From: Muribaculaceae bacterium
GTDB lineage: Bacteria; Bacteroidota; Bacteroidia; Bacteroidales; Muribaculaceae
Length of the DNA: 64,000 nt
Direction of reading: 5' to 3'
Assembly: GCA_017427945.1 (NCBI GenBank)
Contig: JAFRRT010000002.1
Location: 1 to 64,000, forward strand
Position 1 is the first letter of the stretch; each line of letters starts with the position of its first letter. Positions 1 to 64,000 of this stretch are shown one piece after another. The translations under genes and the position numbers were made by a program. Below the pieces are notes generated by a model. It saw nothing but the letters and a program-made list of their open reading frames with translations. It searched no databases and was not told the origin of the DNA.

Positions 1-185
1 AATTCTTACGAAATTTGCGTACAAGTTGTGCATACGGTGATTTGAATTTAATGTTTTGATCACCACTAAATTACTATAAATCAGCGATATGCGCAACTTT
101 TTGAACATCTTTTTATTAACTTTTTAATCCCGCCAACGGGTAATATTTAGTTTTTAGTGATTAATTTTTTCATTCCTTGACAGTT

Positions 186-202
186 TTGGCACGATAGTTG
201 CT
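186..202 (+). promoter_or_regulatory. Sigma-54 (RpoN) -24/-12 promoter candidate
   Basis: The sequence TTGGCACGATAGTTGCT matches the RpoN consensus YTGGCACGRNNNTTGCW at every position. The invariant GG (188-189) and GC (200-201) are 12 bases apart, as required. It points toward the lipoprotein at 467, about 250 bases downstream, which also has its own housekeeping promoter. The target could instead be an unrecognised small RNA in 214-380. The function is inferred from the motif only. Confidence 0.7.
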
Positions 203-382
203 ATCAACATGTCGGACAAAATCTGCACTGCAAAGTTATAGAAAATTAGTGCAAGTTGAATGCAAAAGCAAAAAAAGATTTTTATTTTGCTGAAACGCAG
301 CCTAATTTCACGGATTTTGGCCTCAAAACAGCCCTAAAAAGGCAAATAAAGTGCTAAAAAATGAAAATTTAGAACAAAAATG

Positions 383-413
383 TTTGGTAATTCAAAAATA
401 GCCGCTACATTTG
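383..413 (+). promoter_or_regulatory. Housekeeping (sigma-ABfr type) promoter of the Ala-rich lipoprotein
   Basis: The -33 TTTG (383-386) and -7 TACATTTG (406-413) are separated by 19 bases, matching the Bacteroidota consensus TTTG-N19-21-TAnnTTTG. Transcription would start near 419, leaving a leader of about 48 bases. Confidence 0.8.
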
Positions 414-466
414 CGGCGTTGAATTAATCGTTTTATTATTAATTTTTAATTAAAAGTTGTTTTATT

Positions 467-1021
467 ATGAAGAAGTTTTTATTGATGTTTGCAGCTGTAG
501 CTGCTATCGCATTTGTTGGTTGCAAGACCGAGACCAAGCCCGCTGAGGAAGTTACCGAAGAGGCTCCCGTTGCTGAGTACACCATTGAGAGTGTTACCAA
601 CGACCTGATGAACGCTGCTGATGAGGCTAGCGCTGTATCTCTGCTTGATGGTATCAAGGCTAAGGCTGAGGAGATCCTCGCCGGTGGTGACCAGGCTGGT
701 TACTTCAACATCATCAACATCCTGAAGACCGTTTGGGAGAACAACAAGGAAGCCCTCCTCGCTAAGATTCCGACCCTGGCCGAGAAGATGGAAGGTTACA
801 TTACTGTACCTGAAGAGTTGAAGGCTGGTTTCGCTGAGTTCGCTGCTAAGGCTGCTGCCGAGGCTGTTGCCGACAAGGCTGGTGAGGCTGTTGACGCTGC
901 TGCCGAGAAGGTTGGTGACGCTGTTGACGCCGCTAAGGATGCTGCCGGTGACGCTGTTGACGCTGCCAAGGACAAGGCTGCTGATGCTGCTCAGGCTGTA
1001 GCTGACGAGCTCAAGAAGTAA
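467..1021 (+). CDS. Ala-rich lipoprotein with amphipathic helical repeats
   Basis: The 184-residue product begins with a lipoprotein signal (MKKFLLMFAAVAAIAFVGCK); the lipobox cysteine is residue 19. Residues 20-115 are acidic and predicted helical. Residues 120-184 are a low-complexity tail of repeated A-x-D-x-V/A-A-x-K units (for example KVGDAVDAAKDAAGDAVDAA), resembling LEA-like or apolipoprotein-like 11-mer helices. It is probably an abundant periplasmic or outer-membrane-anchored protein. Codon use is very restricted (gct, gct, aag, gac), which fits high expression. It has its own promoter and a strong terminator, so it is monocistronic. I do not recognise a named family, and the specific function is unknown. 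Confidence 0.85.
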   Translation: MKKFLLMFAAVAAIAFVGCKTETKPAEEVTEEAPVAEYTIESVTNDLMNAADEASAVSLLDGIKAKAEEILAGGDQAGYFNIINILKTVWENNKEALLAKIPTLAEKMEGYITVPEELKAGFAEFAAKAAAEAVADKAGEAVDAAAEKVGDAVDAAKDAAGDAVDAAKDKAADAAQAVADELKK

Positions 1022-1047
1022 TCTGCGGACATTATTTAACCCTTATA

Positions 1048-1083
1048 AATTTGGGCCGACTCGTTGATGAGTTGGCCCAAATT
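1048..1083. terminator. Bidirectional terminator hairpin
   Basis: A stem of about 15 base pairs (1048-1062 with 1069-1083, one G-U) has a 6-base loop and is flanked by A/T-rich tracts. It sits between the convergent lipoprotein gene and the GNAT gene. Confidence 0.85.
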
Positions 1084-1108
1084 ATTTTTATCCCGTATGA
1101 TATTTTGA

Positions 1109-1624
1109 TTATTTTCCAGGCAAAATTGACTTCTGGTAAGCCAGGCGCTCGTCACCGTTCAGCAGATAGATGATGCCGCAATAGGTAAAGCCATAACGGT
1201 CGATGACATGGCGCATGATGACGTTGTCGCGGTGGGTGTCGATGCGCAGGTTGCCGGCCACTTCCATGCAATAATCCATCACATCATTGAAGATGCCATG
1301 GCTGTCGGCAGTGCTTGCCAGGCGATGCACCACATAATAAGGCTCGTCGTCCAGCCACTGTCCTTCATAGATTTCCTTATAAGTGGGCTCTGGACTCGGG
1401 ATGAAAGCAAACGACGCCAGTACTTCTCCACTACCCTGCTCCACGCACAGGTAGCAATGACCATTGGCAATGTCCTGCCTGATGGTATCCTCGCTGGGAT
1501 AGCCGTCAATCCACTGGTTCACATTGCCGCAGGAGCGCATGATTGCCCGCGCCTCATCAATGAGTCGCATGATTACCGGCACATTGTCGGTTGTGGCATG
1601 TCTGAAAGTTCTCATCTGCTTCAT
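1109..1624 (-). CDS. GNAT-family N-acetyltransferase
   Basis: This 171-residue protein resembles small GCN5-related acetyltransferases. It has an N-terminal R-x-A-T-x-x-D start strand, a central YYVVHRLAS strand, and a C-terminal segment (IRIDTHRDN, RYGFTYCGIIY) typical of the acetyl-CoA fold end, where acceptor position and product strand are read. The acceptor substrate cannot be named. Translation could start at Met1 or Met4. It begins 11 bases after the TPR gene stop, so the two genes form an operon. The terminator at 1048-1083 ends it. Confidence 0.8.
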   Translation of the reverse strand: MKQMRTFRHATTDNVPVIMRLIDEARAIMRSCGNVNQWIDGYPSEDTIRQDIANGHCYLCVEQGSGEVLASFAFIPSPEPTYKEIYEGQWLDDEPYYVVHRLASTADSHGIFNDVMDYCMEVAGNLRIDTHRDNVIMRHVIDRYGFTYCGIIYLLNGDERLAYQKSILPGK

Positions 1625-1635
1625 TTATCGTTCTG

Positions 1636-3729
1636 TCATCGGCCCATTCGCTTGATGACATTATAGCTGGGGAGCACACCGAGTTCTCCGGCTTTGCTCA
1701 GGTCATTGATACCCATCGTCTTGTTGCCCATGCGCAAATACATCAAGCCGCGGTTGTAGTAAGCCTCGGCAAGGTCAGGCATCAGCTCAATTGCCGTGGT
1801 ATAGCAACTGATGGCACTGGTGTAATCATCCTGCAGCATATAGACGTTGCCCTTGTTGAAGTGGGCATAAACATTCTTGGGCGAAAGCTTGATGACTTCG
1901 TCCAGATCGGCCATCATCAGGTTGAGTGTAGTAATGTCCTGTCGCTGGCGAAGCATCGCTTGGGACTTGCTATCAGGAGCATCAGGCATTTTGTCACCCA
2001 CCGACCTGTCGTCAAATGCGCGTGCCATGCGGTACTGCATGTAATGGGCGTCGGCACGCAAGAGATAGCCAAGCATGAACTGCGGGCTAAGTGCTATCGC
2101 GGCATCGGCATCAGCGACGGCTGCATCAGGGTTCTTGACAAGCAAGTAGTCCAAACCGCGGGCAAAGTGGTCAACGCTACGAGGCTTGGAATTGGCCAAT
2201 AGGCTGTTGTAGTATTCTATATCGGCAAAATGCCGCTGGATATCGTCTTCGGTGAGTTGTGATTCACCGCTGATCAATGTCAATTTTGCCGGCAGCAGAC
2301 GCGAATCGTTGATATCACCTATCTCACGGATGTAATGCGTCTTGCCGTTCAGCTTATTGTCCTTGGCGTAATATGACAAAGTGAACATGGGCATAGGCTC
2401 CACCTCAATGTTGTCATTCTGTACATGGCCACGCTGGCGGTTGGCATACTCGGGTTTAAAAGCGTCGTTGTCGGTTACCGTCAACAGTGTGTTGAAACGG
2501 TTCATGATTTCTTCGGCGGTTTCGGGCTCCTCCTCACCATCAATCTCTCGCTGCTCGGCTTTTTTGATGGCCGCGGTCGCCTCAATCTCGGCCGGGTTAA
2601 AGGTGGATTCATGCGTCTTGTTGCGACGGAAGATGGACATCGCTTTCTCGTAATCGGCATCACCGCCACGGGTGTCACCCATGCGTCGTTTTGCTTCACC
2701 ACGCGCCATGTAGCCTGCCTCAAAATCGGGGTACTTCTTTAAGATGGCGGTAAAGTCATTGACTGCCTCACGGTATTGATGCGTGCGCATGTGCAGCAAG
2801 GCACGGTTGAACAGCGCTATGAAATTGGAAGGATTGCTCTTCAGGACAAAGTCAAAATCGCTGATGGCCTTATTGTTGTCCCCCACCTCGGCACGCAACA
2901 GTCCACGGTTGAAGTGTGCCTCTTGACTGGCGGGGTCCAGACTGATGGCATAATCATAGTCGGCCATCGCTCCAAAGTAGTCATCAGTATTATACTTCAT
3001 ATAAGCACGGTTGATGAAATAGCCCGCATATCGTGGTTCCAAAAGGATGGCACTGTCCATGTCGGCAATGGCACTCTCAAAATCACGCTTGGTGCGGGAA
3101 GCAATCTCGGCACGCATGACATAGGCGTTGGCGTTGTTCTTGCTCAAAGCGATGCCACGGTTCAGGTTTTCAAGGGCCTTTGTCGTGTCTTTGCTAGCAA
3201 GGTTCATCTGCGCCAGTCCAATATAGGCACGGTCATTGCGGTGGTCAAGGCTCAACAGACGGTCATAGGTCTTCTGCGCCTCATCATAGTCCTTCAAAGC
3301 ACTTTGACATACCGCAAGGTTAAAAAGCAGATTCTTGTCTTCGGGCATGAGTTTGAGACCAGCGATATAGTCCTCAACAGCTCCCTTATAATCACTGAGG
3401 TTTTGGCGTGAGACGCCGCGCACCTGGTAGGCATCGACGATGAAGGGGTTGCGCTCAATCGCCATACCCGCATCCTGCTCTGCACCACGATAATCCTCCA
3501 GGCTGATTTTCGCCACCGAGCGGTAGAAATAAGGCTCAGCAAGGAAAGGCTTGGTCTTTATCGCCTGATTGAAGTACTGAATGGCGAGAATGTAGTCTTC
3601 AAAGTAGAGCGCATTGCGCCCAATGTTCACTACTTGGTCGGTATTGATTTGGGCATGAATTGCCCTTGCCGAAATCATCAGGAACAGCAAGCACATCAGG
3701 CGGCAATATGTCATCTTCTTTATCGTCAT
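1636..3729 (-). CDS. Secreted tetratricopeptide-repeat (TPR) protein
   Basis: The product is about 697 residues with a signal peptide (MTIKKMTYCRLMCLLFLMIS, cleaved near ARAIHAQ). It is followed by roughly ten TPR units (motifs such as A-Y-x-x-R-G, A-I-x-D-x-x-x-A-I-x-L-x-P), a low-complexity spacer around residues 390-540, and a further TPR block to the C-terminus. TPR solenoids mediate protein-protein contacts, and this one should act in the periplasm. An upstream in-frame Met at 3804 exists, but a canonical promoter (3746-3777) lies inside that extension, so I chose 3729 (3714 is also possible). It is co-transcribed with the GNAT gene. No enzyme domain was seen. Confidence 0.85.
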   Translation of the reverse strand: MTIKKMTYCRLMCLLFLMISARAIHAQINTDQVVNIGRNALYFEDYILAIQYFNQAIKTKPFLAEPYFYRSVAKISLEDYRGAEQDAGMAIERNPFIVDAYQVRGVSRQNLSDYKGAVEDYIAGLKLMPEDKNLLFNLAVCQSALKDYDEAQKTYDRLLSLDHRNDRAYIGLAQMNLASKDTTKALENLNRGIALSKNNANAYVMRAEIASRTKRDFESAIADMDSAILLEPRYAGYFINRAYMKYNTDDYFGAMADYDYAISLDPASQEAHFNRGLLRAEVGDNNKAISDFDFVLKSNPSNFIALFNRALLHMRTHQYREAVNDFTAILKKYPDFEAGYMARGEAKRRMGDTRGGDADYEKAMSIFRRNKTHESTFNPAEIEATAAIKKAEQREIDGEEEPETAEEIMNRFNTLLTVTDNDAFKPEYANRQRGHVQNDNIEVEPMPMFTLSYYAKDNKLNGKTHYIREIGDINDSRLLPAKLTLISGESQLTEDDIQRHFADIEYYNSLLANSKPRSVDHFARGLDYLLVKNPDAAVADADAAIALSPQFMLGYLLRADAHYMQYRMARAFDDRSVGDKMPDAPDSKSQAMLRQRQDITTLNLMMADLDEVIKLSPKNVYAHFNKGNVYMLQDDYTSAISCYTTAIELMPDLAEAYYNRGLMYLRMGNKTMGINDLSKAGELGVLPSYNVIKRMGR

Positions 3730-3745
3730 GACTTTAACATCACGG

Positions 3746-3777
3746 CAAAAGTAGCGGAATTTTTCGCAACCACCAAA
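3746..3777 (-). promoter_or_regulatory. Promoter of the TPR-GNAT operon
   Basis: On the minus strand, -33 TTTG (plus CAAA 3774-3777) and -7 TACTTTTG (plus 3746-3753) are separated by 20 bases. Transcription would begin near 3740, only about 10 bases before the ATG at 3729. This excludes the longer start at 3804. Confidence 0.75.
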
Positions 3778-3863
3778 TAACAACACAACAGCGGGCACCG
3801 ACAAGGTGATAAATTAAGCAAATTTAATCCAAATTAGAGAAAAACAATAATATACCTATTGAT

Positions 3864-3894
3864 AAGGGCACCCGAAGATTATCCGAGTGCCCTT
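3864..3894 (-). terminator. Terminator hairpin after the LRR gene
   Basis: An inverted repeat AAGGGCAC/GTGCCCTT (3864-3871 with 3887-3894) has an imperfect inner extension. It lies 28 bases past the stop of the large LRR gene. Confidence 0.65.
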
Positions 3895-3921
3895 GTCTGA
3901 CTAATGAGATGATACTGTCTG

Positions 3922-6900
3922 CTATCTAATGATCTTGACGGTTTGAGTAGTGCCGTCGCTCATCTGGCGGACAATGATGTTCACGCCAGGCAGCGGTTCG
4001 CTGTGTTCAATACCTGAGGCATCAAAGTAGCGTTCGCTTACGACAGTTGCCTCGCCTAATCCGTCTTCGGTCGTCTCCTCCACATCGGTGGGATCACTTG
4101 GAGCAGTCCACACCATATAGAACGTGGAGGTCGGGGTATTCGCTCTTGATGTTCCCGCCCTGCCATCAATATACTTATACTCGATATAGTGATGGTTGGG
4201 GAAGTCAGGATTCTCGGTCAGGTCCAAGATAGCGATCTTGCCGTAAATCTTGGTAGAATCAGGAACCGTGTCCGAGCCATAGACAATCTGCGACCTCATG
4301 GGAGCAGCACGACGCGTGCCTTGGTATGGGCCGGCAGAATGGAACGTGAAGGCTTGTACCTTATCAGGATCGAAACCGTCAGCATCAAATACGCGTACCC
4401 TTTCAATGTCGCTGATGCCACTGATGGAGTCATAGCCCGCCTTATATCCCAGATAAGAGTCATAACCGGCAATAATCTCATCACCGGCTGACGGATCAAG
4501 CTGCAGATAGTAAATGTTACAAGTGTCTATGCCGCCGTTGGGCGCAGGTTCACGCCATCTGGAATACTCGGCCTCGAAGTATCCACGTCCATTGTGCGTG
4601 CAGTCATACGTTACAATATTGTCACAACCCGTCAAGTCGATGGCATTGATGTGGTTGTGGGCATAAGTCAATACGCTCAAATCAGTGTTGCCGTCCAAGC
4701 CTTTCAGTGAATACAAATCATTGTTGTCGGCGCGCACGGTTTGCAGGCTCTTGCTCGTGAAGTTCAGGTCAGCAATGCTGTTTTTGCCAGGTTCGTTGAT
4801 GGCAGTAGGCACAGCACCCGGGAAGACATAGCCATATTTCGTATAATTCGGCCATATCTTTTGATTTGTGTCATGATTGATACTGTCCTGGTTGCAGCAG
4901 TCAAAGTAGGTGAGCTGCGAATTGCGAGACACATTAAGCGTACGAACCATGCAGTTGTGCAGGTCAAACCATTTCAGGCCAGTGTTAGGCACCACATTCA
5001 ATTCGCTAAGATGCGGGTTTTGCCAAATCTTGAGGGTGTCAAGCTGAGTTGTCGCGCCATTGGTGAACGCCTGAAGATTGGAGTTGGACACCCACGCTGT
5101 GATGAGGTTCACATTGGAATTCAGGTTCATTCCCTGACTTCCCAAAGCATCGCCCAGTGCATGGTCATTATAGGCGTGCAGATAGTGCAAGTTGTCATTC
5201 TTGGTGAGATTGAGTTCAATGAGAGATGGGTCATCATTTACCCATACCAAATTGAGCGTATCGGCATCAACCGGGTAACCAAAGGCCAAATCCACAGAGT
5301 CTTTAGGATAGGCCAGGTCATCAAAACCAGTGATCTTAGTCAGTTTGGGGTCAAAGTGGCAATATACATCAGTCAACGCGTTGCTGTTGTTGACAAGCAC
5401 TGTCGTCAGATTTGGACGATGGTGGGCACGAATGCTGCGCAGACCACTGAAAGGTGTCGTTACCGCGCCTGCGTAAGTACCTCCGATACGGGCTCCGTTC
5501 ATCGTGTAGAGTCTGAGGGAGTCTTTGGTTACTCCTGTGGTATAATTGGTCCATTGGAATCGCTGGGTAACGGTGTCAGGGATGGCAACGGTTCTATTGG
5601 TTTCAGGGTCATATCCACGCTGCTTGTAAGCGCACTCACGTGCATCAATATAGGTAATGGCGTCAACGTCTTGGACATCTACGTGATGAATCGGGTTGCC
5701 CCTGACAATGAGCGTGTCAATACTTGGATTGTGCACACCAATCGAGTCAAAATCAGAATAGGAGACATTGACGTAGTGGAGGTTAGGACACCTGCCGTTA
5801 TTCAGGAAGTTCATGGAACCCTGCATGGTGGTCACGTCGGCTCCGCGCATGCCGATTACCGATAGCCTCTCAAGTGATTTGAGCGCTTCTTTGTGGTGCT
5901 TGCCGTTCAAGGTGCCGATACCCATGGAACGCATACCGTTGTAGTCAGCATAGAAATACTTCAGGTTATGGAGGTCCTGAATCCAGATGAAACGGGCATT
6001 AGAAACGTGGCAATGCGTCAATGCCGTCTGCTCGATACCAGTGTAACTGATATCAAGGTACTCCAGCTTGTCGTTATCCATCAGGTCAAGGATGTACAAG
6101 CCAGTCGTGTCATTGTAGTCCATCGTGTAATACTCCTGGTCATAGGCTTGCTGCCTGTAGGGGTACTTGAGGCGGGTGTCAGCCAGCCACAGGTACTTTT
6201 TGTAGTCGGGATAGTCCCTATTGGTAACCGAAGTACTGCCACCTGAATCGCGATAGCCCTTGCCCTTGTCGGGAGAAGATGTGTAGCGGGTGATGGTACG
6301 GTTATGGCTGACGTCAAGATAACGCAGCTCGGTGTTCTTGTGCAGATAGACCGAGTCCTTCAACTGGCAGTGGCTCAAGTCGAGATACTTGAGGTTGGGA
6401 AGTTGTTCCAACGAGGCGCTGTCAACACGGGCCGCCATAGTAGGCCAGTAAGCATAGTAATAATACTGTAAACTGGGCGCAGTTTCAGCGTGGCCATATG
6501 CGCCATCAGATTTCCTGTAGGTCTCATACCCGCCGCCAGGCACAACGGTCAGGTTCCTAAATGTGTAAAACTTGTTGTACTGTCCCTTAATGGTGTCGAT
6601 AGGAACTCCCTGCAGCGAGAAGTTGTTACCGATGCGCTGGAAATAGTTGCATTGGTCGCTGTTACCGCTGATGTCCATATAGGTCAAAGCGGTGTTACCC
6701 AAGAGATAAAGGCCGCTGCCGTCACTCATCACTGTATCGGCAGTCATCTTGGTGATGCCAGGGTTGTTATGCATCTCCAAGCGTGTCATGCTCGGGTTCT
6801 TGCCCAGCATGAGGGCCGTTAAAGTAGGCGGCAGACTGGGAGCATGGAAGCTGGTGAAGCCGTTGTTGCCCAGGTCAAGTCCTGTAAGGGTGCCACAATC

Positions 6901-8439
6901 GCTGGCGCCAAGGGTTAAAGGACCACCAGCGAAACCACTATTGTTCTGCAAATACAAGAATGCAAGCGAGCCAATGCTTGAGAAGTCACCGGTTGCGGCT
7001 CCAACCGATGCATAGTTGTTACCGTTCAGGTACAAGCTATTCAATGCAGAGCAGCCATCAGCACCTATGAGTGTGAAATTGCTGCGGGGCAGGCCGTCAT
7101 TATTCAATTGCAGATAAGACAGATGGGTGTCACCTGATATATTCAAAGTTTCCAGCAGTGGACTGCCATTTACCCAGAACTGCGTCATGTTGATTGTGCC
7201 GCTTGTCACATTATTTGAAACATCGACTGTCTTTAAGTGGGAGAAACCTGTCAGGCCTTCGGTCAAAGTTCCCAATTTGGAGTTACTGCACAACACGGTT
7301 TCCAAATAGGGGTTGTTTGTCGGTGTAAGGTAGTCAAGCAGACCGCCAGTGCGGAAGAAAACGTCACAATTGCTGATGTCCAAATACTTGAGGGCGCTCA
7401 GGTAGCGAATGGTGCTACTGTACCCAAAACTACTGTTATTTTTCAGAATCAGTGTCTCAAGTTTGTTATGGCTTGCAGTAAAGCCGAGACTTGTTGTTGT
7501 TTGACCTGTATTGGTCAGGTCGCAATATACAAGGCCAGTTTGAGCTGCTATACCCGGAGACCATCCATTCAGTCCAGTATCATTGGCAAGGATGAGCGTG
7601 TCTATGCACGAGACTTGATATTTGTTATAAATGGCCTGGAATGAGTCCAACACGGAACAATCTGACAAATTCAGGTAGGTTAACGTCGATAAGTTCACGG
7701 GGAATTGAATATAGCCTTCAGTGGGTGTTGTGCCTGAAACAGTAGCTGAGGAAGAGAATCCTTTGAGCTTTGTACTGCCCGTGGCTTTCAGGTGCTGGAG
7801 CGAAGTGGAATTAGGCAAGTATATGCGGTCAAGCTTTTCGCAGTCGCTCATTTCCAAATACTTGAGCTTAGTCAACGCTGAGCCGACAGTGCTGCTCCAG
7901 TAGTCGTAATTGGTGCAACCATTCATGATCAATCTCTCAAGATTTGTCAAATAATGCAGGTTGCCGCTGGAGTAGAAATTGACATTGTCAGACAAATCCA
8001 CATACTTGAGTTTGCTGTTACCGGTTCCCAATTTTAAGCCTGCACCCGGATGAGCTGAGGTACCGATTGTATCATTTACTGAACTAATGTTGCAATCGCA
8101 GGCCTTGAGTGTCTGCAACGCAGTAAGCCCTGAAAGATCAGCGCCCGTGGTTAGATTGCTGTTCCCGCTGATGTCAAGATAAGTCAGACCAGTGAGCAAT
8201 TCCAGACCCTTGAGATTAGTGATGTCCGTAACATTCAAGCTGGGCAGGTCAAGCGTAGTAAGCGAGGACTCGTTAAACGAGGCTCCATCGCTGACGCCTG
8301 CAGCTCTTGCCACCGCTGCCCTGAAAGCGTTGTCAGGGAAATTGGTGGAATTGAGTGTTACACTTGCCTGTGTTAGGCTTGTGCCCATTAGCACGAGCAG
8401 CACAGGTAAACATAATCGTGTTAGTAAACTTTTTTTCAT
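3922..8439 (-). CDS. Giant secreted leucine-rich-repeat protein
   Basis: This 1505-residue product has a signal peptide (MKKSLLTRLCLPVLLVLMGT...TQA). Its N-terminal segment L-N-S-T-N-F-P-D-x-A-F-R-A resembles the cap found on many Bacteroidota and Firmicutes LRR proteins. Tens of LRR units follow (L-x-Y-L-D-I/L-S-x-N/C), with insertions between repeats, up to about residue 1300. The last about 45 residues (YFDASGIEHSEPLPGVNIIV...VKIIR) match the tail of the secreted protein encoded at 9650-11620 and resemble a type IX secretion-type C-terminal signal. It is therefore probably surface-exposed or released, and a ligand-binding or adhesin role is inferred. It is flanked by its own promoter and terminator. 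Confidence 0.88.
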   Translation of the reverse strand: MKKSLLTRLCLPVLLVLMGTSLTQASVTLNSTNFPDNAFRAAVARAAGVSDGASFNESSLTTLDLPSLNVTDITNLKGLELLTGLTYLDISGNSNLTTGADLSGLTALQTLKACDCNISSVNDTIGTSAHPGAGLKLGTGNSKLKYVDLSDNVNFYSSGNLHYLTNLERLIMNGCTNYDYWSSTVGSALTKLKYLEMSDCEKLDRIYLPNSTSLQHLKATGSTKLKGFSSSATVSGTTPTEGYIQFPVNLSTLTYLNLSDCSVLDSFQAIYNKYQVSCIDTLILANDTGLNGWSPGIAAQTGLVYCDLTNTGQTTTSLGFTASHNKLETLILKNNSSFGYSSTIRYLSALKYLDISNCDVFFRTGGLLDYLTPTNNPYLETVLCSNSKLGTLTEGLTGFSHLKTVDVSNNVTSGTINMTQFWVNGSPLLETLNISGDTHLSYLQLNNDGLPRSNFTLIGADGCSALNSLYLNGNNYASVGAATGDFSSIGSLAFLYLQNNSGFAGGPLTLGASDCGTLTGLDLGNNGFTSFHAPSLPPTLTALMLGKNPSMTRLEMHNNPGITKMTADTVMSDGSGLYLLGNTALTYMDISGNSDQCNYFQRIGNNFSLQGVPIDTIKGQYNKFYTFRNLTVVPGGGYETYRKSDGAYGHAETAPSLQYYYYAYWPTMAARVDSASLEQLPNLKYLDLSHCQLKDSVYLHKNTELRYLDVSHNRTITRYTSSPDKGKGYRDSGGSTSVTNRDYPDYKKYLWLADTRLKYPYRQQAYDQEYYTMDYNDTTGLYILDLMDNDKLEYLDISYTGIEQTALTHCHVSNARFIWIQDLHNLKYFYADYNGMRSMGIGTLNGKHHKEALKSLERLSVIGMRGADVTTMQGSMNFLNNGRCPNLHYVNVSYSDFDSIGVHNPSIDTLIVRGNPIHHVDVQDVDAITYIDARECAYKQRGYDPETNRTVAIPDTVTQRFQWTNYTTGVTKDSLRLYTMNGARIGGTYAGAVTTPFSGLRSIRAHHRPNLTTVLVNNSNALTDVYCHFDPKLTKITGFDDLAYPKDSVDLAFGYPVDADTLNLVWVNDDPSLIELNLTKNDNLHYLHAYNDHALGDALGSQGMNLNSNVNLITAWVSNSNLQAFTNGATTQLDTLKIWQNPHLSELNVVPNTGLKWFDLHNCMVRTLNVSRNSQLTYFDCCNQDSINHDTNQKIWPNYTKYGYVFPGAVPTAINEPGKNSIADLNFTSKSLQTVRADNNDLYSLKGLDGNTDLSVLTYAHNHINAIDLTGCDNIVTYDCTHNGRGYFEAEYSRWREPAPNGGIDTCNIYYLQLDPSAGDEIIAGYDSYLGYKAGYDSISGISDIERVRVFDADGFDPDKVQAFTFHSAGPYQGTRRAAPMRSQIVYGSDTVPDSTKIYGKIAILDLTENPDFPNHHYIEYKYIDGRAGTSRANTPTSTFYMVWTAPSDPTDVEETTEDGLGEATVVSERYFDASGIEHSEPLPGVNIIVRQMSDGTTQTVKIIR

Positions 8440-8530
8440 AATAAATTATCATTTAGTGATGTTGTAGGCATCAATTGGTTATGTTTACGCAAAGTAATAT
8501 TGATATAGAGACAATAGCACTTTTAAATGG

Positions 8531-8562
8531 CAAATATATACACACTTTTTAAATCGAACAAT
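8531..8562 (-). promoter_or_regulatory. Promoter candidate of the LRR gene
   Basis: The minus-strand -7 TATATTTG (plus CAAATATA 8531-8538) and a weak -33 ATTG (plus CAAT 8559-8562) are 20 bases apart. The implied leader is about 85 bases. A second -7-like box (plus CAAAGTAA, 8490-8497) lies closer to the gene. Confidence 0.5.
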
Positions 8563-8714
8563 AAAACTGTCAAAAAACACACAAACACCCTACAAAGCAA
8601 CATCAAGAAGCCCACACAAAAATTAAAATGTTTCTTAAAATCCGCCAAATGATTTGGCAGGTTGTGGAAAAAGTGCGAAATTTGAAGTTTGAAATTGAAA
8701 ACCGACATCAAACA

Positions 8715-9578
8715 ATGAGAAAATATATCATCTTCAGCCTTTTGCTCGCCATGATCCTGGCGCCCGCCAACATGGATGCACGCAAGAAAAAGGACAAGAA
8801 AACCGACAAACGAGGCGTTGACGTGGAAAATGTCGTCGCCAACGTAGAGCAACCTATGCATGAGGTTGCCGTCACCGATGCAGCCCACCAACTTTACGGC
8901 GAGTGGGACATCGTAATGCTGCGCAACAACAAGAAAGTGTACACCCTGGAGCGCGCCTACCTGTATCTTGACTTTGCCGGTGGCAACAAAGTTTATGGTA
9001 ATAATGGATGCAATACCGTTAACGGCACTTTTCAGTTGAGTGGAAACAACCTGAAATTTAACGATTTCATCACCACGTCGGAATCATGCCACAACGTCAC
9101 CAACGAAAAGACCATCATGCACGCGCTTGCCGATGTGCGTCGCTATACCTTGCAGGCACAATATAATGCCCAGTACCTGAACCTGATGAACAACAAGGGT
9201 AATGTGGTGCTGGTGCTCAAGCGTCACAACCTTGACATGATGAACGGCCCATGGTTGGTCAAGGAGATTAACAGCGAGAATGTATCGGATCTTAACATGC
9301 GCGTTGTCATCGATGCCGTGATGAAGACCATTCACGGTGACACAGGCTGCAACATCATCAACGGCATCATCACGCTTGATCCCACCAAGGACATGGCCAT
9401 CCAATTTGAGGACCTGTGTTCCAACGAGCACGACTGCGAGGAGATTGCCGGAGAGACGGCATTGTTGCTGGCTCTCGAGAGCACAGAATCCTGCAAACGC
9501 ATCAACCAGAACGAGATGGCACTGCTCGACAACAAGGGCAATATCGTCATCGTGTTGCAACGCATCACCCTCCGTTAA
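8715..9578 (+). CDS. Secreted protein with two META/HslJ domains
   Basis: The 287-residue product starts at MRKYIIFSLLLAMILAPANM, a clear signal peptide. An upstream in-frame Met at 8628 would prepend 29 residues that spoil it. After a lysine-rich linker, two META (HslJ-like) domains follow. The first has the signature GNNGCNTVNG near residue 100 and the second GDTGCNIING near residue 215. META domains occur in heat-inducible envelope lipoproteins; the exact role is unknown. No lipobox is evident, so the protein is probably periplasmic. The convergent terminator at 9598-9627 closes it. Confidence 0.82.
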   Translation: MRKYIIFSLLLAMILAPANMDARKKKDKKTDKRGVDVENVVANVEQPMHEVAVTDAAHQLYGEWDIVMLRNNKKVYTLERAYLYLDFAGGNKVYGNNGCNTVNGTFQLSGNNLKFNDFITTSESCHNVTNEKTIMHALADVRRYTLQAQYNAQYLNLMNNKGNVVLVLKRHNLDMMNGPWLVKEINSENVSDLNMRVVIDAVMKTIHGDTGCNIINGIITLDPTKDMAIQFEDLCSNEHDCEEIAGETALLLALESTESCKRINQNEMALLDNKGNIVIVLQRITLR

Positions 9579-9597
9579 CCAGCAACAACTAAAATAG

Positions 9598-9627
9598 AAA
9601 AGCGCGCCCACAGCAGGACGCGCTTTT
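9598..9627. terminator. Bidirectional terminator hairpin
   Basis: A perfect 9-bp stem AAAAGCGCG/CGCGCTTTT (9598-9606 with 9619-9627) lies between the convergent META gene and the secreted-protein gene. Confidence 0.85.
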
Positions 9628-9649
9628 GTTATACTGCAGTGAGTATTTA

Positions 9650-11620
9650 TCACTTCACAACACGCTTGACAGCGGTGGTGCTGCCGTTACCATAAGTCGT
9701 GACGATGATATTCAAACCGTCAAGAGGCTCCGAGCTTTCTATGCCCGACGGACTGATATACCGCACGTCAACGGGCTGTTTGCTGCCAATCATTTCATCT
9801 ACCGAGCCCGTGGCGACCACCTTGAGGGGATAGATCAAATAGTTCTTGAAATAGTCCTCATCGGTGGCGGCAATGCGTCTCATTCTTGATACCGGGTCAT
9901 AGGTCCATTCCTCAACAAGTTTGAAGATGGAGAGGATGCTATACCAACATCCATCGGACATTTGAGCCTCAAGACCGGGTACATAATCAAAGCAGAGTTT
10001 GACAACAACCGAATCATTCTCGCTGCACAAGCAAGGCACACCATCCACAACATGGAAATAGCCGTCGGCACGTCCCAACTCGTTGCCACGCGCTCCCAGA
10101 TAGTCCTTACTCAAGTCATAATCAAAGACCGTGAGTGTGGGGAAGTCAGCCGATTCAAGCGGGGCCGGTGCACACGTCAGGACAAAGCGGGGATTGGTCG
10201 TTTGGTCAACAAGGGTTCCCTTGACTGTGCCAGGTGCAATCACATTAAGCGACTCCACAGTGTTGAACAGTTCTTCGTCTCCCGAGCAATCAAGTGCAAT
10301 CCAGTCGGGATACCAAGGCATCCACTCGGCATATCCCCACTCGGCATAGGTATCATAATAAATCTCTTCTACATTGTCGGTCACATAAACCAGCATACCA
10401 TCATCGGCCTTGCTGGCAGCTGCGACATACAACGTGTCGTTGAGCTTGTATTGAGCACCGTTCTCGCCCTCATAGAGCACTTTCCACAGGCGGGTGCCAG
10501 GGTCTTCGGTTATGTTGATAGGATACAATTCCATAATGCCGTTGTAAATGGTCATCATACCTTCGATGCTATAAAGTTCGCTGGGATCCACATGAGAGTA
10601 ATTGAGACCAAACTTGTTGAATCCCGTCAATGTTGCCTCGTAGGTCTGGCCTTCTTCATCAGTCTCATTGCAGGAAATGGTAAAAGTACCGTTATTGTGC
10701 TCGCGGCTCAAGTGGACGCCATCAAACGAGACCTTGTAATTCATCCAGCCCTCCTCGGGGTCAGCAACATAGGATAGGTATCCCGTGCAATCGAATGCAG
10801 AATAATAGTACTCGTCAAGGATGTTGATAGCATTGACAAAGTGGGCAGGTTCACCAATCTCAAGCAACCCTTTATAAGTCGTTTTTACGCCCGTCCAACC
10901 AGCAGGAATGACGGCGCCCAGCGGGTATTCCTTACCCGTGTCACCATAGATAAGACCGGCATAGGCCTCGCCTTCTTCATCGAGCTGCATCACATACAGG
11001 AATTCGTTCCACTGATAGTTGACATAAACATCGCTGGTAAACTGGAATGCAGTACCATCCTCCAGAGATGCCAGATGGCTGAGCGAGTCAAGCTTAGTGA
11101 TGTTGGGGTCGATGGGGTCCTCGGGGTCGGGATCGACAGGACCATCGCCGCTGGTGGTGACCACGATGCTGGCGACTTGGGCATTTTTGGTGCCCACATG
11201 GGTAAACGACACCGACGACTCGCTGCCGGTCCATGTGCCCACGCCACCAGTAACGGTATAGTCACCCACGTTAGCCAATAAGTCAAAGTTCGTCGTGTTG
11301 GCAGCATTGATGGTAATACCGGTAATGGAACCCTCGGCTACCGACAAAGAAATGGAACCATCGACATAGATACGCAGACTAAAGTTGCCCTGAGAGTTCC
11401 AGATGCGTGTCTCGGTAGCGCCATCGGTGGCCGACAGCGTTACGCCGTTAACAGTTTTGGGACCGGCTTGAACAAGGTTGGTTCCAGAGCCTGGCTCAGG
11501 TACAGCAAAGCCCATAGCAGTAATGCCATCGGCGGTCGAGAAGTCAAGAGTGACTACCTCGGCCTGTAATACACAAAAGGCCCATAAGGCCATCAAAAAG
11601 AGTGAGTAAAAACGTTTCAT
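9650..11620 (-). CDS. Secreted multi-domain protein with OB-fold-like module and conserved C-terminal tail
   Basis: The 656-residue product has a signal peptide (MKRFYSLFLMALWAFCVLQA). Residues about 25-165 look like a beta-sandwich (repeated short strands ending in SIVVTTSGDGP). A proline/aspartate-rich hinge follows (PVDPDPEDPIDP). Residues about 180-275 resemble an OB-fold-like module (FLYVMQ, AGLIYGD, GWTGVKTTYKG), which recurs in the protein at 24348. The tail (YISPSGIESSEPLDGLNIIV...VKRVVK) matches that of the LRR protein and may be a secretion or anchoring signal. No catalytic motif was recognised, and the function is unknown. Confidence 0.82.
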   Translation of the reverse strand: MKRFYSLFLMALWAFCVLQAEVVTLDFSTADGITAMGFAVPEPGSGTNLVQAGPKTVNGVTLSATDGATETRIWNSQGNFSLRIYVDGSISLSVAEGSITGITINAANTTNFDLLANVGDYTVTGGVGTWTGSESSVSFTHVGTKNAQVASIVVTTSGDGPVDPDPEDPIDPNITKLDSLSHLASLEDGTAFQFTSDVYVNYQWNEFLYVMQLDEEGEAYAGLIYGDTGKEYPLGAVIPAGWTGVKTTYKGLLEIGEPAHFVNAINILDEYYYSAFDCTGYLSYVADPEEGWMNYKVSFDGVHLSREHNNGTFTISCNETDEEGQTYEATLTGFNKFGLNYSHVDPSELYSIEGMMTIYNGIMELYPINITEDPGTRLWKVLYEGENGAQYKLNDTLYVAAASKADDGMLVYVTDNVEEIYYDTYAEWGYAEWMPWYPDWIALDCSGDEELFNTVESLNVIAPGTVKGTLVDQTTNPRFVLTCAPAPLESADFPTLTVFDYDLSKDYLGARGNELGRADGYFHVVDGVPCLCSENDSVVVKLCFDYVPGLEAQMSDGCWYSILSIFKLVEEWTYDPVSRMRRIAATDEDYFKNYLIYPLKVVATGSVDEMIGSKQPVDVRYISPSGIESSEPLDGLNIIVTTYGNGSTTAVKRVVK

Positions 11621-11645
11621 CGCACATTAATATGTTTTTCTGGTA

Positions 11646-11678
11646 CAAAATTACTGCCAATAACTGTAATAAATACAA
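11646..11678 (-). promoter_or_regulatory. Promoter candidate for the secreted protein at 9650-11620
   Basis: The minus-strand -7 TAATTTTG (plus CAAAATTA 11646-11653) lies with a possible -33 TTG (plus CAA 11676-11678) 22 bases away. The leader would be about 20 bases. Confidence 0.5.
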
Positions 11679-11681
11679 CAA

Positions 11682-11722
11682 TGGCCCGAAAAAAGTTTTT
11701 AACAACCACTTTTACCGGGCCA
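11682..11722 (-). terminator. Terminator-like hairpin after the DUF4153 gene
   Basis: The inverted repeat TGGCCCG/CGGGCCA (11682-11688 with 11716-11722) has a long A/T-rich loop and outer ACAA/TTGT pairing. It lies just past the stop at 11746. Confidence 0.5.
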
Positions 11723-11745
11723 CTGCCGTTGTCGGTTAGAATTTG

Positions 11746-13449
11746 CTATTTTGTGAGGAGCAGTCCATCAATATTTAAATACCATTTCCCTTCATGATAG
11801 TTTAATGAGTAACCATTCACTACCAGCATGGCATCATCATTAGTGAGGACATAGGGTGCGGGCTTTTCTTTTTCCCATTTCTCGCTATCAAGAGCAATCA
11901 AATCCTTCTTGTTGACCTCAAAGGACTGAGTTGTTCCGCTTTCAAATTCCAAATCTATTATTGCCTTGTCATTGTTAAAAGTAATATCCGAGAATTCTCG
12001 ACCTTGAAGCAATTCCAAATGACGGAAACCGTCGGGTATATCCATCTTTTGAGATAATTCCCAATTGGAATAATTGTCATAATGGACATTGGCATTGTTG
12101 TTATGCACATGAGAGACCTTTCCGATGACTGCATCTTTGGCAATCAAGTCTGTTATATCATCAAAACGGTAAAAGTCTTGAATATAGTCCAATTTCCCGT
12201 CGATGGCAGCTGCAGTCTTACTATCTACCGACTGGAGCCACTTCTCATATTGGTCACCAGAGATGGGAAATTGCGTCAAGCCAGCATCAGTGAAAGCCTT
12301 ACGTGCCTCGCCTTTCAAGTGGTTGAGCGTAACGTTGGGGATGCTTTGTGGTCCCACCGAGATGAGGAAAAGGATGAGTGCAAACGAGGCGGGAATGAGC
12401 CAGATGCGCTTGTTGCGGGTAAAAATCAGCCACAGGCACACTCCATAACACCACAGGTTGAACACCAGCAGGTAGAGTCGGCTCACCGTGATGCCGTAGT
12501 CGCTCAAGCGACGGCCGATAGCTACTGTCATCAGTGCAAGCAATGGCAACATCACTACAGGCAGCCAGCGCGTAACGGCTTTGAACAGTTTGTTGCCTTC
12601 GAGGTGCTGGATAGGATATGTGATATAGATGAGGAGCACCATCAGCACCATGCTTCCACTTACAAGATAGCTCACACCGCCCACAGGCAATGACCATTGC
12701 ATCAGAATCTTGATGGCATAGGCATAGAGCGTAATCATATACAATCCCAGCAGCGGAAGGAAGAGATACTGCAAAACGCCTTTAGAGAATCGCGAGAATT
12801 CGGGCACATCGGCAAGATACTTGTTTTCGTCCTTTGGGATGAGTATCATGAATAATGAGGGTGCCAGCAGCACCATGCACACTGTCCAGATATCCATACA
12901 TATTTCATTGTAGTTGACCTGTATGCCAAAGAGCATTCGCAAAGACTCGAGCAACAACATCAACCCAAAAGTCAAGACACCGCCGATAGCAGCCGAGAGA
13001 GCAAGTGATGCAAGGGTACGGATAGAGAAATTCCAGAAGGGCATTTCCAGGTTCCTGCGATAGAAACAAAGGAGAAATATGGCAAATCCGAAGGATGCCA
13101 CTGTGGCGCTCACGGCAATCATTTGGGGAATGGAGAAACGATCGAACTGAGCCAAATAGGCCGACACGCCGAACCATGCGGCATGCAGTACAACCTGCGT
13201 GAGCACTGCCGCAATTCTGCTCTTGAAATCTTCGGTCAACAACGAGAGGGCCACGGCAAGCAAAGCACCAGTTGCGGGGTAGAAGATGAGGAAAAACTCC
13301 AACTTGGCACCCGTGCGCCCACCGTGATTGTGGTAGATGAGGAAACACGTCAGGAAGATAACGAGCAGCATCGCCAGCGGGAAACGCTTGAACGACTGGC
13401 CAAAGCGGTCAATTACCGCACTTAAAGATACTTTCTTGAGAATGCTCAT
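11746..13449 (-). CDS. DUF4153 family integral membrane protein
   Basis: The product is about 567 residues starting at MSILKKVSLSAVIDRFGQSF, chosen because the family begins like this; an upstream Met at 13524 adds 25 unlikely residues. Around a dozen hydrophobic segments occupy residues 20-400 (for example LAMLLVIFLTCFLIYH, GLMLLLESLRMLFGIQ). A soluble C-terminal region of about 170 residues follows (WLQSVDSKTAAAI to the end), probably extracytoplasmic. This matches DUF4153 membrane proteins of Bacteroidota, whose function is unknown. It is divergent from the RNase P RNA gene. Confidence 0.8.
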   Translation of the reverse strand: MSILKKVSLSAVIDRFGQSFKRFPLAMLLVIFLTCFLIYHNHGGRTGAKLEFFLIFYPATGALLAVALSLLTEDFKSRIAAVLTQVVLHAAWFGVSAYLAQFDRFSIPQMIAVSATVASFGFAIFLLCFYRRNLEMPFWNFSIRTLASLALSAAIGGVLTFGLMLLLESLRMLFGIQVNYNEICMDIWTVCMVLLAPSLFMILIPKDENKYLADVPEFSRFSKGVLQYLFLPLLGLYMITLYAYAIKILMQWSLPVGGVSYLVSGSMVLMVLLIYITYPIQHLEGNKLFKAVTRWLPVVMLPLLALMTVAIGRRLSDYGITVSRLYLLVFNLWCYGVCLWLIFTRNKRIWLIPASFALILFLISVGPQSIPNVTLNHLKGEARKAFTDAGLTQFPISGDQYEKWLQSVDSKTAAAIDGKLDYIQDFYRFDDITDLIAKDAVIGKVSHVHNNNANVHYDNYSNWELSQKMDIPDGFRHLELLQGREFSDITFNNDKAIIDLEFESGTTQSFEVNKKDLIALDSEKWEKEKPAPYVLTNDDAMLVVNGYSLNYHEGKWYLNIDGLLLTK

Positions 13450-13535
13450 AGTATTATTGTCGAATGGTATATGATTTAAACGGATGAAGTCATGCGTAAT
13501 TGCTGTTAAAACGGTTAAAAACATTTAAATAATAA

Positions 13536-13567
13536 TTTGCACACAATGGGATTTCGTAGTAATTTTG
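13536..13567 (+). promoter_or_regulatory. Promoter of rnpB
   Basis: The -33 TTTG (13536-13539), a 20-base spacer and -7 TAATTTTG (13560-13567) form a canonical element. The implied start near 13575 coincides with the 5' end of the RNase P RNA. Confidence 0.8.
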
Positions 13568-13577
13568 TGACCGCTAA

Positions 13578-13951
13578 AAGCAGTATGGCGGCTTGTCGCT
13601 CGTTAACTCATGGTTGCGAGAGGAAAGTCCGGGCAACACAGAGCATCACATTTCTTAACGGGAAGCTATGGGAGACCGTAGGGTTAAGGTGACAGAGAAT
13701 AACCGCCGCAACCTCACGCGTGGGGAGTGCGGTAAGGGTGAAAAGGCGGGGTAAGAGCCCACCGGGCGCTGTGGTGACACAGCGTGCCGCACCACCTGTG
13801 AGTTGCAAGTTCATGTATACCGGCATCTAAGGGCTGCTCGTCCATTGCCGGGGGGTAGAACGCTATATCGGCGCAGCAATGCGTCGGACAGATAAATGAC
13901 AAGCACCTGCCTTAACGGTAGGCACATAACCCGGCTTATAGCCATACTGTC
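13578..13951 (+). ncRNA. rnpB: RNase P RNA (class A)
   Basis: This is the catalytic RNA of RNase P, which matures tRNA 5' ends. The conserved 5' core GAGGAAAGTCCGGGC is at 13619-13633, the P10/P11 region has ACAGAGAATAACCGCC, and GGTAAGGGTGAAAAGG is in the middle. The 3' end carries the universal CATAACCCGGCTTATA. The terminal P1 helix is visible as CAGTATGGC (13581-13589) pairing with GCCATACTG (13941-13949). A T-rich tract follows directly. The length of about 370 nt is typical. The ends are placed by P1 and are accurate to a few bases. Confidence 0.95.
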
Positions 13952-13984
13952 TTTTTTCTTGTCATACATTAAAAATCGATTTTT

Positions 13985-15313
13985 ATGGCACGAAAAGAAG
14001 AATTAGCGCGCCAGTGGGAGCGCACCATAGACTACCTTTTTAACCAGCGTCCGGCATTTGAACGAGATGGAGCATCGGGGTATAAACCCGGTCTGGGCAC
14101 TGCTATTGCGCTGGATAAACTCTACAATGAGCCTCACCGTAATTACCGTATCATACACATCGCCGGCACCAACGGCAAGGGCTCTACTGCCCATATGCTG
14201 GCATCCTGCCTGCAACAGTGCGGTTACCGCGTGGGATTGTTCACTTCGCCCCATCTGATTGACTTTAGGGAACGCATCCGCGTGAACGGCAAGCAAATCA
14301 GCCGCAGCTTTGTGATGCGCTGGGTGGCCGACTTCCACAAGAGGAATAAAAGCGGCTTGAACCCATCCTTTTTTGAGTTGACCTCGGCCATGGCATTTGA
14401 CTATTTCGCCCAGCGCAACGTCAATGTCGCCGTCATTGAGACCGGACTGGGCGGCAGGCTCGACAGCACCAACATTGTAACCCCCGAGATATCGATTATC
14501 ACCAATGTGGGCTTGGACCATCAGCAGTTTCTCGGCAACACCATTGAAGAGATCGCCCTTGAAAAAGCGGGCATCATCAAGCATGGGCAACCCGTAATTG
14601 TGGGACATGCCGATGAACCCGTGAGAAGTGTGCTGGAAAAAGAAGCTAAGCGCTTGTATGCCGAAATCAAGTTCGCTCAGGACAAGCCCGAAGTAACCGG
14701 CGCTACACATGTTGACGGAATGCTGCGCCTTACTACAAACAATTACGGTGATATCGACTGCCAACTTACAGGCGATTACCAGCGTGAGAATGTGAATACC
14801 GTCCTAACGGCACTCAGCCTTCTCAAACGGTTGAAATACCGCATCCAGCTTGATGCCGTCCACAAGGGCTTTGCCCATGTCATCGACAACACCGGTCTCA
14901 TGGGCCGTTGGATGAAGGTCGGTGAAAAGCCCCTTACCATTTGCGACTCGGCCCATAACCCACCTGCATTTGAGCAAGCAATGAAACAATTGAAAAACGG
15001 AGGTTATGACGACCTGCACATCGTACTGGGATTTATGGCCGACAAGGATGTGGAAACTATGCTCAAGATGCTCCCGACTAAGGCGAAGTACTATTTCACT
15101 CAAGCCCAGTCAAAACGTTCCATGTCTGCCAAGACGCTAGCAAGCCATGCCAAAAAGGCAGGTCATGAGGGCAACACTTATAACGATGTTGCCACCGCCC
15201 TTGCCGCAGCCAGGAAAAACGCTAATGAAAACGGTTTGGTGTACATCGGCGGTAGCATGTATGTGATTGGCGAACTGTTAAAGCACATCGGCTACAACGA
15301 CAATCTAGGTTAA
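13985..15313 (+). CDS. folC: Bifunctional folylpolyglutamate / dihydrofolate synthase
   Basis: The enzyme adds glutamate to dihydropteroate and to reduced folates, using ATP. The 442-residue length is normal. The N-terminal ATPase domain has the P-loop GTNGKGSTAHML (about residues 60-71), the substrate-loop region ETGLGGRLDSTN and the signature NVGLDHQQFLG. The C-terminal ligase domain includes CDSAHNPPAFEQAM. It follows rnpB directly and ends at a hairpin (15341-15375). Another folate gene, folP, is at 21239. Confidence 0.93.
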   Translation: MARKEELARQWERTIDYLFNQRPAFERDGASGYKPGLGTAIALDKLYNEPHRNYRIIHIAGTNGKGSTAHMLASCLQQCGYRVGLFTSPHLIDFRERIRVNGKQISRSFVMRWVADFHKRNKSGLNPSFFELTSAMAFDYFAQRNVNVAVIETGLGGRLDSTNIVTPEISIITNVGLDHQQFLGNTIEEIALEKAGIIKHGQPVIVGHADEPVRSVLEKEAKRLYAEIKFAQDKPEVTGATHVDGMLRLTTNNYGDIDCQLTGDYQRENVNTVLTALSLLKRLKYRIQLDAVHKGFAHVIDNTGLMGRWMKVGEKPLTICDSAHNPPAFEQAMKQLKNGGYDDLHIVLGFMADKDVETMLKMLPTKAKYYFTQAQSKRSMSAKTLASHAKKAGHEGNTYNDVATALAAARKNANENGLVYIGGSMYVIGELLKHIGYNDNLG

Positions 15314-15340
15314 TAGAGAATCCCATTGCAGCGAATACCG

Positions 15341-15375
15341 GCGCACTCCCCCACACCAGCCTGCGGGGAGCGCGC
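15341..15375 (+). terminator. Terminator hairpin after folC
   Basis: GCGCACTCCCC (15341-15351) pairs with GGGGAGCGCGC (15365-15375) with a single mismatch and a 13-base loop. A short T-run (TTTT, 15380-15383) follows. Confidence 0.7.
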
Positions 15376-15494
15376 TGCCTTTTGTAAACACGATACAACG
15401 GCAATTCAAAGTGCAATTATTTGTTATATCAAGGTTGTGCAATGTAAAACTAATTAAAAAGAAGCGGTTTGGCTATTAATTTATTTTAAAATAC

Positions 15495-15550
15495 TTGGCA
15501 CAACTATTGTCAGTGTCGATTTTAGTTGTACTTTTGGCACAGTATTTGAA
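15495..15550 (+). promoter_or_regulatory. Tandem sigma-54-like elements and housekeeping promoter upstream of htrA
   Basis: Two TTGGCAC blocks occur, at 15495 and 15534. Each is followed at the RpoN spacing by TTG (TTGGCACAACTATTGTC at 15495-15511; TTGGCACAGTATTTGAA at 15534-15550), but the invariant -12 C is replaced by T or A. A housekeeping -7 TACTTTTG (15529-15536) overlaps the second block, with -33 ATTG at 15506-15509 and a 19-base spacer. The housekeeping promoter is better supported than the sigma-54 reading. Confidence 0.55.
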
Positions 15551-15610
15551 AAGTTAATTTTAACAGTTTGAAATTTTAAAATCAACAATAATTTAACATA
15601 CAAGAGACAC

Positions 15611-17149
15611 ATGAAAAGAAATTTGAAATTAGTAGCCATGCTTATTGCTGCCTCGATTTTGGGATCGGCCGCAACCATGATGGCAACAAGTGCGTTGCAA
15701 AAGAAAGGTGTCATTACCGACACATACGTATTGAATAAGGAGAGCCAGCCCGTGAGCAACGACGGCTTTGTAAAAACCTCGGTTCGTACTGTAGATATGA
15801 GCCGCGACTTCACCGATGTTGCCGAGAGCACTATTAATACTGTGGTCAGCATCAAGAGCTATGCTACACCGCAGCAGAGCATGTACGGGGGCGACTTCTT
15901 TGACCCGTTCGAGTTCTTCTTTGGCCCGGGCTATGGTCAGGGACAGCGTCAACGCCAACAGCAGCAGCCCAAGAAAAGTGAACCCCAGCCCCGCGGCATG
16001 GGCTCGGGCGTGATTATCAGCCCTGACGGCTATATCGTTACCAACAACCACGTCATCGACGGCGCCGAGAAACTTGAGGTGACCCTCAACGACAACCGCA
16101 CATTTAACGCTACCGTGGTAGGCACCGACGAGAAGACCGACATCGCCTTGATCAAAATCAATGCCAAAGACCTGCATGCCATTACCTTCGGCAACAGCGA
16201 TGCCGTCAAGGTTGGTCAGTGGTGTGTTGCCGTGGGTAACCCCTTTGGCTTCAACTCCACCGTCACCGCCGGTATCATCAGTGCCAAGGCGCGCGGCATG
16301 AACACCAACGACAACGGAGGCATCAAGGCGTTCATCCAGCATGACGCTGCCGTTAACCCCGGCAACTCAGGAGGCGCACTGGTCAACACCGCAGGTGAGC
16401 TCATCGGTATCAACACAATGATTTATTCCCAGACAGGTAACTACAGCGGCTGCTCGTTTGCTGTTCCCAGTAACACCGTCAAGAAGGTTATCACCGATAT
16501 CAAGCAGTATGGTACCGTTCAGCGCGCCGTGCTCGGCATCCAGTACAGCGAGCTGACTGCCGAGAAAGCCAAGGAAGAAAATATTACAGCCACGAATGAA
16601 GGTCTGTATGTCGCCAAGGTCACCGACCGTGGCGCTGCCAAGGAGGCCGGCATCCAGGAAGGCGACGTCATCGTTAAACTTAATGGTGCACGTGTAAAAG
16701 ACAGCGGTGAAATGCAAGAAGAAATGAACAAGCTGCGCCCTGGCGACAAAGCCGAGATTGAGTACTATCGCGACAACAAGCTCAAACGCACCACTGTCAC
16801 CTTCAAGAACGACCAAGGCAATACCAAGATGACCAAGCAGAGCGATGTTATGTCGCTGGGATGCGCGTTCACCGAGCTGAGCAAGGATGAAAAGGAAGAC
16901 CTTGCCATCAGCAAAGGTCTGAAAGTGGTCGGCGTCAAGGCGGGTAAATTCAAGAACGCAGGCATCCGTGACGGATTCATCATCACCGATATCAATAATA
17001 TTCCTGTGGATTCGCGTGACGATGTGGAAAGCATCTATAACCAAATCATGCGCAGCAGTGACAGCGACAAGGTGATGTTTATCACTGGCTTCTACCCCAC
17101 CGGCAAGAAGGTTTACTATGCTGTTGACCTGAGCGACGACGAGGACTGA
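15611..17149 (+). CDS. htrA: Do-family periplasmic serine protease / chaperone (HtrA/DegQ)
   Basis: This envelope quality-control protease degrades or refolds misfolded periplasmic proteins. The 512-residue product starts with a signal or anchor sequence (LVAMLIAASILGSAATMMA). The trypsin-like domain carries the triad His in TNNHVID (about residue 147), Asp in KTDIALIKI (about 178) and Ser in NPGNSGGAL (about 257). Two PDZ domains follow (about 310-400 with GLYVAKVTDRGAAKEAGIQEGD, and about 410-505). The LA loop is Q-rich (QRQRQQQQPKK). It is monocistronic, with possible stress-type promoter elements upstream and a strong terminator. Confidence 0.94.
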   Translation: MKRNLKLVAMLIAASILGSAATMMATSALQKKGVITDTYVLNKESQPVSNDGFVKTSVRTVDMSRDFTDVAESTINTVVSIKSYATPQQSMYGGDFFDPFEFFFGPGYGQGQRQRQQQQPKKSEPQPRGMGSGVIISPDGYIVTNNHVIDGAEKLEVTLNDNRTFNATVVGTDEKTDIALIKINAKDLHAITFGNSDAVKVGQWCVAVGNPFGFNSTVTAGIISAKARGMNTNDNGGIKAFIQHDAAVNPGNSGGALVNTAGELIGINTMIYSQTGNYSGCSFAVPSNTVKKVITDIKQYGTVQRAVLGIQYSELTAEKAKEENITATNEGLYVAKVTDRGAAKEAGIQEGDVIVKLNGARVKDSGEMQEEMNKLRPGDKAEIEYYRDNKLKRTTVTFKNDQGNTKMTKQSDVMSLGCAFTELSKDEKEDLAISKGLKVVGVKAGKFKNAGIRDGFIITDINNIPVDSRDDVESIYNQIMRSSDSDKVMFITGFYPTGKKVYYAVDLSDDED

Positions 17150-17177
17150 TTACAAGACTCATAAATATATCATAAAT

Positions 17178-17209
17178 TGTGGCAACGACCTGTTGGTGTC
17201 GTTGCCACA
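17178..17209. terminator. Bidirectional terminator hairpin
   Basis: A perfect 12-bp stem TGTGGCAACGAC/GTCGTTGCCACA (17178-17189 with 17198-17209) is followed by six T. It lies between the convergent htrA and the small TPR gene. Confidence 0.9.
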
Positions 17210-17240
17210 GTTTTTTCATTATCAGACAAAGGCTGAATAC

Positions 17241-17525
17241 TCAAGGATTGTAGTAATCCTTGTGATAATATGCAAGCAATTCCTGCAGATGGCGGTAGGC
17301 CTCGGCTGCTGGGCCATCAGGGTCCAAGTCCATGGATTCGAGATAACTGTTGAGCGCCATGCGCACGTCGCCGTTCTGCCGGTAAGCGTTTCCGCGCAGG
17401 TAATAGGCATTGGCCAGTGTTTCCTTGGAAACGCCGTTGCTCTCGATAATTTCGCTAGCAGCATTGAGGGCATCTTGTCCCTCGCTGCGTGAGAGCATGT
17501 CTTTGATTTCTTGTATGGTTTTCAT
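17241..17525 (-). CDS. Small TPR-repeat protein
   Basis: The 94-residue product has no signal peptide. Residues 20-90 contain two to three TPR-like helical hairpins (ALNAASEIIESNGVS, ANAYYLRGNAYRQNGDVRMA, LNSYLESMDLDPDGPAAEAY). It is probably a cytosolic interaction module; the partner is unknown. A -7 box TAATTTTG on the minus strand (plus CAAAATTA 17536-17543) lies about 11 bases before the ATG, so the transcript would have almost no leader. It is divergent from hydE. Confidence 0.8.
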   Translation of the reverse strand: MKTIQEIKDMLSRSEGQDALNAASEIIESNGVSKETLANAYYLRGNAYRQNGDVRMALNSYLESMDLDPDGPAAEAYRHLQELLAYYHKDYYNP

Positions 17526-17535
17526 AATTACGGGA

Positions 17536-17573
17536 CAAAATTACAAGTTCTTCGTGAATTATCATTACCTTTG
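17536..17573. promoter_or_regulatory. Divergent promoter pair (small TPR gene / hydE)
   Basis: The minus-strand -7 box is at 17536-17543 (TAATTTTG) and the plus-strand -7 box TACCTTTG is at 17566-17573. The -33 elements are weak for both. Confidence 0.55.
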
Positions 17574-17590
17574 CCTGAAAATATTTGCGA

Positions 17591-18613
17591 ATGAATGTCA
17601 CAGGTGTAAAACCAGACAAGTCGGCCATTATCACCATGCTGACCACGACACCCGCCGAGGAACTATATCGGCAGGCCGACCAAGTGCGCCACGATGCCGT
17701 GGGTGACGAAGTTCACCTGCGCGGGCTCATTGAGTTCTCCAACATTTGCCGCAACGACTGCCTGTACTGTGGCCTGCGTCGCAGCAACAAGACAGTAAAG
17801 CGCTACCGACTAAGCGAAGACGAAATTGTCGAGACAGCGCATCGTGCAGCAACGATGGGTTTCAAGACCATTGTGCTGCAAGGGGGCGAAGACCTACATT
17901 TTGACCAAGCGAAGATGTGTCGCATCATCGAGCAAATCAAACTGCTGGATGTAGCTCTCACGCTCAGTGTAGGCGAACGGGAGTATGCCGACTACAAGGC
18001 ATGGCGAGATTCGGGAGCCGACCGCTACCTGATGCGCATTGAGACGACCGATCGCGACCTTTACCACAAACTCAACCCCGGCATGAGTTGGGAACGCCGA
18101 CATGAGTGCCTGTTGATGATTCGTGAATTGGGGTATGAACTCGGTTCTGGTATCATGGTGGGTTTGCCGGGACAATCAGTCGAGTCCATAGCGCAAGATT
18201 TGCTTTACCTGAAGGAAATAGGCATCGACATGGCTGGCATCGGGCCATTCATCCCCCACCCAGAGACTCCGCTGACCTGTGAAACGGGCGGCACATTGGA
18301 ACAAGCCCTGCGCACCATGGCTGTAATGCGTCTGCTCATGCCTGACATCAACATTCCCGCCACTACTGCGATGGAGAGCCTGCACCCGCAAGGACGAATT
18401 ATGGCTCTGCAAGCGGGCGCTAACGTAGTCATGCCCAATGTCACCGAAGGCGAGTACCGCCGACTATATGAGCTTTATCCGGGCAAAATATGTGTCAATG
18501 ATACTCCAGCCTATTGCCGCAGTTGCATCAGCCTGAAGATTCAAAGCATCGGTCGCCGTATCGGACAAGGCTATGGAGGACATAAGTGCCATAAGTTAGA
18601 AGTTAGGAATTGA
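17591..18613 (+). CDS. hydE: [FeFe]-hydrogenase maturase HydE, radical SAM
   Basis: HydE is a radical SAM enzyme that helps build the dithiolate-bridged diiron subcluster of [FeFe] hydrogenase. The cluster motif is CRNDCLYCG (C-x3-C-x2-C, about residues 54-61) in the context IEFSNICRNDCLYCGLRRSN. Downstream are the family-typical TIVLQGGED, SVGERE, GADRYLMRIETT, GSGIMVGLPGQ and GIGPFIPHPETPL. The start is the ATG at 17591; a TTG two codons earlier is possible. No hydF, hydG or hydrogenase subunit is in the window, so it is isolated here. BioB and PylB relatives are less likely given the motif pattern. Confidence 0.88.
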   Translation: MNVTGVKPDKSAIITMLTTTPAEELYRQADQVRHDAVGDEVHLRGLIEFSNICRNDCLYCGLRRSNKTVKRYRLSEDEIVETAHRAATMGFKTIVLQGGEDLHFDQAKMCRIIEQIKLLDVALTLSVGEREYADYKAWRDSGADRYLMRIETTDRDLYHKLNPGMSWERRHECLLMIRELGYELGSGIMVGLPGQSVESIAQDLLYLKEIGIDMAGIGPFIPHPETPLTCETGGTLEQALRTMAVMRLLMPDINIPATTAMESLHPQGRIMALQAGANVVMPNVTEGEYRRLYELYPGKICVNDTPAYCRSCISLKIQSIGRRIGQGYGGHKCHKLEVRN

Positions 18614-18642
18614 CTATCAACTATAATAAAAACGAAATCAAG

Positions 18643-19035
18643 ATGAACGAAAAAAACAAAGACCAGCAGGAGCAGATGCGCCTGGGACAACTCAAAAACC
18701 TTGTGATGCTCGCCGCAGCCGACGAGCGTGTTACCGACTCTGAACTGGCCGTGCTGCTCGCTGTGGCCTCACGAGAGAACATTTCCCCCGAGGACTTCAA
18801 CCGCGTCATCGAGGACCCCGACAGCGTCAGCATCGATCTCCCCGAGGACGAGGACACCAAACTCGCCTATTTGCGCGATATGGTAGCGATGATGATGGTG
18901 GACGGCGAACTCGACGAGCAGGAACTGTCCATTTGCAAGATTTACGCTATGGCGCTGGGCTATCGCAGTTCCATCGTCGACGGCATGATTGCCGGTGTGG
19001 TTGACAGCCTTGATGCCGAGGATGCCGAAAAGTGA
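18643..19035 (+). CDS. TerB-like helical protein
   Basis: The 130-residue, strongly acidic protein has no signal. Its helical repeats (LKNLVMLAAADERVTDSELA at the N-terminus and MVAMMMVDGELDEQELSICK centrally) match the TerB/TerB-C fold, where paired acidic D-x-x-V/L-x-x-x-E motifs bind metal or lipids. TerB proteins accompany stress-response (tellurite-type) systems, but nothing else of such a system is here. It starts 29 bases after hydE and lies 7 bases before the next gene, so the three are probably one transcription unit. Confidence 0.75.
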   Translation: MNEKNKDQQEQMRLGQLKNLVMLAAADERVTDSELAVLLAVASRENISPEDFNRVIEDPDSVSIDLPEDEDTKLAYLRDMVAMMMVDGELDEQELSICKIYAMALGYRSSIVDGMIAGVVDSLDAEDAEK

Positions 19036-19042
19036 TTTCATC

Positions 19043-19465
19043 ATGAAAAGATGGCGGTTTATTTGGCTGTTGGCCCTACTGGCTTTCCCAGCCTTGTGCA
19101 TTGCCCAAGACGAGGGCGAAATGCCTGTGGACATCGAGACCTTTGTCGCACAGGTAAATGAAAAATGCCCTATCACTTACGGTGAAGGCTGGGGTTTGAG
19201 TTCATGTACCCTTATAGGCGATACTGTGTCGCTGTCAATGGTGGTACCGGCAAACTTTGGCTTTGTCCTGCCAATGCTAACCGGTAATGCCGAGAACGTG
19301 AAACGACTGTGGGTCAATCAGCTGTCACAATACGGATCACAATGGAACCAGCTTGTGGATTTACTGGTATCTTCCAACAAATCACTAAAGCTTGTCTTAA
19401 AGCCCGAAGACAACAGTACTGAAGGCGTCATTTTGTTTGAGCCTGCTGACTTCAAGAAAGAATAG
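19043..19465 (+). CDS. Small secreted protein of unknown function
   Basis: The 140-residue product has a clear signal peptide (MKRWRFIWLLALLAFPALCIAQ). The mature part is mixed alpha/beta with no recognised domain. It includes one CPITYGEGWGLSSC pair of cysteines, possibly a disulfide in the periplasm. The start at 19043 is preferred because an upstream Met at 18989 overlaps the TerB-like gene and lacks a signal. Its family looks like a generic Bacteroidales secreted protein. A weak 7-bp hairpin overlaps the stop codon (19463-19486) but lacks a T-tract. Confidence 0.72.
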   Translation: MKRWRFIWLLALLAFPALCIAQDEGEMPVDIETFVAQVNEKCPITYGEGWGLSSCTLIGDTVSLSMVVPANFGFVLPMLTGNAENVKRLWVNQLSQYGSQWNQLVDLLVSSNKSLKLVLKPEDNSTEGVILFEPADFKKE

Positions 19466-19522
19466 AACCATTTTTGGAAGGTTCTAAAGCATTTGGTCTA
19501 AATGATGTAGCCCTTCGTCGAT

Positions 19523-19544
19523 TAGATTTGGCACGGTTCTTGCC
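19523..19544 (+). promoter_or_regulatory. Sigma-54 -24/-12 promoter overlapping a -7-like box
   Basis: TTGGCACGGTTCTTGCC (19528-19544) matches the RpoN consensus YTGGCACGRNNNTTGCW at all but the last position. GG (19530-19531) and GC (19542-19543) are at the correct 12-base offset. A TAGATTTG box (19523-19530) that fits the housekeeping -7 consensus overlaps its left end but lacks a well-spaced -33. The predicted start near 19555 gives a leader of about 35 bases to the gene at 19590. Confidence 0.72.
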
Positions 19545-19589
19545 AAAGAGTAATTTAGCAGCAACAAAACGCTAAAAACTGGAATAACA

Positions 19590-20240
19590 ATGAAAAAGAC
19601 TGTATTTGTAGCATTAACAGCAACGGCATTGCTGATGTCCAGCTGCCAGACGATGAACCAATTCTATGGTGCAACCACCGGCGCATCTATCGGTGGCATG
19701 TTCGGTTCGGCCATCGGTGGTATGGTTGACGGTCCTCGTGGCAGTGACCTGGGAACAGTGGCTGGAATGGCAATCGGCGGTATCATTGGAGCCGCTGCAA
19801 CCGCGCCCAAGACCGATGACGGCAATTACCGCTCCTCGGACTACTACTATGACTATGATATGGATGACTATCGCGAGAACAACTATTACAGCCCTTATGC
19901 CAACATAGAAATCCAAGAGCTGCGTTTTGTTGACGAGAACAACAACAATGCCCTTGATGCCGATGAGCACGCCAAGTTGATTTTCATCATGCGCAACACG
20001 GGCCGTGATTATGTTTATGACATTGCACCCGTCATCACCGTGAGCGGTACCAAACAAATCTACCTCTCACCCACGGCCATTGTCAAGGAACTGGCACCCG
20101 GTAAGGCTGTACGTTATCAGAGTGAGATAATCGCTACCAAGAAACTGAAGAGTGGCACTGCTGACTTCTCCATCGGCTTCTCGGACGGTGACAAACTCTA
20201 TACCATGCGCTCATTCCAGCTGCGCACCAATCGTCGATAA
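19590..20240 (+). CDS. Glycine-zipper outer-membrane lipoprotein
   Basis: The 216-residue product has a lipoprotein signal (MKKTVFVALTATALLMSSC; Cys19 lipobox). A glycine-zipper transmembrane region with G-x3-G spacing (GASIGGMFGSAIGGM and GMAIGGIIGAA) lies at residues 30-70. A Tyr/Asp-rich linker (YYYDYDMDDYRENNYY) follows. The C-terminal about 110 residues form a beta-sandwich-like domain (IEIQELRFVDENNNN...), reminiscent of DUF-type Ig-like domains. Glycine-zipper lipoproteins sit in the outer membrane and relate to envelope stress. Its promoter looks sigma-54 dependent, and its terminator is strong. Confidence 0.82.
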   Translation: MKKTVFVALTATALLMSSCQTMNQFYGATTGASIGGMFGSAIGGMVDGPRGSDLGTVAGMAIGGIIGAAATAPKTDDGNYRSSDYYYDYDMDDYRENNYYSPYANIEIQELRFVDENNNNALDADEHAKLIFIMRNTGRDYVYDIAPVITVSGTKQIYLSPTAIVKELAPGKAVRYQSEIIATKKLKSGTADFSIGFSDGDKLYTMRSFQLRTNRR

Positions 20241-20261
20241 CGCTCCGACATATTATAAAGA

Positions 20262-20298
20262 CTTGGGGGCAACAGTTTGACTCTGTTGTCCCCAAGTT
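20262..20298. terminator. Bidirectional terminator hairpin
   Basis: A 15-bp stem (20262-20276 with 20284-20298, one G-U) with a 7-base loop is followed by T-rich sequence. It lies between the convergent lipoprotein gene and murI. Confidence 0.88.
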
Positions 20299-20324
20299 AT
20301 TTTATTGATATATGATTCCTTGAT

Positions 20325-21170
20325 TTACAAGATGACGCGCTGAGCGTTAACTGGCTCGTTGACAAAGACACTGGCAAGGGGGGAGAAATGTTCCGGGTCT
20401 TCGGTCGTGTAGTAGCGGCAAGTTCCGCCCTGGCTGCAATGACGCTCTATCTCGGGATGTCGCTGCAAGTAGTCGGCAAGGCTATCGGCCACAATGGGTC
20501 CTTGTTGAATCACTTTTACCTCTGCCGGCATGTATCGGTGAATCTTATCGATGAGCAACGGATAATGTGTGCAACCCAGTATCACTGTGTCGATATCGGG
20601 GCACTCACTCAACAGCAGGTTAATGTCTTTTTTCACGAAATAGTCTGCCCCATCGCCAGCGCTCTCACGATTCTCAACCAAAGGCACCCACATGGGACAA
20701 GCATGGCCATGCACCTTGAAGTCGGGGTACATGCCCTCGATTTCGATATTGTAGCTGCGGCTGGCAATGGTACCCGGTGTGCCGAATACTCCGATGTGGC
20801 CCGTGCGCGTCAACTCGCCAACTCGCTCCACCGTGGGCCTGACAACACCCAGCACACGTCTGTCGGGGGCAATCTTGGGCAAATCATTCTGCTGGATGGT
20901 GCGCAAGGCCTCGGCAGATGCAGTGTTACATGCCAAAATAATGAGGTGGCAGCCTTGAGCAAACAAATGCTTCACAGCTTGTAAGGTGAACTCATATACC
21001 AGTTCACGCGACCGCGTGCCATAAGGTGCTCGCGCGTTGTCACCAACAAACAGGTAATCATACTGAGGCAGCACCCGACGGATGTCCCGCAGGATGGTCA
21101 GTCCACCGAATCCCGAGTCAAATACTCCGATAGGCGCCTGCCCGTTGCCGTTATTTGCCATTGTCTCCAT
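20325..21170 (-). CDS. murI: Glutamate racemase
   Basis: The enzyme makes D-glutamate for peptidoglycan. The product is 281 residues (start Met1 or Met4). The N-terminal IGVFDSGFGGLTILRDI carries the substrate loop. The catalytic cysteines are in LACNTASA (about residue 82) and LGCTHYPL (about residue 194). YLFVGDNARAPYGTRS is also diagnostic. A -7 box TACCTTTG lies upstream on the minus strand (plus CAAAGGTA 21191-21198), giving a leader of about 15 bases. It is divergent from folP. Confidence 0.94.
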   Translation of the reverse strand: METMANNGNGQAPIGVFDSGFGGLTILRDIRRVLPQYDYLFVGDNARAPYGTRSRELVYEFTLQAVKHLFAQGCHLIILACNTASAEALRTIQQNDLPKIAPDRRVLGVVRPTVERVGELTRTGHIGVFGTPGTIASRSYNIEIEGMYPDFKVHGHACPMWVPLVENRESAGDGADYFVKKDINLLLSECPDIDTVILGCTHYPLLIDKIHRYMPAEVKVIQQGPIVADSLADYLQRHPEIERHCSQGGTCRYYTTEDPEHFSPLASVFVNEPVNAQRVIL

Positions 21171-21190
21171 TCAAGATGATTTCTTTACCG

Positions 21191-21229
21191 CAAAGGTAAT
21201 CCATTTTTCGGAAATTTTTCGTATCTTTG
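21191..21229. promoter_or_regulatory. Divergent promoter pair (murI / folP)
   Basis: The minus-strand -7 TACCTTTG (plus CAAAGGTA 21191-21198) serves murI. The plus-strand -7 TATCTTTG (21222-21229) serves folP. The two start sites would be about 50 bases apart. Confidence 0.6.
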
Positions 21230-21238
21230 CAGATTAAA

Positions 21239-22126
21239 ATGAGATATGCCGCAATGATGACTCCTTATAAGCCATATGACCTGAATCTGCGTGGACGATT
21301 GGTGACTATCGACCGCCCATGGGTCATGGGCATCGTCAATATCACGCCCGACTCATTTTACAGCGGCAGCCGCGTTACCGACGAGCAGACACTCATCACC
21401 AGAGTAAGGCAGATGCTTGTCGAGGGCGCTGACGTGCTTGACATTGGGGCTTGTTCCACACGTCCGGGCAGCGAACAAGTGTCGCCCCAGAGCGAGATGG
21501 AACGGTTGCAGTGGGCGCTCGACATCATCCGCCGCGAGGCTCCTGATGCCATCATTTCGGTTGACACATACCGCGCCGGTGTGGCACGTCAATGCGTTGA
21601 GCAGTGGGGCGTGGACATCATTAACGATATCTCGGGCGGCACGATTGACGAGGCAATGTTCGCTACAGTGGCCGAGTTAAAGGTGCCCTATGTGCTGATG
21701 CACATGCGCGGTACACCCGACACTATGGCATCGATGACCGACTACAATGACGTAACCGCCGACGTGCTGGAGTGGATGGCACGCCGCATCGATGAGTTGC
21801 GCCAGCTGGGTGTCGCCGATGTCATTGCGGACCCCGGATTTGGCTTTGCCAAAACCATGGAACAGAACTATGAACTGCTGGAACGCCTGGAAGTATTCCA
21901 TGCACTCGATGCACCGCTGCTGGTAGGTGTATCACGGAAACGCATGATATACACACCGCTGGAATGTACAGCCGACGAGGCACTGAACGGCACTACCGCA
22001 ATCAACACGATTGCGCTTGAACGCGGAGCCCACATCCTGCGTGTGCATGACGTTAGGGCGGCAGTCGAAGCAGTAAAGATCGTTAATTTGCTGCGCCAAG
22101 GCACAAACACAAAAACAACACGATAA
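21239..22126 (+). CDS. folP: Dihydropteroate synthase
   Basis: The enzyme condenses 6-hydroxymethyl-dihydropterin diphosphate with p-aminobenzoate in folate synthesis. The product is about 295 residues. Motifs are MGIVNITPDSFYSGSR (near residues 29-44), DIGACSTRPGS, SVDTYRAGVA, INDISGG, MHMRGTPD, IADPGFGFAKT and GVSRKRM. A TTG at 21227 lies inside the -7 box TATCTTTG, so the start must be downstream. ATG 21239 would be almost leaderless, and ATG 21254/21257 is equally plausible. The stop overlaps the cdaA start by one base (TAATG). Confidence 0.94.
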   Translation: MRYAAMMTPYKPYDLNLRGRLVTIDRPWVMGIVNITPDSFYSGSRVTDEQTLITRVRQMLVEGADVLDIGACSTRPGSEQVSPQSEMERLQWALDIIRREAPDAIISVDTYRAGVARQCVEQWGVDIINDISGGTIDEAMFATVAELKVPYVLMHMRGTPDTMASMTDYNDVTADVLEWMARRIDELRQLGVADVIADPGFGFAKTMEQNYELLERLEVFHALDAPLLVGVSRKRMIYTPLECTADEALNGTTAINTIALERGAHILRVHDVRAAVEAVKIVNLLRQGTNTKTTR

Positions 22127-22920
22127 TGGCAACATCAATTTTCACACTTTTCAGCATCAAGGACCTGATTGATATCCTGTTGGTAGCGACACTGCTGTTC
22201 TACCTCTATCGCACCATGAAGGATTCAGGGTCACTCGACATCTTTGTGGGTGTGCTGGCCTTTGTCGTAGCTTGGGTCGTGATGTACAAGATCATGGACA
22301 TGCGCCTGATTGGTACCATCATGGACAAGTTCATTGACATCGGTCTTTTCATTCTTGTCATCCTGTTCCAGGACGAGATTAAACGGTTCCTCACCGAACT
22401 GGGTTCAAGACGTGGACTTAGATTATTCGGCCGACTATTCAAGAGCAAAACTGAGGTAGGTGAAGAAAAGAAGTGGATCATGCCTGTTGTATATGCCTGC
22501 ATGAATATGTCAAAATCCAAGACCGGTGCTTTGATTGTCATTCAACAGGACATCTCGCTGACTGACTATGAGCGCACGGGTGACGTCATCAACGCCGACA
22601 TCAACTCCCGCCTGATAGAGAACATCTTCTTCAAGAACAGCCCCCTGCATGATGGAGCTCTCATCATTGCGGGAAGCAAAATCATGAGTGCTGGCTGCAT
22701 TCTGCCCGTATCTCACGACGTGAACATTCCCCGCTATTTGGGATTGCGACATCGCTCGGCTAAAGGTATTGCTCAGGCAACTGATGCTATCGCAGTTGTT
22801 GTCAGCGAGGAAACCGGGCGTATCTCCTACGCCCACAAGGGCGAATTGCACCTGAACCTGTCGAGCACCGACCTCGAGCATGCACTATCGGCCCTCGTAG
22901 AGAACAAATCAGTTTCATAA
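22126..22920 (+). CDS. cdaA: Diadenylate cyclase (c-di-AMP synthase) CdaA
   Basis: The enzyme joins two ATP molecules to c-di-AMP, a signal for cell-wall and potassium homeostasis. The 264-residue protein has three N-terminal membrane segments (about residues 10-90: LIDILLVATLLFYLY, DIFVGVLAFVVAWVVMYK, FIDIGLFILVILF). The cytosolic DAC domain follows, with the catalytic DGA motif in PLHDGALII (about 182-190) and RHR in LGLRHRSAKGIAQATD. It overlaps folP by one base, a known pairing in Bacteroidota. The next gene starts 5 bases downstream. Confidence 0.94.
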   Translation: MATSIFTLFSIKDLIDILLVATLLFYLYRTMKDSGSLDIFVGVLAFVVAWVVMYKIMDMRLIGTIMDKFIDIGLFILVILFQDEIKRFLTELGSRRGLRLFGRLFKSKTEVGEEKKWIMPVVYACMNMSKSKTGALIVIQQDISLTDYERTGDVINADINSRLIENIFFKNSPLHDGALIIAGSKIMSAGCILPVSHDVNIPRYLGLRHRSAKGIAQATDAIAVVVSEETGRISYAHKGELHLNLSSTDLEHALSALVENKSVS

Positions 22921-22925
22921 TACCT

Positions 22926-23507
22926 ATGTTTGACATCGACGGCACATTGGTTAGCCTTGACCTGGTTGAACGGTTCTTTTGCTGCGACCTGGACACTTGT
23001 CTGGGGGCCTGCTGCATCGAGGGCGACTCGGGTGCTCCGCTCACCGAACAGGAGTACCAGCAACTCAAGGAAATACTACCCGAGATATGGGACGACCTTC
23101 TGCCACAAGCACAACAGCAAATCAAGGAGCATGGTGTGGCCTGCATCGATGTAGAGGGTGAACTGGTCACCCAACTCGTCGGCGGCGCCAACTGCGTCTT
23201 CACGACCTATGAACGTGGGGGCATGTGCCTGTGTGCCATAGAAAAAGCTTACCGTGAGGGGCGTATCAAGTGGCGCAAACCTGTCTCATGCCATCTTTAC
23301 CCTGTGCGCATTAAGCACTACAACGGTTATGACGCGGTGAATTATGACCGTTGGAAAATCTGCAAATGTGCCGAGGTCTTGGGGAGGCGCGAAGGCATCA
23401 GGCTTTACCAGTTCCTGCGCGAACCGCTAATTGAACAATATGGCCAAGAGTGGTATGACAAACTTGTGCAGAACTGCGAACTGTACATCAAGGAATACCT
23501 CTCATAG
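22926..23507 (+). CDS. DUF3109 cysteine-rich protein
   Basis: The 193-residue protein matches DUF3109, a conserved Bacteroidota family. Cysteines occur in FFCCDLDTCLGACC (residues about 18-31), and in GMCLCAIEK, KPVSCHLYP and WKICKCAEV. The spacing suggests a metal or Fe-S cofactor. The function is unknown. It starts 5 bases after cdaA and is probably the third gene of the folP operon. There is no signal peptide. Confidence 0.83.
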   Translation: MFDIDGTLVSLDLVERFFCCDLDTCLGACCIEGDSGAPLTEQEYQQLKEILPEIWDDLLPQAQQQIKEHGVACIDVEGELVTQLVGGANCVFTTYERGGMCLCAIEKAYREGRIKWRKPVSCHLYPVRIKHYNGYDAVNYDRWKICKCAEVLGRREGIRLYQFLREPLIEQYGQEWYDKLVQNCELYIKEYLS

Positions 23508-23567
23508 AATCGAGTAGATGAAACACGACTTTCAATATCTTAACAACAAGTTTTGAAAATGTGAAGT

Positions 23568-24146
23568 ATGGGAACAATCAATTTCACTCAAATCCTTAGT
23601 GCAACACTTGTGTTGCTCAGTATCATAGATATTGTGGGTTCGATACCCATCATTCTGCAGTTAAGGGAGAAAGGGCGTCATGTGGATGCCACCAAAGCGA
23701 CCATCTACTCCACCCTGCTCATGGTGGGTTTCTACTATGGTGGCCACTGGCTGCTGCACATCTTCAACTGCGACATTCACTCATTTGCCACTGCGGGCGG
23801 CTTCCTAATGTTCCTGATGGCGCTGGAGATGATTCTCGACGTGGAGATTTTCAAGAACAACACGCCTAACAAGGGTGCGACAATGGTGCCGATGGTTTTC
23901 CCGCTCATCGCAGGTGCCGGCGTGCTGACGACGCTGATTTCCCTCAAGGCAATGTACGACGATATTAACATCTTTATCGGACTGGCCATCAATATGGTAT
24001 GGGTATTCCTCGTCATCAAGAGTACAGGCAAGATTCAAAAAGTGCTTGGCGAAGGTGGCATGATGTTCTCCCGCAAGTTCTTCGGTATCATTCTGCTTGC
24101 CATGAGCGTAAAGATGATGACCGAGAATATAGCCCATTTGTTCTGA
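23568..24146 (+). CDS. marC: MarC-family integral membrane protein
   Basis: The 192-residue protein has about six hydrophobic segments. Family motifs are visible: ILSATLVLLSIIDIVGSIPIIL near the start, GGFLMFLMALEMIL centrally, and VPMVFPLIAGAGVLTTLISL. MarC proteins are inner-membrane proteins of uncertain transport role; the old link to multiple antibiotic resistance is not well supported. It lies 60 bases after the DUF3109 gene and may share its operon. Confidence 0.86.
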   Translation: MGTINFTQILSATLVLLSIIDIVGSIPIILQLREKGRHVDATKATIYSTLLMVGFYYGGHWLLHIFNCDIHSFATAGGFLMFLMALEMILDVEIFKNNTPNKGATMVPMVFPLIAGAGVLTTLISLKAMYDDINIFIGLAINMVWVFLVIKSTGKIQKVLGEGGMMFSRKFFGIILLAMSVKMMTENIAHLF

Positions 24147-24237
24147 ATTAGTTCAGAACAAGTGCGAGGTTAGAGGTAAGAGATAATCATTGACTCTTAT
24201 CCTTTTCCACAATATTGCCGAATCCCTAAAGATATTA

Positions 24238-24269
24238 TTTGCATATCTCATTAATTGTCATTACATTTG
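24238..24269 (+). promoter_or_regulatory. Promoter of the dockerin-protein gene
   Basis: The -33 TTTG (24238-24241), a 20-base spacer and -7 TACATTTG (24262-24269) form a canonical element. The leader is about 70 bases. Confidence 0.8.
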
Positions 24270-24347
24270 CAGTGACAAAGCAAGCCCTATAGATATAGAA
24301 TCAGTGTTTATTAGTATATATGTTTTAACTTAACCTACTTAAATTTT

Positions 24348-25628
24348 ATGAAGAGATTTTTTTCACTAATTGCAATTTCCCTGCTGTTCATGTCAGCATG
24401 GGCTGCTAACACCTATGTGAAAGTGACCAGCATTGACCAACTGGAAGCTGGCGTGAACTACATCCTCGTCAATGAGGAAGCCAGTCGCGCCATGGGTGAA
24501 ATCACTGGTACCTCTACCAACTATGGTAGCGCTGTCAACGTCACCATCGATAATGGTGTTATCGACATTGATGGCACCGATGTAATTGAACTCTTCTCGG
24601 GACAGGGCAGCGATGACGTCTTAGGCCACCACACATGGACCTTTAACATTGGTGAAGGTAGCCATTACATGTGCTGGGCTTCAGGCAATTCTTTGAACAC
24701 GGTCAACTCCTCGGCCCCCAACAATGCGATGTGGATCGCTACCTTGACCGATGATGGTGTCGTGCTGACCAACAAGGCCGACAACTCCCGCAAGCTTCAG
24801 TACAATTCATCAGCACCTCGCTTCGCTTGCTACACCAGCAACCAGAAACCTGCTGTTCTCTATAAGCAAGGTGTTCCCGAGGATGAAGGCATCAACACCC
24901 TGAGCAAAGCAAACGCTCTGAACGATGACGAGGAGTTCACCTTCGTCGGCGACGCTGTTGTTACCGTCTTCCAGAATGGCTACATGTTCTTGCGCGACGA
25001 GAGTGGCTACGGCATGATTACCAACGTTACCGGTGAGTTTGAGAATGGTCAGGTACTGACCCAGGGTTGGAATGCCACCAAGACCAGTGAAAATGGTTGG
25101 GTTCGCTACATCAATGCTGCAGGCCTTATCGCCAGCGGTGAGACCAATGCTGAGCTGGCTGCTGCCCAAGAGCTCAACAGCGTTCCCGATGAGAGCATGA
25201 TCAACGCCTATGTTGTTTACAAGAACGTGACCTGGAGTATGTTCCAAAGAAAGATCACGCTGGCAGACGGCACGACGACCGTTTCTGTGTACGACATGTT
25301 CGGTCTCAATTACCCCGGCGGATTTGGTCCCGATAGTCGTCACTGGAATTTCTATGGTATTATAGGCAAACAGGGTGACAGGGTAGTCCTCTATCCCACT
25401 GACTTCATGCAATATACTGAGCCCGAGCCTCAGAGTCTGCGTGGCGACGTGAACAAGAGTGGCGATGTAACCATTGCTGACGTAACCGCTCTCATCGACT
25501 ATCTGCTTGGCGTGGTTGACGAACCCGATGTTGATCCAGTAGCAGCCAACTGCAATCTCGACGATAAGGTTTCTATCGCCGATGTAACCGCGTTGATTGA
25601 CTACCTGCTCAATAAGACTTGGGATTAA
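24348..25628 (+). CDS. Secreted protein with OB-fold-like module and C-terminal dockerin type I
   Basis: The 426-residue product has a signal peptide (MKRFFSLIAISLLFMSAWA). Residues about 20-170 form an N-terminal beta domain starting YVKVTSIDQLEAGVNYILV. Residues about 185-340 contain an OB-fold-like module (FTFVGDAVVTVFQNGYMFLR, QGWNATKTSENGW) similar to that of the protein at 9650-11620. Residues about 362-426 are two EF-hand-like dockerin repeats (GDVNKSGDVTIADVTALIDY and NCNLDDKVSIADVTALIDYL) with calcium-binding Asp/Asn. A cohesin-type partner is expected, but none was seen. The ligand is unknown. Confidence 0.82.
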   Translation: MKRFFSLIAISLLFMSAWAANTYVKVTSIDQLEAGVNYILVNEEASRAMGEITGTSTNYGSAVNVTIDNGVIDIDGTDVIELFSGQGSDDVLGHHTWTFNIGEGSHYMCWASGNSLNTVNSSAPNNAMWIATLTDDGVVLTNKADNSRKLQYNSSAPRFACYTSNQKPAVLYKQGVPEDEGINTLSKANALNDDEEFTFVGDAVVTVFQNGYMFLRDESGYGMITNVTGEFENGQVLTQGWNATKTSENGWVRYINAAGLIASGETNAELAAAQELNSVPDESMINAYVVYKNVTWSMFQRKITLADGTTTVSVYDMFGLNYPGGFGPDSRHWNFYGIIGKQGDRVVLYPTDFMQYTEPEPQSLRGDVNKSGDVTIADVTALIDYLLGVVDEPDVDPVAANCNLDDKVSIADVTALIDYLLNKTWD

Positions 25629-25663
25629 TGATCATTCAGTTTAACTGATATTGACGTCTTATT

Positions 25664-25696
25664 ACAAGGCGGGATCGGCATTCGGTCCCGCCTTGT
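25664..25696 (+). terminator. Terminator hairpin after the dockerin-protein gene
   Basis: A stem of about 14 bp (ACAAGGCGGGATCG with CGGTCCCGCCTTGT, 25664-25677 and 25683-25696, one G-U) is followed by TTGATT. Confidence 0.85.
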
Positions 25697-25803
25697 TTGA
25701 TTAATGTATTATCGATGGAAAAGACTGATATTCATATCTATTTCATTGTCTCAGGTAACGAAACGCAAGATTTTGTGCCTCTACATTGTCATAAGGAAAT
25801 ATG

Positions 25804-25836
25804 ACGGCTGCCGCCCTGCAATAGGACGGCTGCCGC
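25804..25836 (-). repeat. Short direct repeat ACGGCTGCCGC, possible weak terminator
   Basis: The 11-mer ACGGCTGCCGC occurs at 25804-25814 and 25826-25836. On the minus strand the arms can also fold into a 7-bp hairpin with one G-U pair (25810-25816 with 25824-25830). It sits between the GHL10 stop and the terminator of the convergent gene. The lack of a T-tract makes the terminator role uncertain. Confidence 0.4.
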
Positions 25837-25863
25837 TTGTTATAGTGATTATGTTTATTGCAA

Positions 25864-27384
25864 TTATTTGGTCCAGGCGGGAGCGCTCTCGTTCCAGCAA
25901 CGGTCGAGGGCGGTCACAGCATATTGCCATTTGCCTTTTCCGCCATCGGGCAACACAAGAGAGGTCTCATTGGTGATCTCAAAAATATTGGACGGGTTAC
26001 TGATATCGCCCTTTTTGCCCTTCGGGAAACGGTAAATCACAAAACGCACGGCCTGCTGCATTGCATCATCGGTAGCACGAGCACGCCAAACAAGGCATTT
26101 TTTCCCATCAACCTTCTTAACCTTAACATCATGCACAGCTTGAGGCGCTTTGTCATCGAGCCAAGTGTAAGCAGGAATGAGCGCCTTGTAGCGGGTTTGA
26201 TTGCCTTCCAGTGAGTCGAGAACACCCTTGAAATTCTCGGTTACGGTATATCCGGGCCACCAAGTCACGCCGTGGACGTCTTTCATTGCGCGCTGCAAGC
26301 GCATTTTGTGATCAAGTTGCGTGGGATTGGACGTATCACCGCCCTCGTCGGCAATATCCTGATGAGTCATCACGTTGCGCACAGCCTGACCAAAATACAT
26401 GTGACGGCCATTAGCGTGGTCATTCCACCAATGCATCAGCACAAGGTCACTTGCCAACTTGTGTTCCAGTTCCCAATACAACTGGGGCACCATATAGTCC
26501 ACCCAGCCCTCGGCCGTCCACTTGATGCAGTCGGCAAACAGCGCATCATAACATTCCAGGCCGTTGGTCTCACTGCCATCGGGGTCACTCGCCTTGTTGC
26601 GCCAAATGCCAAAGGGGCTAATGCCGAAGCGTACCCAGGGTTTCACCTCCTGAATGGTATTGTGCAGCTGCTCAATGAGCAGGTCAACGTTGTGCCTGCG
26701 CCAGTCATTCTTGTCCCAACCAATGCCATAAATATTATAGGAGGTCGTGTCAGGGAAATCAACGCCAGTAACCGGATAGGGATAAAAATAGTCATCCATG
26801 TGCAGGGCGTCGATGTCATAACGCACGAGGATGTCCCTTACCACAGTGTCGATAAAGTCACGGCACTCGGGCAAGCCCGGGTCAAAATAGAGTTTGCCGT
26901 CGGCATACTTGAGGAACCATTCAGGATGTTCGTAGTAGATGTGTCCCGGAGCGGGCTTGTCCTCCTCGCTGCTGGTTACACGATAAGGGTTAATCCAGGC
27001 GTGAAGTTCCATGCCACGCTGATGAGTCTGTTCAATCATGAACTGCAACGGATCCCAAATGGGTTGCGGCGCCTTGCCCGGTTCGCCACTGAGCCATCGG
27101 CTCCAAGGCTCGAGTTCGCTTTTATAAGCGGCATCAGCTTGTGGGCGAATCTGCCAGATAACAGCGTTACAGTTGGCTTGTTCAAGGAGGTCCAACTGCT
27201 CGATAAGATACTGACGCGTCTCGTCGGGAGTCATGCGGGCATATTGCCCCTGCCCGATGATATGCATCCAAGCGCCACGAAACTCATGCTTGGGCAATGA
27301 AGCTCCCTGTGATATACTCTCGCCAGCAGACAAGCAGCCCGTCAACACAACGACGAGCTGCAGTAATAAACATATACGTTTCAT
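25864..27384 (-). CDS. Lipoprotein glycoside hydrolase, GHL10 (DUF187) family
   Basis: The 506-residue product begins MKRICLLLQLVVVLTGC (lipobox Cys17), so it is probably anchored in the outer membrane. Residues about 35-360 are the GHL10-type TIM barrel: EFRGAWMHI, CNAVIWQIRPQADAAY, RGMELHAWINPYR, DPGLPECRDFI, YDIDALHMDDYFYPYP, VRFGISPFGIW and WVDYMVPQLYWE. The C-terminal about 100 residues look like a fibronectin-like beta domain. Family members act on peptidoglycan or polysaccharide sugars; the substrate is unknown. It follows the lipoprotein gene by 17 bases, an operon. Confidence 0.86.
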   Translation of the reverse strand: MKRICLLLQLVVVLTGCLSAGESISQGASLPKHEFRGAWMHIIGQGQYARMTPDETRQYLIEQLDLLEQANCNAVIWQIRPQADAAYKSELEPWSRWLSGEPGKAPQPIWDPLQFMIEQTHQRGMELHAWINPYRVTSSEEDKPAPGHIYYEHPEWFLKYADGKLYFDPGLPECRDFIDTVVRDILVRYDIDALHMDDYFYPYPVTGVDFPDTTSYNIYGIGWDKNDWRRHNVDLLIEQLHNTIQEVKPWVRFGISPFGIWRNKASDPDGSETNGLECYDALFADCIKWTAEGWVDYMVPQLYWELEHKLASDLVLMHWWNDHANGRHMYFGQAVRNVMTHQDIADEGGDTSNPTQLDHKMRLQRAMKDVHGVTWWPGYTVTENFKGVLDSLEGNQTRYKALIPAYTWLDDKAPQAVHDVKVKKVDGKKCLVWRARATDDAMQQAVRFVIYRFPKGKKGDISNPSNIFEITNETSLVLPDGGKGKWQYAVTALDRCWNESAPAWTK

Positions 27385-27401
27385 ATACTTGAGAAAGATG
27401 A

Positions 27402-28826
27402 TTATTGTTCTTCGTCCTCAGGAATCGGTATCCAGACATAAGCACCCAAGTCAAGGGCTCCATTTGTGAGACGGTCGTTGCCAAAGCGGTCATAACGCGC
27501 CTCACTGGGACACAGGTCGGGATTGCCCTTACCGATGGCATCACTCTCGTTGCCCAAGCGGTAATCAAAGATATATTCATCACGAACCGTCAGGAAACAC
27601 GGGTCGGCTTCCCATACACAGTTGATGAAGTGGTCATCATCATTGCCAGAGCTCTTGAACAGACAGTACCGCATATACACGTCAAAATCATCAAGGTTCG
27701 CTTCATTGATCTCGCTTGAAAGGCCATAGATGATGCAGTTGTCAAAGTATGCCTTGATTTTACCTATCGTTCCATCGGTGTACTCGACATCAAAAATGTT
27801 GATAATGGGCAACGTGGGTGCAATGAACAGATAATAATTGGTGAACGTGCACTGGCTCATTTTCAGTTTGCCTCCGGCAAAATAAGCCACTTCTTCAGCA
27901 GCATCGCTGAATTCGCAGCCAATGGCCTGCACATAACAAGTTGCCGTTGCCAAGCAAGTAGATGCCGAGTTGGTAAGCACACAATTAACGAGTTTAAGCG
28001 CACATTGCGTCGTGTCGCCATAGGCGCTGCAGTGCATACCGATACTGCTGCCTTTCATGACAACATGCTTAAGCACATTACCCATTGTGGGAGGGGTAAA
28101 GATGACACCGCCCCACTGTCCCGACATGATGTCGAAACTGATTTCACCCACAACGTGGTCCAGGCGGTCGCCACGGAAGGTTATCGGCTCCTCAGCGGTT
28201 CCATTAGCCAACAGACGGCCCGCACAACGCATCGCAGCCTTATCATGGAACAGCAATGTAGTTCCCGCATCCAAGGTGAGAGTCACACCAGGCGACACAA
28301 ACATCGTGTCATAAATCAGGTAGGGCTTATCGGACGAGAAGCGCATATTGCGGGAGATAGTATCACCACTGATACGTATTACATCCTGTCCCCATGCGCT
28401 TAGCAGTACGCTTTGAGTCACACCATTGGTCACGAACTCCAGGCGGTCCTCGAGCAACGTGGGCTCATCCTTTTCCATCTCATCAAGGTAGGCCTCGATA
28501 AAGATATATATTGAGTCATTGCCGCGAATCTCAACATCGTGGAACTCATCACCCCTGACGCCATCGACATTCAAGTGGAAATGACCTTTCTGTGCGAGTC
28601 CAGCCACTTTAATTGAGGAGATGTTGACCTGTTTTTTGCTATGATTATAGACAACCATTTGTTTGGTTGCCGTGCCAATCTTCGTTATCACCGTGTCAAA
28701 AGCCACGGTGTCCTTGTTAAACGCCAGCACATCGCTGGACGACGTAGTAAAGCCGTCTTCGATGCATGAGGAAAACGAAGTTACGAGTATCAGCAAAACA
28801 ACGACTATCCAAGATGAATGCTTCAT
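27402..28826 (-). CDS. Lipoprotein, probable right-handed beta-helix
   Basis: The product is about 474 residues starting MKHSSWIVVVLLILVTSFSSC (lipobox Cys21). Upstream in-frame Mets at 28835 and 28949 extend into sequence without signal features. Residues about 30-150 are a beta-sandwich with alternating strands. Residues about 165-430 have turns typical of parallel beta-helix repeats (GVTLTLDAGTTLLFHDKAAM, NVLKHVVMKGSSIGMHCSAYG, CVLTNSASTC). It is probably surface-anchored. Members of this common Bacteroidales family lack a named function; carbohydrate binding is an inference from the fold and the GHL10 neighbour. Confidence 0.75.
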   Translation of the reverse strand: MKHSSWIVVVLLILVTSFSSCIEDGFTTSSSDVLAFNKDTVAFDTVITKIGTATKQMVVYNHSKKQVNISSIKVAGLAQKGHFHLNVDGVRGDEFHDVEIRGNDSIYIFIEAYLDEMEKDEPTLLEDRLEFVTNGVTQSVLLSAWGQDVIRISGDTISRNMRFSSDKPYLIYDTMFVSPGVTLTLDAGTTLLFHDKAAMRCAGRLLANGTAEEPITFRGDRLDHVVGEISFDIMSGQWGGVIFTPPTMGNVLKHVVMKGSSIGMHCSAYGDTTQCALKLVNCVLTNSASTCLATATCYVQAIGCEFSDAAEEVAYFAGGKLKMSQCTFTNYYLFIAPTLPIINIFDVEYTDGTIGKIKAYFDNCIIYGLSSEINEANLDDFDVYMRYCLFKSSGNDDDHFINCVWEADPCFLTVRDEYIFDYRLGNESDAIGKGNPDLCPSEARYDRFGNDRLTNGALDLGAYVWIPIPEDEEQ

Positions 28827-28846
28827 ATGTGCCATTTGTGATAAAA

Positions 28847-28876
28847 GTTCAATAATCAGTGTATATACTATTGAAC
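28847..28876 (-). terminator. Hairpin between the EEP gene and the beta-helix lipoprotein
   Basis: The 8-bp stem GTTCAATA/TATTGAAC (28847-28854 with 28869-28876) has a 14-base loop. On the minus strand it is followed by CTTTTATC. It could attenuate transcription into the lipoprotein operon. Confidence 0.4.
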
Positions 28877-28911
28877 GTAAAAGATGTGTGTTTAGTGTAT
28901 CTCGGGGCGGT

Positions 28912-29964
28912 TCATCTCTCAAAGAGTGCCACCATTGGATAATGGTCACTCTCCCCTTCTTTATCGAAACGGCAGTAGATTGGCCTCATATCACCACGGT
29001 AAAGGATATGGTCGATTTTTACATACAAATGATTGGCATGGAAGGTATAAGAGGGTCCCTTGCCCACCTTGGCCCATGCGTCGTTCATGTCCTCACCGCA
29101 GACGGTTCGGTAAGCATAGGAGCCAGGGGTGTCATTCATGTCCCCCATCACCAGGACATCACCTTCGGTCTTATCGATGATTTGACGAAGCGCCTCGGCC
29201 TGTCTTGCATGATTTTGGAAGCCCATATCCAATTTATCCAACACCGACTTCATACGCTTCTTGCGACCTGACGGCTTATCCATCGATTCCAATATTTTGC
29301 TGTCGTTTTCAGTGAAACGCAACGAGCTGAAATGCATGCTGATTACACGCAAATTTCCTCCCGGGACATCTACATCCCACGCCTTGATAAAATAACCCAA
29401 GGAATCCTGCTGCAATATCGGGTCCTCCAATTCGGTGAACGGATATTTAGAAATGATGCCCACATCATAAAAATGCTTTTTGCGGTAAGGGTATTTCTCA
29501 TAGAGCTCATCTAGCATAGGAGCCACCGTCTTGAGATGCTCAAAGGAGAAATAGACAAGTCCCTCCTGAATTACTACGACATCAGCATTCTGATCGAGAA
29601 TATAACGCAGGTTCTTGCTGGGCTCAGTTCCTTTCATCCAGTTGAACTCTGTCACGTTCATCGTCAACACCTTCAAGTGCTGTTTCTCATCATCACATGA
29701 GCGAGTACCGAAGTTCACGGGAGCAATCAACTTCAACGTCGGCCAAGCCAACAAAAAGGCAGCAAAGATCACCGATGCCGATTGCCATTGCCTGAATAAG
29801 AGCAAAATCGCCAGGAAGGCCAAACAGACGATTGCAATGACCGGCAAAGCAAGTGTCGCCAGCGAAGGCAATGTCCAGATTGTGGGGTTGACGCGTCCAC
29901 CATAGGCGGCGAAAAGCAAGGCAAAGGCAAATATTACTGCCAATATGCGGAATATATGTTTCAT
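28912..29964 (-). CDS. Membrane-anchored endonuclease/exonuclease/phosphatase-family protein
   Basis: The 350-residue product has three N-terminal hydrophobic segments (residues about 5-85) and then an EEP domain. Its catalytic-fold motifs are VLTMNVTEFN, VVVIQEGLVYF (metal-binding Glu), RVISMHFSS, VLVMGDMNDTPGS and the C-terminal ESDHYPMVAL (catalytic Asp-His). The domain should lie outside the inner membrane, acting on a phosphodiester or phosphomonoester; the substrate is not known. It lies 13 bases downstream of the acyltransferase gene and may be the tail of the polysaccharide operon. Confidence 0.85.
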   Translation of the reverse strand: MKHIFRILAVIFAFALLFAAYGGRVNPTIWTLPSLATLALPVIAIVCLAFLAILLLFRQWQSASVIFAAFLLAWPTLKLIAPVNFGTRSCDDEKQHLKVLTMNVTEFNWMKGTEPSKNLRYILDQNADVVVIQEGLVYFSFEHLKTVAPMLDELYEKYPYRKKHFYDVGIISKYPFTELEDPILQQDSLGYFIKAWDVDVPGGNLRVISMHFSSLRFTENDSKILESMDKPSGRKKRMKSVLDKLDMGFQNHARQAEALRQIIDKTEGDVLVMGDMNDTPGSYAYRTVCGEDMNDAWAKVGKGPSYTFHANHLYVKIDHILYRGDMRPIYCRFDKEGESDHYPMVALFER

Positions 29965-29977
29965 GATCTAATCTTTT

Positions 29978-31003
29978 TTACAGACATTTCCAGCCCTCTT
30001 TGAAGAACGGCTCCTGAGCAGTAAAACGAGGAGTCCACGTCTTGAGCGCCCAAATCATGGGCCATTCAAGGGCCATCGTAAGCACAAACACAATCAACGA
30101 GAGCATGACACCGGGCTCCATGCCCAAACGCAAGATGCAGAATGACCTGATGGGCAGAAAAAGTAACGGATGAGTACCCAATATGATGAGTGAATATCTA
30201 CCGTAAGTGCAAAAGACAGGAATGTAGGATAAAGGCTTGCAAGCCCAGAAGAGTGCAAGAATCGCTACAAACGGCAACAGATATAGTTTCCAAAAGGCAG
30301 GAAGAATCTGGAAATGCAAGTTCATGTAATCGGCACACCAATAGATGGGCAGGGCCACAAGTAAGAGCGATAACCAGCCCCAATTGTCCCATCGTGAAGG
30401 AGCAAGAGCACCAAGTCGAGTTACTCCCCATCCCAATACGAAATACGGCAGAGCCACCATCGACGTGTCAAGCATCAAGGGTAATTCAATCTTCTGCACA
30501 GCAAGTCCATAACCAAGCGCTGCAATCAATGCAGTAACCAAAACGATTATGCCCCTGTGTTTGACCCAACGAGAAAGCGTGTAGAACATGACGTTCACCC
30601 AAAACAAGCTGAGCAGGAACCACAAGGGTGTCGTCACTTCCCAATACCTCAAGTAGAACGGCTCCACAAGTCGCACCGGCGAGAAATCAATCGCATCGGC
30701 CCCTGCAGCGAAACGACAAGCCGCTTCAAGCAGCCTCACCAGATAAGCAAGGACAATGAAAAAAACGAACGGCACAAGGATGTTGTTCACCTTGCGCCGC
30801 GTGAAATCGGCAAAGCCGTTATATCGTTTAAAGAAAATACCTGAAATGAAATAATACATGGGCAGACGAAATGCCTGCAATGCATTATTCAGGTTTGGAG
30901 CTATATAGTTGAAGAATTCATGGTCGATATGGTACATCACGATGAGCATGATGCACAGGCATTTCATGAAGTCGATATAAGCAATGCGCTCTCGTGCCAT
31001 CAT
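29978..31003 (-). CDS. Acyltransferase-3 family membrane protein
   Basis: The 341-residue protein has about ten hydrophobic segments. The N-terminus ERIAYIDFMKCLCIMLIVMYH has the family's conserved catalytic-type His. RLPMYYFISGIFFKR, WFLLSLFWVNVMFY and the later helix-rich part fit OafA/NodX-like O-acyltransferases. These move acyl groups (often acetyl) onto surface sugars at the membrane. The acceptor cannot be told from sequence. It lies just after the ACP/FkbH part of the locus (58 bases from the ACP gene). Confidence 0.85.
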   Translation of the reverse strand: MMARERIAYIDFMKCLCIMLIVMYHIDHEFFNYIAPNLNNALQAFRLPMYYFISGIFFKRYNGFADFTRRKVNNILVPFVFFIVLAYLVRLLEAACRFAAGADAIDFSPVRLVEPFYLRYWEVTTPLWFLLSLFWVNVMFYTLSRWVKHRGIIVLVTALIAALGYGLAVQKIELPLMLDTSMVALPYFVLGWGVTRLGALAPSRWDNWGWLSLLLVALPIYWCADYMNLHFQILPAFWKLYLLPFVAILALFWACKPLSYIPVFCTYGRYSLIILGTHPLLFLPIRSFCILRLGMEPGVMLSLIVFVLTMALEWPMIWALKTWTPRFTAQEPFFKEGWKCL

Positions 31004-31061
31004 CTACCATATCCCATCTGATTCTTAGGAAACGGGAGGCAGAAACCTCATCCAACAGAGG

Positions 31062-31280
31062 TTACACCTTTGTTTTCAAAATCTCCATCACCCGTGCAAA
31101 GTCGGTCATTTGACCTATCTCCTCGGGTTCCAACTCAATGTCAAAAGCGTCTTCCAACTCTGAAGCCAAAGTCAGATGATGCAGGGAATCCCAACGTTCG
31201 CAATTCTTTTGGGAAACATCGGTCGTTACAGCATCCATTTCAAACACTTCTTTCATTATCTCTAAAACCTTCTCTTCCAT
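31062..31280 (-). CDS. Acyl carrier protein
   Basis: The 72-residue acidic helical protein has the phosphopantetheine attachment motif WDSLHHL (Ser about residue 31). It carries acyl intermediates as thioesters. It begins 2 bases after the FkbH-like gene, so the pair is translated from the same transcript. FkbH-like enzymes load glyceryl groups on such ACPs in known pathways, so a dedicated partnership is inferred. It differs in sequence from the other three ACPs here. Confidence 0.86.
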   Translation of the reverse strand: MEEKVLEIMKEVFEMDAVTTDVSQKNCERWDSLHHLTLASELEDAFDIELEPEEIGQMTDFARVMEILKTKV

Positions 31281-31282
31281 AG

Positions 31283-32881
31283 TTATAAGAGTTTTATATT
31301 ATAGTAATTCTTTATGGTCAAATCCTCATGCAGCATCATTTCATAATGCTTTGAGCCGTCATCACCTGTGTGAGTGCAGGACATGCCCAAACGGTCATAG
31401 AAATCTGCTGTCTGCTGGTTCTTAGCCGTTTTCAGGTAATCGGCAGTCACCTTATTGATACCCTCTTTGCGCAACTGGTTAAGTACTGTGCGAATAAAGA
31501 CATCTTCGATACCTTTACCCAAAATGCGGCAACTCAGCAAGAAGGTGTCAATTGCCATCGTACTGTCATCAAACGGCTCAAGAAAGATGGTTCCGGTAAT
31601 GCCATTGTCACCAAAACGGTCTTTTACATTCATGCAATAGATTCTCCATCCCTGATTAATCCGCTGCTGCACATCGGCCTCGGTATAACGTCGCGTTGTC
31701 AGGTTGAATTGGTTTGTTTTTTGCGTCATCTGGGCAATTCGTGGCAGGTTGTGGTCATTCACAGGAATGATGTCAACCTCCATGGCCAAACTCTTCAAAA
31801 AATCCTCTATGTCACTAAAACGTGCTTGATGTGAGTTGCGGATGGCATTTGCCCGATACTGCTCAGTCTTTGTCCTGTCCTCATCGGTCACTGCATAAAT
31901 CCTGAAGTAATCATCTACAAGACTTTTGAAGAACGGCATAAGCAGATAGGGCTTTTGCGGGAAGTCAGGCACTACAACTTGTGGCAGCAGTTGCCTAACG
32001 AGTTCACATTCTGTAGGATTATCATCAATGAACACCATGCTGTCAAGGCCAATGTTGAGTTCATCAGCAATATCCCTGATGTTGGATACCTTATCCTGCC
32101 AGTTGATGCGTACTGAACTGAAATGTTCCCTCTTGAGCACCATGTTGGGGTTATTTTCCCATGCTTCTATCACGTCATTCTCGTTATTCTTGCTGCAAAT
32201 GGCAAGAATAATGCCATTCTTTGACAACTGCAGTAAGGAGTGCTGCCAGCGTTGATATACATTTCCAGGATAGTCACCACCCAGTTTGATACCGTCAATG
32301 CCGTCCTCGCCGAGTATGCCGCCCCACAACGTATTGTCCAAGTCAAGAATTAAACATTTCTTGCGGTTCAATGACATCTCGCGGTCAACTCGCTTCCACC
32401 ATGCACCGAAGTCACTGGCCAGTTTGGGATTGAGCAACATCTGAGAAAGGTGATAAAACTTCCAGTTAACCAACAACTCGGCATCATAGCGATTTGTAAA
32501 TTCACTGAAGTCCACCCATTTCACATTTGGACGTTCCTTTGACAACTTCACTGCATGATGATTAAATTCATCAATTGCATCACTCACAGCAGTATCTTCA
32601 CCCGAGAACTTAAGCGGGAACAGATTGACCAAAGAAAAGATCACAAATGGCTTGTCGTCGGTGACCTGTGAAAGCACCAGGTTCAGTTTGTCAATGTAAG
32701 AGCCCAGCTCTTGAGAAAGCTGCCTGGTATCGGCATTGACAGGAACCTGATAGAACCATATGTAGCGGTCAACATCCTGCGGCACGATGCTGATGTCGTC
32801 ATAACCTGAATAGGTCACGCCATCGTCGCCAAAGAATGATTCTACCGTCTGGTTGCGAAAGACAAATGAATTCATACTCAT
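31283..32881 (-). CDS. FkbH-like HAD-IIIC enzyme (acyl-ACP loading type)
   Basis: The 532-residue protein has an N-terminal region of about 190 residues, then a HAD domain with motif CLILDLDNTLWGGILGEDG (residues about 198-216, nucleophile Asp). IILAICSKNNENDV and VFIDDNPTECELVR are motifs II/IV. A C-terminal GNAT-like domain lies at residues about 370-520 (RFGDNGITGTIFLEP, FLLSCRILGKGIE). This layout matches FkbH-family enzymes, some of which take 1,3-bisphosphoglycerate and load glyceryl units onto an ACP. It overlaps the upstream glycosyltransferase by 4 bases and is followed by an ACP. The substrate in this organism is inferred. Confidence 0.85.
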   Translation of the reverse strand: MSMNSFVFRNQTVESFFGDDGVTYSGYDDISIVPQDVDRYIWFYQVPVNADTRQLSQELGSYIDKLNLVLSQVTDDKPFVIFSLVNLFPLKFSGEDTAVSDAIDEFNHHAVKLSKERPNVKWVDFSEFTNRYDAELLVNWKFYHLSQMLLNPKLASDFGAWWKRVDREMSLNRKKCLILDLDNTLWGGILGEDGIDGIKLGGDYPGNVYQRWQHSLLQLSKNGIILAICSKNNENDVIEAWENNPNMVLKREHFSSVRINWQDKVSNIRDIADELNIGLDSMVFIDDNPTECELVRQLLPQVVVPDFPQKPYLLMPFFKSLVDDYFRIYAVTDEDRTKTEQYRANAIRNSHQARFSDIEDFLKSLAMEVDIIPVNDHNLPRIAQMTQKTNQFNLTTRRYTEADVQQRINQGWRIYCMNVKDRFGDNGITGTIFLEPFDDSTMAIDTFLLSCRILGKGIEDVFIRTVLNQLRKEGINKVTADYLKTAKNQQTADFYDRLGMSCTHTGDDGSKHYEMMLHEDLTIKNYYNIKLL

Positions 32882-33888
32882 TTCTTAATCATTAGGTACA
32901 GCTTGCTCAGGGCTTGCCATAAACGGGGATGCATCATCAGGCGATGAATATAGCGCCATTTGGACTCCATGTAATTGATTTCTGGTCCAATACACGGGAA
33001 CGGATACTGCCCCAACTGGCGCATGTGCTCCACTGTTTCCTTCACGCAGCCGCTTGTCAACGCGGCCGTCATGCTGAAGAACAGATAAAGGTTCCTCAGT
33101 CCCCATACAGAAGCCGGGGCTTTTGTGCCTGATGAAGCCTCAAATCCTTCTGCCGTTGACGAAATCATAGCGGCGGCATCAATCTGACTGATGATGCGTC
33201 GACGTGTATGTGATGCATCAACGCTTCTTGTAGCGCTGTCATCACGGCTCACGTAGCAATAAGGAGCAACGGCAGAATACCCCACTCGGTCAGCAGGAAG
33301 AAGAATGCCGGGAATCAATGCCCCGTCCTCGCATGCAATCAACGTAGTATTGAAGCGCAGTGCATGCTTGTCAAGGTGTTCACGCTTAACGATATACCAG
33401 CAGACATACTGCATCAGGCCATTCTCATTCAAGAAATCGACACCCGTCATTACCGAGGTGGTCGTCAAGTAATCCTTGGGATAAGAGTGCTTTAAGACGT
33501 TGCCGTTTCCATCAATCCACTTGAAGCCGAACATCAGCACGTCAAGGTCTTCATCGACAGCTCGTCTCAACAGTGGCGACATCGCATTTTCCTCGATATA
33601 ATCATCACTGTCAACAAATTGTACATAACGGCCTCGTGCATTGTCCAAAGCAAAGTTCCTGGCAGCACTCACTCCTTTATTCTCCTGTGTCAGCAGCCTA
33701 ACTTGCGGATGAGTTTCTGAAAACCGCTCGACAAGAAGCCTGCTGCCATCGGTGGAGCCGTCATCAACGACAAGCACCTCATAGTAGTCATTGTCAATTC
33801 CCTGATTGACTAATGATTCCAAGCACTTGAGAACATATTGCTCGGTATTGAAAACGGGAACAACGTATGTCAAGAGGACTTCATTCAC
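32878..33888 (-). CDS. Family 2 glycosyltransferase
   Basis: The 336-residue protein has the GT-A fold of GT2: the N-terminal TYVVPVFNTEQYVLKCLESL, VLVVDDGSTDGS, NKGVSAARNFALDNARG and the metal-binding FVDSDDYI (about residues 93-100). The C-terminal part has no membrane segment. The sugar donor and acceptor are not predictable. It overlaps both neighbours (VOC gene and FkbH-like gene) by 4 bases, showing tight co-translation. Confidence 0.88.
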   Translation of the reverse strand: MNEVLLTYVVPVFNTEQYVLKCLESLVNQGIDNDYYEVLVVDDGSTDGSRLLVERFSETHPQVRLLTQENKGVSAARNFALDNARGRYVQFVDSDDYIEENAMSPLLRRAVDEDLDVLMFGFKWIDGNGNVLKHSYPKDYLTTTSVMTGVDFLNENGLMQYVCWYIVKREHLDKHALRFNTTLIACEDGALIPGILLPADRVGYSAVAPYCYVSRDDSATRSVDASHTRRRIISQIDAAAMISSTAEGFEASSGTKAPASVWGLRNLYLFFSMTAALTSGCVKETVEHMRQLGQYPFPCIGPEINYMESKWRYIHRLMMHPRLWQALSKLYLMIKK

Positions 33889-34295
33889 CTTGACGGATTC
33901 TCTACAATTTCTATCAGGCCGTTATTCTTATTGAACAGGAAGGCAATCCTTCGTCCGTCCATCGCCGGAGCTTCTACCGGACCTGTCACCAGGATGAAAC
34001 GCCGCTCCCTCAAACGATTGATCGCTTCCTCAATATCCTTCACTTCATAGCAAAGGTGGTAAGGAGATACGCCGACCATCGACAATGTGCGGGAAACAGG
34101 GCTTTCCTGGTCAAGTGGTTCAAGGAGCTCTATGCGTGGAGCGGATTCATGCTCAAGAAAGCAGACACGCACATGCTGGACAGGATCTTCAACTACAGGG
34201 AAATCCTTATACCCCATTGAGAGGTATAACTCCTTGGTTTTTTCAATGTCACGACATGCAACACCAATGTGGTGAAAAGCCAGCAAACTATCCAT
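33885..34295 (-). CDS. VOC-family (glyoxalase fold) protein
   Basis: The 136-residue protein resembles methylmalonyl-CoA epimerase-like VOC proteins: FHHIGVACRDIEKTKELYLS at the start, RIELLEPLDQESPVSRTL, and HLCYEVKDIEEAINRL later. The pattern has His/Glu metal ligands. In this cluster it could epimerise or isomerise an acyl-thioester, but that is inferred. It overlaps the ketoacyl synthase gene by 1 base and the glycosyltransferase by 4. Confidence 0.78.
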   Translation of the reverse strand: MDSLLAFHHIGVACRDIEKTKELYLSMGYKDFPVVEDPVQHVRVCFLEHESAPRIELLEPLDQESPVSRTLSMVGVSPYHLCYEVKDIEEAINRLRERRFILVTGPVEAPAMDGRRIAFLFNKNNGLIEIVENPSR

Positions 34296-35344
34296 TAATA
34301 CTCAATAACCGGAGACACTTTGCAATCACGCGTCTGTATAAGAGCCGAGCCCCAACTCAAACCAGCACCAAAGCCACTCATAACAATCGTTTTGTCACCG
34401 TCAAGACGGTCAGACAACTCGCTTGAAATGGTCAGGGGCACAGATGAGCTACTGGTATTGCCATACTTGCTGATACAATAAGGCACCTTTTCAGGGGAAA
34501 TCTTAAGCTTCTTGACAAAGAAGTCCATCATGAAGCGGTTAGACTGATGAAATACCAAGTAATCTATATCATCAATGGTCTTCCCTGCCCTATTGACGAC
34601 TTCTTTCACCGACTTGGGCACCTTGCTGATAGCAAAATTGAAGACATCCATGCCGTCCATAAACACCTCAAGGTCAGTGCGGATATTCCCGTCTTCACGT
34701 TCGCGCTCAACACATGAATCAGGCGTAATAGGATTACGGAATCCAGCGTGTATCTTGAGATCGTCCTCACCGCTGCCATCGGTATTCAAAAAGAACGAAG
34801 AGTCGCCAAAATCGCCTTTCTCGATGAGTGTTGCCGTTCCGGCATCACCATAAAGTGGCCAATCAACTTTGTCCTTGCGGTTAACAATCTTGGAGAACGT
34901 CTCGCCGTCAAGCAATAATACACGATTAATCCCGTCCATCGAGGCATAGGCAAATGCCGTGCTCAACGCAAAGATGTACCCTGAGCAACCCAACGAAATG
35001 TCGAAGCAAAGCGTTGACTTGGGCAGTCCCAGACGGTGTTGCAAAATACAGGAGGTAGCAGGAATACGATAGTCAGGAGTCTGACTCATAAACAACAAGA
35101 CATCAATGCTCTCGGGATTGATGTCATTATCGTGCATGAGTTGTTGGGCGGCTTTAAAGCACAGGTCGCTTGCCGTTACATCATCGGCGGCAATTCGTCG
35201 CTCAACAATACCAATGTTATCTATGACCTTTTCTATCTCTTCGTCGGGGATCAAGTAGCCCAGATCCTTGTTATAAACCACATCATGAGGCACACAGGCA
35301 CTCAACGCCCTAATCCCCACATTATGAAAGGTAATGTTTGCCAT
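34295..35344 (-). CDS. Ketoacyl-ACP synthase III (FabH-like), copy 1
   Basis: The 349-residue protein has the thiolase fold. The catalytic triad is present: Cys in DISLGCSGYIF (about residue 119), His in VFHQSNRFMMDFF (about 264), Asn in ISKYGNTSSSSVPL (about 294). FabH enzymes condense an acyl-thioester with malonyl-ACP. Several cluster-encoded homologues transfer acyl groups instead, and their length (about 350) is greater than housekeeping FabH. Upstream are a dedicated ACP and a hairpin (35402-35428). It is paralogous to copy 2 at 39418. Confidence 0.87.
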   Translation of the reverse strand: MANITFHNVGIRALSACVPHDVVYNKDLGYLIPDEEIEKVIDNIGIVERRIAADDVTASDLCFKAAQQLMHDNDINPESIDVLLFMSQTPDYRIPATSCILQHRLGLPKSTLCFDISLGCSGYIFALSTAFAYASMDGINRVLLLDGETFSKIVNRKDKVDWPLYGDAGTATLIEKGDFGDSSFFLNTDGSGEDDLKIHAGFRNPITPDSCVEREREDGNIRTDLEVFMDGMDVFNFAISKVPKSVKEVVNRAGKTIDDIDYLVFHQSNRFMMDFFVKKLKISPEKVPYCISKYGNTSSSSVPLTISSELSDRLDGDKTIVMSGFGAGLSWGSALIQTRDCKVSPVIEY

Positions 35345-35401
35345 ATCAAACGGGACAAAGGTTTAAAGTATCTCTATTACTGACGGTTGAATACAATTAA
35401 A

Positions 35402-35428
35402 ACTGCCTCTTTAGAGAATTGAGGCAGT
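35402..35428 (-). terminator. Terminator/attenuator hairpin after the ACP gene
   Basis: The 8-bp stem ACTGCCTC/GAGGCAGT (35402-35409 with 35421-35428) is followed on the minus strand by TTTTAATTG. It lies between the ACP and the first ketoacyl synthase gene, so it would reduce read-through into the downstream part of the operon. Confidence 0.6.
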
Positions 35429-35449
35429 CATTGGTTCTATCTAATCACC

Positions 35450-35686
35450 TTACTCTACTCTAGACATGACAGCGTCATACAAGTCATTGACCGTTTCGCT
35501 GTTGCGGATATCGTCACCACGAAATTCCACATCATACTCCTCATCAATCATTGCAATCACAGACAACGCAATGAGCGATGACCATTCGTCCAATTCCTTG
35601 AAATGAGTATTGGCTTTTATTGTGTCGCAATCTGTCTCTTCAAACAGATCCGCAAAGTTCTCTATGAATCGGTCTAAACTCTCCAT
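35450..35686 (-). CDS. Acyl carrier protein
   Basis: The 78-residue ACP has phosphopantetheine site motif DEWSSLIAL (second Ser, about residue 37). It is strikingly similar to the ACP at 42180 (FKELDEWSSL versus FKQLDEWSSL, IRNSETVNDLYD versus IINSETISDLYD), so the two are paralogues. It is preceded by its own -7 box and followed by a hairpin, so it may be expressed apart from its neighbours. Confidence 0.86.
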   Translation of the reverse strand: MESLDRFIENFADLFEETDCDTIKANTHFKELDEWSSLIALSVIAMIDEEYDVEFRGDDIRNSETVNDLYDAVMSRVE

Positions 35687-35730
35687 ATATCAATATAACG
35701 TAAAAACACCGGAGATATTTTTACGGCCTG

Positions 35731-35738
35731 CAAAGATA
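35731..35738 (-). promoter_or_regulatory. Internal promoter -7 box before the ACP at 35450
   Basis: The plus-strand CAAAGATA (minus TATCTTTG) is a perfect -7 match, 45 bases before the ACP start. The A/T-rich tract to its right has no clear -33 TTTG. It lies between the PglD-like gene and the ACP. Confidence 0.5.
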
Positions 35739-35815
35739 CAAAAAATTTTAGAAAAAAAACTTTTTTTCATCTTGATTGCGATTTTTCGGCCTTTTATACG
35801 CTATTTTATACAATT

Positions 35816-36475
35816 TCAATAGTCAAATTTCTTGGCCGGCACCCCAAGATAAGTGCAATTATTCCTCGGTTGGGACATCAACACACTATTTGCGCCCAGC
35901 GTCACACCATTGCCAATCGACAATCCCTGAAGCACAACACTTGCTACCCCCAACAAGTTATTATCCCCGATTGCAATACTACCAGACAGATGAGTACCAG
36001 GCATCAGTCCATTATAGTCGCCGATGCTATTATCATGTCCCACAACTACATGGTCATTGATGAGATTAAAGCTACCTATTTTGACATCACAGGAAATCAT
36101 ACAGTTGTTCTGAATGATATTGCCCTCACCAATGGAGAATGTCAGTTCATCAACAAGGAACAAAGTAGGATCAATCAGGTTGGGAAACGAAATCAATGGA
36201 TTTGAGATGCTCTCACGGATGCGTCGAACCACCTTGTTCTCGTTGATGGCGAGAGCTACAGCGAGAGGCGTTTCGGTGAGTTGCAACTTGTCCAAACCAC
36301 CCAAAACCTTGCCGTAACGAGATACGGCTGTTCCCTCAGGTTTGGAGTCATCAAAAAAACCAATCAGGTTCCATTTTTCCTCTGTGTCTTCAATCGTGGC
36401 GTTTATCCTCTGGATAAGGCAAGCAACTTCCTTGCCGAAACCACCAGCGCCATATATTGCAATATCTTTATTCAT
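35816..36475 (-). CDS. PglD/NeuD-type sugar N-acyltransferase (stand-alone)
   Basis: The 219-residue protein has an N-terminal Rossmann-like sugar-nucleotide domain (DIAIYGAGGFGKEVACLIQR). A C-terminal left-handed beta-helix carries hexapeptide repeats (GEGNIIQNNCMISCDVKIG, GHDNSIGDYNGLMPGTHLSG). The expected active-site His lies in VVGHDNS. Members transfer an acyl group to amino sugars, for example 4-amino UDP-sugars in bacillosamine synthesis. It follows the DegT aminotransferase by 28 bases. It is paralogous to the C-terminal half of the protein at 43281. Confidence 0.87.
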   Translation of the reverse strand: MNKDIAIYGAGGFGKEVACLIQRINATIEDTEEKWNLIGFFDDSKPEGTAVSRYGKVLGGLDKLQLTETPLAVALAINENKVVRRIRESISNPLISFPNLIDPTLFLVDELTFSIGEGNIIQNNCMISCDVKIGSFNLINDHVVVGHDNSIGDYNGLMPGTHLSGSIAIGDNNLLGVASVVLQGLSIGNGVTLGANSVLMSQPRNNCTYLGVPAKKFDY

Positions 36476-36502
36476 ATAATCTATCGAGATTTATTGTATT
36501 CT

Positions 36503-37648
36503 TTACTTTGTGTAACAAGCAATGATTTCTTGTGCAACACGCTCCACATCGGCATCACTCACCCAAGGACCGCTGGGCAAACACAACCCCTTGGAGAACA
36601 ACTCCTCACTCACACCATTGACATAGGCAGGAGCATCTTTGAACACCGGTTGGGTATGCATAGGTTTCCATAACGGACGCGACTCGATATTACAAGCATC
36701 AAGATGCTGGCGAATCGCATCATAGTCGACACCTGATTTAGAGGGTTCAACCAGGATTGTGTTGAGCCAGTAATTACTGTCAGAAAGTTCATCAGCGTTG
36801 GTGTGTACCGTAATGCCTTCTACTCCTTCCAAAAGTTCCACATACCTGTCGCACAGGTGGCGATGATGTGCAAGATGTTCGTCAAGTATCGTCATCTGAC
36901 CGCGTCCAATACCGGCACAGATGTTGCTCATACGATAATTATAGCCAATCTCCTTGTGGAGATAATAAGGCAACGGTTCGCGTGACTGGGTAGCATAGAA
37001 CATCGTTTTCTTCTTAGTAGCCTCGTCAGGGCAAATGAGCGCCCCACCGCCACTTGTAGTGATCATCTTGTTACCATTAAAGCTCATGATGCCGAAATCG
37101 CCAAATGTGCCGCACAACTGACCACGATAACGAGAACCGAAACCCTCAGCAGAGTCTTCTACAACAGGTATTTCATAACGACGGGCTATTTCCATAATGT
37201 CATCAATCTTTGCCGGCATACCATAGAGATATACAGGAATGATGGCTTTGGGCTTGCGACCTGTCTTAGCAATTCGGTCCTTAATGGCATCTTCAAGCAG
37301 GTTGGGGTCCATGTTCCAGGTGTCTCGCTCGCTGTCAACAAAGACTGGCGTTCCATCCTGATAAACAATCGGGTTAGCGCTTGCCGAGAATGTCATGGAT
37401 TGACAAATCACTTCGTCTCCGCGCCCAATACCCAGATTGACCAGCGCAAGATGTATTGCCGCGGTGCCTGAACTGAGTGCTACGACATGCTTTCCTTGTC
37501 CGCAAAGGGCTTCGAGGTCCTTTTCGAAAGCATTCACATTAGGACCAAGGGGTACTACCCAATTAGTGTCGAAAGCCTCCTGAATGTATTTCATTTCCTG
37601 TCCACTCATGTGAGCAAGGCAAAGAAGTATTCTGTTATTACTTGACAT
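36503..37648 (-). CDS. DegT/DnrJ/EryC1/StrS aminotransferase
   Basis: The 381-residue PLP enzyme makes amino sugars from keto sugars, probably the 4-keto group of a UDP-6-deoxy sugar (PglE-like). Visible motifs are VVALSSGTAAIHLAL, VICQSMTFSASANPIVY, IIPVYLYGMPAKID, VVEDSAEGFGSRYRGQLCG and the PLP lysine in FGIMSFNGNKMITTSGGGA (about residue 190). The next gene makes the PglD-like acyltransferase, which fits an aminotransferase-plus-N-acylation pathway. The required dehydratase (PglF type) is not in this window. Confidence 0.9.
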   Translation of the reverse strand: MSSNNRILLCLAHMSGQEMKYIQEAFDTNWVVPLGPNVNAFEKDLEALCGQGKHVVALSSGTAAIHLALVNLGIGRGDEVICQSMTFSASANPIVYQDGTPVFVDSERDTWNMDPNLLEDAIKDRIAKTGRKPKAIIPVYLYGMPAKIDDIMEIARRYEIPVVEDSAEGFGSRYRGQLCGTFGDFGIMSFNGNKMITTSGGGALICPDEATKKKTMFYATQSREPLPYYLHKEIGYNYRMSNICAGIGRGQMTILDEHLAHHRHLCDRYVELLEGVEGITVHTNADELSDSNYWLNTILVEPSKSGVDYDAIRQHLDACNIESRPLWKPMHTQPVFKDAPAYVNGVSEELFSKGLCLPSGPWVSDADVERVAQEIIACYTK

Positions 37649-37668
37649 ATTGAAATTTGAATTGAATG

Positions 37669-38295
37669 TTATTCTTCGGTTATTGGGGCATGACCGGGAT
37701 ACACATGATGGTCCTTGGTCAGATTCTTGATGAAAGTTTCGCTTTTTAAAGCCAAAATCTTGTCGGAATGAGGGAAATTAGTCACTGTTTTTACTCCAGG
37801 AATGAAGCTGTCACCAGTAAAAAGAGCATCCTCGACCATCCACGTCACACAGCAGGGGCTGTGTCCGGGAGTATAATAGGCTATGGCTTCCACGCCACCA
37901 AACAAAGGGATGCGCTCACCGTCATGAACGATCTTGACATTATCAACAGCATCCAAGACAAAAGGCGTCTCATGATACCTCGAGAAATTTAACTTATCAC
38001 TTTTCAAGCCTTCAAGTCCGGCCATGTTGGTATAAATAGAAGTACCCGGGAACAATTCCACCACACGGTTCAGACCATAGATGTGATCAAAATGGCTATG
38101 AGTCAGCATTACACCGTCCAACTGTCCCTCGACAAACGGCAAGATACATTCAACGTCGCCACAATCCACCAGCCACGAATGTCCATCCTTAGACAGTACA
38201 TAGGTGCATGAGTTGAAGATTGAATTGACGACTTGACGAATCTTCATTGTTCCGTTGTCTGTGATGATATGAGGATGATAGCCAGTCAAAACCAC
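37669..38295 (-). CDS. Metallo-beta-lactamase-fold hydrolase
   Basis: The 208-residue protein has the MBL zinc motif THSHFDHIYGL (HxHxDH, residues about 81-91), further ligands in YYTPGHSPCCV and LFTGDSFIPG, and a C-terminal HVYPGHAPIT. The family includes glyoxalase II and thioesterases; within an ACP/ketoacyl-synthase cluster a thioesterase role is plausible but inferred. It sits 20 bases upstream of the aminotransferase gene. Confidence 0.85.
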   Translation of the reverse strand: MVLTGYHPHIITDNGTMKIRQVVNSIFNSCTYVLSKDGHSWLVDCGDVECILPFVEGQLDGVMLTHSHFDHIYGLNRVVELFPGTSIYTNMAGLEGLKSDKLNFSRYHETPFVLDAVDNVKIVHDGERIPLFGGVEAIAYYTPGHSPCCVTWMVEDALFTGDSFIPGVKTVTNFPHSDKILALKSETFIKNLTKDHHVYPGHAPITEE

Positions 38296-38301
38296 ATCGA
38301 T

Positions 38302-39414
38302 TTATTGCATGTGCAAATAGAACGGCAAGCCCTTGGCAAAAGTCTTCTTGATGGTTTGCATGCGGTTGCTCTCCACTTGTCGAGCGCGGTCAATGACTTC
38401 GTCCAACAATTCACCGAACATGGGGCCAGCCATCATTTGCGGTCCCTCCACACTCGGCACAAGGTTGAATTCAATGAGCAACGGCTCTCCGCTTGGCAAG
38501 ACGGTCACATCCCATCCCACATAATCAAAATATGGCAAGCGCTGGTGCATATCAAATAGCGCCTGAATGACACCAGAATAATTAGGAATGACCAAGTCGG
38601 ACACACCAGTTTCTTCTTTGAGCGATGTCACTTGCATGCTCTTGAACCTAAAGACCTTGTCATCGACCGTTCCATCAGCATTAATCAGGCTCGTACCACC
38701 ACCCTGTGATACGTTGTCCTTTATGGCGCCTTTGCCACCAAAGCGCATGTGAGCAAATGGATACAGGAACTCATAGCTACCGTCAAGATGACGATAAGTG
38801 TACAAGCGCATCGAATTTAATGAGGTGGGATTGACTCGCTGAAGGTCAGGATGCTGGATAACCTTTTCCTGAACAATGAAGTTGATGGCATATTGATCGA
38901 ACAAAGCCCTAAGCTGGTCATCGTTTAAATCGCCCAGTTGCTCCACACCCTCTCCGTTGCACGTCTCCACAGTGGGCTTAATGATCATTGGACCGTCAAA
39001 GTCTCTAACCGCTGCAATAGCCTGATCGACGTTAATCGCCTTCCCTTCACGATAGTAATGGCCGTTGATGTTCTTGAAGATTGCCTGCGGCTGCTTGATA
39101 TCAGGGAACAACACGCTGTAGATGTTCTTGTCGAGGTAGGCATCCTTGAAATCATGGCGGTTGAGCGACGGAATGACATAAAAGTAGTACAAATCCATCG
39201 ACAGGTATCGGTCGCTGGAGATACCATTGAGACGGGAAAAATAGTCGTTGAACATCATCGACACCTTGAAACCACGTTCCTCGAAATATGGCGACAGCTC
39301 TTTTTTATGGGCCTTGTAGTCAAAGCCAGGAGCCATCACGTGATCCTTGAAATACCAGTCTCCCCAGTGGAATTCCTTGTTACTGTTGATATAATCTGCC
39401 ATATACAAGAGCAA
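38302..39414 (-). CDS. Sugar-transfer-associated ATP-grasp protein
   Basis: The 370-residue product fits the ATP-grasp family common in capsule loci. Its ATP-binding segments are GPMIIKPTVETCNGEGVEQL (about 145-164), IVQEKVIQHP, and a metal-binding GEPLLIEFNLVPSVEGPQM near residue 320. ATP-grasp ligases join carboxylates to amines or thiols, here perhaps amino-acid or acyl groups to a sugar. It lies 3 bases from the ketoacyl synthase gene. Biochemistry of the subfamily is not known to me. Confidence 0.8.
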   Translation of the reverse strand: MLLYMADYINSNKEFHWGDWYFKDHVMAPGFDYKAHKKELSPYFEERGFKVSMMFNDYFSRLNGISSDRYLSMDLYYFYVIPSLNRHDFKDAYLDKNIYSVLFPDIKQPQAIFKNINGHYYREGKAINVDQAIAAVRDFDGPMIIKPTVETCNGEGVEQLGDLNDDQLRALFDQYAINFIVQEKVIQHPDLQRVNPTSLNSMRLYTYRHLDGSYEFLYPFAHMRFGGKGAIKDNVSQGGGTSLINADGTVDDKVFRFKSMQVTSLKEETGVSDLVIPNYSGVIQALFDMHQRLPYFDYVGWDVTVLPSGEPLLIEFNLVPSVEGPQMMAGPMFGELLDEVIDRARQVESNRMQTIKKTFAKGLPFYLHMQ

Positions 39415-39417
39415 TTA

Positions 39418-40479
39418 TTAATATGTCACAAGGTCGCTTATCTTTACACCACCAGCATAAAACTCCATACTGGCCCATGCGAGTCCCACACCGAAACCGC
39501 ACGCAATACAGTGCAGCTCATTCCCTGACAATTTTTCGCCACATCGGGTCACCATTGTTAATGGGATTGAAGCACTGGTAACGTTACCGTATTCCTCAAG
39601 ACAATAAGGCGTTTTTTCGGCAGGAATGCCGACAGCCTTGCGTATCTTCTCATCGATGAACTTATTGGCCTGGTGCAAAAGCAGAAGGTCAACGGTTTCC
39701 ACATCAATGTTGAACGTTCCTATCAGTTCTTTCAATGAATGGGGCGGCTGCTTGATAGCAAATCCGAACACGTCCATACCATTGACAATCATGTCAATGC
39801 CGCGACGGAATACACCTGGAGAGACTTCTTTTTCCTCAAGCGCTTCGGGTGTGACAGGATTGCGAATACCACCATAGGGAGCCCATACAGCATCATAGCC
39901 TTTACCGTCAACACCGAACATGAAGTTCATGGGGCGTGAGTTTTCAGTCGAGAACTCGAGTGCAGTCACAGTAGCTGCGTCACCAAACAAGGGTCTCACT
40001 GCCGTGTCGCGGGGATTGCGGTTGCGTGTATTGGTCTCAGCGGCCACCAAAATCGCACGCTTGAAAGTGCCATGCGACATAAGCGATGAGACAATGCTCA
40101 TGCCATATACCCAACCAGAGCATCCGAAGGGCAAGTCAAAAACACAGCAGTCATTGCGCAAATTCAAGCGGTCTTGCAGCACGCAAGCCGTCTGCGGAGC
40201 AATATAATCCCTTGAAGTGCAGACGTATGCAAAACAATCCACTTCTTGTGAATCCCAGCCCAAATCTTGTAGCAGACGCTCGAAAGCTGCCACCGTAAGA
40301 TCTGAGGCTGTGGTGTTCTCATCAACTTTGTGGTGGCGCTCAATTCCAGTCGATGCAATCACCTTGCGTGCATCATTCTCGTCTTTATAGATGGGCAAAG
40401 TAAGGTTATCCTCGACCGTAGCAGGAACACAAGCGCTCATACCGACGATGCGCACGTTGTTGATAGTCAATTGTGACAT
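39418..40479 (-). CDS. Ketoacyl-ACP synthase III (FabH-like), copy 2
   Basis: The 353-residue enzyme has an intact triad: Cys in DLPFGCSGWVYG, His in LLLHQANKFIDE, Asn in EEYGNVTSASIPL. It shares layout with copy 1 at 34295 (start MSQLTINNVRIVGMSACVP versus MANITFHNVGIRALSACVP). It lies between an ATP-grasp gene and an adenylate-forming ligase (7 bases apart). It probably makes a beta-keto acyl thioester on one of the ACPs; the extender is unknown. Confidence 0.88.
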   Translation of the reverse strand: MSQLTINNVRIVGMSACVPATVEDNLTLPIYKDENDARKVIASTGIERHHKVDENTTASDLTVAAFERLLQDLGWDSQEVDCFAYVCTSRDYIAPQTACVLQDRLNLRNDCCVFDLPFGCSGWVYGMSIVSSLMSHGTFKRAILVAAETNTRNRNPRDTAVRPLFGDAATVTALEFSTENSRPMNFMFGVDGKGYDAVWAPYGGIRNPVTPEALEEKEVSPGVFRRGIDMIVNGMDVFGFAIKQPPHSLKELIGTFNIDVETVDLLLLHQANKFIDEKIRKAVGIPAEKTPYCLEEYGNVTSASIPLTMVTRCGEKLSGNELHCIACGFGVGLAWASMEFYAGGVKISDLVTY

Positions 40480-40486
40480 GATATTC

Positions 40487-41944
40487 TCATTTGAGTTTTA
40501 ATCGTTGTATTTTTCCCGATGAGGTGCGGGGAATTGAATCCACCCATTCCCACATTGCGGGTATCTCGTGCGGGGGCAGCAAACGCATCAAGCCCCGCTT
40601 TATTTCGTCCAAGTCGATTGGAGTATTGCCTTTGACCATGAAAGCCTTTGGCACCTCTCCCAAGACTCCATTGGGGTCAGGCACTCCGATGCAGGCACAA
40701 TCGGGCACGCCAAGCGAAATAATCGCTTTTTCTATGGTCACAGGGCTGACTTTCTCACCACCAACGTTAATGAGTTCTTTTTTACGACCAGTCAAGTAAA
40801 AATTGCCGTTAGCGTCATGGTGGCCCCAATCGCCCGTCCTAAGCCAGTCGCCATAGAAAGCATCATCATTGTCCTGCGACAAAAAATAGGATTTCGTCAC
40901 CATATTGCCACGGACACATATTTCTCCATCATTCCCATCAGTAACGGGATTACCATCCTCGTCGAAGACACTGACCTCGACCAAAGCAGACGAAGGGCGG
41001 CCTACGGTTTCAAGATTATCTGCATTGGTGTGAAACTCGCAGAACATAGCACGTGATGCCTCGGTCAAGCCGTAGTGCATGCACAAACGCGTGTGAGGGA
41101 AAAGTTCCATAAGCAAACGCTTGTCCTCTACAGGCAAGGCCGCGCTACCGATTTCGATATAACGCAACTGGTCAGCAAAACGGCCAATGCGCTTACCGCT
41201 GAAACGTTTGATATATTGCCATGCAGCCGGCACCATGCCAAAACCTGTCACATGCTCGTTTTCAATTACAGTAAATAACGACTTAAGGTTCGCAAAGTTG
41301 CTTACCAAAACGAGCGTTGCTCCCGCCATAAAGACACAACGCAGACGACCAAGTCCAAAAGAATGACTCAATGGCAAAGCCAGAGCCTCGATGTCATCGG
41401 CAGTTGTACCGATAAAGCCATTGGTGTTGCTTGCTGAGCCAGCAATGTTTGAATGGGTCAGACAGACCCCTTTGGATTCACCGGTTGTGCCTGTGGTGAA
41501 CATAACGTCGGCGACATCATCCTCTTTCAGCAACGGTAACGCCGATGTTTTGGCCTTACACTTGTCTAAATTGATATCATCAAAAGAGCGAGCCGATTTA
41601 ATATTGGATGAATTGCCAAACACTGCGACGGGCTTGGTTAAGTCAAATATATATTCAATGCGCTCTTGCGGTGAAGCGGCATCAACCACCACATTGATGA
41701 TTCCATGCAAGTGAGCCGCAAGATAGAGATAGACAAAAGTAGGCTCTTTCTGGGCCATCAGCATGATGTAATCTCCACGGCTGATTCCTTGAGAATTCAA
41801 GTAAGCGGCAGCCGACTCAATGCGTTCGACCAACTGACGATAAGACACGCGTTGATCTCCATCGACAAGAGCTATCTTGTCTGGAGTTTCCTTGGCATGT
41901 TTCAAGATGTCACACAGCAGTCGGCTGTGAGGAGCATCAAACAT
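40487..41944 (-). CDS. Adenylate-forming acyl-CoA/ACP ligase (ANL superfamily)
   Basis: The 485-residue enzyme activates a carboxylic acid with ATP and passes it to a thiol. Core motifs are FTTGTTGESKGV (P-loop), MHYGLTEASRAMF, LRTGDWGHHDANGNFYLTGRKKELINVGGEKVSP (A7-A8) and the C-terminal IPRTSSGKIQRLK with the adenylation lysine. With an ACP (41937) overlapping its start, it is probably an acyl-ACP synthetase starter enzyme for the cluster. The length is slightly short for the family but complete. Confidence 0.9.
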   Translation of the reverse strand: MFDAPHSRLLCDILKHAKETPDKIALVDGDQRVSYRQLVERIESAAAYLNSQGISRGDYIMLMAQKEPTFVYLYLAAHLHGIINVVVDAASPQERIEYIFDLTKPVAVFGNSSNIKSARSFDDINLDKCKAKTSALPLLKEDDVADVMFTTGTTGESKGVCLTHSNIAGSASNTNGFIGTTADDIEALALPLSHSFGLGRLRCVFMAGATLVLVSNFANLKSLFTVIENEHVTGFGMVPAAWQYIKRFSGKRIGRFADQLRYIEIGSAALPVEDKRLLMELFPHTRLCMHYGLTEASRAMFCEFHTNADNLETVGRPSSALVEVSVFDEDGNPVTDGNDGEICVRGNMVTKSYFLSQDNDDAFYGDWLRTGDWGHHDANGNFYLTGRKKELINVGGEKVSPVTIEKAIISLGVPDCACIGVPDPNGVLGEVPKAFMVKGNTPIDLDEIKRGLMRLLPPHEIPAMWEWVDSIPRTSSGKIQRLKLK

Positions 41945-42167
41945 TTGAAAGCTGATTGACTTTATTGATGATTGAATGGACCGATGTCAAATCAAATAGG
42001 TCCTCTAGAGGGAACTCGATACCAAGTTCCTGCTCTATTGTGCTGATAATTGCCAGATTTCCCACGGAATCCCACTCAGGGATATCACCCGAAGAAAGTT
42101 CATCAGTAATGATTGCTGAATCAACATTCAACGCGCGGGCAATGATTTCCTTAACCTGTGATTCCAT
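41937..42167 (-). CDS. Acyl carrier protein
   Basis: The 76-residue ACP has IPEWDSVGNLAI with the phosphopantetheine Ser at about residue 35. It overlaps the ligase gene by 8 bases, so translation is coupled and the ligase is a likely loading partner. It is distinct from the paralogous pair at 35450 and 42180. Confidence 0.86.
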   Translation of the reverse strand: MESQVKEIIARALNVDSAIITDELSSGDIPEWDSVGNLAIISTIEQELGIEFPLEDLFDLTSVHSIINKVNQLSNV

Positions 42168-42179
42168 CAGTCTAATGGT

Positions 42180-42413
42180 TTAAGACCTTTTCTTTTCTAC
42201 AACATCGTATAGATCGCTGATTGTCTCAGAATTGATGATGTCACTGCCCTTGATGATTACATTATATTCATCATCAACCATGGCAATGATCGACAAGGCT
42301 GTCAACGAAGACCATTCATCAAGCTGCTTGAAGTTGGTGTCGGCAGTGAACAAAGCCTCATCGGTTTCGTCAAACTGAGCCGCAAAGTTTTCAATAAACT
42401 CCTGAATATCCAT
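42180..42413 (-). CDS. Acyl carrier protein
   Basis: The 77-residue ACP has DEWSSLTAL as the carrier site. It is close in sequence to the ACP at 35450, suggesting a duplication inside this locus. It is the first gene after an internal promoter (42469-42499) and is followed 12 bases later by another ACP. Confidence 0.86.
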   Translation of the reverse strand: MDIQEFIENFAAQFDETDEALFTADTNFKQLDEWSSLTALSIIAMVDDEYNVIIKGSDIINSETISDLYDVVEKKRS

Positions 42414-42468
42414 ATATTAACAAATTAAACAGACCTTTTGCTATCAATAATCGATTGAATTAAAGGCA

Positions 42469-42499
42469 CAAAATTATTTACATTTTTGAAATCAACAAA
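42469..42499 (-). promoter_or_regulatory. Internal promoter of the ACP/ligase/ketoacyl-synthase part
   Basis: On the minus strand, -33 TTTG (plus CAAA 42496-42499), a 19-base spacer and -7 TAATTTTG (plus CAAAATTA 42469-42476) match the consensus. The leader is about 50 bases to the ACP at 42413. Confidence 0.75.
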
Positions 42500-42514
42500 A
42501 GAATTGTCAAAAAA

Positions 42515-43267
42515 CTATATCGAAAATCCGCCGTCAATGACCAAATCATGACCAGTAAGCCAGCTGGAGGCGTCACTCAAGAGATAAATGGCACCATTGG
42601 CGATGTCCTTGGGCTGGCCATATCGTCCCAACGGGTAACGTTTGGCATCCTCGGCAAGCTGCTCCTCGGTGATAGTGCCACGATGAATGAGTGGTGTGTC
42701 CACCATGCCGGGGCAGATGCTGTTAACACGTACTTTACGAGATGCGAACTCACGTGCTGCATATTTCATGACAGAATTAAGGGCTGCCTTTGACGCGCCA
42801 TAGATTCCGTTACCTGGCATAAAGCTATGAGTTCCACCGATGGAGGCCAAAAGAACTACCGATGCGCCCTTGTTAAGTACTTTTTTCTTATAAAGCAGTC
42901 TCAGCAACTCTACCGGAGCATAGAAATTCACATTGAGCATCTCGTCAAACTTGTCGCGAGATCCGAACTGTAACGGCAAAGTCACTGAATTGCCTGCCGA
43001 AAAGACAGCTCCATCAAGCGCAGGTAATGACTTCACCAACCCATCTAGTTCTTCAGGAGAGGTCAGGTCGGCACATAACATCATGTGTCCGTCAATGGCG
43101 TCATTTAGTTGAGCGATTGTTGCCTGAAGACGTTCTTCGTTGCGAGCTGTAGCAATTACTCTCGCTCCCATATTTGAACAAGCTATAGCCGTCGCCCGGC
43201 CAATACCAGACGAAGCGCCTGTCACAAGAATTGTCTTGCCCTCAAGACTAAAAGGATTATCAATCAT
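42515..43267 (-). CDS. Short-chain dehydrogenase/reductase
   Basis: The product is about 250 residues from MIDNPFSLEGKTILV (an earlier Met at 43327 would overlap the upstream gene). Cofactor motif GASSGIGRATAIA, NVNFYAPVELL, catalytic Ser in LLASIGGTHSF and YGASKAAL (Tyr/Lys) are visible. The enzyme is FabG-like and probably reduces a beta-keto acyl-ACP, or a sugar keto group. It lies between the ATP-grasp/PglD fusion and the ACP pair. Confidence 0.88.
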   Translation of the reverse strand: MIDNPFSLEGKTILVTGASSGIGRATAIACSNMGARVIATARNEERLQATIAQLNDAIDGHMMLCADLTSPEELDGLVKSLPALDGAVFSAGNSVTLPLQFGSRDKFDEMLNVNFYAPVELLRLLYKKKVLNKGASVVLLASIGGTHSFMPGNGIYGASKAALNSVMKYAAREFASRKVRVNSICPGMVDTPLIHRGTITEEQLAEDAKRYPLGRYGQPKDIANGAIYLLSDASSWLTGHDLVIDGGFSI

Positions 43268-43280
43268 AGTATATTGTTTT

Positions 43281-44984
43281 TTACTTGAAATTGAACTTTT
43301 TAGCAGGCACTCCAACATAAGTACCACCGTCTTTAGGTTTTGTCATCAGCACACTGCCGGCTCCAAGCGTGACATTGTTGCCTATCTTGATCCTCTGCAA
43401 TACCACACTGTCAACACCCAACAGGTTGAAATCACCAAGCTGGACTGAGCCAGATAGGTGAACACTGGGCATCAATACATTGTAATCGCCAATGATATCA
43501 TCATGGCCCAGCACGTTCGACCCATTGAAAACATTGAAATCACCAATAGTGACATCACAGGTAGCACTACAATTATCCTGAATGATGTTACCTTGACCAA
43601 TCTTGAAAGTCTCAGGATCCAAAACCCTGAAAGAAGGAGCTATTATATTCGGGAAATAGACATTGGGATTAGTGATCTTATCGCGAATCAACTTGCGTGT
43701 CGAAGGGGTTCCAACAGCAATGGCAAGTGCAATAGGTTCAGTTGTCGAATTCAGTTCCTCAATGCCGCCAAGTATCTTGCCATAGTGTGAAATCTGCTCA
43801 CCAATAGGTTTGTTGTCATCATAGAAACCGACAATTTCCCATTTTTCATTATTAGCTCGATTAATTCTAAGAATACCACCAGCTACTTCTCTTCCAAATC
43901 CTCCTGCGCCATATATCGCAATCCGCTTAGCGGCAGGTCTCACATCGTTCTTGCTCAGATTTTGATTTAGTAATTGAGCGCTCATATCGACCAGATAATC
44001 GCATTTAGCAAAAGTCAAACCGTATGTGGGCACCAATTGTTTTACATCAAAGTCCTTTCCTTCAACCCAATTAATGAGTGCCTTTGGCAGATTAACTCCA
44101 GCTTCATACGAAAACGGGAAACCACCGCCAAATCGAGGATTTAGTTCTAGGACATAATACTCACCATCCATCTCAAGTATATCACAATCCAGATTACCAA
44201 TATGAGCGAGGTTAGTACCTATTACTTCTCCCATACGTCTCAATTCAGCATTATCCACAGTAACAGCCTTGTCTGTTTCACCTGCTCGCATGGACAACTT
44301 CTGCTTAACCGCGACACCCACATTCCGGCCCTCAAGGTCATTCATAATATCAAGACCATATTCTTTTCCAGAAATCTTCTCTTGAATAAGAATATAGTTC
44401 TTATCATGCTGAGAGACCTCGCCAAGAATTCCCCTACTCGTTTTACGTTTGATCAGTTCATACATGATGCAGAGGTCTTCTTGATTATTCACGAACTCTA
44501 TACCAATTGAGGCAGATCCCCAACGGGGCTTGATCACAACAGGGAACTGCAACTCTCCCATTTCAATTGCATTAAGCGCCGATTGTAGATTGGAATAAGT
44601 TTGCGGGACCTTAAGTCCAAGAGATTTAATATACTCGCTCGTCCTTAACTTATCAAAACAAATATCGATTACTTCTGGAGAAGAGACAATAACCTTTGTG
44701 CCACTATTCTCAAAGGATGCTTTATTTTCAGCTAGAATCGGAAGCTCAAGGTCATTGAGCGAGAAAAGCATATCGACATGGTGTTCCTCGCATATATTAT
44801 GCAATACATTAACATAATTCTCATCATATACAGATGGAACTAACACCTTGACATCTGCAGCTGAAAGAGCCGGTGCCGTCATTTGCATGTCAGCGCCAAT
44901 AATCTTTCCATTATCACCCAACTGCTCCTTGAAATACTTTAATAGATATGTTCGCCTTCCAGCGCAAGTAAACAGTATATTCAT
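43281..44984 (-). CDS. ATP-grasp ligase fused to PglD/NeuD-type acyltransferase
   Basis: The 567-residue protein has two parts. Residues 1-340 are a carbamoyl-phosphate-synthase-like ATP-grasp domain: NILFTCAGRRTYLLKYF, FPVVIKPRWGSASIG, ILIQEKISGKEYGLDI and the metal motif YYVLELNPRFGGG. Residues about 355-567 are a PglD-like acyltransferase: IAIYGAGGFGREVA followed by hexapeptide repeats (NIIQDNCSATCDVTIG, GHDDIIGDYNVLMPSVHL). The C-terminal part is clearly paralogous to the protein at 35816. It may ligate an amino or acyl group, then transfer it. ATGA overlap with the decarboxylase gene. Confidence 0.87.
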   Translation of the reverse strand: MNILFTCAGRRTYLLKYFKEQLGDNGKIIGADMQMTAPALSAADVKVLVPSVYDENYVNVLHNICEEHHVDMLFSLNDLELPILAENKASFENSGTKVIVSSPEVIDICFDKLRTSEYIKSLGLKVPQTYSNLQSALNAIEMGELQFPVVIKPRWGSASIGIEFVNNQEDLCIMYELIKRKTSRGILGEVSQHDKNYILIQEKISGKEYGLDIMNDLEGRNVGVAVKQKLSMRAGETDKAVTVDNAELRRMGEVIGTNLAHIGNLDCDILEMDGEYYVLELNPRFGGGFPFSYEAGVNLPKALINWVEGKDFDVKQLVPTYGLTFAKCDYLVDMSAQLLNQNLSKNDVRPAAKRIAIYGAGGFGREVAGGILRINRANNEKWEIVGFYDDNKPIGEQISHYGKILGGIEELNSTTEPIALAIAVGTPSTRKLIRDKITNPNVYFPNIIAPSFRVLDPETFKIGQGNIIQDNCSATCDVTIGDFNVFNGSNVLGHDDIIGDYNVLMPSVHLSGSVQLGDFNLLGVDSVVLQRIKIGNNVTLGAGSVLMTKPKDGGTYVGVPAKKFNFK

Positions 44985-46216
44985 AAATTATATATATTTA
45001 ACAAGTCATCAAGAACTTGTCGTCTTCTAATTAGTCTAATTGATCCGTTCTCTATAGATAAAATCGGAGCGAGATAATTTATAAATGAAGGCGACAAAGA
45101 AATAGTATAAGCTCCAACTCCTTTGATTTGTAAAATCTCACCGGCCGACGCATATGGCAATTTCACGTCATGTAAAATGATATCCTTCTCCATGCATGTC
45201 GATCCAACAACATCACACTCAATCTCTGAAGCAAGATTATTGCCACCAATGATAGAATGAGGCAAATTGCCTTGATGCATAGTAGGTTTTACATCAAATA
45301 CAGAACCATCAACAATAACAAATGTTTTGGAACCGATCTGTTTTAACTGAAACACCTTTGTATAATACTCGAATACATTAGACACAACCGAAGACCCAGG
45401 TTCAATCACTATTGAAGGCTGACATTGAGTAAACCAAGGGCTACTTAATGCACTATCCAGAACAACATTGGCATAATCATTATAAGTGTAACGTCCTGTC
45501 AAATCCATGCCTTCTGGAGCGGCGCCAAAAAAGCCCCCACCAATATTAAAATATTCTACATCATTCAAGCCATAGTCCTCACATACTGAAATCATATAAT
45601 CGGTAATCACCTTATAATTTATCACGGCACGGTCACAAGATGAAGTGTGGCCATGAATAGAACAAATAGAAATTCCCGCAGAACGTAATCGTTCGATATT
45701 TCTCGACAATAATAATTTAGGAAAGCCAAAGCGTCCATGTTTCAATCCACACTGAATTGAAGAATTGCCATCATCGTCAATCAAATGCACATTCAAGCGA
45801 AGACCTATTCTCATCTGCATATCCGGGTGTGCCAATTTGAGTTGGCACACCGTATCTACTTCATACTCTGAATCTAAATTGATTATTGCATTATGATTAA
45901 TGGCGCGGATCAATGAGTTTTTCTTTTTAATTGGGCCATTAAATATTATATTCTCAAAGCCCAATTTAATGGCAAGGTCTAATTCCATGTCTGAGACGAC
46001 TTCAGCATAAACCCCCATTAATTTGGCGATTTCGCACAAACCTGGCACATAATTAGTTTTGAAAGAATATCCCGCAATAATCTTTGGGTACCTCTTTTTA
46101 AAAGCATCCAAAAATGAAGACAGATTATTGCGATATCTATCGGGAAACATTAAATAAAAGGGTGTTCCCCATTCGTCTTCGATACTTTTTATCAAGTTAT
46201 GATTCTTCAGTTCCAT
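44981..46216 (-). CDS. Fold-type III PLP amino-acid decarboxylase
   Basis: The product is about 411 residues and resembles diaminopimelate/ornithine decarboxylases. It has the PLP lysine in AGYSFKTNYVPGLC (about residue 52 from this start), HGHTSSC, the glycine-rich FNIGGGFFGA, VIEPGSSVVSN and the second-subunit-type Cys region STCMEKDIIL. The housekeeping function is unlikely in this context, so a modified amine for the glycan is inferred. The start is placed at MELKNHN (46216); an alternative Met at 46261 would overlap the sugar transferase by 65 bases. Confidence 0.82.
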   Translation of the reverse strand: MELKNHNLIKSIEDEWGTPFYLMFPDRYRNNLSSFLDAFKKRYPKIIAGYSFKTNYVPGLCEIAKLMGVYAEVVSDMELDLAIKLGFENIIFNGPIKKKNSLIRAINHNAIINLDSEYEVDTVCQLKLAHPDMQMRIGLRLNVHLIDDDGNSSIQCGLKHGRFGFPKLLLSRNIERLRSAGISICSIHGHTSSCDRAVINYKVITDYMISVCEDYGLNDVEYFNIGGGFFGAAPEGMDLTGRYTYNDYANVVLDSALSSPWFTQCQPSIVIEPGSSVVSNVFEYYTKVFQLKQIGSKTFVIVDGSVFDVKPTMHQGNLPHSIIGGNNLASEIECDVVGSTCMEKDIILHDVKLPYASAGEILQIKGVGAYTISLSPSFINYLAPILSIENGSIRLIRRRQVLDDLLNIYNL

Positions 46217-46853
46217 CAAAATCACGCATTGTTGCTTGACCTTTTTCAGAAATTCCATCACGCATGAAAACTGACTTAATAGTCATGGTAATCACTTTCA
46301 AGTCAGTAATAAACGATAGATGATCGACATACCAAACATCTAGCTTGAATTTTTCGCTCCATGAAAGAGAATTACGACCATGGCATTGCGCCCAACCAGT
46401 TATGCCTGGGCGCACCTCGTGTCGTCGTATTTGTTCTTGTGAGTAGCGAGGCAAATAATCCACCAATAATGGACGAGGACCAATAATGGCCATGTCCCCT
46501 TTAAGGACATTAATCAATTGTGGCAATTCATCTATGCTCGTTGACCTCACAAAACGACCTACTGAAGTCAATCGTTGGGCATCTGGCAATAGCTTTCCGT
46601 CCTCATCCCGCTCATCAGTCATTGTCTTAAACTTGATGATTTTAAAAATCTTACAGTCCTTACCCGGTCTCTCCTGAATGAAAAATGCTCCTGCTCCTTT
46701 GTTAGCAAAATGCAACCATATAGTTACCACCAACAGTAAAGGAGCGAAACAAATCAATGCAACAAGTGCCACACCAAAACCCAATGCCCGTTTGACATAT
46801 TTTTGATATATGGATTTTGCAGGCTTTTCTCTGCCTCTTATCCCTCTGGCCAT
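46197..46853 (-). CDS. Initiating sugar-phosphate transferase (PglC/WcaJ type)
   Basis: The 218-residue monotopic phosphoglycosyltransferase has one N-terminal hydrophobic re-entrant segment (LGFGVALVALICFAPLLLVVTIW). Cytosolic motifs are FFIQERPGKDCKIFKIIKFKTM, STSIDELPQLINVLKGDMAIIGPRPLL and RHEVRPGITGWAQCHGRN. It transfers sugar-phosphate from a UDP-sugar to undecaprenyl phosphate to start repeat-unit assembly. The DegT and PglD-like genes downstream suggest a bacillosamine or Qui4N-type first sugar. Confidence 0.9.
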   Translation of the reverse strand: MARGIRGREKPAKSIYQKYVKRALGFGVALVALICFAPLLLVVTIWLHFANKGAGAFFIQERPGKDCKIFKIIKFKTMTDERDEDGKLLPDAQRLTSVGRFVRSTSIDELPQLINVLKGDMAIIGPRPLLVDYLPRYSQEQIRRHEVRPGITGWAQCHGRNSLSWSEKFKLDVWYVDHLSFITDLKVITMTIKSVFMRDGISEKGQATMRDFDGTEES

Positions 46854-46877
46854 TTTAAAACATGTTTAAGACGAGTA

Positions 46878-47450
46878 TTAATCTTCTTTGACTGGATAGA
46901 TAATATGCTTATCTGTTGGTGATTCATTCCGAGGAATAATTTTACCGGGATTACCTAAAACAACTGAATAATTTGGCACATCAAAATTCACAAAAGCACC
47001 TGGGGCGATAAGTACATGGTTGCCGATATGGACATTACCAACAACTATTCAATTTGCGCCCATATACACATTATCACCTATGACGGGAGTCCCAGCCCTT
47101 TTACCGCGATCATCGCCGACTAGGCAACCAGAACTGATACAAAAATTCTTGCCAATAATAGCATCCGGATTCACAACTATGTGACCGAAATGAAGTATAT
47201 ACAAACCCTTTCCAATAATAGTTTTTACTGTGATTTGAATGTGAGTTATTAATCTTGTTAAATAGAAAAAAAACATCCAAAACGACCTGGCAACAATATT
47301 TCTTGACATTGAAGCATGTCGGAAGAAAAACGTAAAGGTAAAACCTGGCACCAAAAACAAATACCTTAATCTAACCTTCAGAGATTTGTTTCGTTCTCCT
47401 TCATAACGATACAAATCACCCTGTAACACTTTATTAAATAAATAACCCAT
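46878..47450 (-). pseudogene. Serine acetyltransferase-like O-acetyltransferase with in-frame stop
   Basis: This is a LbH/CysE-like capsule O-acetyltransferase. Residues 1-133 run from MGYLFNKVLQGDLYRYEGER through IIGKGLYILHFGHIVVN and GDNVYMGAN to a TGA at 47049-47051. Continuing in the same frame, reading resumes as IVVGNVHIGNHVLIAPGAFV and GNPGKIIPRNE up to a TAA at 46878-46880, completing the left-handed helix (about 190 residues). A single point change thus separates it from an intact gene. It may be a true pseudogene, a phase-type inactivation or a base-call error. Confidence 0.82.
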
Positions 47451-47538
47451 TTTTCAACACAGCCTATAGGTTCCTACTTTAAATAGTTTTTTTCTCAAAC
47501 TAAGCAAAGTTAGTTAAAAGATTACAAATGCTACTGAA

Positions 47539-48330
47539 CTAATTATTATTCTGATGATACCATTTATATACAAAATCGGGTATTAAATGTACTAGAATAG
47601 GACGCAAGGCAAACACTTGAACATACCACGGCAAATGAATCATTTTATAACCAATATGTCTGACATATGCTTCATTCAAACGATTCTTAAAAGTCCTACG
47701 TTTATAAGCATTTTTATCATCACGCATTTTATATAATGGTTCGTTTAACATGTAAAGCTTATAACCAGCAGCAAATAATTTAAACCACAAATGGTAATCC
47801 TCAACCCGTAACAGTTTATCATCCACAGTATATCCACCTACTGTTTTTAGGGCAATTGTCTTTATCATGCATGGTGCATGGTTAATTGGAGAACCATGGA
47901 TAAAGTCAACTTTTTTTATCTCTCCTATGCCTTTATCAGTAATATAATCCCCATTTTCATCAAAATGTACCATTGAGCAACTGACAAGGGCATACTCGGG
48001 ATGGGCATCCAGGAAATTGATTTCTCTTTCGAAACGCTCGGGCAAAGAGATGTCATCGCCGTCCATGCGGGCAATGAATTCGGTATCGGCATGCTCCAGG
48101 CATCGGTTTAAAGTATAATTCAAACCCATATTACTCTCATTTCGCAATAGGATGATGTTATCATGCGATTGAGCATATTTTTCGGCTACAGCATAAGTGT
48201 CATCGCTTGAGCCATCCTCACAAAGAATAATCTTAAAGTCCTGATAAGTCTGAGCATATAATGAATCTAGTGCTTCAACAAGAGTTGAGGCACAATTATA
48301 AATACCCATCAGAACAGAAATCCTAGTCAT
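47539..48330 (-). CDS. Family 2 glycosyltransferase
   Basis: The product is about 263 residues starting MTRISVLMGIYNCASTLVEA. An earlier Met (48384) adds a non-homologous leader and overlaps the previous gene. It has CEDGSSDDTYAVAEKY, NMGLNYTLNRCLEHA, FIARMDGDDISLPERF (metal-binding DGDD) and a conserved INHAPCMIK region. It is a nucleotide-sugar transferase for the repeat unit; its donor is unknown. Confidence 0.87.
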   Translation of the reverse strand: MTRISVLMGIYNCASTLVEALDSLYAQTYQDFKIILCEDGSSDDTYAVAEKYAQSHDNIILLRNESNMGLNYTLNRCLEHADTEFIARMDGDDISLPERFEREINFLDAHPEYALVSCSMVHFDENGDYITDKGIGEIKKVDFIHGSPINHAPCMIKTIALKTVGGYTVDDKLLRVEDYHLWFKLFAAGYKLYMLNEPLYKMRDDKNAYKRRTFKNRLNEAYVRHIGYKMIHLPWYVQVFALRPILVHLIPDFVYKWYHQNNN

Positions 48331-48370
48331 ATAAAAACGAAAAAAGTCAATACCCTTTAAAAAACGATAA

Positions 48371-49417
48371 TTAATGATGAACAACTATTCGTCTCATCAC
48401 TTGAAGTAAGAAGAATAAAGCATATGTGAGTCTATATTTTGCACAACCAAAAAACACTTTCCAGTGCAACGGCAAATACTTCATTTCCAGCATACGGAAA
48501 GCCTCTTTGTATGACGGCTCTGAGATAATCTGCTTTAATCTTTTTACTTTCTGAAGAAATCCGCCTTTAGATGACACAACCCTGAGCCCTAAGCCGATGA
48601 GAGTCAAAGCCGTCCTATTTGACAACGATTGTGATAAGTAGTCAACATCGCTACACACTTGCCTCAAACGACGTTGAAGTTCAAGGGACTGTTGAAAGAA
48701 TTCAGGTTTGAAATTCTTTGTTAAAGAAGCAGCATTCGATTTTCGATAATGATTAAAGCAATCCGGCAGCGCTATTGCTGACGAGCAAAACTTAAACACT
48801 TCAGCATTAAACAAGAGATCTTCAGTACCAATAATTTTTGTATCAACAAATCGAATCTCGTGCTTCTTAATGATTGGCATCTTGTATAATTTTCCCCATG
48901 CAGTTGATATGGAGTCACATTGCTCAGGGTGACGAAGCAACTCACCGGTTAAACCGATTAATCTCTGGTATAGTTCCACATATTCATCACCCTTGAAAAA
49001 AGATTTTTCCTTAAAGACGAATACCGGCTGTGAATAACCAACAAATTCCTTCTTATAATTCCACAGGACAAGATCCACATCATTTTCTTGTGCGGCATGT
49101 AACGATGCTTTCACCGTTTCTATATCAACCCAATCATCGCTGTCTAGATAAAGCAAAAACTCTCCCGTGCAAAAAGATGTGCCAACATTACGGGCACCAG
49201 AAAGACCCTGATTCTCAATATCAATCACCTTAACTCTTTGGTCTTTTTGTTCATATTCACGTAAGATGTCAATTGAATTGTCCGGTGATCCGTCATTCAC
49301 ACAAATAATTTCCAGATTAGTATACGATTGCCCAATTACGCTGTCCAAACATTGCCTTAGGTATTGCTCGACATTGTAAACCGGAATTACTATAGATACA
49401 AGAGGATTCTCTTTCAT
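48371..49417 (-). CDS. Family 2 glycosyltransferase
   Basis: The 348-residue protein has SIVIPVYNVEQYLRQCLDSV, CVNDGSPDNSIDILREY, NQGLSGARNVGTSFCTG and LYLDSDDWVDIET. The C-terminal region is basic and has one weak hydrophobic segment. It is a polysaccharide-assembly GT2 with unknown specificity. It starts 49 bases after the EpsG-type gene. Confidence 0.88.
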   Translation of the reverse strand: MKENPLVSIVIPVYNVEQYLRQCLDSVIGQSYTNLEIICVNDGSPDNSIDILREYEQKDQRVKVIDIENQGLSGARNVGTSFCTGEFLLYLDSDDWVDIETVKASLHAAQENDVDLVLWNYKKEFVGYSQPVFVFKEKSFFKGDEYVELYQRLIGLTGELLRHPEQCDSISTAWGKLYKMPIIKKHEIRFVDTKIIGTEDLLFNAEVFKFCSSAIALPDCFNHYRKSNAASLTKNFKPEFFQQSLELQRRLRQVCSDVDYLSQSLSNRTALTLIGLGLRVVSSKGGFLQKVKRLKQIISEPSYKEAFRMLEMKYLPLHWKVFFGCAKYRLTYALFFLLQVMRRIVVHH

Positions 49418-49466
49418 TATTTCTGAAACTATATTCCTTTAAGCCAACAATCCAATTAGGCTGTTA

Positions 49467-50654
49467 TCATTTTCTCCACCAGTATAACTGGAATCCCTTA
49501 AATCCAGTAGTACCAAAATAATAAATGAAGAACATGAAAAACTCAAAGCCAGAATAGAGGAAAAGTATAATGGCAGTACGGCGGTCCTGATCTTTCCAAA
49601 GATTCATACGAAGCAACGGATAAGCAATTACCAACGGATAAATAAACCAGGATAAATAAGCAAATCGATTAGAAAAAGCAGCACGAATCACCATTAGCCA
49701 AAACGCATTGCATAAGAGATAACTGATAGCTATGACATTGTATGTCTTATCTCTAAACTTGCGATAAATAGTCACATACCAAATCATGATGACAGGAAAA
49801 ACGCTATACAACAGAAAGTCCCATCGGAAACCAGTTCTGCTAAAAGTAGATTCCATCGTAGCTTGATCCGTACTGGTATATAATTCCATTCGGTCATCAA
49901 ATCCAAGAGATGCGAAGAATTGCTCCATAAAAGGTCCAGCTACAAGAGAAATTCCGAAAGAAGCAATCCAGAACCGCATAGCAGTTTTAGTGTTTTTGAT
50001 GGCGTATACCGAAGATAAAGAAGCTAAGATGGGTAGCATAGAACTGCGGTGAACTCCCATTGCCAAAAACATAAGAAGATATGCCAAAAACTGTTTTTTG
50101 TTGTCTCTATATGTCAATAAACTAATACCCACCATCAAAACACTACAAGCCAAGCCATTACGAATACCATTCTCTCCAAATGAAACGAAGCTGAATGAGG
50201 TAATCATAAACATCATGGTCATTAACAAATTGTTGCGCGTTAATAACCAAGAACTTACCAACATTCCAATGACATAAATAAACTCAACAAACAAGAAAAA
50301 AGAATGGACTGAATAATTATTTTTGCTAAAATAGGCAAACAAATCATTCCATAACCATTCGTTTCCCAGCGAAGGCCATTGATATACATAATAAGGAGCG
50401 AACAACCTGTATGATTCGGCATACATTTTCATATCGACAAAATCTCGATAGATGGGACGCAAGCCAAGGTAGTAGATAATCACAAATGATAGAATGACAG
50501 CAATCCCCTGACTAGCGTCATTGCCATCAGACCTGAGCAATTTCTGTTCACCTGAGCCAATGTAATAAATCACTAACGCCCAAGTTAAAATCAATAAAGC
50601 AAAGTACCAAACAGTATTATAATAATATGGAGCAACAAAAGTGATCGGACTCAT
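49467..50654 (-). CDS. EpsG-family polysaccharide polymerase (Wzy-like)
   Basis: The 395-residue membrane protein has about ten hydrophobic segments. Its periplasmic loop GLRPIYRDFVDMKMYAESYR and following SFGENGIRNGLACSVLMVGIS fit the EpsG family, whose members act as polymerases of repeat units. It is the only polymerase candidate in the locus, next to the flippase. Specificity cannot be inferred. Confidence 0.82.
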   Translation of the reverse strand: MSPITFVAPYYYNTVWYFALLILTWALVIYYIGSGEQKLLRSDGNDASQGIAVILSFVIIYYLGLRPIYRDFVDMKMYAESYRLFAPYYVYQWPSLGNEWLWNDLFAYFSKNNYSVHSFFLFVEFIYVIGMLVSSWLLTRNNLLMTMMFMITSFSFVSFGENGIRNGLACSVLMVGISLLTYRDNKKQFLAYLLMFLAMGVHRSSMLPILASLSSVYAIKNTKTAMRFWIASFGISLVAGPFMEQFFASLGFDDRMELYTSTDQATMESTFSRTGFRWDFLLYSVFPVIMIWYVTIYRKFRDKTYNVIAISYLLCNAFWLMVIRAAFSNRFAYLSWFIYPLVIAYPLLRMNLWKDQDRRTAIILFLYSGFEFFMFFIYYFGTTGFKGFQLYWWRK

Positions 50655-50720
50655 ATCGACTGTGGATTATATTGTCATATACCGACTAATATCATTTATC
50701 ATTAATAATAAATCGGAACA

Positions 50721-51746
50721 TCAAACGCCAAAAACCTTATGGCAAGGCATACGTTTGATTACCTCATTAACCGGCACTAAAACCAATAGAATAATAATAA
50801 GCGTCACTATCGCCCTGAATGTCATGTTGAGAGAGTCAGAATTCTGGAACACGCCAAAATGAGCATATAGGAAACCACAAGCGACGATTACAATGCGCGA
50901 ATGCCAAGAAAACAAAATCATCGTGTTTCTTCCCAGATAAGTGATATACTTTGAATTAATCATTGACCCAATAGTAACTATCAACAAAATACCAGCTAAT
51001 GCTGCAACAAATGTTAATACTTCATTGCCATACATGCCTATTGACATGTCAAGCGACTGCATTGTCAGGACTATACATGCTTTTGCAGCGACCAAATTTA
51101 TTATAAGGGACAGAAAAATGATTCCTAAACCATTAACGTGGGATCTCGCTTTTATTAGAATATCAAAAACTCTTTCATTATGCATAAACCGGTAACCCAA
51201 ATGAAAGAAGAGCTGTGAAACTAAAGCAATATCAAGATTCCACGGAAGGCTTCCCCACCCTATGCGGTAACGCACAAATCCAAACAAACACACAGCCACT
51301 GATACTATCGACACCGCATATTTCCATTGATGAAAACACCAGTCAATACAATAATATATCAGTTGTGTTAAAAACAACGCTGCCAAGAACCATATGGTCC
51401 AATAATGCTCCTGAACAAGAAAAGAACGGAGCATCTCAAGATAAACGCCTAGTGGCTCATGATGCCATGCGTACACACAACAATAAAACAAAGCGATAAC
51501 TGCCCCAAGGGTAAAATATGGAATTACTAGTCCCTTAAAGCGTCGCCAAGCAAATTGAGTAAAAGAATATTTCTCACATCCAGGATATAGCAAACCACTC
51601 AGGAAAAAGAACAAAGGCATATGAAAAGTATACACCCATGCCGAAGCATAGGGGACATTGAGGTGTCCGATAAAAACAGCAAGCAAACCTAAACCACGAG
51701 CCGTGTCAATCCAAGCGATTCGGCCGTTAGTTGTGTTCATAGTCAT
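50721..51746 (-). CDS. Acyltransferase-3 family membrane protein
   Basis: The 341-residue membrane protein begins with RIAWIDTARGLGLLAVFIGHL (typical family start with His), followed by HMPLFFFLSGLLYPGCEKYS and multiple hydrophobic helices. It is likely a sugar O-acyltransferase. It overlaps the GT2 at 51743 by 4 bases. It is the second member of this family in the locus, after the one at 29978. Confidence 0.85.
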   Translation of the reverse strand: MTMNTTNGRIAWIDTARGLGLLAVFIGHLNVPYASAWVYTFHMPLFFFLSGLLYPGCEKYSFTQFAWRRFKGLVIPYFTLGAVIALFYCCVYAWHHEPLGVYLEMLRSFLVQEHYWTIWFLAALFLTQLIYYCIDWCFHQWKYAVSIVSVAVCLFGFVRYRIGWGSLPWNLDIALVSQLFFHLGYRFMHNERVFDILIKARSHVNGLGIIFLSLIINLVAAKACIVLTMQSLDMSIGMYGNEVLTFVAALAGILLIVTIGSMINSKYITYLGRNTMILFSWHSRIVIVACGFLYAHFGVFQNSDSLNMTFRAIVTLIIILLVLVPVNEVIKRMPCHKVFGV

Positions 51747-52768
51747 CTCGGCTTCTTCAATTTATGCCTAATAATACCAACGAGCAATCGGTAACAGTGA
51801 AACCGCAAACAATTTTTAACCAACCGCAATCGATTGTTCATGTCAGAAACATGAGCAAGAGAATAAACCTCATGAGCCACGTTATCTTCGCTCAAAAGTT
51901 CCGACAATTTTGTAACAATATTAGCTGATGACAAAGATTTGTCTTTACATAGGCTTACTACCATCAAATCCATTAGATATACAGCCGAATTTGCATTCGC
52001 TCGTCTTTCAATACGAAAATGAGCACGCTTGGACTTCTCCAGATACAGTGCCTTAACGTTTCTCCAAAACCCTTCTGCGTCAAAATCTGTTATCATGCTG
52101 GATGTCACTGACCCAGAATTGGCAAAATAGTTATAAATCACGGTATCATCAACAACGATTCTTTCGCAATGTTGAATCATGTCGATATTAAGAACTTGAT
52201 CCTCCCATGGTTTTAAATTCTCATTTAATGTAAATCCATTATAACATAAAATGCTCTTCCTGTAGATCTGCTTCCACATGAAACCATGCAAACGCTCGCG
52301 ACCTTTTAAAAATCCAAAAGCCTGAGGCAAAATGCCATTGATAATAGCTTCTCCCTCATACGTTCCGTTTGTAAATGGTGGAAGGTTAAACTGAATGACT
52401 TCATCAAAATGAGTTTTATGGGCCGTAATATATAGGTCACAATCTTGCTCCTTTATAATCTGAAAAGCCTTGTCATAACCACCCGGCTCCAAAAAATCAT
52501 CGGAATCGCAAAAACCCACATACTCGCCATGGCACTCTCTTATGCCCAACATACGCGCTTTAATATAACCAATATTCTCTTTGAGGCAATACAAGAAGAA
52601 ACGACTATCTTTTTTAGCGTATTCAGCACAAATTTCACCACAGCTATCAGGAGATCCATTATCAATCAAAAAGAACTCCAAGTCAGGACTTTTTAATGCC
52701 ATCATTGAATCCAACAAGCGAGGGAGATACTTCTCGGCCTTATATATAGTTGTAATAATGCTAATCAT
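51743..52768 (-). CDS. Family 2 glycosyltransferase
   Basis: The 341-residue protein has SIITTIYKAEKYLPRLLDSM, FFLIDNGSPDSCGE, NIGYIKARMLGIRECHG and VGFCDSDDFLEPGG. It has no membrane segments. It lies between the flippase and the acyltransferase. Confidence 0.87.
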   Translation of the reverse strand: MISIITTIYKAEKYLPRLLDSMMALKSPDLEFFLIDNGSPDSCGEICAEYAKKDSRFFLYCLKENIGYIKARMLGIRECHGEYVGFCDSDDFLEPGGYDKAFQIIKEQDCDLYITAHKTHFDEVIQFNLPPFTNGTYEGEAIINGILPQAFGFLKGRERLHGFMWKQIYRKSILCYNGFTLNENLKPWEDQVLNIDMIQHCERIVVDDTVIYNYFANSGSVTSSMITDFDAEGFWRNVKALYLEKSKRAHFRIERRANANSAVYLMDLMVVSLCKDKSLSSANIVTKLSELLSEDNVAHEVYSLAHVSDMNNRLRLVKNCLRFHCYRLLVGIIRHKLKKPR

Positions 52769-52803
52769 ATTATTCCTTTCCGTTTTTAAGTGATTAACCT
52801 GAT

Positions 52804-54372
52804 TTATGAATCCCTTCTATTACGACTAACGATATGCAACTTTTTCATCAGAGCGGAACGTTCCTTAGCCGTTAACACTATAATTGTAGTTGCAACAAAA
52901 CCAATTATGGTAAATATGATTGCAGCGATAATCAGTTTCGGCCAAGTATTCGCAATAAAAACGAACCGCATCAGATAGCCGATCAAGCAAAGTATAACCG
53001 TACAATAGACCGATGGGCGCAAGGTCTCAAAAAAGATATACTTATTAAGGCCAAGATATTTTGCAGAATAAGGAATCACAAACACCATGTTTTTTATAAA
53101 GCAGAAAACAACACTTACTCCAGCCACCGCATATACACCAAGGGTGGTGTACTTCACCAATAACAATGTCACTACAATGATTAGTAAACCATTCATAATA
53201 GTGACCAAAGAATTCTCTTTGACCTTATTAACAACAGTGAAAACACTGAACAAAGGCTGCATGCCTGTGAAAAACACGCGACCAAATATGGTAATTGTCG
53301 ATAAAATAAAAAGTATCCACGCGTCTTGTGTAGGCTGCCACAACTTGTAGAACTCTAAGCCATATACAAAGAGAAAAGCAAGCGGAATCGAGCAAACCAC
53401 AGAAATCAATTTTGCAGACTGGGAGATTGTATGAACTATCTGTTTAGTGTCTGAATGGGCGTAATCTATGATGAGCGAAGGGGTAAACACATGCGCAATC
53501 GTAAAATTCAGCGTCGAAATAAAACCTGGCATTACTTTAGCCACTGCTAAGATACCCATCGCCTTAGGACCTACAAATATATTAGCCACCAATAAATCCA
53601 TCCCACTTGTTAAAATATTACCCATCGATGAAATGGTATTCCATATTCCGGAAGAAATCAGTGTTTTTATCGATGACCACGAAAAATCCTTAATACGTGC
53701 CCTTAATTCCGGAAGAAGTTTGGATTTATATAACAGTTTAATGCCAGATCCCACAAAAGCGCCAATCAATGAAGCAACACCAACAAGGCTAACCGAGGCA
53801 GGCAACCAAGCAAAAAGAGCTAAAATCAACAACAACCTCAAAACAGATTGTAATGACGAATTCAATGAATCCAAATACAATTTGTTCTTAATGTAAGGCG
53901 AAAGTGACCATGCGGCAGAAACAGTAAAGACTATCGTGGATAAGAAGAGAAGTGAGAATAAGAACTTAACATCAACAATCAGTTTGTCAGGAATAACAAC
54001 CAAATACTCAAGGTAAAGTACACATGCAAGGCCAATAACAGCATAGGCAATCGCTAAAAATACATTCCCCCAAAACAGTGACGAATACAGGTTTGATACT
54101 TTTTCGTCATCATTCCGATACAAGGCCATCATGATGAAACGTCCGGCCATCGAGTTCAGTGCAGTACTCGCTACTGTAGCATAAGAGATAAAATTATTCG
54201 CGAGTGAAACAAATCCATTGGCTTCTACGCCAATTGTCTTAACTATATAGGGAGTAAGGAAAAATGAAATCAATGCACCTACCAGCATATTAATCACGCT
54301 GGCTGCAACATTTATTGCATGCTGTTTATTGCGAGAGAATTCGCTATTGATTAACTTATCGAGTATCGACAT
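52804..54372 (-). CDS. wzx: Polysaccharide flippase (Wzx/MATE-like)
   Basis: The 522-residue protein has about twelve to fourteen membrane segments and resembles oligosaccharide flippases. The N-terminus is NVAASVINMLVGALISFFLTPYIVKTIGVEANGF, followed by many helices up to IGFVATTIIVLTAKERS. It moves undecaprenyl-linked repeat units to the periplasm, and with the EpsG-type polymerase defines a Wzx/Wzy pathway. The symbol is given by role. Confidence 0.88.
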   Translation of the reverse strand: MSILDKLINSEFSRNKQHAINVAASVINMLVGALISFFLTPYIVKTIGVEANGFVSLANNFISYATVASTALNSMAGRFIMMALYRNDDEKVSNLYSSLFWGNVFLAIAYAVIGLACVLYLEYLVVIPDKLIVDVKFLFSLLFLSTIVFTVSAAWSLSPYIKNKLYLDSLNSSLQSVLRLLLILALFAWLPASVSLVGVASLIGAFVGSGIKLLYKSKLLPELRARIKDFSWSSIKTLISSGIWNTISSMGNILTSGMDLLVANIFVGPKAMGILAVAKVMPGFISTLNFTIAHVFTPSLIIDYAHSDTKQIVHTISQSAKLISVVCSIPLAFLFVYGLEFYKLWQPTQDAWILFILSTITIFGRVFFTGMQPLFSVFTVVNKVKENSLVTIMNGLLIIVVTLLLVKYTTLGVYAVAGVSVVFCFIKNMVFVIPYSAKYLGLNKYIFFETLRPSVYCTVILCLIGYLMRFVFIANTWPKLIIAAIIFTIIGFVATTIIVLTAKERSALMKKLHIVSRNRRDS

Positions 54373-54404
54373 TTTGTTTTGGAGAGCCGATCTCTCTCAA
54401 ACTA

Positions 54405-54977
54405 TCATTTGAGAATCAGCTTTGTGTAATCTTTGAAAGACATCAAATTACGGTCTTTGTCGCTGATTATGAGATTCTGCTCACCGCCGATTTCATCAAA
54501 TGGCCAAACGATGCCTATGTCAGGGTCATTATACATGATACCCGAATCTCCCTCACCATAGAAAATCTCGGCACACTTATAGCTGACAATGGAGTCTTCC
54601 AAAACCAAATAACCATGGCCAAAATACTGTGGAACAAGAAGTGAGTTCATATTCTCACCCGTTAGATGGAAGCCTATCCACTTACCGTAAGTGGGCGATG
54701 ACGGGCGGAGATCAACTATCACGTCATAGACATGACCACTTATGCACCTGACGAGCTTTGCCTGTTGTTTAACGAGCTGGAAATGAGTTGCACGGATGAC
54801 GCCCCGTTTTGAAATGGTATAAAAGACTTCCTTTAAATCATGATCAATTCCATTGGCTTTAAACGTGTCAATGTTGTAGTCCTTAACAAAACCGCCACGT
54901 TCATCGGTGGCGCAGAAAGGCTTAATCAAATAAGCGCCTTCCAGTTCCAATTCCTGGAAATCAAACTTCTGTATCAT
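54405..54977 (-). CDS. RfbC-like nucleotide-sugar 3,5-epimerase
   Basis: The 190-residue cupin-fold protein has LELEGAYLIKPFCATDERGGFVKDYN, catalytic His region FYTISKRGVIRATHFQ, LVRCISGHVYDVIVDLRPSSPTYGKWIGF and VPQYFGHGYLVLEDSIVSYKC. The family converts 4-keto-6-deoxy sugars from D-xylo to L-lyxo forms. Here it acts next to CDP-glucose genes, so a CDP-4-keto-6-deoxyhexose is the likely substrate, rather than dTDP. It is 9 bases downstream of the reductase gene. Confidence 0.85.
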   Translation of the reverse strand: MIQKFDFQELELEGAYLIKPFCATDERGGFVKDYNIDTFKANGIDHDLKEVFYTISKRGVIRATHFQLVKQQAKLVRCISGHVYDVIVDLRPSSPTYGKWIGFHLTGENMNSLLVPQYFGHGYLVLEDSIVSYKCAEIFYGEGDSGIMYNDPDIGIVWPFDEIGGEQNLIISDKDRNLMSFKDYTKLILK

Positions 54978-54986
54978 AGTGTGCGT

Positions 54987-55898
54987 TTATAGTGTTTTTA
55001 GCCATTCCATCGTCAAGCGGGTACCTTCTGCAAAGCCAACTTCTGGTTCAAAACTGCAGTCTGTCTTGATGTCGGTAGTGTCAAAAGCCGAAAGTGGCAT
55101 ATTTGTGCCTGTGAACGGGACATCCCCAAACAATGGTGTAGCATCGGGAGCCAGAGCTCGCTGCATCTCAAGAATAAACTCCTTGAGAGGACGGGCATTA
55201 CCACTGCCAATGATATACTCTTTGAAAGGTATTCCATCCTTAGCTACCGCAAAGAAAGCTTTAGCCACATCAGTTACATAGACAAAATCATAATTCTGTG
55301 TGCCAGCAGTGAATTGCAACGGCTCATTATTGATGATTTTGCGCAGTGTCGTATTCACGAACCTGGGGGAGAGTTCCCCTACCCCATAAGCATTCGTAAT
55401 CATGGGCCACAACAAATCGATTCCGATATTTGAAGCAACCGATTTGCAGAGACAATGTGCTATGAGTTTGCCCATCCCGTAAATATAGCCCATTCCTGGA
55501 CGACTCTCTTGCTCATGAACAGCGGCCTCGACCTCTCGTTCCATGATACTACCGGCGCATACAAATCGGCTGCAGCCCAATTGCTTTGCAGTCTTCATGC
55601 ATTCTACAGTATTGAGCGCATTCTGCATCTGCAGGTTATAGTCTGTCCGTTGCGAGCCGGCAGACCCAGCCCATGCAAAATGGACAAACGTATCATAATA
55701 ATCAGATTCCACTGCATCGAGAAGTTGTTTGGGATTACTTACATCAATGCACTTATATGACAAACCAGCGCGAGGTTTCAAACGGCGGGGCTCTTCAATG
55801 ATATCGAGAGCCAACACTTCCATACCATTATCGAGAAAGCATTGGACTGTATAACTCCCAACAAAACCATCAGCACCAGTAATGATAACTCTTTTCAT
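54987..55898 (-). CDS. NAD(P)-dependent sugar epimerase/reductase (RfbJ-like)
   Basis: The product is about 303 residues from MKRVIITGADGFVGSYTVQ (a Met at 55919 adds a poor leader). The Rossmann glycine motif ITGADGFVG, catalytic-type Y-x3-K (YIYGMGKLIAH, about residues 140-146) and cofactor contacts are visible. It resembles reductases that finish CDP-6-deoxyhexose pathways, such as RfbJ. The final sugar (for example a 6-deoxy-altrose/talose type) cannot be fixed from sequence. Confidence 0.83.
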   Translation of the reverse strand: MKRVIITGADGFVGSYTVQCFLDNGMEVLALDIIEEPRRLKPRAGLSYKCIDVSNPKQLLDAVESDYYDTFVHFAWAGSAGSQRTDYNLQMQNALNTVECMKTAKQLGCSRFVCAGSIMEREVEAAVHEQESRPGMGYIYGMGKLIAHCLCKSVASNIGIDLLWPMITNAYGVGELSPRFVNTTLRKIINNEPLQFTAGTQNYDFVYVTDVAKAFFAVAKDGIPFKEYIIGSGNARPLKEFILEMQRALAPDATPLFGDVPFTGTNMPLSAFDTTDIKTDCSFEPEVGFAEGTRLTMEWLKTL

Positions 55899-55912
55899 AG
55901 CTCCAACTATGT

Positions 55913-56971
55913 TTAACAACTCAAATAATCTTCAATCTGCTGATTCATGCAAGCAGTCAAGTCTCCATTTGCTTCCCAACATTTGCTCCACTCAACAACC
56001 TTGCTTATCGCAGTGTCAAGGTTCCAACGAGGATACCAACCGAAGACGGACTTAATCTTTGAACAATCCAGTTTAAGGAAATTAGCCTCATGAGGTCCAT
56101 CTTTACTTGCGGGAGTTTTCCATGTCAGGCCATTGCCCCAGTGTTTAACAAACAAGTCAACCAAAGCACCGGTTGTAAAGCAGTCCATATCATCAGGTCC
56201 CACGTTATACCATCCAGCATAATCGGCGTCTCCGTATTGTTTGGCGCAAATCATGAGATAAGCGAAAAGAGGTTCCAGAACATGCTGGTAAGGACGAGTG
56301 GAATGAGGATTGCGGACAATTATTTCCTTTCCGCTGACAGCTGCTCTAACGCAATCAGGGATGATACGGTCATTAGCGAAATCTCCTCCACCAATAACAT
56401 TTCCAGCCCGAGCTGTGGATATTGCTATCCTTGAGTCTTGAAAGAAGCTATTTTTGTAACTATGAGTAACCAACTCAGAGCATGACTTGGAGTTTGAGTA
56501 AGGATCAAAGCCGTCAAGCATCTCGTCCTCACGATAACCCCATGGCCACTCCCTATTAAGATATACTTTGTCAGTTGTAACATTCAGGAATGAGCGAACA
56601 GACTGACATTGGCGCACACACTCCATGATGTTGACTGTACCCATCACATTAGTCTCGTAAGTATAACGAGGCTGCTTATAGCTGTCACGAACGATGGGTT
56701 GGGCGGCAAGATGCATGACTATCTCGGGTTGGACCTCATTGAAAATGTCTATCAGATGGTCAAAATCACGAATATCACCAATGACTGAGTGGCATATCCC
56801 ATCAATGCCGGCTATATCAAACAAAGAGGGTTTGGTGGCAGGTGCCAACGAATAACCAGTAACATTTGCCCCTAATCGGTTAAGAATCACACAAAGCCAG
56901 GATCCCTTGAAACCGGTGTGACCAGTCACCAGAACTCTTTTGTTACGGTAAAAATCCAGATCAAACTCCAT
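55913..56971 (-). CDS. rfbG: CDP-glucose 4,6-dehydratase
   Basis: The 352-residue SDR enzyme turns CDP-glucose into CDP-4-keto-6-deoxyglucose. It has VLVTGHTGFKGSWLCVIL (Rossmann), MHLAAQPIVRDSYKQPRYTYETNV, the Y-x3-K region in DPYSNSKSCSELVTHSYKNSF, and ARAGNVIGGGDFANDRIIPD. It is immediately downstream of the CDP-glucose synthase, consistent with a two-step pathway. Confidence 0.92.
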   Translation of the reverse strand: MEFDLDFYRNKRVLVTGHTGFKGSWLCVILNRLGANVTGYSLAPATKPSLFDIAGIDGICHSVIGDIRDFDHLIDIFNEVQPEIVMHLAAQPIVRDSYKQPRYTYETNVMGTVNIMECVRQCQSVRSFLNVTTDKVYLNREWPWGYREDEMLDGFDPYSNSKSCSELVTHSYKNSFFQDSRIAISTARAGNVIGGGDFANDRIIPDCVRAAVSGKEIIVRNPHSTRPYQHVLEPLFAYLMICAKQYGDADYAGWYNVGPDDMDCFTTGALVDLFVKHWGNGLTWKTPASKDGPHEANFLKLDCSKIKSVFGWYPRWNLDTAISKVVEWSKCWEANGDLTACMNQQIEDYLSC

Positions 56972-57001
56972 GACTCAACAGTCTAATATGGTGATTCAAT
57001 A

Positions 57002-57778
57002 TCAGTCCCAAAGTTTCCAAGGCGCTTGACCCGAAGCCCATAACTTCTCGAGCTTTTCCCTTTCACGAAGAGTGTCCATACATTGCCAGAAGCCTTTGTG
57101 GACATAACCCATCAACTGGTTGTCACGTACAAGGCCATTCATGGGCTCTTTCTCAAAAATAATATCATCGCCGGAAATGTAATCAAAAAGAGCCGGTTCA
57201 AACACCATGAAACCAATATTAATCATATCGGCATCGAGATCACTCTTCTCACGGAATGCCTCGACTTTGCCATCGCTTGAAAGCTCAAGTACGCCCTTGT
57301 TCTGGCTAAAGTTGTAAACCGAAACCGTGCCGATCTTATTGTGCGACTTGTGATACTCAACAAGTTCCTTCACATTAATATCACCGACGGCATCACCATA
57401 GGTAAGCATGAAAGTCTCATTGCCCACATAGTCCTTGATGCGCTTCACACGACCACCAGTTTGAGTATTAAGCCCCGTGTCGATTACCGTGACACGCCAA
57501 GGCTCAACATGTTTACGATGGACTATTATTTCATTGTCATTGGCAAAGTCAAATGTTACGTCGGACGTATGAAGGAAATAGTCAGCGAACCATTCCTTGA
57601 TTACGTGCTGACGATAGCCTGCGCAAATAATGAAATCATTGAATCCATAATAGGAATACACTTTCATTATGTGCCACAAGATGGGCATACCTCCAATTTC
57701 CACCATCGGCTTTGGCCGAAATTGGGATTCTTCAGAAATGCGAGTACCAAAACCACCCGCCAGGATTACTACTTTCAT
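57002..57778 (-). CDS. rfbF: Glucose-1-phosphate cytidylyltransferase
   Basis: The 258-residue enzyme makes CDP-glucose from CTP and glucose-1-phosphate. The N-terminal pyrophosphorylase loop VVILAGGFGTRISEESQFRPKPMVEIGG, ICAGYRQHVIKEWF, ETFMLTYGDAVGDINV and FWQCMDTLREREKLEKLW are characteristic. It starts the CDP-sugar pathway with rfbG downstream. It is 23 bases after the GT4 gene. Confidence 0.93.
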   Translation of the reverse strand: MKVVILAGGFGTRISEESQFRPKPMVEIGGMPILWHIMKVYSYYGFNDFIICAGYRQHVIKEWFADYFLHTSDVTFDFANDNEIIVHRKHVEPWRVTVIDTGLNTQTGGRVKRIKDYVGNETFMLTYGDAVGDINVKELVEYHKSHNKIGTVSVYNFSQNKGVLELSSDGKVEAFREKSDLDADMINIGFMVFEPALFDYISGDDIIFEKEPMNGLVRDNQLMGYVHKGFWQCMDTLREREKLEKLWASGQAPWKLWD

Positions 57779-57801
57779 GTTATATCGTTTTAATTAAAAT
57801 G

Positions 57802-58917
57802 TCACAATGAGTCAAAGAATTTCTCATACTCATCGACCAATGCCTGAGTAGTCATGTTAGAGAAGGCTTTGATATTGGCTGCATATTGGTCAATCTTTTC
57901 TCGATGAGTCAAAAGGTCTTTCAATCCTGTGTAAATCGATTCATCATCGTTAGGTACAATCATTCCATACTTGCCGTTTTCCAAGATTTCCTCCATACCA
58001 GAACAATCGGTTGTGAAAACGGGGACACCCAATGCGATGGCTTCAGTAGTAGCAGTGCTGTACCCCTCTCTATAAGAAGAGCACACGAACATGTCCATTT
58101 TTGTTAAGTATTTATATGGATTAGGATCGAAACCTAAAAGTTTGATGTCTTCTGATAATCCAAATGAATCGATAGACTTTTGCAGATTTTCTCTCTCTTC
58201 GCCTTTACCCAAGATATAGAGTTTTACACGCTCTGCCAAGCCTTCAGACTTCAATCGATGAAAAGCATCTATCAGGCGATGAAAACCTTTTACCTTAATC
58301 AGTCTGTTAACAGCACAGAGGTTCAAACAATCCTTATCCAAGTCAAAAGGCATCGGTTGTTTTGATAATTCCATAATTTGATCGAAATCATTCACATTAT
58401 GGATAACCCTCATCGGAACTTTTATCTCTGGAAACAAGTCTTCAAAGCACTCTCTCGTACGATGGGCAACATACACCAACTCATCTAAACGATTATAGGC
58501 TTTTATCATCTCTTTGTCATTACGAAAACCTGCAATAGGGGTTTTTCGTTGCTTGAACTCAATATGTACCCATGCTACCTTCTTGGTATTCTTATGAGGG
58601 CATGCAGCAACAATCCTAGTTGGCGAGTTCTCGAGATAAGCAACCTCTACATCATATTTACCTCTTATGAAGAGCCAATGCCAAAAGCGCCCAGGTAAAA
58701 TCTTCTGAATCTGATTAAATCCCCTGAACTCACGCTTGAATACACTACTGAATTTAATGCCCTCGGGTACTGCATTCACATATGGGCCTGCACCGAAGAT
58801 GGTTTTCAATGTAATATCATACTTCGTGAGATCGATAAACTTGAGCAAGTTTACCAGAACACGCTCGGCTCCACCACCTTGCAAGTCGTAATGAAAAAAC
58901 AGGATCTTTTTTTTCAT
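57802..58917 (-). CDS. Family 4 glycosyltransferase, first gene of the locus
   Basis: The product is about 371 residues starting MKKKILFFHYDLQGGGAERV (a Met at 58959 adds 14 residues without homology). The GT-B fold shows GGGAERV near the start, LYILGKGEERENLQ, and a donor-binding E-x7-E in REGYSTATTEAIALGVPV. No membrane segment is seen. It is the first gene downstream of the operon promoter and leader. Confidence 0.88.
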   Translation of the reverse strand: MKKKILFFHYDLQGGGAERVLVNLLKFIDLTKYDITLKTIFGAGPYVNAVPEGIKFSSVFKREFRGFNQIQKILPGRFWHWLFIRGKYDVEVAYLENSPTRIVAACPHKNTKKVAWVHIEFKQRKTPIAGFRNDKEMIKAYNRLDELVYVAHRTRECFEDLFPEIKVPMRVIHNVNDFDQIMELSKQPMPFDLDKDCLNLCAVNRLIKVKGFHRLIDAFHRLKSEGLAERVKLYILGKGEERENLQKSIDSFGLSEDIKLLGFDPNPYKYLTKMDMFVCSSYREGYSTATTEAIALGVPVFTTDCSGMEEILENGKYGMIVPNDDESIYTGLKDLLTHREKIDQYAANIKAFSNMTTQALVDEYEKFFDSL

Positions 58918-59223
58918 TGGATTATTCAGCTGAATGTCAATTCTTTGATAATTGCGCAATACAAATGATTCTAATACTCTTTCGCTACACTCCTATGCAC
59001 TATAAGAGAGGCAGATTCCTTAAAAAACAGTGGGTTTTGAGATGCTTCAAGAGTGTAAGATAAGGGTCACCAACCCTTGGCGGGACCAGCGAACTGTGAG
59101 TATTAGGTAATGCTGAAGACACTATCACAGTAGTCATTTACAGCAGATTACCAACATTATGTCTTAAATTCCATGTTCCTACACACATGTGTACACACGC
59201 GAATTTCCTTTACTTTCAACCTG
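58918..59223 (-). other. Long 5' leader of the polysaccharide operon with hairpins
   Basis: About 300 bases separate the promoter at 59224 from the first gene. They contain no convincing frame. A 6-bp hairpin AAGGGT/ACCCTT (59062-59067 with 59073-59078) and an A/T-rich run around 59020-59040 lie in it. In Bacteroides capsule loci such leaders are sites of transcription antitermination, but no UpxY-like gene is seen here, so that role is only a hypothesis. Confidence 0.5.
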
Positions 59224-59255
59224 CAAAGATAAGCAATTTCCCCCAATCCAACAAA
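59224..59255 (-). promoter_or_regulatory. Main promoter of the polysaccharide locus
   Basis: On the minus strand, -33 TTTG (plus CAAA 59252-59255), a 20-base spacer and -7 TATCTTTG (plus CAAAGATA 59224-59231) match the consensus perfectly. It is oriented leftward into the glycan genes. Confidence 0.82.
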
Positions 59256-59359
59256 TATGTGCGGCAAGTTTTGACCAATTAAAAACAATGAACAAAGTTC
59301 CTTATAAAACAGGTTGCAAGAAGAATGAAAAATAATTTGCACATGACTCTCTGCCAGTA

Positions 59360-59391
59360 GTTGCAAGGAACCGAAAAAAAATGTAATTTTG
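59360..59391 (+). promoter_or_regulatory. Promoter of the pdxA operon
   Basis: The -33 GTTG (59360-59363), a 20-base spacer and -7 TAATTTTG (59384-59391) give a leader of about 45 bases. It is divergent from the polysaccharide promoter, which is 130 bases away. Confidence 0.72.
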
Positions 59392-59443
59392 CAAGTTGAA
59401 AAAAATGTCAATTCACCAATAAAACTGATTAAAATCTCGAGAA

Positions 59444-60547
59444 ATGAACGAAAACAATAATGTACGTTTAAAGGTCGGCATCACTATTGGAGACACTAAC
59501 GGAATAGGCACCGAAGTGGCCCTGAAAGCCGTTTGTGCACCAGAGATGATGGATTTGTGCATACCTATCATTTATGGTTCAAGCCGAATCGTGAGCTACC
59601 ACCGCAATGCATGCAATCTGCCAAGTTTCCAGATCAACCACACCAAGAGCGCTGAAAACATCAAGGACAATATGCCCAATCTGGTGGAATGCATCAATCA
59701 AGACATCAAGATAGAGATGGGACACCCCAGCAAACAGGCCGGGCTCGCATCATTCACCGCCCTTGAGGCTGCTGTTAGCGACCTAAAGGCAGGTATTATT
59801 GATGTGTTAGTAACTGCTCCTATCAGCAAAGATAACATCCAAAGTGAGCAATTCCATTTCCCCGGACACACCGAGTACCTGGAAAGTGCCACCGGAGATG
59901 GTTCGAAGGCAATGATGATTCTCTGCACACACTCGCTCCGCGTGGCCCTTGCAACCATCCATATGCCCCTTTCACAAGTGCCTACGGCACTGACTGTTGA
60001 AGGCATCCGTGAAAAGCTCAGGCTTTTAAATGCCTCGCTCAAGCGAGATTTCAATATCGGTGGTCCCCGCATTGCCGTACTGTCACTGAACCCTCATGCC
60101 GGCGAGAACGGTGTCTTGGGAAAAGAAGAGCAAGAAATCATTCAACCCGCCATCCAATTGTCACTTGACGAGGATGGTGTACAGTGTTTTGGACCTTATG
60201 CTGCTGACGGTTTCTTCGGTTCACGGCAATACCGCCGTTTTGACGCCATCCTTGCCATGTATCACGACCAGGGTCTGGCACCGTTCAAGACCATCGCAAT
60301 GGACGAGGGCGTCAACTTCACCGCTGGACTACCCATCGTGCGTACCAGCCCCGATCACGGAACTGGCTATGACATTGCAGGGCAAGGTATCGCCAATGAG
60401 TCATCCATGCGCCAAGCCATCTATACGGCCATCGACATTTACCGCAACCGCATCCGCTATGATGAGGCGAACCAAAACCCATTACCCAAGTTGTTCCAGG
60501 ACCGTGGGCGTGACAACGTGAAGCTTGACCTGACAAAAAGCGAATAA
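59444..60547 (+). CDS. pdxA: 4-hydroxythreonine-4-phosphate dehydrogenase
   Basis: The enzyme is an NAD-dependent step of pyridoxal-phosphate synthesis. The 367-residue protein has GITIGDTNGIGTEVALKAV, VTAPISKDNIQ, FPGHTEYLES, NPHAGENGVLG, AMYHDQGLAPFKTIA and RTSPDHGTGYDIAG, including the three metal-ligand His. It is first of three rightward genes; the next starts 6 bases after its stop. Confidence 0.93.
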   Translation: MNENNNVRLKVGITIGDTNGIGTEVALKAVCAPEMMDLCIPIIYGSSRIVSYHRNACNLPSFQINHTKSAENIKDNMPNLVECINQDIKIEMGHPSKQAGLASFTALEAAVSDLKAGIIDVLVTAPISKDNIQSEQFHFPGHTEYLESATGDGSKAMMILCTHSLRVALATIHMPLSQVPTALTVEGIREKLRLLNASLKRDFNIGGPRIAVLSLNPHAGENGVLGKEEQEIIQPAIQLSLDEDGVQCFGPYAADGFFGSRQYRRFDAILAMYHDQGLAPFKTIAMDEGVNFTAGLPIVRTSPDHGTGYDIAGQGIANESSMRQAIYTAIDIYRNRIRYDEANQNPLPKLFQDRGRDNVKLDLTKSE

Positions 60548-60553
60548 CAGCAA

Positions 60554-61255
60554 ATGATAAAAGGTATCATCTTTGATTATGGCGGCACCCTCGACAGCCG
60601 CGGAGTCCATTGGAGCGAAATCCTGTGGGACGGCTTCCGTCATGCCGCTGTTCCTATAGACAAGGACACATTCCGCTCAGTGTATGTAGAAGCCGAGCGA
60701 GCTTTGGCTCGAGAGCGCATTATTCTTCCTCAAGATAACTTCCACGACCTGCTGGTCAAAAAAGTGACACTGGAAGTCGGTTTTCTGCCTCAACAACCTG
60801 ATTCGGAGACCTGCGACAAATGGGTAATGCAAATTGCAGACTTCTGTGACAGCGCAGCTCGAGCCTGTATTGATGAGGCACGGCCGATTCTTGAGGAATT
60901 GCACGAACAATTCCCGTTGATGCTGGTAAGCAACTTCTACGGCAATATCGATGAAGTGCTGCGCGAGTATGGAATCCGCCACCTGTTCAAAGGAATCATC
61001 GAGAGTTCTGTCGTGGGAATTCGCAAGCCGAACCCTACCCTGTTCCGTCTTGGAGTTGATGCCCTCGAAATGGATCCTCAAGATGTTCTTGTCGTGGGAG
61101 ATAGCTTACGCAAGGATATTGAGCCGGCAGAGCACCTGGGCTGTCAGGTGTTGTGGCTCAAGGGTAAAGGCTGGACCGCCGAGGAAGACAACCAAACCCA
61201 CCCTCACACCATCACCAAAATCTCGCAAGTACCCGAGTGGATAAGCAACCTTTAG
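60554..61255 (+). CDS. HAD-superfamily hydrolase
   Basis: The 233-residue protein has HAD motif I IIFDYGGTLDSRG (nucleophile Asp; the usual D-x-D is D-Y-G), motif II LMLVSNFYG, motif III lysine in VVGIRKPNPTLF and motif IV VLVVGDSLRKDI. It is probably a phosphatase of a small metabolite. The substrate is not known. It follows pdxA by 6 bases. Confidence 0.87.
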   Translation: MIKGIIFDYGGTLDSRGVHWSEILWDGFRHAAVPIDKDTFRSVYVEAERALARERIILPQDNFHDLLVKKVTLEVGFLPQQPDSETCDKWVMQIADFCDSAARACIDEARPILEELHEQFPLMLVSNFYGNIDEVLREYGIRHLFKGIIESSVVGIRKPNPTLFRLGVDALEMDPQDVLVVGDSLRKDIEPAEHLGCQVLWLKGKGWTAEEDNQTHPHTITKISQVPEWISNL

Positions 61256-61279
61256 TTAACAACAAAACAGTATATTGAA

Positions 61280-61981
61280 ATGAATTATGCAATTATAGCA
61301 GCCGGCGAAGGTTCGCGACTGGCTCAGGAGGGCATCGCCAAACCCAAACCACTGGTTGAACTGCAAGGCGAACCGATGATTGGGCGACTCATCAACATCA
61401 TGCTCAGATGCAATGCCCAAAGCATCAGTATCATCGTTAATGAGCACATGACCGAGGTTCGGGAGTATCTTGAAAGCCTCACTTTGCCGGTACCACTTCA
61501 TCTTGTGGTGAAGACAACGCCCAGCTCAATGCACAGCCTGTGGCACTTGAGCAAAGTAATACCCCGTGGCAAATTCTGCTTGACGACAGTTGACACCATT
61601 TTCCGTGAAGAAGATTTCAAAGGGTATATCCAATCGTTTGAAGAGGACAAACGCCACGACGGCATGTGGGCAGTCACACCCTTTGTCGACGATGAAAAAC
61701 CACTGTGGGTAGATGTTGACGAGGAAATGAACATTACTGCATTCCGCGACAAGAAATGGGAAGGCGCGACCTATGTATCAGGAGGAGTTTATGCCATGAC
61801 CCACCGCGCCTTTAAAGTGCTTAACCAGTGTATCGAGCAAGGCACCAGTCGCATGCGCAACTTCCAAAGGGCCCTGGTGGATTCCGGCTCCAAGCTCAAG
61901 GCATACAGCATCGATAAAATCATTGATGTTGACCATGCCGGAGACATTGCAACCGCCGAGGAATTCCTTGGCAAGCGATGA
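61280..61981 (+). CDS. Nucleotidyltransferase-family protein
   Basis: The 233-residue protein has a pyrophosphorylase loop IIAAGEGSRLAQEGIAKPKPLVEL, the KTTPSSMHSLWHL region, LTTVDTIFREED (metal-binding Asp) and YVSGGVYAMTHRAF. It probably joins NTP with a sugar- or choline-phosphate, or is a regulator of such. It lacks a partner here and sits in the pdxA transcription unit. Confidence 0.83.
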   Translation: MNYAIIAAGEGSRLAQEGIAKPKPLVELQGEPMIGRLINIMLRCNAQSISIIVNEHMTEVREYLESLTLPVPLHLVVKTTPSSMHSLWHLSKVIPRGKFCLTTVDTIFREEDFKGYIQSFEEDKRHDGMWAVTPFVDDEKPLWVDVDEEMNITAFRDKKWEGATYVSGGVYAMTHRAFKVLNQCIEQGTSRMRNFQRALVDSGSKLKAYSIDKIIDVDHAGDIATAEEFLGKR

Positions 61982-62008
61982 TCCATTCATTTAAGCATAA
62001 AAATATGA

Positions 62009-62042
62009 GAGGGTGGTTCTGTTTACAATCAGAGCCACCCTC
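62009..62042. terminator. Bidirectional terminator hairpin
   Basis: A 13-bp stem GAGGGTGGTTCTG/CAGAGCCACCCTC (62009-62021 with 62030-62042, one G-U) with an 8-base loop lies between the convergent nucleotidyltransferase gene and dnaA. Confidence 0.9.
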
Positions 62043-62072
62043 AAAACTAATGATTTCTTGACTTTAATTCCG

Positions 62073-63476
62073 TTATTGTGTCAGGCTTGCGGTGATGACT
62101 TGAACTTCACGGCAGAAGTCCTTCTCAATCGACATGCGCTGTTCTATCTGTATGCATGCGTGTAATACCGTTGCATGGGTCCTGTCGAGCTTAGCACCAA
62201 TACTTGTTGAAGACATCATGGCTTCTTTCTTGGCAAGATACATCACCAATTGACGTGCATCACTGATTTCACGTTTGCGCGATTTGCCATACAGCACATC
62301 GGTGGGCAAATTGTAGAAATCAGCAACAGTCTCAGCAATCGATTCAAAAGTAAGCTGCTTAGGCGCTACCCTGACTGTATTACCGATGACACTGCGTGCC
62401 AAATCAATGGTGATATCCTGGTTGAGCATTGTGGCATGAGCCAGCAATGACACCATGACACCCTCAAGTTCACGGACGCTCTCGGTCACATTGGTTGCAA
62501 TAAAGTCAAGTACCTCACTGCTGATTTTCAGACCATCCTGTGACGCTTTCATCGCCAAGAACTTGCGGCGCAACTCATAGTCCGGCTTTTCCAGCTGCAC
62601 TGTCATGCCCCATTTAAAGCGCGAGATTAGTCTCGGCTCCATGCCGTCAAGGTCACTCGGGCGGCGATCACTTGACATCACCAGTTGACACTGATGCTGA
62701 TGCAGGTGGTTAAAGATATGGAAGAATGTGTTCTGCGTTTTATTCTTTCCGGCAAAGAACTGGATATCATCAAGCAGGAGCACATCGATGCTCTCATAAA
62801 AGTTTATGAAGTCGTTGATCTTCTTCTGCAATGTGGCCGTCGTAAACTGGCTCTCGAACATACGTGACGAGACGTACAGAACCCTTTTGCGGGGCTCGTT
62901 TTCCTTGAGCTTGATACCAATGGCCTGCAGCAGGTGCGTCTTACCCACTCCGGTAGCACCAAAAACAAACAAGGGATTGTATGTCTTCACCTCAGGGTGC
63001 TCGGCAATGGCCTGACCGATGCTCACGGCAAGCTTATTGCTCATGCTGCTGCAGTAATTTTCAAAGGTATATCTCAGGTTCAGTTGCGGGTCAATGTCCT
63101 CCAGCTGGTCATCTTGCTCAAAAGGATTGGCGACACGCGGCCTGCGTATCTTTTGTTGCGTCATAAGCCGAGAGCTCGGGTTATCCATATCCTGCTCCAC
63201 AGCACTGGCATCATCGCTACCAATCACATTATATTTATAAGTGAGCTTGACATTCTCGCCGAACTCTTTTTTCAGAGCCAACGAAATAAGATTGATATAT
63301 CGTTCCTCGATTTGCTCGACGAAGAATCGCGAGGGGACCTTGAGCGTCACACGTTCATTTTCCTGATCATAATCAACGGCAACAATGGGAGCGAACCAAA
63401 CATTGAATTGTTCGGCAGGCAGGTTGGCCTTAATGACGTCAAGGCAACGGTTCCACTGTTGTGTAACGTTTGACAT
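62073..63476 (-). CDS. dnaA: Chromosomal replication initiator DnaA
   Basis: DnaA binds origin DNA and opens it. The 467-residue protein has domain I (residues 1-85, QQWNRCLDVIKANLPAEQFN), a variable domain II, the AAA+ domain III with Walker A FGATGVGKTHLLQAIG (about 165-180) and Walker B VLLLDDIQFFAG. Domain IV has the DNA-binding signature SIGAKLDRTHATVLHA. It is minus-strand, with its start just after 63476. Confidence 0.95.
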   Translation of the reverse strand: MSNVTQQWNRCLDVIKANLPAEQFNVWFAPIVAVDYDQENERVTLKVPSRFFVEQIEERYINLISLALKKEFGENVKLTYKYNVIGSDDASAVEQDMDNPSSRLMTQQKIRRPRVANPFEQDDQLEDIDPQLNLRYTFENYCSSMSNKLAVSIGQAIAEHPEVKTYNPLFVFGATGVGKTHLLQAIGIKLKENEPRKRVLYVSSRMFESQFTTATLQKKINDFINFYESIDVLLLDDIQFFAGKNKTQNTFFHIFNHLHQHQCQLVMSSDRRPSDLDGMEPRLISRFKWGMTVQLEKPDYELRRKFLAMKASQDGLKISSEVLDFIATNVTESVRELEGVMVSLLAHATMLNQDITIDLARSVIGNTVRVAPKQLTFESIAETVADFYNLPTDVLYGKSRKREISDARQLVMYLAKKEAMMSSTSIGAKLDRTHATVLHACIQIEQRMSIEKDFCREVQVITASLTQ

Positions 63477-63909
63477 TTCGATATTTTCTTAGTAATGGTT
63501 GGTTTTTTAAGTGCTCTCTTAAGCGCTTTTTCACAGTACAAATTTCGGCCAATATTTTCTTATAAAAAAATGGCTAAAAAATTTGGAAATTTCATTTTAA
63601 CTGTAACAATGTTGAAAAACAAAGGGTTACAACACCATCACAAAAACATGTGTTTTTTAGCATACAACAATCTATGATATGTCTGAATATCAGCAGCTTA
63701 TCGATTATCACCCGTTTTCCTGTTCGCATTAGCAAACTCGCAAACTGCTGTTAATTCAAGGGTTTGAAAATGTAAACACCGAAAACAGTAAAAGTCAAAA
63801 AAAATCCTATTTAGATTAAGTCCAAATAGGAATTTTTCGCGTCATTTTCATGTCATTTTCAACCTTAGCAAAGGACTGATTTGACCGAAATGAGTCATAG
63901 CCATATTTT
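63477..63909. other. Non-coding region upstream of dnaA
   Basis: This is an AT-rich stretch of about 430 bases without a supported gene. I saw no clear 9-mer DnaA box (TTATCCACA or close match). An imperfect -7-like box (plus CAAATTTC at 63539-63546) could serve dnaA. A hairpin terminator for the rightmost gene is at 63815-63841. Confidence 0.5.
63815..63841 (-). terminator. Terminator hairpin after the MlaD-like gene
   Basis: The 8-bp stem TCCTATTT/AAATAGGA (63815-63822 with 63834-63841) is followed on the minus strand by a run of eight T. Confidence 0.8.
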
Positions 63910-64000
63910 TTAGAACACCTTCACGTTGATATAACGTTTTGGGTTCGCTTTAATATCCATCAACAAGGAGTCAAGACTGGCGATAGCATGGTTCGCGTTG
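63910..64000 (-). CDS. 3' end of a probable MlaD/MCE-family gene (partial)
   Basis: The minus strand reads about 29 residues (NANHAIASLDSLLMDIKANP, then KRYINVKVF) to a TAA at 63910-63912. It ends like Bacteroidota MlaD-type lipid-transport proteins, whose C-terminus carries a similar D-L-K-x-N/H-P-K-R-Y-V motif. The gene continues outside the window and a T-rich terminator follows it. The assignment rests on this short tail, from memory of the family. Confidence 0.55.
   Translation of the reverse strand, partial: NANHAIASLDSLLMDIKANPKRYINVKVF

Follow-up and report, generated by a model that had tools for sequence, protein, structure and literature searches.

On the evidence of gene order and comparison with relatives, an 18-gene run within a 64,000-nucleotide window (the whole stretch of DNA analysed, from a Muribaculaceae bacterium) reads, with slightly better than even confidence, as a glyceryl-primed, ACP-dependent acyl assembly line feeding a surface-glycan amino sugar with a C5 acyl amide. 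At its center is a recurring cassette, new here, in which FkbH and an adjacent WD/NS-type ACP accompany a KASIII and usually a VOC protein, alongside an SDR, a PglD, and a WSS-like ACP. The broader proposal of a preliminary description, that an acyl group is built on an ACP and subsequently joined through an amide bond to an amino sugar of the glycan, draws support from comparison, although unproven. The recurrence of the cassette, the presence of a PglE-like DegT, and the Flavobacterium psychrophilum precedent all favor that proposal, but it holds only in part: instead of one pathway, the genes seem to form a pair of acyl branches, with a decarboxylase/ATP-grasp part swapped in, the chemistry is predicted only, and the general scheme is already published. 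It is close to a 2019 proposal for the F. psychrophilum O-antigen in which N4 of UDP-Qui2NAc4N undergoes ACP-based acylation by a PglD homologue (PMC6519341).

Layout of the locus

The source bacterium is a member of a group from ruminant guts. The run extends from 46853 to 31062 on the minus strand, with all 18 genes co-directional (Table 1) and intergenic gaps of −47 to 129 bp from PGT to ACP1, the value of −47 bp applying to the longest SDR start. The acyl and sugar genes that had been assigned to one leftward run all lie at the positions first given for them, among them four ACPs and two ketoacyl synthases; the W-x-S pantetheine motif is present in each ACP, and both KASIII triads are intact. 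The initial inventory missed two ATP-grasps, the LysA-fold decarboxylase, and a GT2, and the initiating sugar transferase that it included is present but lies mostly just beyond the end it had drawn.

Table 1. Features of the gene run and the gene that follows it, with positions in the window and supporting matches.
Feature	Coordinates	Strand	Evidence
PGT, PglC-like initiating sugar-1-phosphate transferase	46197..46853	-	PF02397 E 9e-59
PLPdc, LysA/BtrK-fold PLP decarboxylase, swapped-in part	44981..46216	-	PF02784/PF00278
Hinge gene, whole, PylC-like ATP-grasp/PglD fusion	43281-44984	-	
Hinge gene N-terminal half, PylC-like ATP-grasp, variable in relatives	43965..44984	-	PF21360 E 1e-29
Hinge gene C-terminal half, PglD-type N-acyltransferase, fixed	43281..43928	-	PF17836 E 4e-12
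SDR, FabG-like 3-oxoacyl reductase	42515..43327, probable start near 43264	-	PF13561 E 6e-56
ACP4, WSSL type, proposed transfer/extender ACP of branch 2	42180..42413	-	PF00550 + motif
ACP3, WDSV type, proposed AMP-ligase loading ACP, branch 2	41937..42167	-	PF00550 + motif
AMPl, acyl-AMP ligase, proposed branch 2 loading enzyme	40487..41944	-	PF00501 E 7e-70
KAS2, KASIII of branch 2	39418..40479	-	PF08541/PF08545, triad, tree position
AGst, sugar-transfer-associated ATP-grasp (ATPgrasp_ST)	38302..39414	-	PF14397 E 2e-26
MBL-fold hydrolase, possible editing thioesterase	37669..38295	-	PF00753 E 3e-16; HxHxDH conserved
DegT, PglE-like UDP-4-keto-sugar aminotransferase	36503..37648	-	PF01041 E 1e-94
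PglD, amino-sugar N-acyltransferase adjoining ACP2	35816..36475	-	PF17836 E 1e-10
ACP2, WSSL type, FkbH-branch ACP with proposed extender/transfer role	35450..35686	-	PF00550 + motif class
KAS1, FkbH-linked KASIII	34295..35344	-	PF08541 E 1e-26; clade 96/98
VOC, glyoxalase-I/methylmalonyl-CoA-epimerase-like metalloenzyme	33885..34295	-	PF13669 E 2e-24
GT2a, glycosyltransferase family 2 within block	32878..33888	-	PF00535 E 1e-32
FkbH, glyceryl transferase/phosphatase-like protein	31283..32881	-	TIGR01686 299.5 bits
ACP1, WDSL type, proposed FkbH loading ACP	31062..31280	-	weak NCBIfam ACP matches, motif class, spacing
AT3L, acyltransferase-3 family, usual gene after block	29978..31003	-	PF01757 E 1e-25

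On the sugar side, the nearest solved structures to DegT are PDB entries 1o61 and 4ztc (301 and 296 bits, respectively), which we take to be PglE of C. jejuni. The PDB matches of the separate PglD include VioB and PglD, and a PglF/CapD-like protein (397 bits to PF02719) is encoded elsewhere in the genome. By homology only, a PglE/PglF-type route to a 4-amino sugar seems to be encoded. The bacillosamine pathway of Campylobacter jejuni proceeds through PglF, PglE, PglD, and PglC. The acetyl donor of PglD in that organism is acetyl-CoA. The present locus resembles the C. jejuni pathway in its DegT, PglD-type acyltransferase, and small PGT, but differs in that ACPs and acyl-building enzymes are encoded beside PglD. 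The run pairs one DegT with two PglD domains, and no second acceptor is accounted for, which counts against a glyceryl-primed pathway.

The FkbH-linked cassette and its predicted product

FkbH scores well above the curated TIGR01686 cut-off of 146.65 bits, has no match in PHROGs, and, in an alignment of relatives, conserves both DxDxT and C451, the catalytic Cys of the family. ACP1 begins 2 bp after FkbH and has no Pfam match but five weak NCBIfam ACP matches. Named genomes were scanned with KAS1 as the query, and the best 80 of 268 loci, mostly from Bacteroidota and including several contigs that end early, were used for comparison. Among these best 80 of 268, KAS1 is followed by a same-strand FkbH in 79, VOC accompanies it in 72, and a PglD domain lies within 7 kb in 64; downstream ACP ORFs adjoining FkbH read W-D-S in 74 and W-N-S in 6, and upstream ACP ORFs on the PglD side have D in 0 of 72. 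A compact core of PGT-PglD-ACP-KAS1-VOC-FkbH-ACP1-SDR-DegT is found in Chryseobacterium jejuense, Bergeyella cardium, and Flavobacterium plurextorum. In the window, ACP2 adjoins PglD and ACP4 lies one gene from the hinge gene, such that each PglD domain has a dedicated ACP nearby. Several observations count against glyceryl priming: the 1 locus of 80 without FkbH (L078) retains KAS1 and ACP1; the best ACP2 match in L087 also reads W-D-S, breaking the two-class rule; DegT and PGT lie within 7 kb in just 13 and 17, respectively, of the 44 loci lacking the conserved block described below; and, phylum-wide, only 4 of 24 FkbH genes have a KASIII nearby.

The Cys-His-Asn triad is present in all 155 KASIII rows compared. 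For tree construction, these rows and L001_1836, which is not a FabH, made up 156 rows, which thinning at 80% identity, applied label by label, reduced to 58; L001_1836 and the long-branch rows L145 and L156 were removed from the final tree, to which the genome's own FabH was added. L081_2774 was labelled FkbH-linked, its FkbH being cut by the contig end and detected by tblastn. In that tree, a single clade (96/98; 31 of its 33 rows linked) brings together the FkbH-linked KASIII, with FkbH-free KASIII as its sister group. The single exception, a distant FkbH-linked KASIII outside the clade (L151), is a further count against the glyceryl-primed reading. Loss of W32, R36, and R151 of FabH, which we take to be the CoA-clamp residues, was considered as a mark of ACP-bound starters and rejected as not specific to FkbH-linked KASIII: W32 is kept in 1, R36 in 0, and R151 in 7 of 93 FkbH-linked rows, and the corresponding counts in 26 rows without linked FkbH or AMP ligase are 0, 0, and 19.

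Alignment of relatives also shows conservation of the likely metal ligands of VOC and of N134, S162, Y176, and K180 in SDR. Assignment of VOC as a true methylmalonyl-CoA epimerase was rejected (67.4 bits vs an equivalog cut-off of 114.95), and the glyoxalase-I structures 2qh0/3hdp score higher (120 bits) than epimerase structures (36-66). Acyl-CoA dehydrogenase, 3-hydroxyacyl-CoA dehydrogenase, and methyltransferase domains of the methoxymalonyl-ACP (FkbG-K) pathway are absent from the run in the domain scan.

What is observed comprises genes, domains, motif classes, linkage, and conservation; from these we infer each reaction of the pathway, the C5 acyl structure, and the identity of the acylated sugar. 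FkbH would transfer a glyceryl unit from 1,3-bisphosphoglycerate to ACP1, and KAS1 would condense glyceryl-ACP1 with malonyl-ACP2 to yield 4,5-dihydroxy-3-oxopentanoyl-ACP2. VOC, in an optional step, might enolise or epimerise the carbon adjoining the carbonyl, and SDR would reduce the 3-oxo group. PglD would then pass the 3,4,5-trihydroxypentanoyl (2-deoxypentonoyl) group carried by ACP2 on to the 4-amino group formed by the PglE-like DegT, and the PglC-like PGT would begin a lipid-linked glycan with the acylated sugar, the predicted product being a 3,4,5-trihydroxypentanoyl amide on bacillosamine. The acyl group had been considered unpredictable by eye, but linkage to FkbH permits a specific, if purely predicted, structure.

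Alternative roles for the cassette

A shorter route, in which FkbH, ACP1, and PglD give an N-glyceroyl amino sugar and KAS1 serves as an ACP1-to-ACP2 transacylase with no extension, is unlikely. KASIII-like transacylases exist, but KAS1 and its relatives keep, in all rows, the His-Asn pair that serves decarboxylative condensation. An SDR, which would be superfluous for an unextended glyceroyl group, is found no more than 7 kb away in 41 of the 44 non-block loci. The shorter product does have a natural counterpart, as O-antigens contain both N4-(D-glyceroyl) and N4-(3,5-dihydroxyhexanoyl) bacillosamine, the former in Pragia fontium 97U124 (PMC10609480). The 4-(D-glyceroyl)amino sugar of that strain is likewise a glyceric acid amide on bacillosamine N4 but implies no KASIII-made extension, unlike the run here. 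With N-glyceroyl bacillosamine known, FkbH, an ACP, and PglD could suffice, with KAS1 and SDR otherwise used, a consideration counted against the glyceryl-primed reading.

Less probable still is a pathway like that of F. psychrophilum, in which a short 3-hydroxy or 3,5-dihydroxy acyl group would be made from acetyl-CoA and malonyl-ACP, with FkbH supplying an extender or serving another product. The two KASIII, FabG-like SDR, ACP, and PglD of the run match wfpC-wfpG, the R1 group genes of the O-antigen, for which PMC6519341 describes a dedicated ACP, two 3-ketoacyl-ACP synthases, a 3-ketoacyl-ACP reductase, and a PglD homologue in a Bacteroidota surface glycan, and two FkbH-free relatives (L025, L169) share the same skeleton. 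However, FkbH goes with a single KASIII clade and is accompanied by an ACP with a motif class of its own; in the compact cores, nothing else is an evident source of a special unit. The F. psychrophilum product is 3,5-dihydroxyhexanoyl, in contrast to the 3,4,5-trihydroxypentanoyl group predicted here; a count of 'fkbh' in the main text of that paper gives 0, and its available portion leaves unmentioned a second ACP, VOC, MBL, AMP ligase, and ATP-grasp, all present in the run (PMC6519341).

It is very doubtful that the trio of FkbH, ACP, and FabH instead makes a tetronate-like lactone or other small molecule unrelated to the glycan. Such a trio, comprising an FkbH-like protein, a standalone ACP, and a FabH-like enzyme, does form part of the tetronate glycerate-utilisation operon and is proposed to act on glyceryl-ACP, as in tetromadurin mad7/mad8/mad16 (PMC7489565). 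Of the tetronate partners, however, neither a PKS nor an Agg4/Agg5-type acyltransferase/dehydratase was recognised among the 20 proteins scanned for domains, and other genera again have PGT, PglE-like DegT, and PglD together with the cassette. The run differs from the tetronate operon in having SDR, PglD, DegT, and PGT; its product is predicted to be released through amide transfer onto a sugar instead of ring closure, and SDR would presumably use up the 3-oxo group that a tetronate needs. A literature search turned up nothing on FkbH in the acylation of surface glycans, which lends weak support for absence given thin coverage of subscription journals.

A proposed second branch, a fixed block, and exchanged neighbors

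Alongside the glyceryl-primed branch, a second, identically organized branch would comprise the AMP ligase, ACP3 (overlapping the ligase by 8 bp), KAS2, ACP4, and the PglD half of the hinge gene, and would deliver another acyl group, derived from an acid that we leave unnamed. The block, or most of it, occurs in the same order in 36 named loci among the best 80 of 268, and the arrangement is therefore not due to chance. KAS1, ACP2, DegT, GT2, FkbH, and ACP1 are each found in 36 of 36 block loci, and ACP3, AMP ligase, and KAS2 in 31; L039 and L061, which are among the five lacking these three, end early. AT3L is the next gene after the block in 32 of the 36. A PglD match to the C-terminal half of the hinge gene (55-79%) is found in each block locus, that in L039 and L061, whose contigs stop before the hinge gene, being the other PglD. 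The separate PglD is absent from L041 and L050, the latter retaining both branches, which again counts against glyceryl priming. Within one subclade, the block is present in 37 of 39 genomes; the adjoining glycan genes differ in 9 of 10 genomes examined, the remaining one resembling the window upstream. In the hinge gene, comparison among relatives indicates that the PglD half is kept and the other half swapped.

PLPdc falls below the cut-off of the LysA equivalog model (182 vs 297.9 bits) and is found in 0 of 36 block loci within the stretch compared. That it and the ATP-grasp act in the same acyl pathway, by aminoacyl-ACP decarboxylation like that of BtrI/BtrJ/BtrK, is highly improbable: BtrK (2j66, 7ru7) is among its PDB matches and the genome carries a separate, higher-scoring LysA (429 bits), but LysA entries outscore BtrK, a search of 101 genus genomes at E 1e-70 finds PLPdc in only 1, and two genomes of other genera have PGT - PLPdc - ATP-grasp - DegT without ACP or KAS in the stretch compared.

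Somewhat more tentatively than for the pathway itself, and at a little under even confidence, the run may represent a widespread, undescribed class in Bacteroidota and some neighboring phyla, in which glycolytic glycerate enters via FkbH, one KASIII extension takes place between two ACP classes, and a 2-deoxypentonoyl amide is placed on bacillosamine, the acyl block being fixed in one subclade, with adjoining glycan genes replaced and the hinge gene half-swapped. If this is true, the FkbH glycerate-loading chemistry of antibiotic pathways would also decorate bacterial surface sugars, and KASIII clade together with ACP motif class would provide a sequence rule for predicting glycan acyl groups. 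The finding would also point to a surface feature held constant across a bacterial subclade in which the neighboring glycan genes vary.

Gene content and the proposed acyl pathway

The acyl/glycan block comprises 18 minus-strand genes running from 46853 down to 31062, with intergenic gaps of -47 to 129 bp; their identities were assigned with Pfam and NCBIfam. In order of transcription, the first half encodes a PglC-like initiating sugar transferase (PGT), a PLP decarboxylase, an ATP-grasp/PglD fusion (the hinge gene), an SDR, ACP4, ACP3, an acyl-AMP ligase, the ketosynthase KAS2, and ATPgrasp_ST. The second half follows with MBL, DegT, a separate PglD, ACP2, the ketosynthase KAS1, VOC, GT2, FkbH, and ACP1. 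The genes named in the preliminary description are borne out, though it had overlooked the GT2, the decarboxylase, and the two ATP-grasp proteins. The genes to the right of PGT are typical of glycan loci and encode GT2s, EpsG, epimerases, GT1, and a Wzx-like protein (below the Pfam cut-off). The 133 aa serine-acetyltransferase-like hexapeptide protein in this region has no Pfam match and looks truncated, its homologues in L192, L197, and L198 having 183-192 aa.

Features of the block and its flanks
Feature	Position	Remark
Flanking gene	28912-29964	
Acyltransferase-3 protein	29978-31003	next after ACP1
KAS1	34295-35344	FkbH-linked KASIII
Separate PglD	35816-36475	
KAS2	39418-40479	KASIII of branch 2
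Hinge gene	43281-44984	PylC-like ATP-grasp N-terminal half, PglD C-terminal half
PLP decarboxylase	44981-46216	LysA/BtrK fold
PGT	46197-46853	PglC-like
Hexapeptide protein	47049-47450	133 aa

The closest structures to DegT are 1o61/4ztc, which we take to be C. jejuni PglE. Together, PGT, PglD, and DegT fit bacillosamine logic, and a PglF/CapD-like protein (397 bits) is encoded elsewhere in the genome. N4-hydroxyacyl forms of this sugar are well known: F. psychrophilum has 3,5-dihydroxyhexanoyl, Pragia fontium has D-glyceroyl, and other species have 3-hydroxybutyryl (excerpts of PMC3210612 and PMC10609480). In tetronate antibiotic clusters, an FkbH-like protein, a standalone ACP, and a FabH-like enzyme are proposed to work on glyceryl-ACP (PMC7489565). 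With this set beside the F. psychrophilum scheme (PMC6519341, in excerpt), the most economical reading of the block would have KAS1 join glyceryl-ACP1 and malonyl-ACP2 into a 4,5-dihydroxy-3-oxopentanoyl chain, which the SDR would reduce and PglD would use in amide formation. VOC, found in 72 of the best 80 of 268 loci but missing from some otherwise complete sets such as L101, may contribute an optional enolisation or epimerisation beside the carbonyl. The second branch (AMP ligase, ACP3, KAS2, ACP4, and the PglD half of the hinge gene) would follow the same logic as the FkbH branch. In its AMP ligase, the stretch corresponding to the one with the amino-binding Asp in NRPS domains, located by eye, appears to read HSFGLG, which argues against an alpha-amino acid. 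The assignment of one PglD per branch is not strict, since two of the loci sharing the window's gene arrangement (L041 and L050, the latter retaining both branches) lack the separate PglD and two others (L043, L060) lack a called ACP4.

The earlier proposal that an acyl group is built on an ACP and attached to a glycan amino sugar is, on these sequence comparisons, supported in outline, and as a general scheme it is already in print. Literature searches found no description of an FkbH-primed cassette with two ACP classes, its fixation in a subclade, or the hinge gene, which is weak evidence of absence.

Recurrence and specificity of the FkbH cassette

The query for a scan of named-genome contigs was an eight-protein KAS1-like alignment, to which loci lacking FkbH contributed three members; 268 places were confirmed and the best 80 kept. 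In 79 of these 80, KAS1 is followed by FkbH on the same strand, the sole exception (L078) having KAS1 and ACP1 without FkbH; in 64 of the 80, a PglD domain is found no more than 7 kb away. All 36 loci with the window's arrangement are titled Bacteroidales. The other 44 are titled as Bacteroidota (37), Verrucomicrobiota (4), Fibrobacterota (1), archaeal (1), or without phylum (1); within 7 kb they encode SDR in 41, PGT in 17, and DegT in 13, several contigs ending early. A nine-gene core (PGT-PglD-ACP-KAS1-VOC-FkbH-ACP1-SDR-DegT) occurs in Chryseobacterium jejuense, Bergeyella cardium, and Flavobacterium plurextorum. A contig with the title Candidatus Methanofastidiosia archaeon (L101) carries the core cassette as well, reflecting either misbinning or transfer.

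The four ACPs fall into two classes by pantetheine motif, W-D-S in ACP1 and ACP3 and W-S-S in ACP2 and ACP4. Each W-D-S ACP adjoins a loading enzyme: FkbH lies 2 bp before ACP1, and the AMP ligase overlaps ACP3 by 8 bp. Among the same best 80 of 268 loci, ACP ORFs within 4.5 kb downstream of KAS1 carry W-D-S in 74 and W-N-S in 6; those within 2.7 kb upstream (n = 72) never carry D and read W-S-S in 57. One exception to the two-class rule is a downstream ACP (L087:8655-8879) that best matches ACP2 and carries W-D-S.

Catalytic residues are well kept. The Cys-His-Asn triad is present in 155 of 155 KASIII rows. Among ORFs with at least 38% identity and a minimum length, each of the following is kept in at least 97% of rows: D180-x-D182-x-T184 and C451 of FkbH (79 rows); H9, E56, H80, and E129 of VOC, likely metal ligands (71 rows); and N134, S162, Y176, and K180 of the SDR (72 rows). 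Functional roles for C451, the VOC ligands, and the SDR tetrad are presumed.

In a tree of 56 KASIII sequences, FkbH-linked enzymes form one clade (support 96/98) of 33 rows, 31 of them linked and two not (L078, L081_949). Five FkbH-free rows (100/100) are its sister (91/91), and AMP-ligase-linked and other KAS2-type enzymes separate from it (100/99). Four more genomes (L166-L169) encode KAS1-like enzymes at 45-48% identity, with FkbH absent from the stretches examined around them. Because a distant FkbH-linked KASIII (L151) falls outside the main clade, the pairing could have more than one origin. Across the phylum, FkbH is found at E 1e-30 in 25 of 296 genomes, the window's own included; in 4 of the other 24 a KASIII lies in the examined stretch, and two of these (L151, L153) encode PglD, ACP, KAS, SDR, PGT, and DegT at low identity (KASIII 35%). 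Among 21 relatives, again including the window's genome, 8 have an FkbH match of at least 54%, and another 3 have none better than 35-41%. Taken with the phylum counts, this makes the cassette one of several FkbH contexts. Within the genus itself, G146, G162, G218, and a second copy in G239 encode FkbH homologues (35-41% identity) apart from the block type.

A fixed block beside a variable region

Of 101 genus genomes, 38 have KAS1 (at 78-84%, or as the window genome itself) and 34 have KAS2. The flanking gene occurs at 64% or more in the same 38 genomes as KAS1 but is linked to the block, so an unlinked FabH was used instead. FabH matches at 86-100% in 39 genomes, 37 of which have the block; the two blockless genomes (G172 and G230, 80% and 62% complete) also lack the flanking gene. 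One genome (G177, 57% complete) has the block and no FabH match, and KAS1 reaches 78% in none of the genus genomes whose FabH match is 81% or lower. Three genomes (G195, G208, G234) retain the FkbH part without the ACP4-ACP3-AMP ligase-KAS2-ATPgrasp_ST stretch, and the branches are therefore separable.

Upstream of the block, gene content differed from that of the window in 9 of 10 subclade genomes read, with EpsG recurring at 53-61% in 8 of the 9; the tenth (G227, L191) shares nine genes with the window, at 64-92%. The upstream regions of L193 and L195 resemble each other, and both contain an extra ACP, a KASIII (35-36% to KAS1), and two consecutive PGT genes. In 2-kb windows, GC is 0.37-0.39 across 44001-54000, marking the variable glycan region, and 0.42-0.53 in all others. 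Gene by gene, the larger block genes have a GC of 0.45-0.49, the ACPs and PglD half 0.41-0.43, the ATP-grasp half 0.41, the decarboxylase 0.37, PGT 0.42, and the next genes 0.36-0.40.

A PglD match (55-79%) is present in 36 of 36 block loci; the contigs of L039 and L061 stop short of the hinge gene, and there it is the other PglD that matches. The N-terminal half of the hinge gene varies: a close ATP-grasp (74-79%) in L038, L040, L050, and L057; a distant one in L031, with a HAD insertion, and in L059; and a second PglD, identified by Pfam in L034 and L041 and through weak tblastn matches in others. Of the 101 genus genomes, one has the decarboxylase. Outside the genus, two genomes (L187, L188) have a separate set, PGT-335 aa protein-PLP decarboxylase-ATP-grasp-DegT, a candidate for amino-acid-type decoration of the same sugar. 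Given the variable hinge half, the single occurrence, the separate set elsewhere, and the lower GC, the decarboxylase and ATP-grasp of the window seem to belong to the variable side, as a recombined part, and not to the acyl block.
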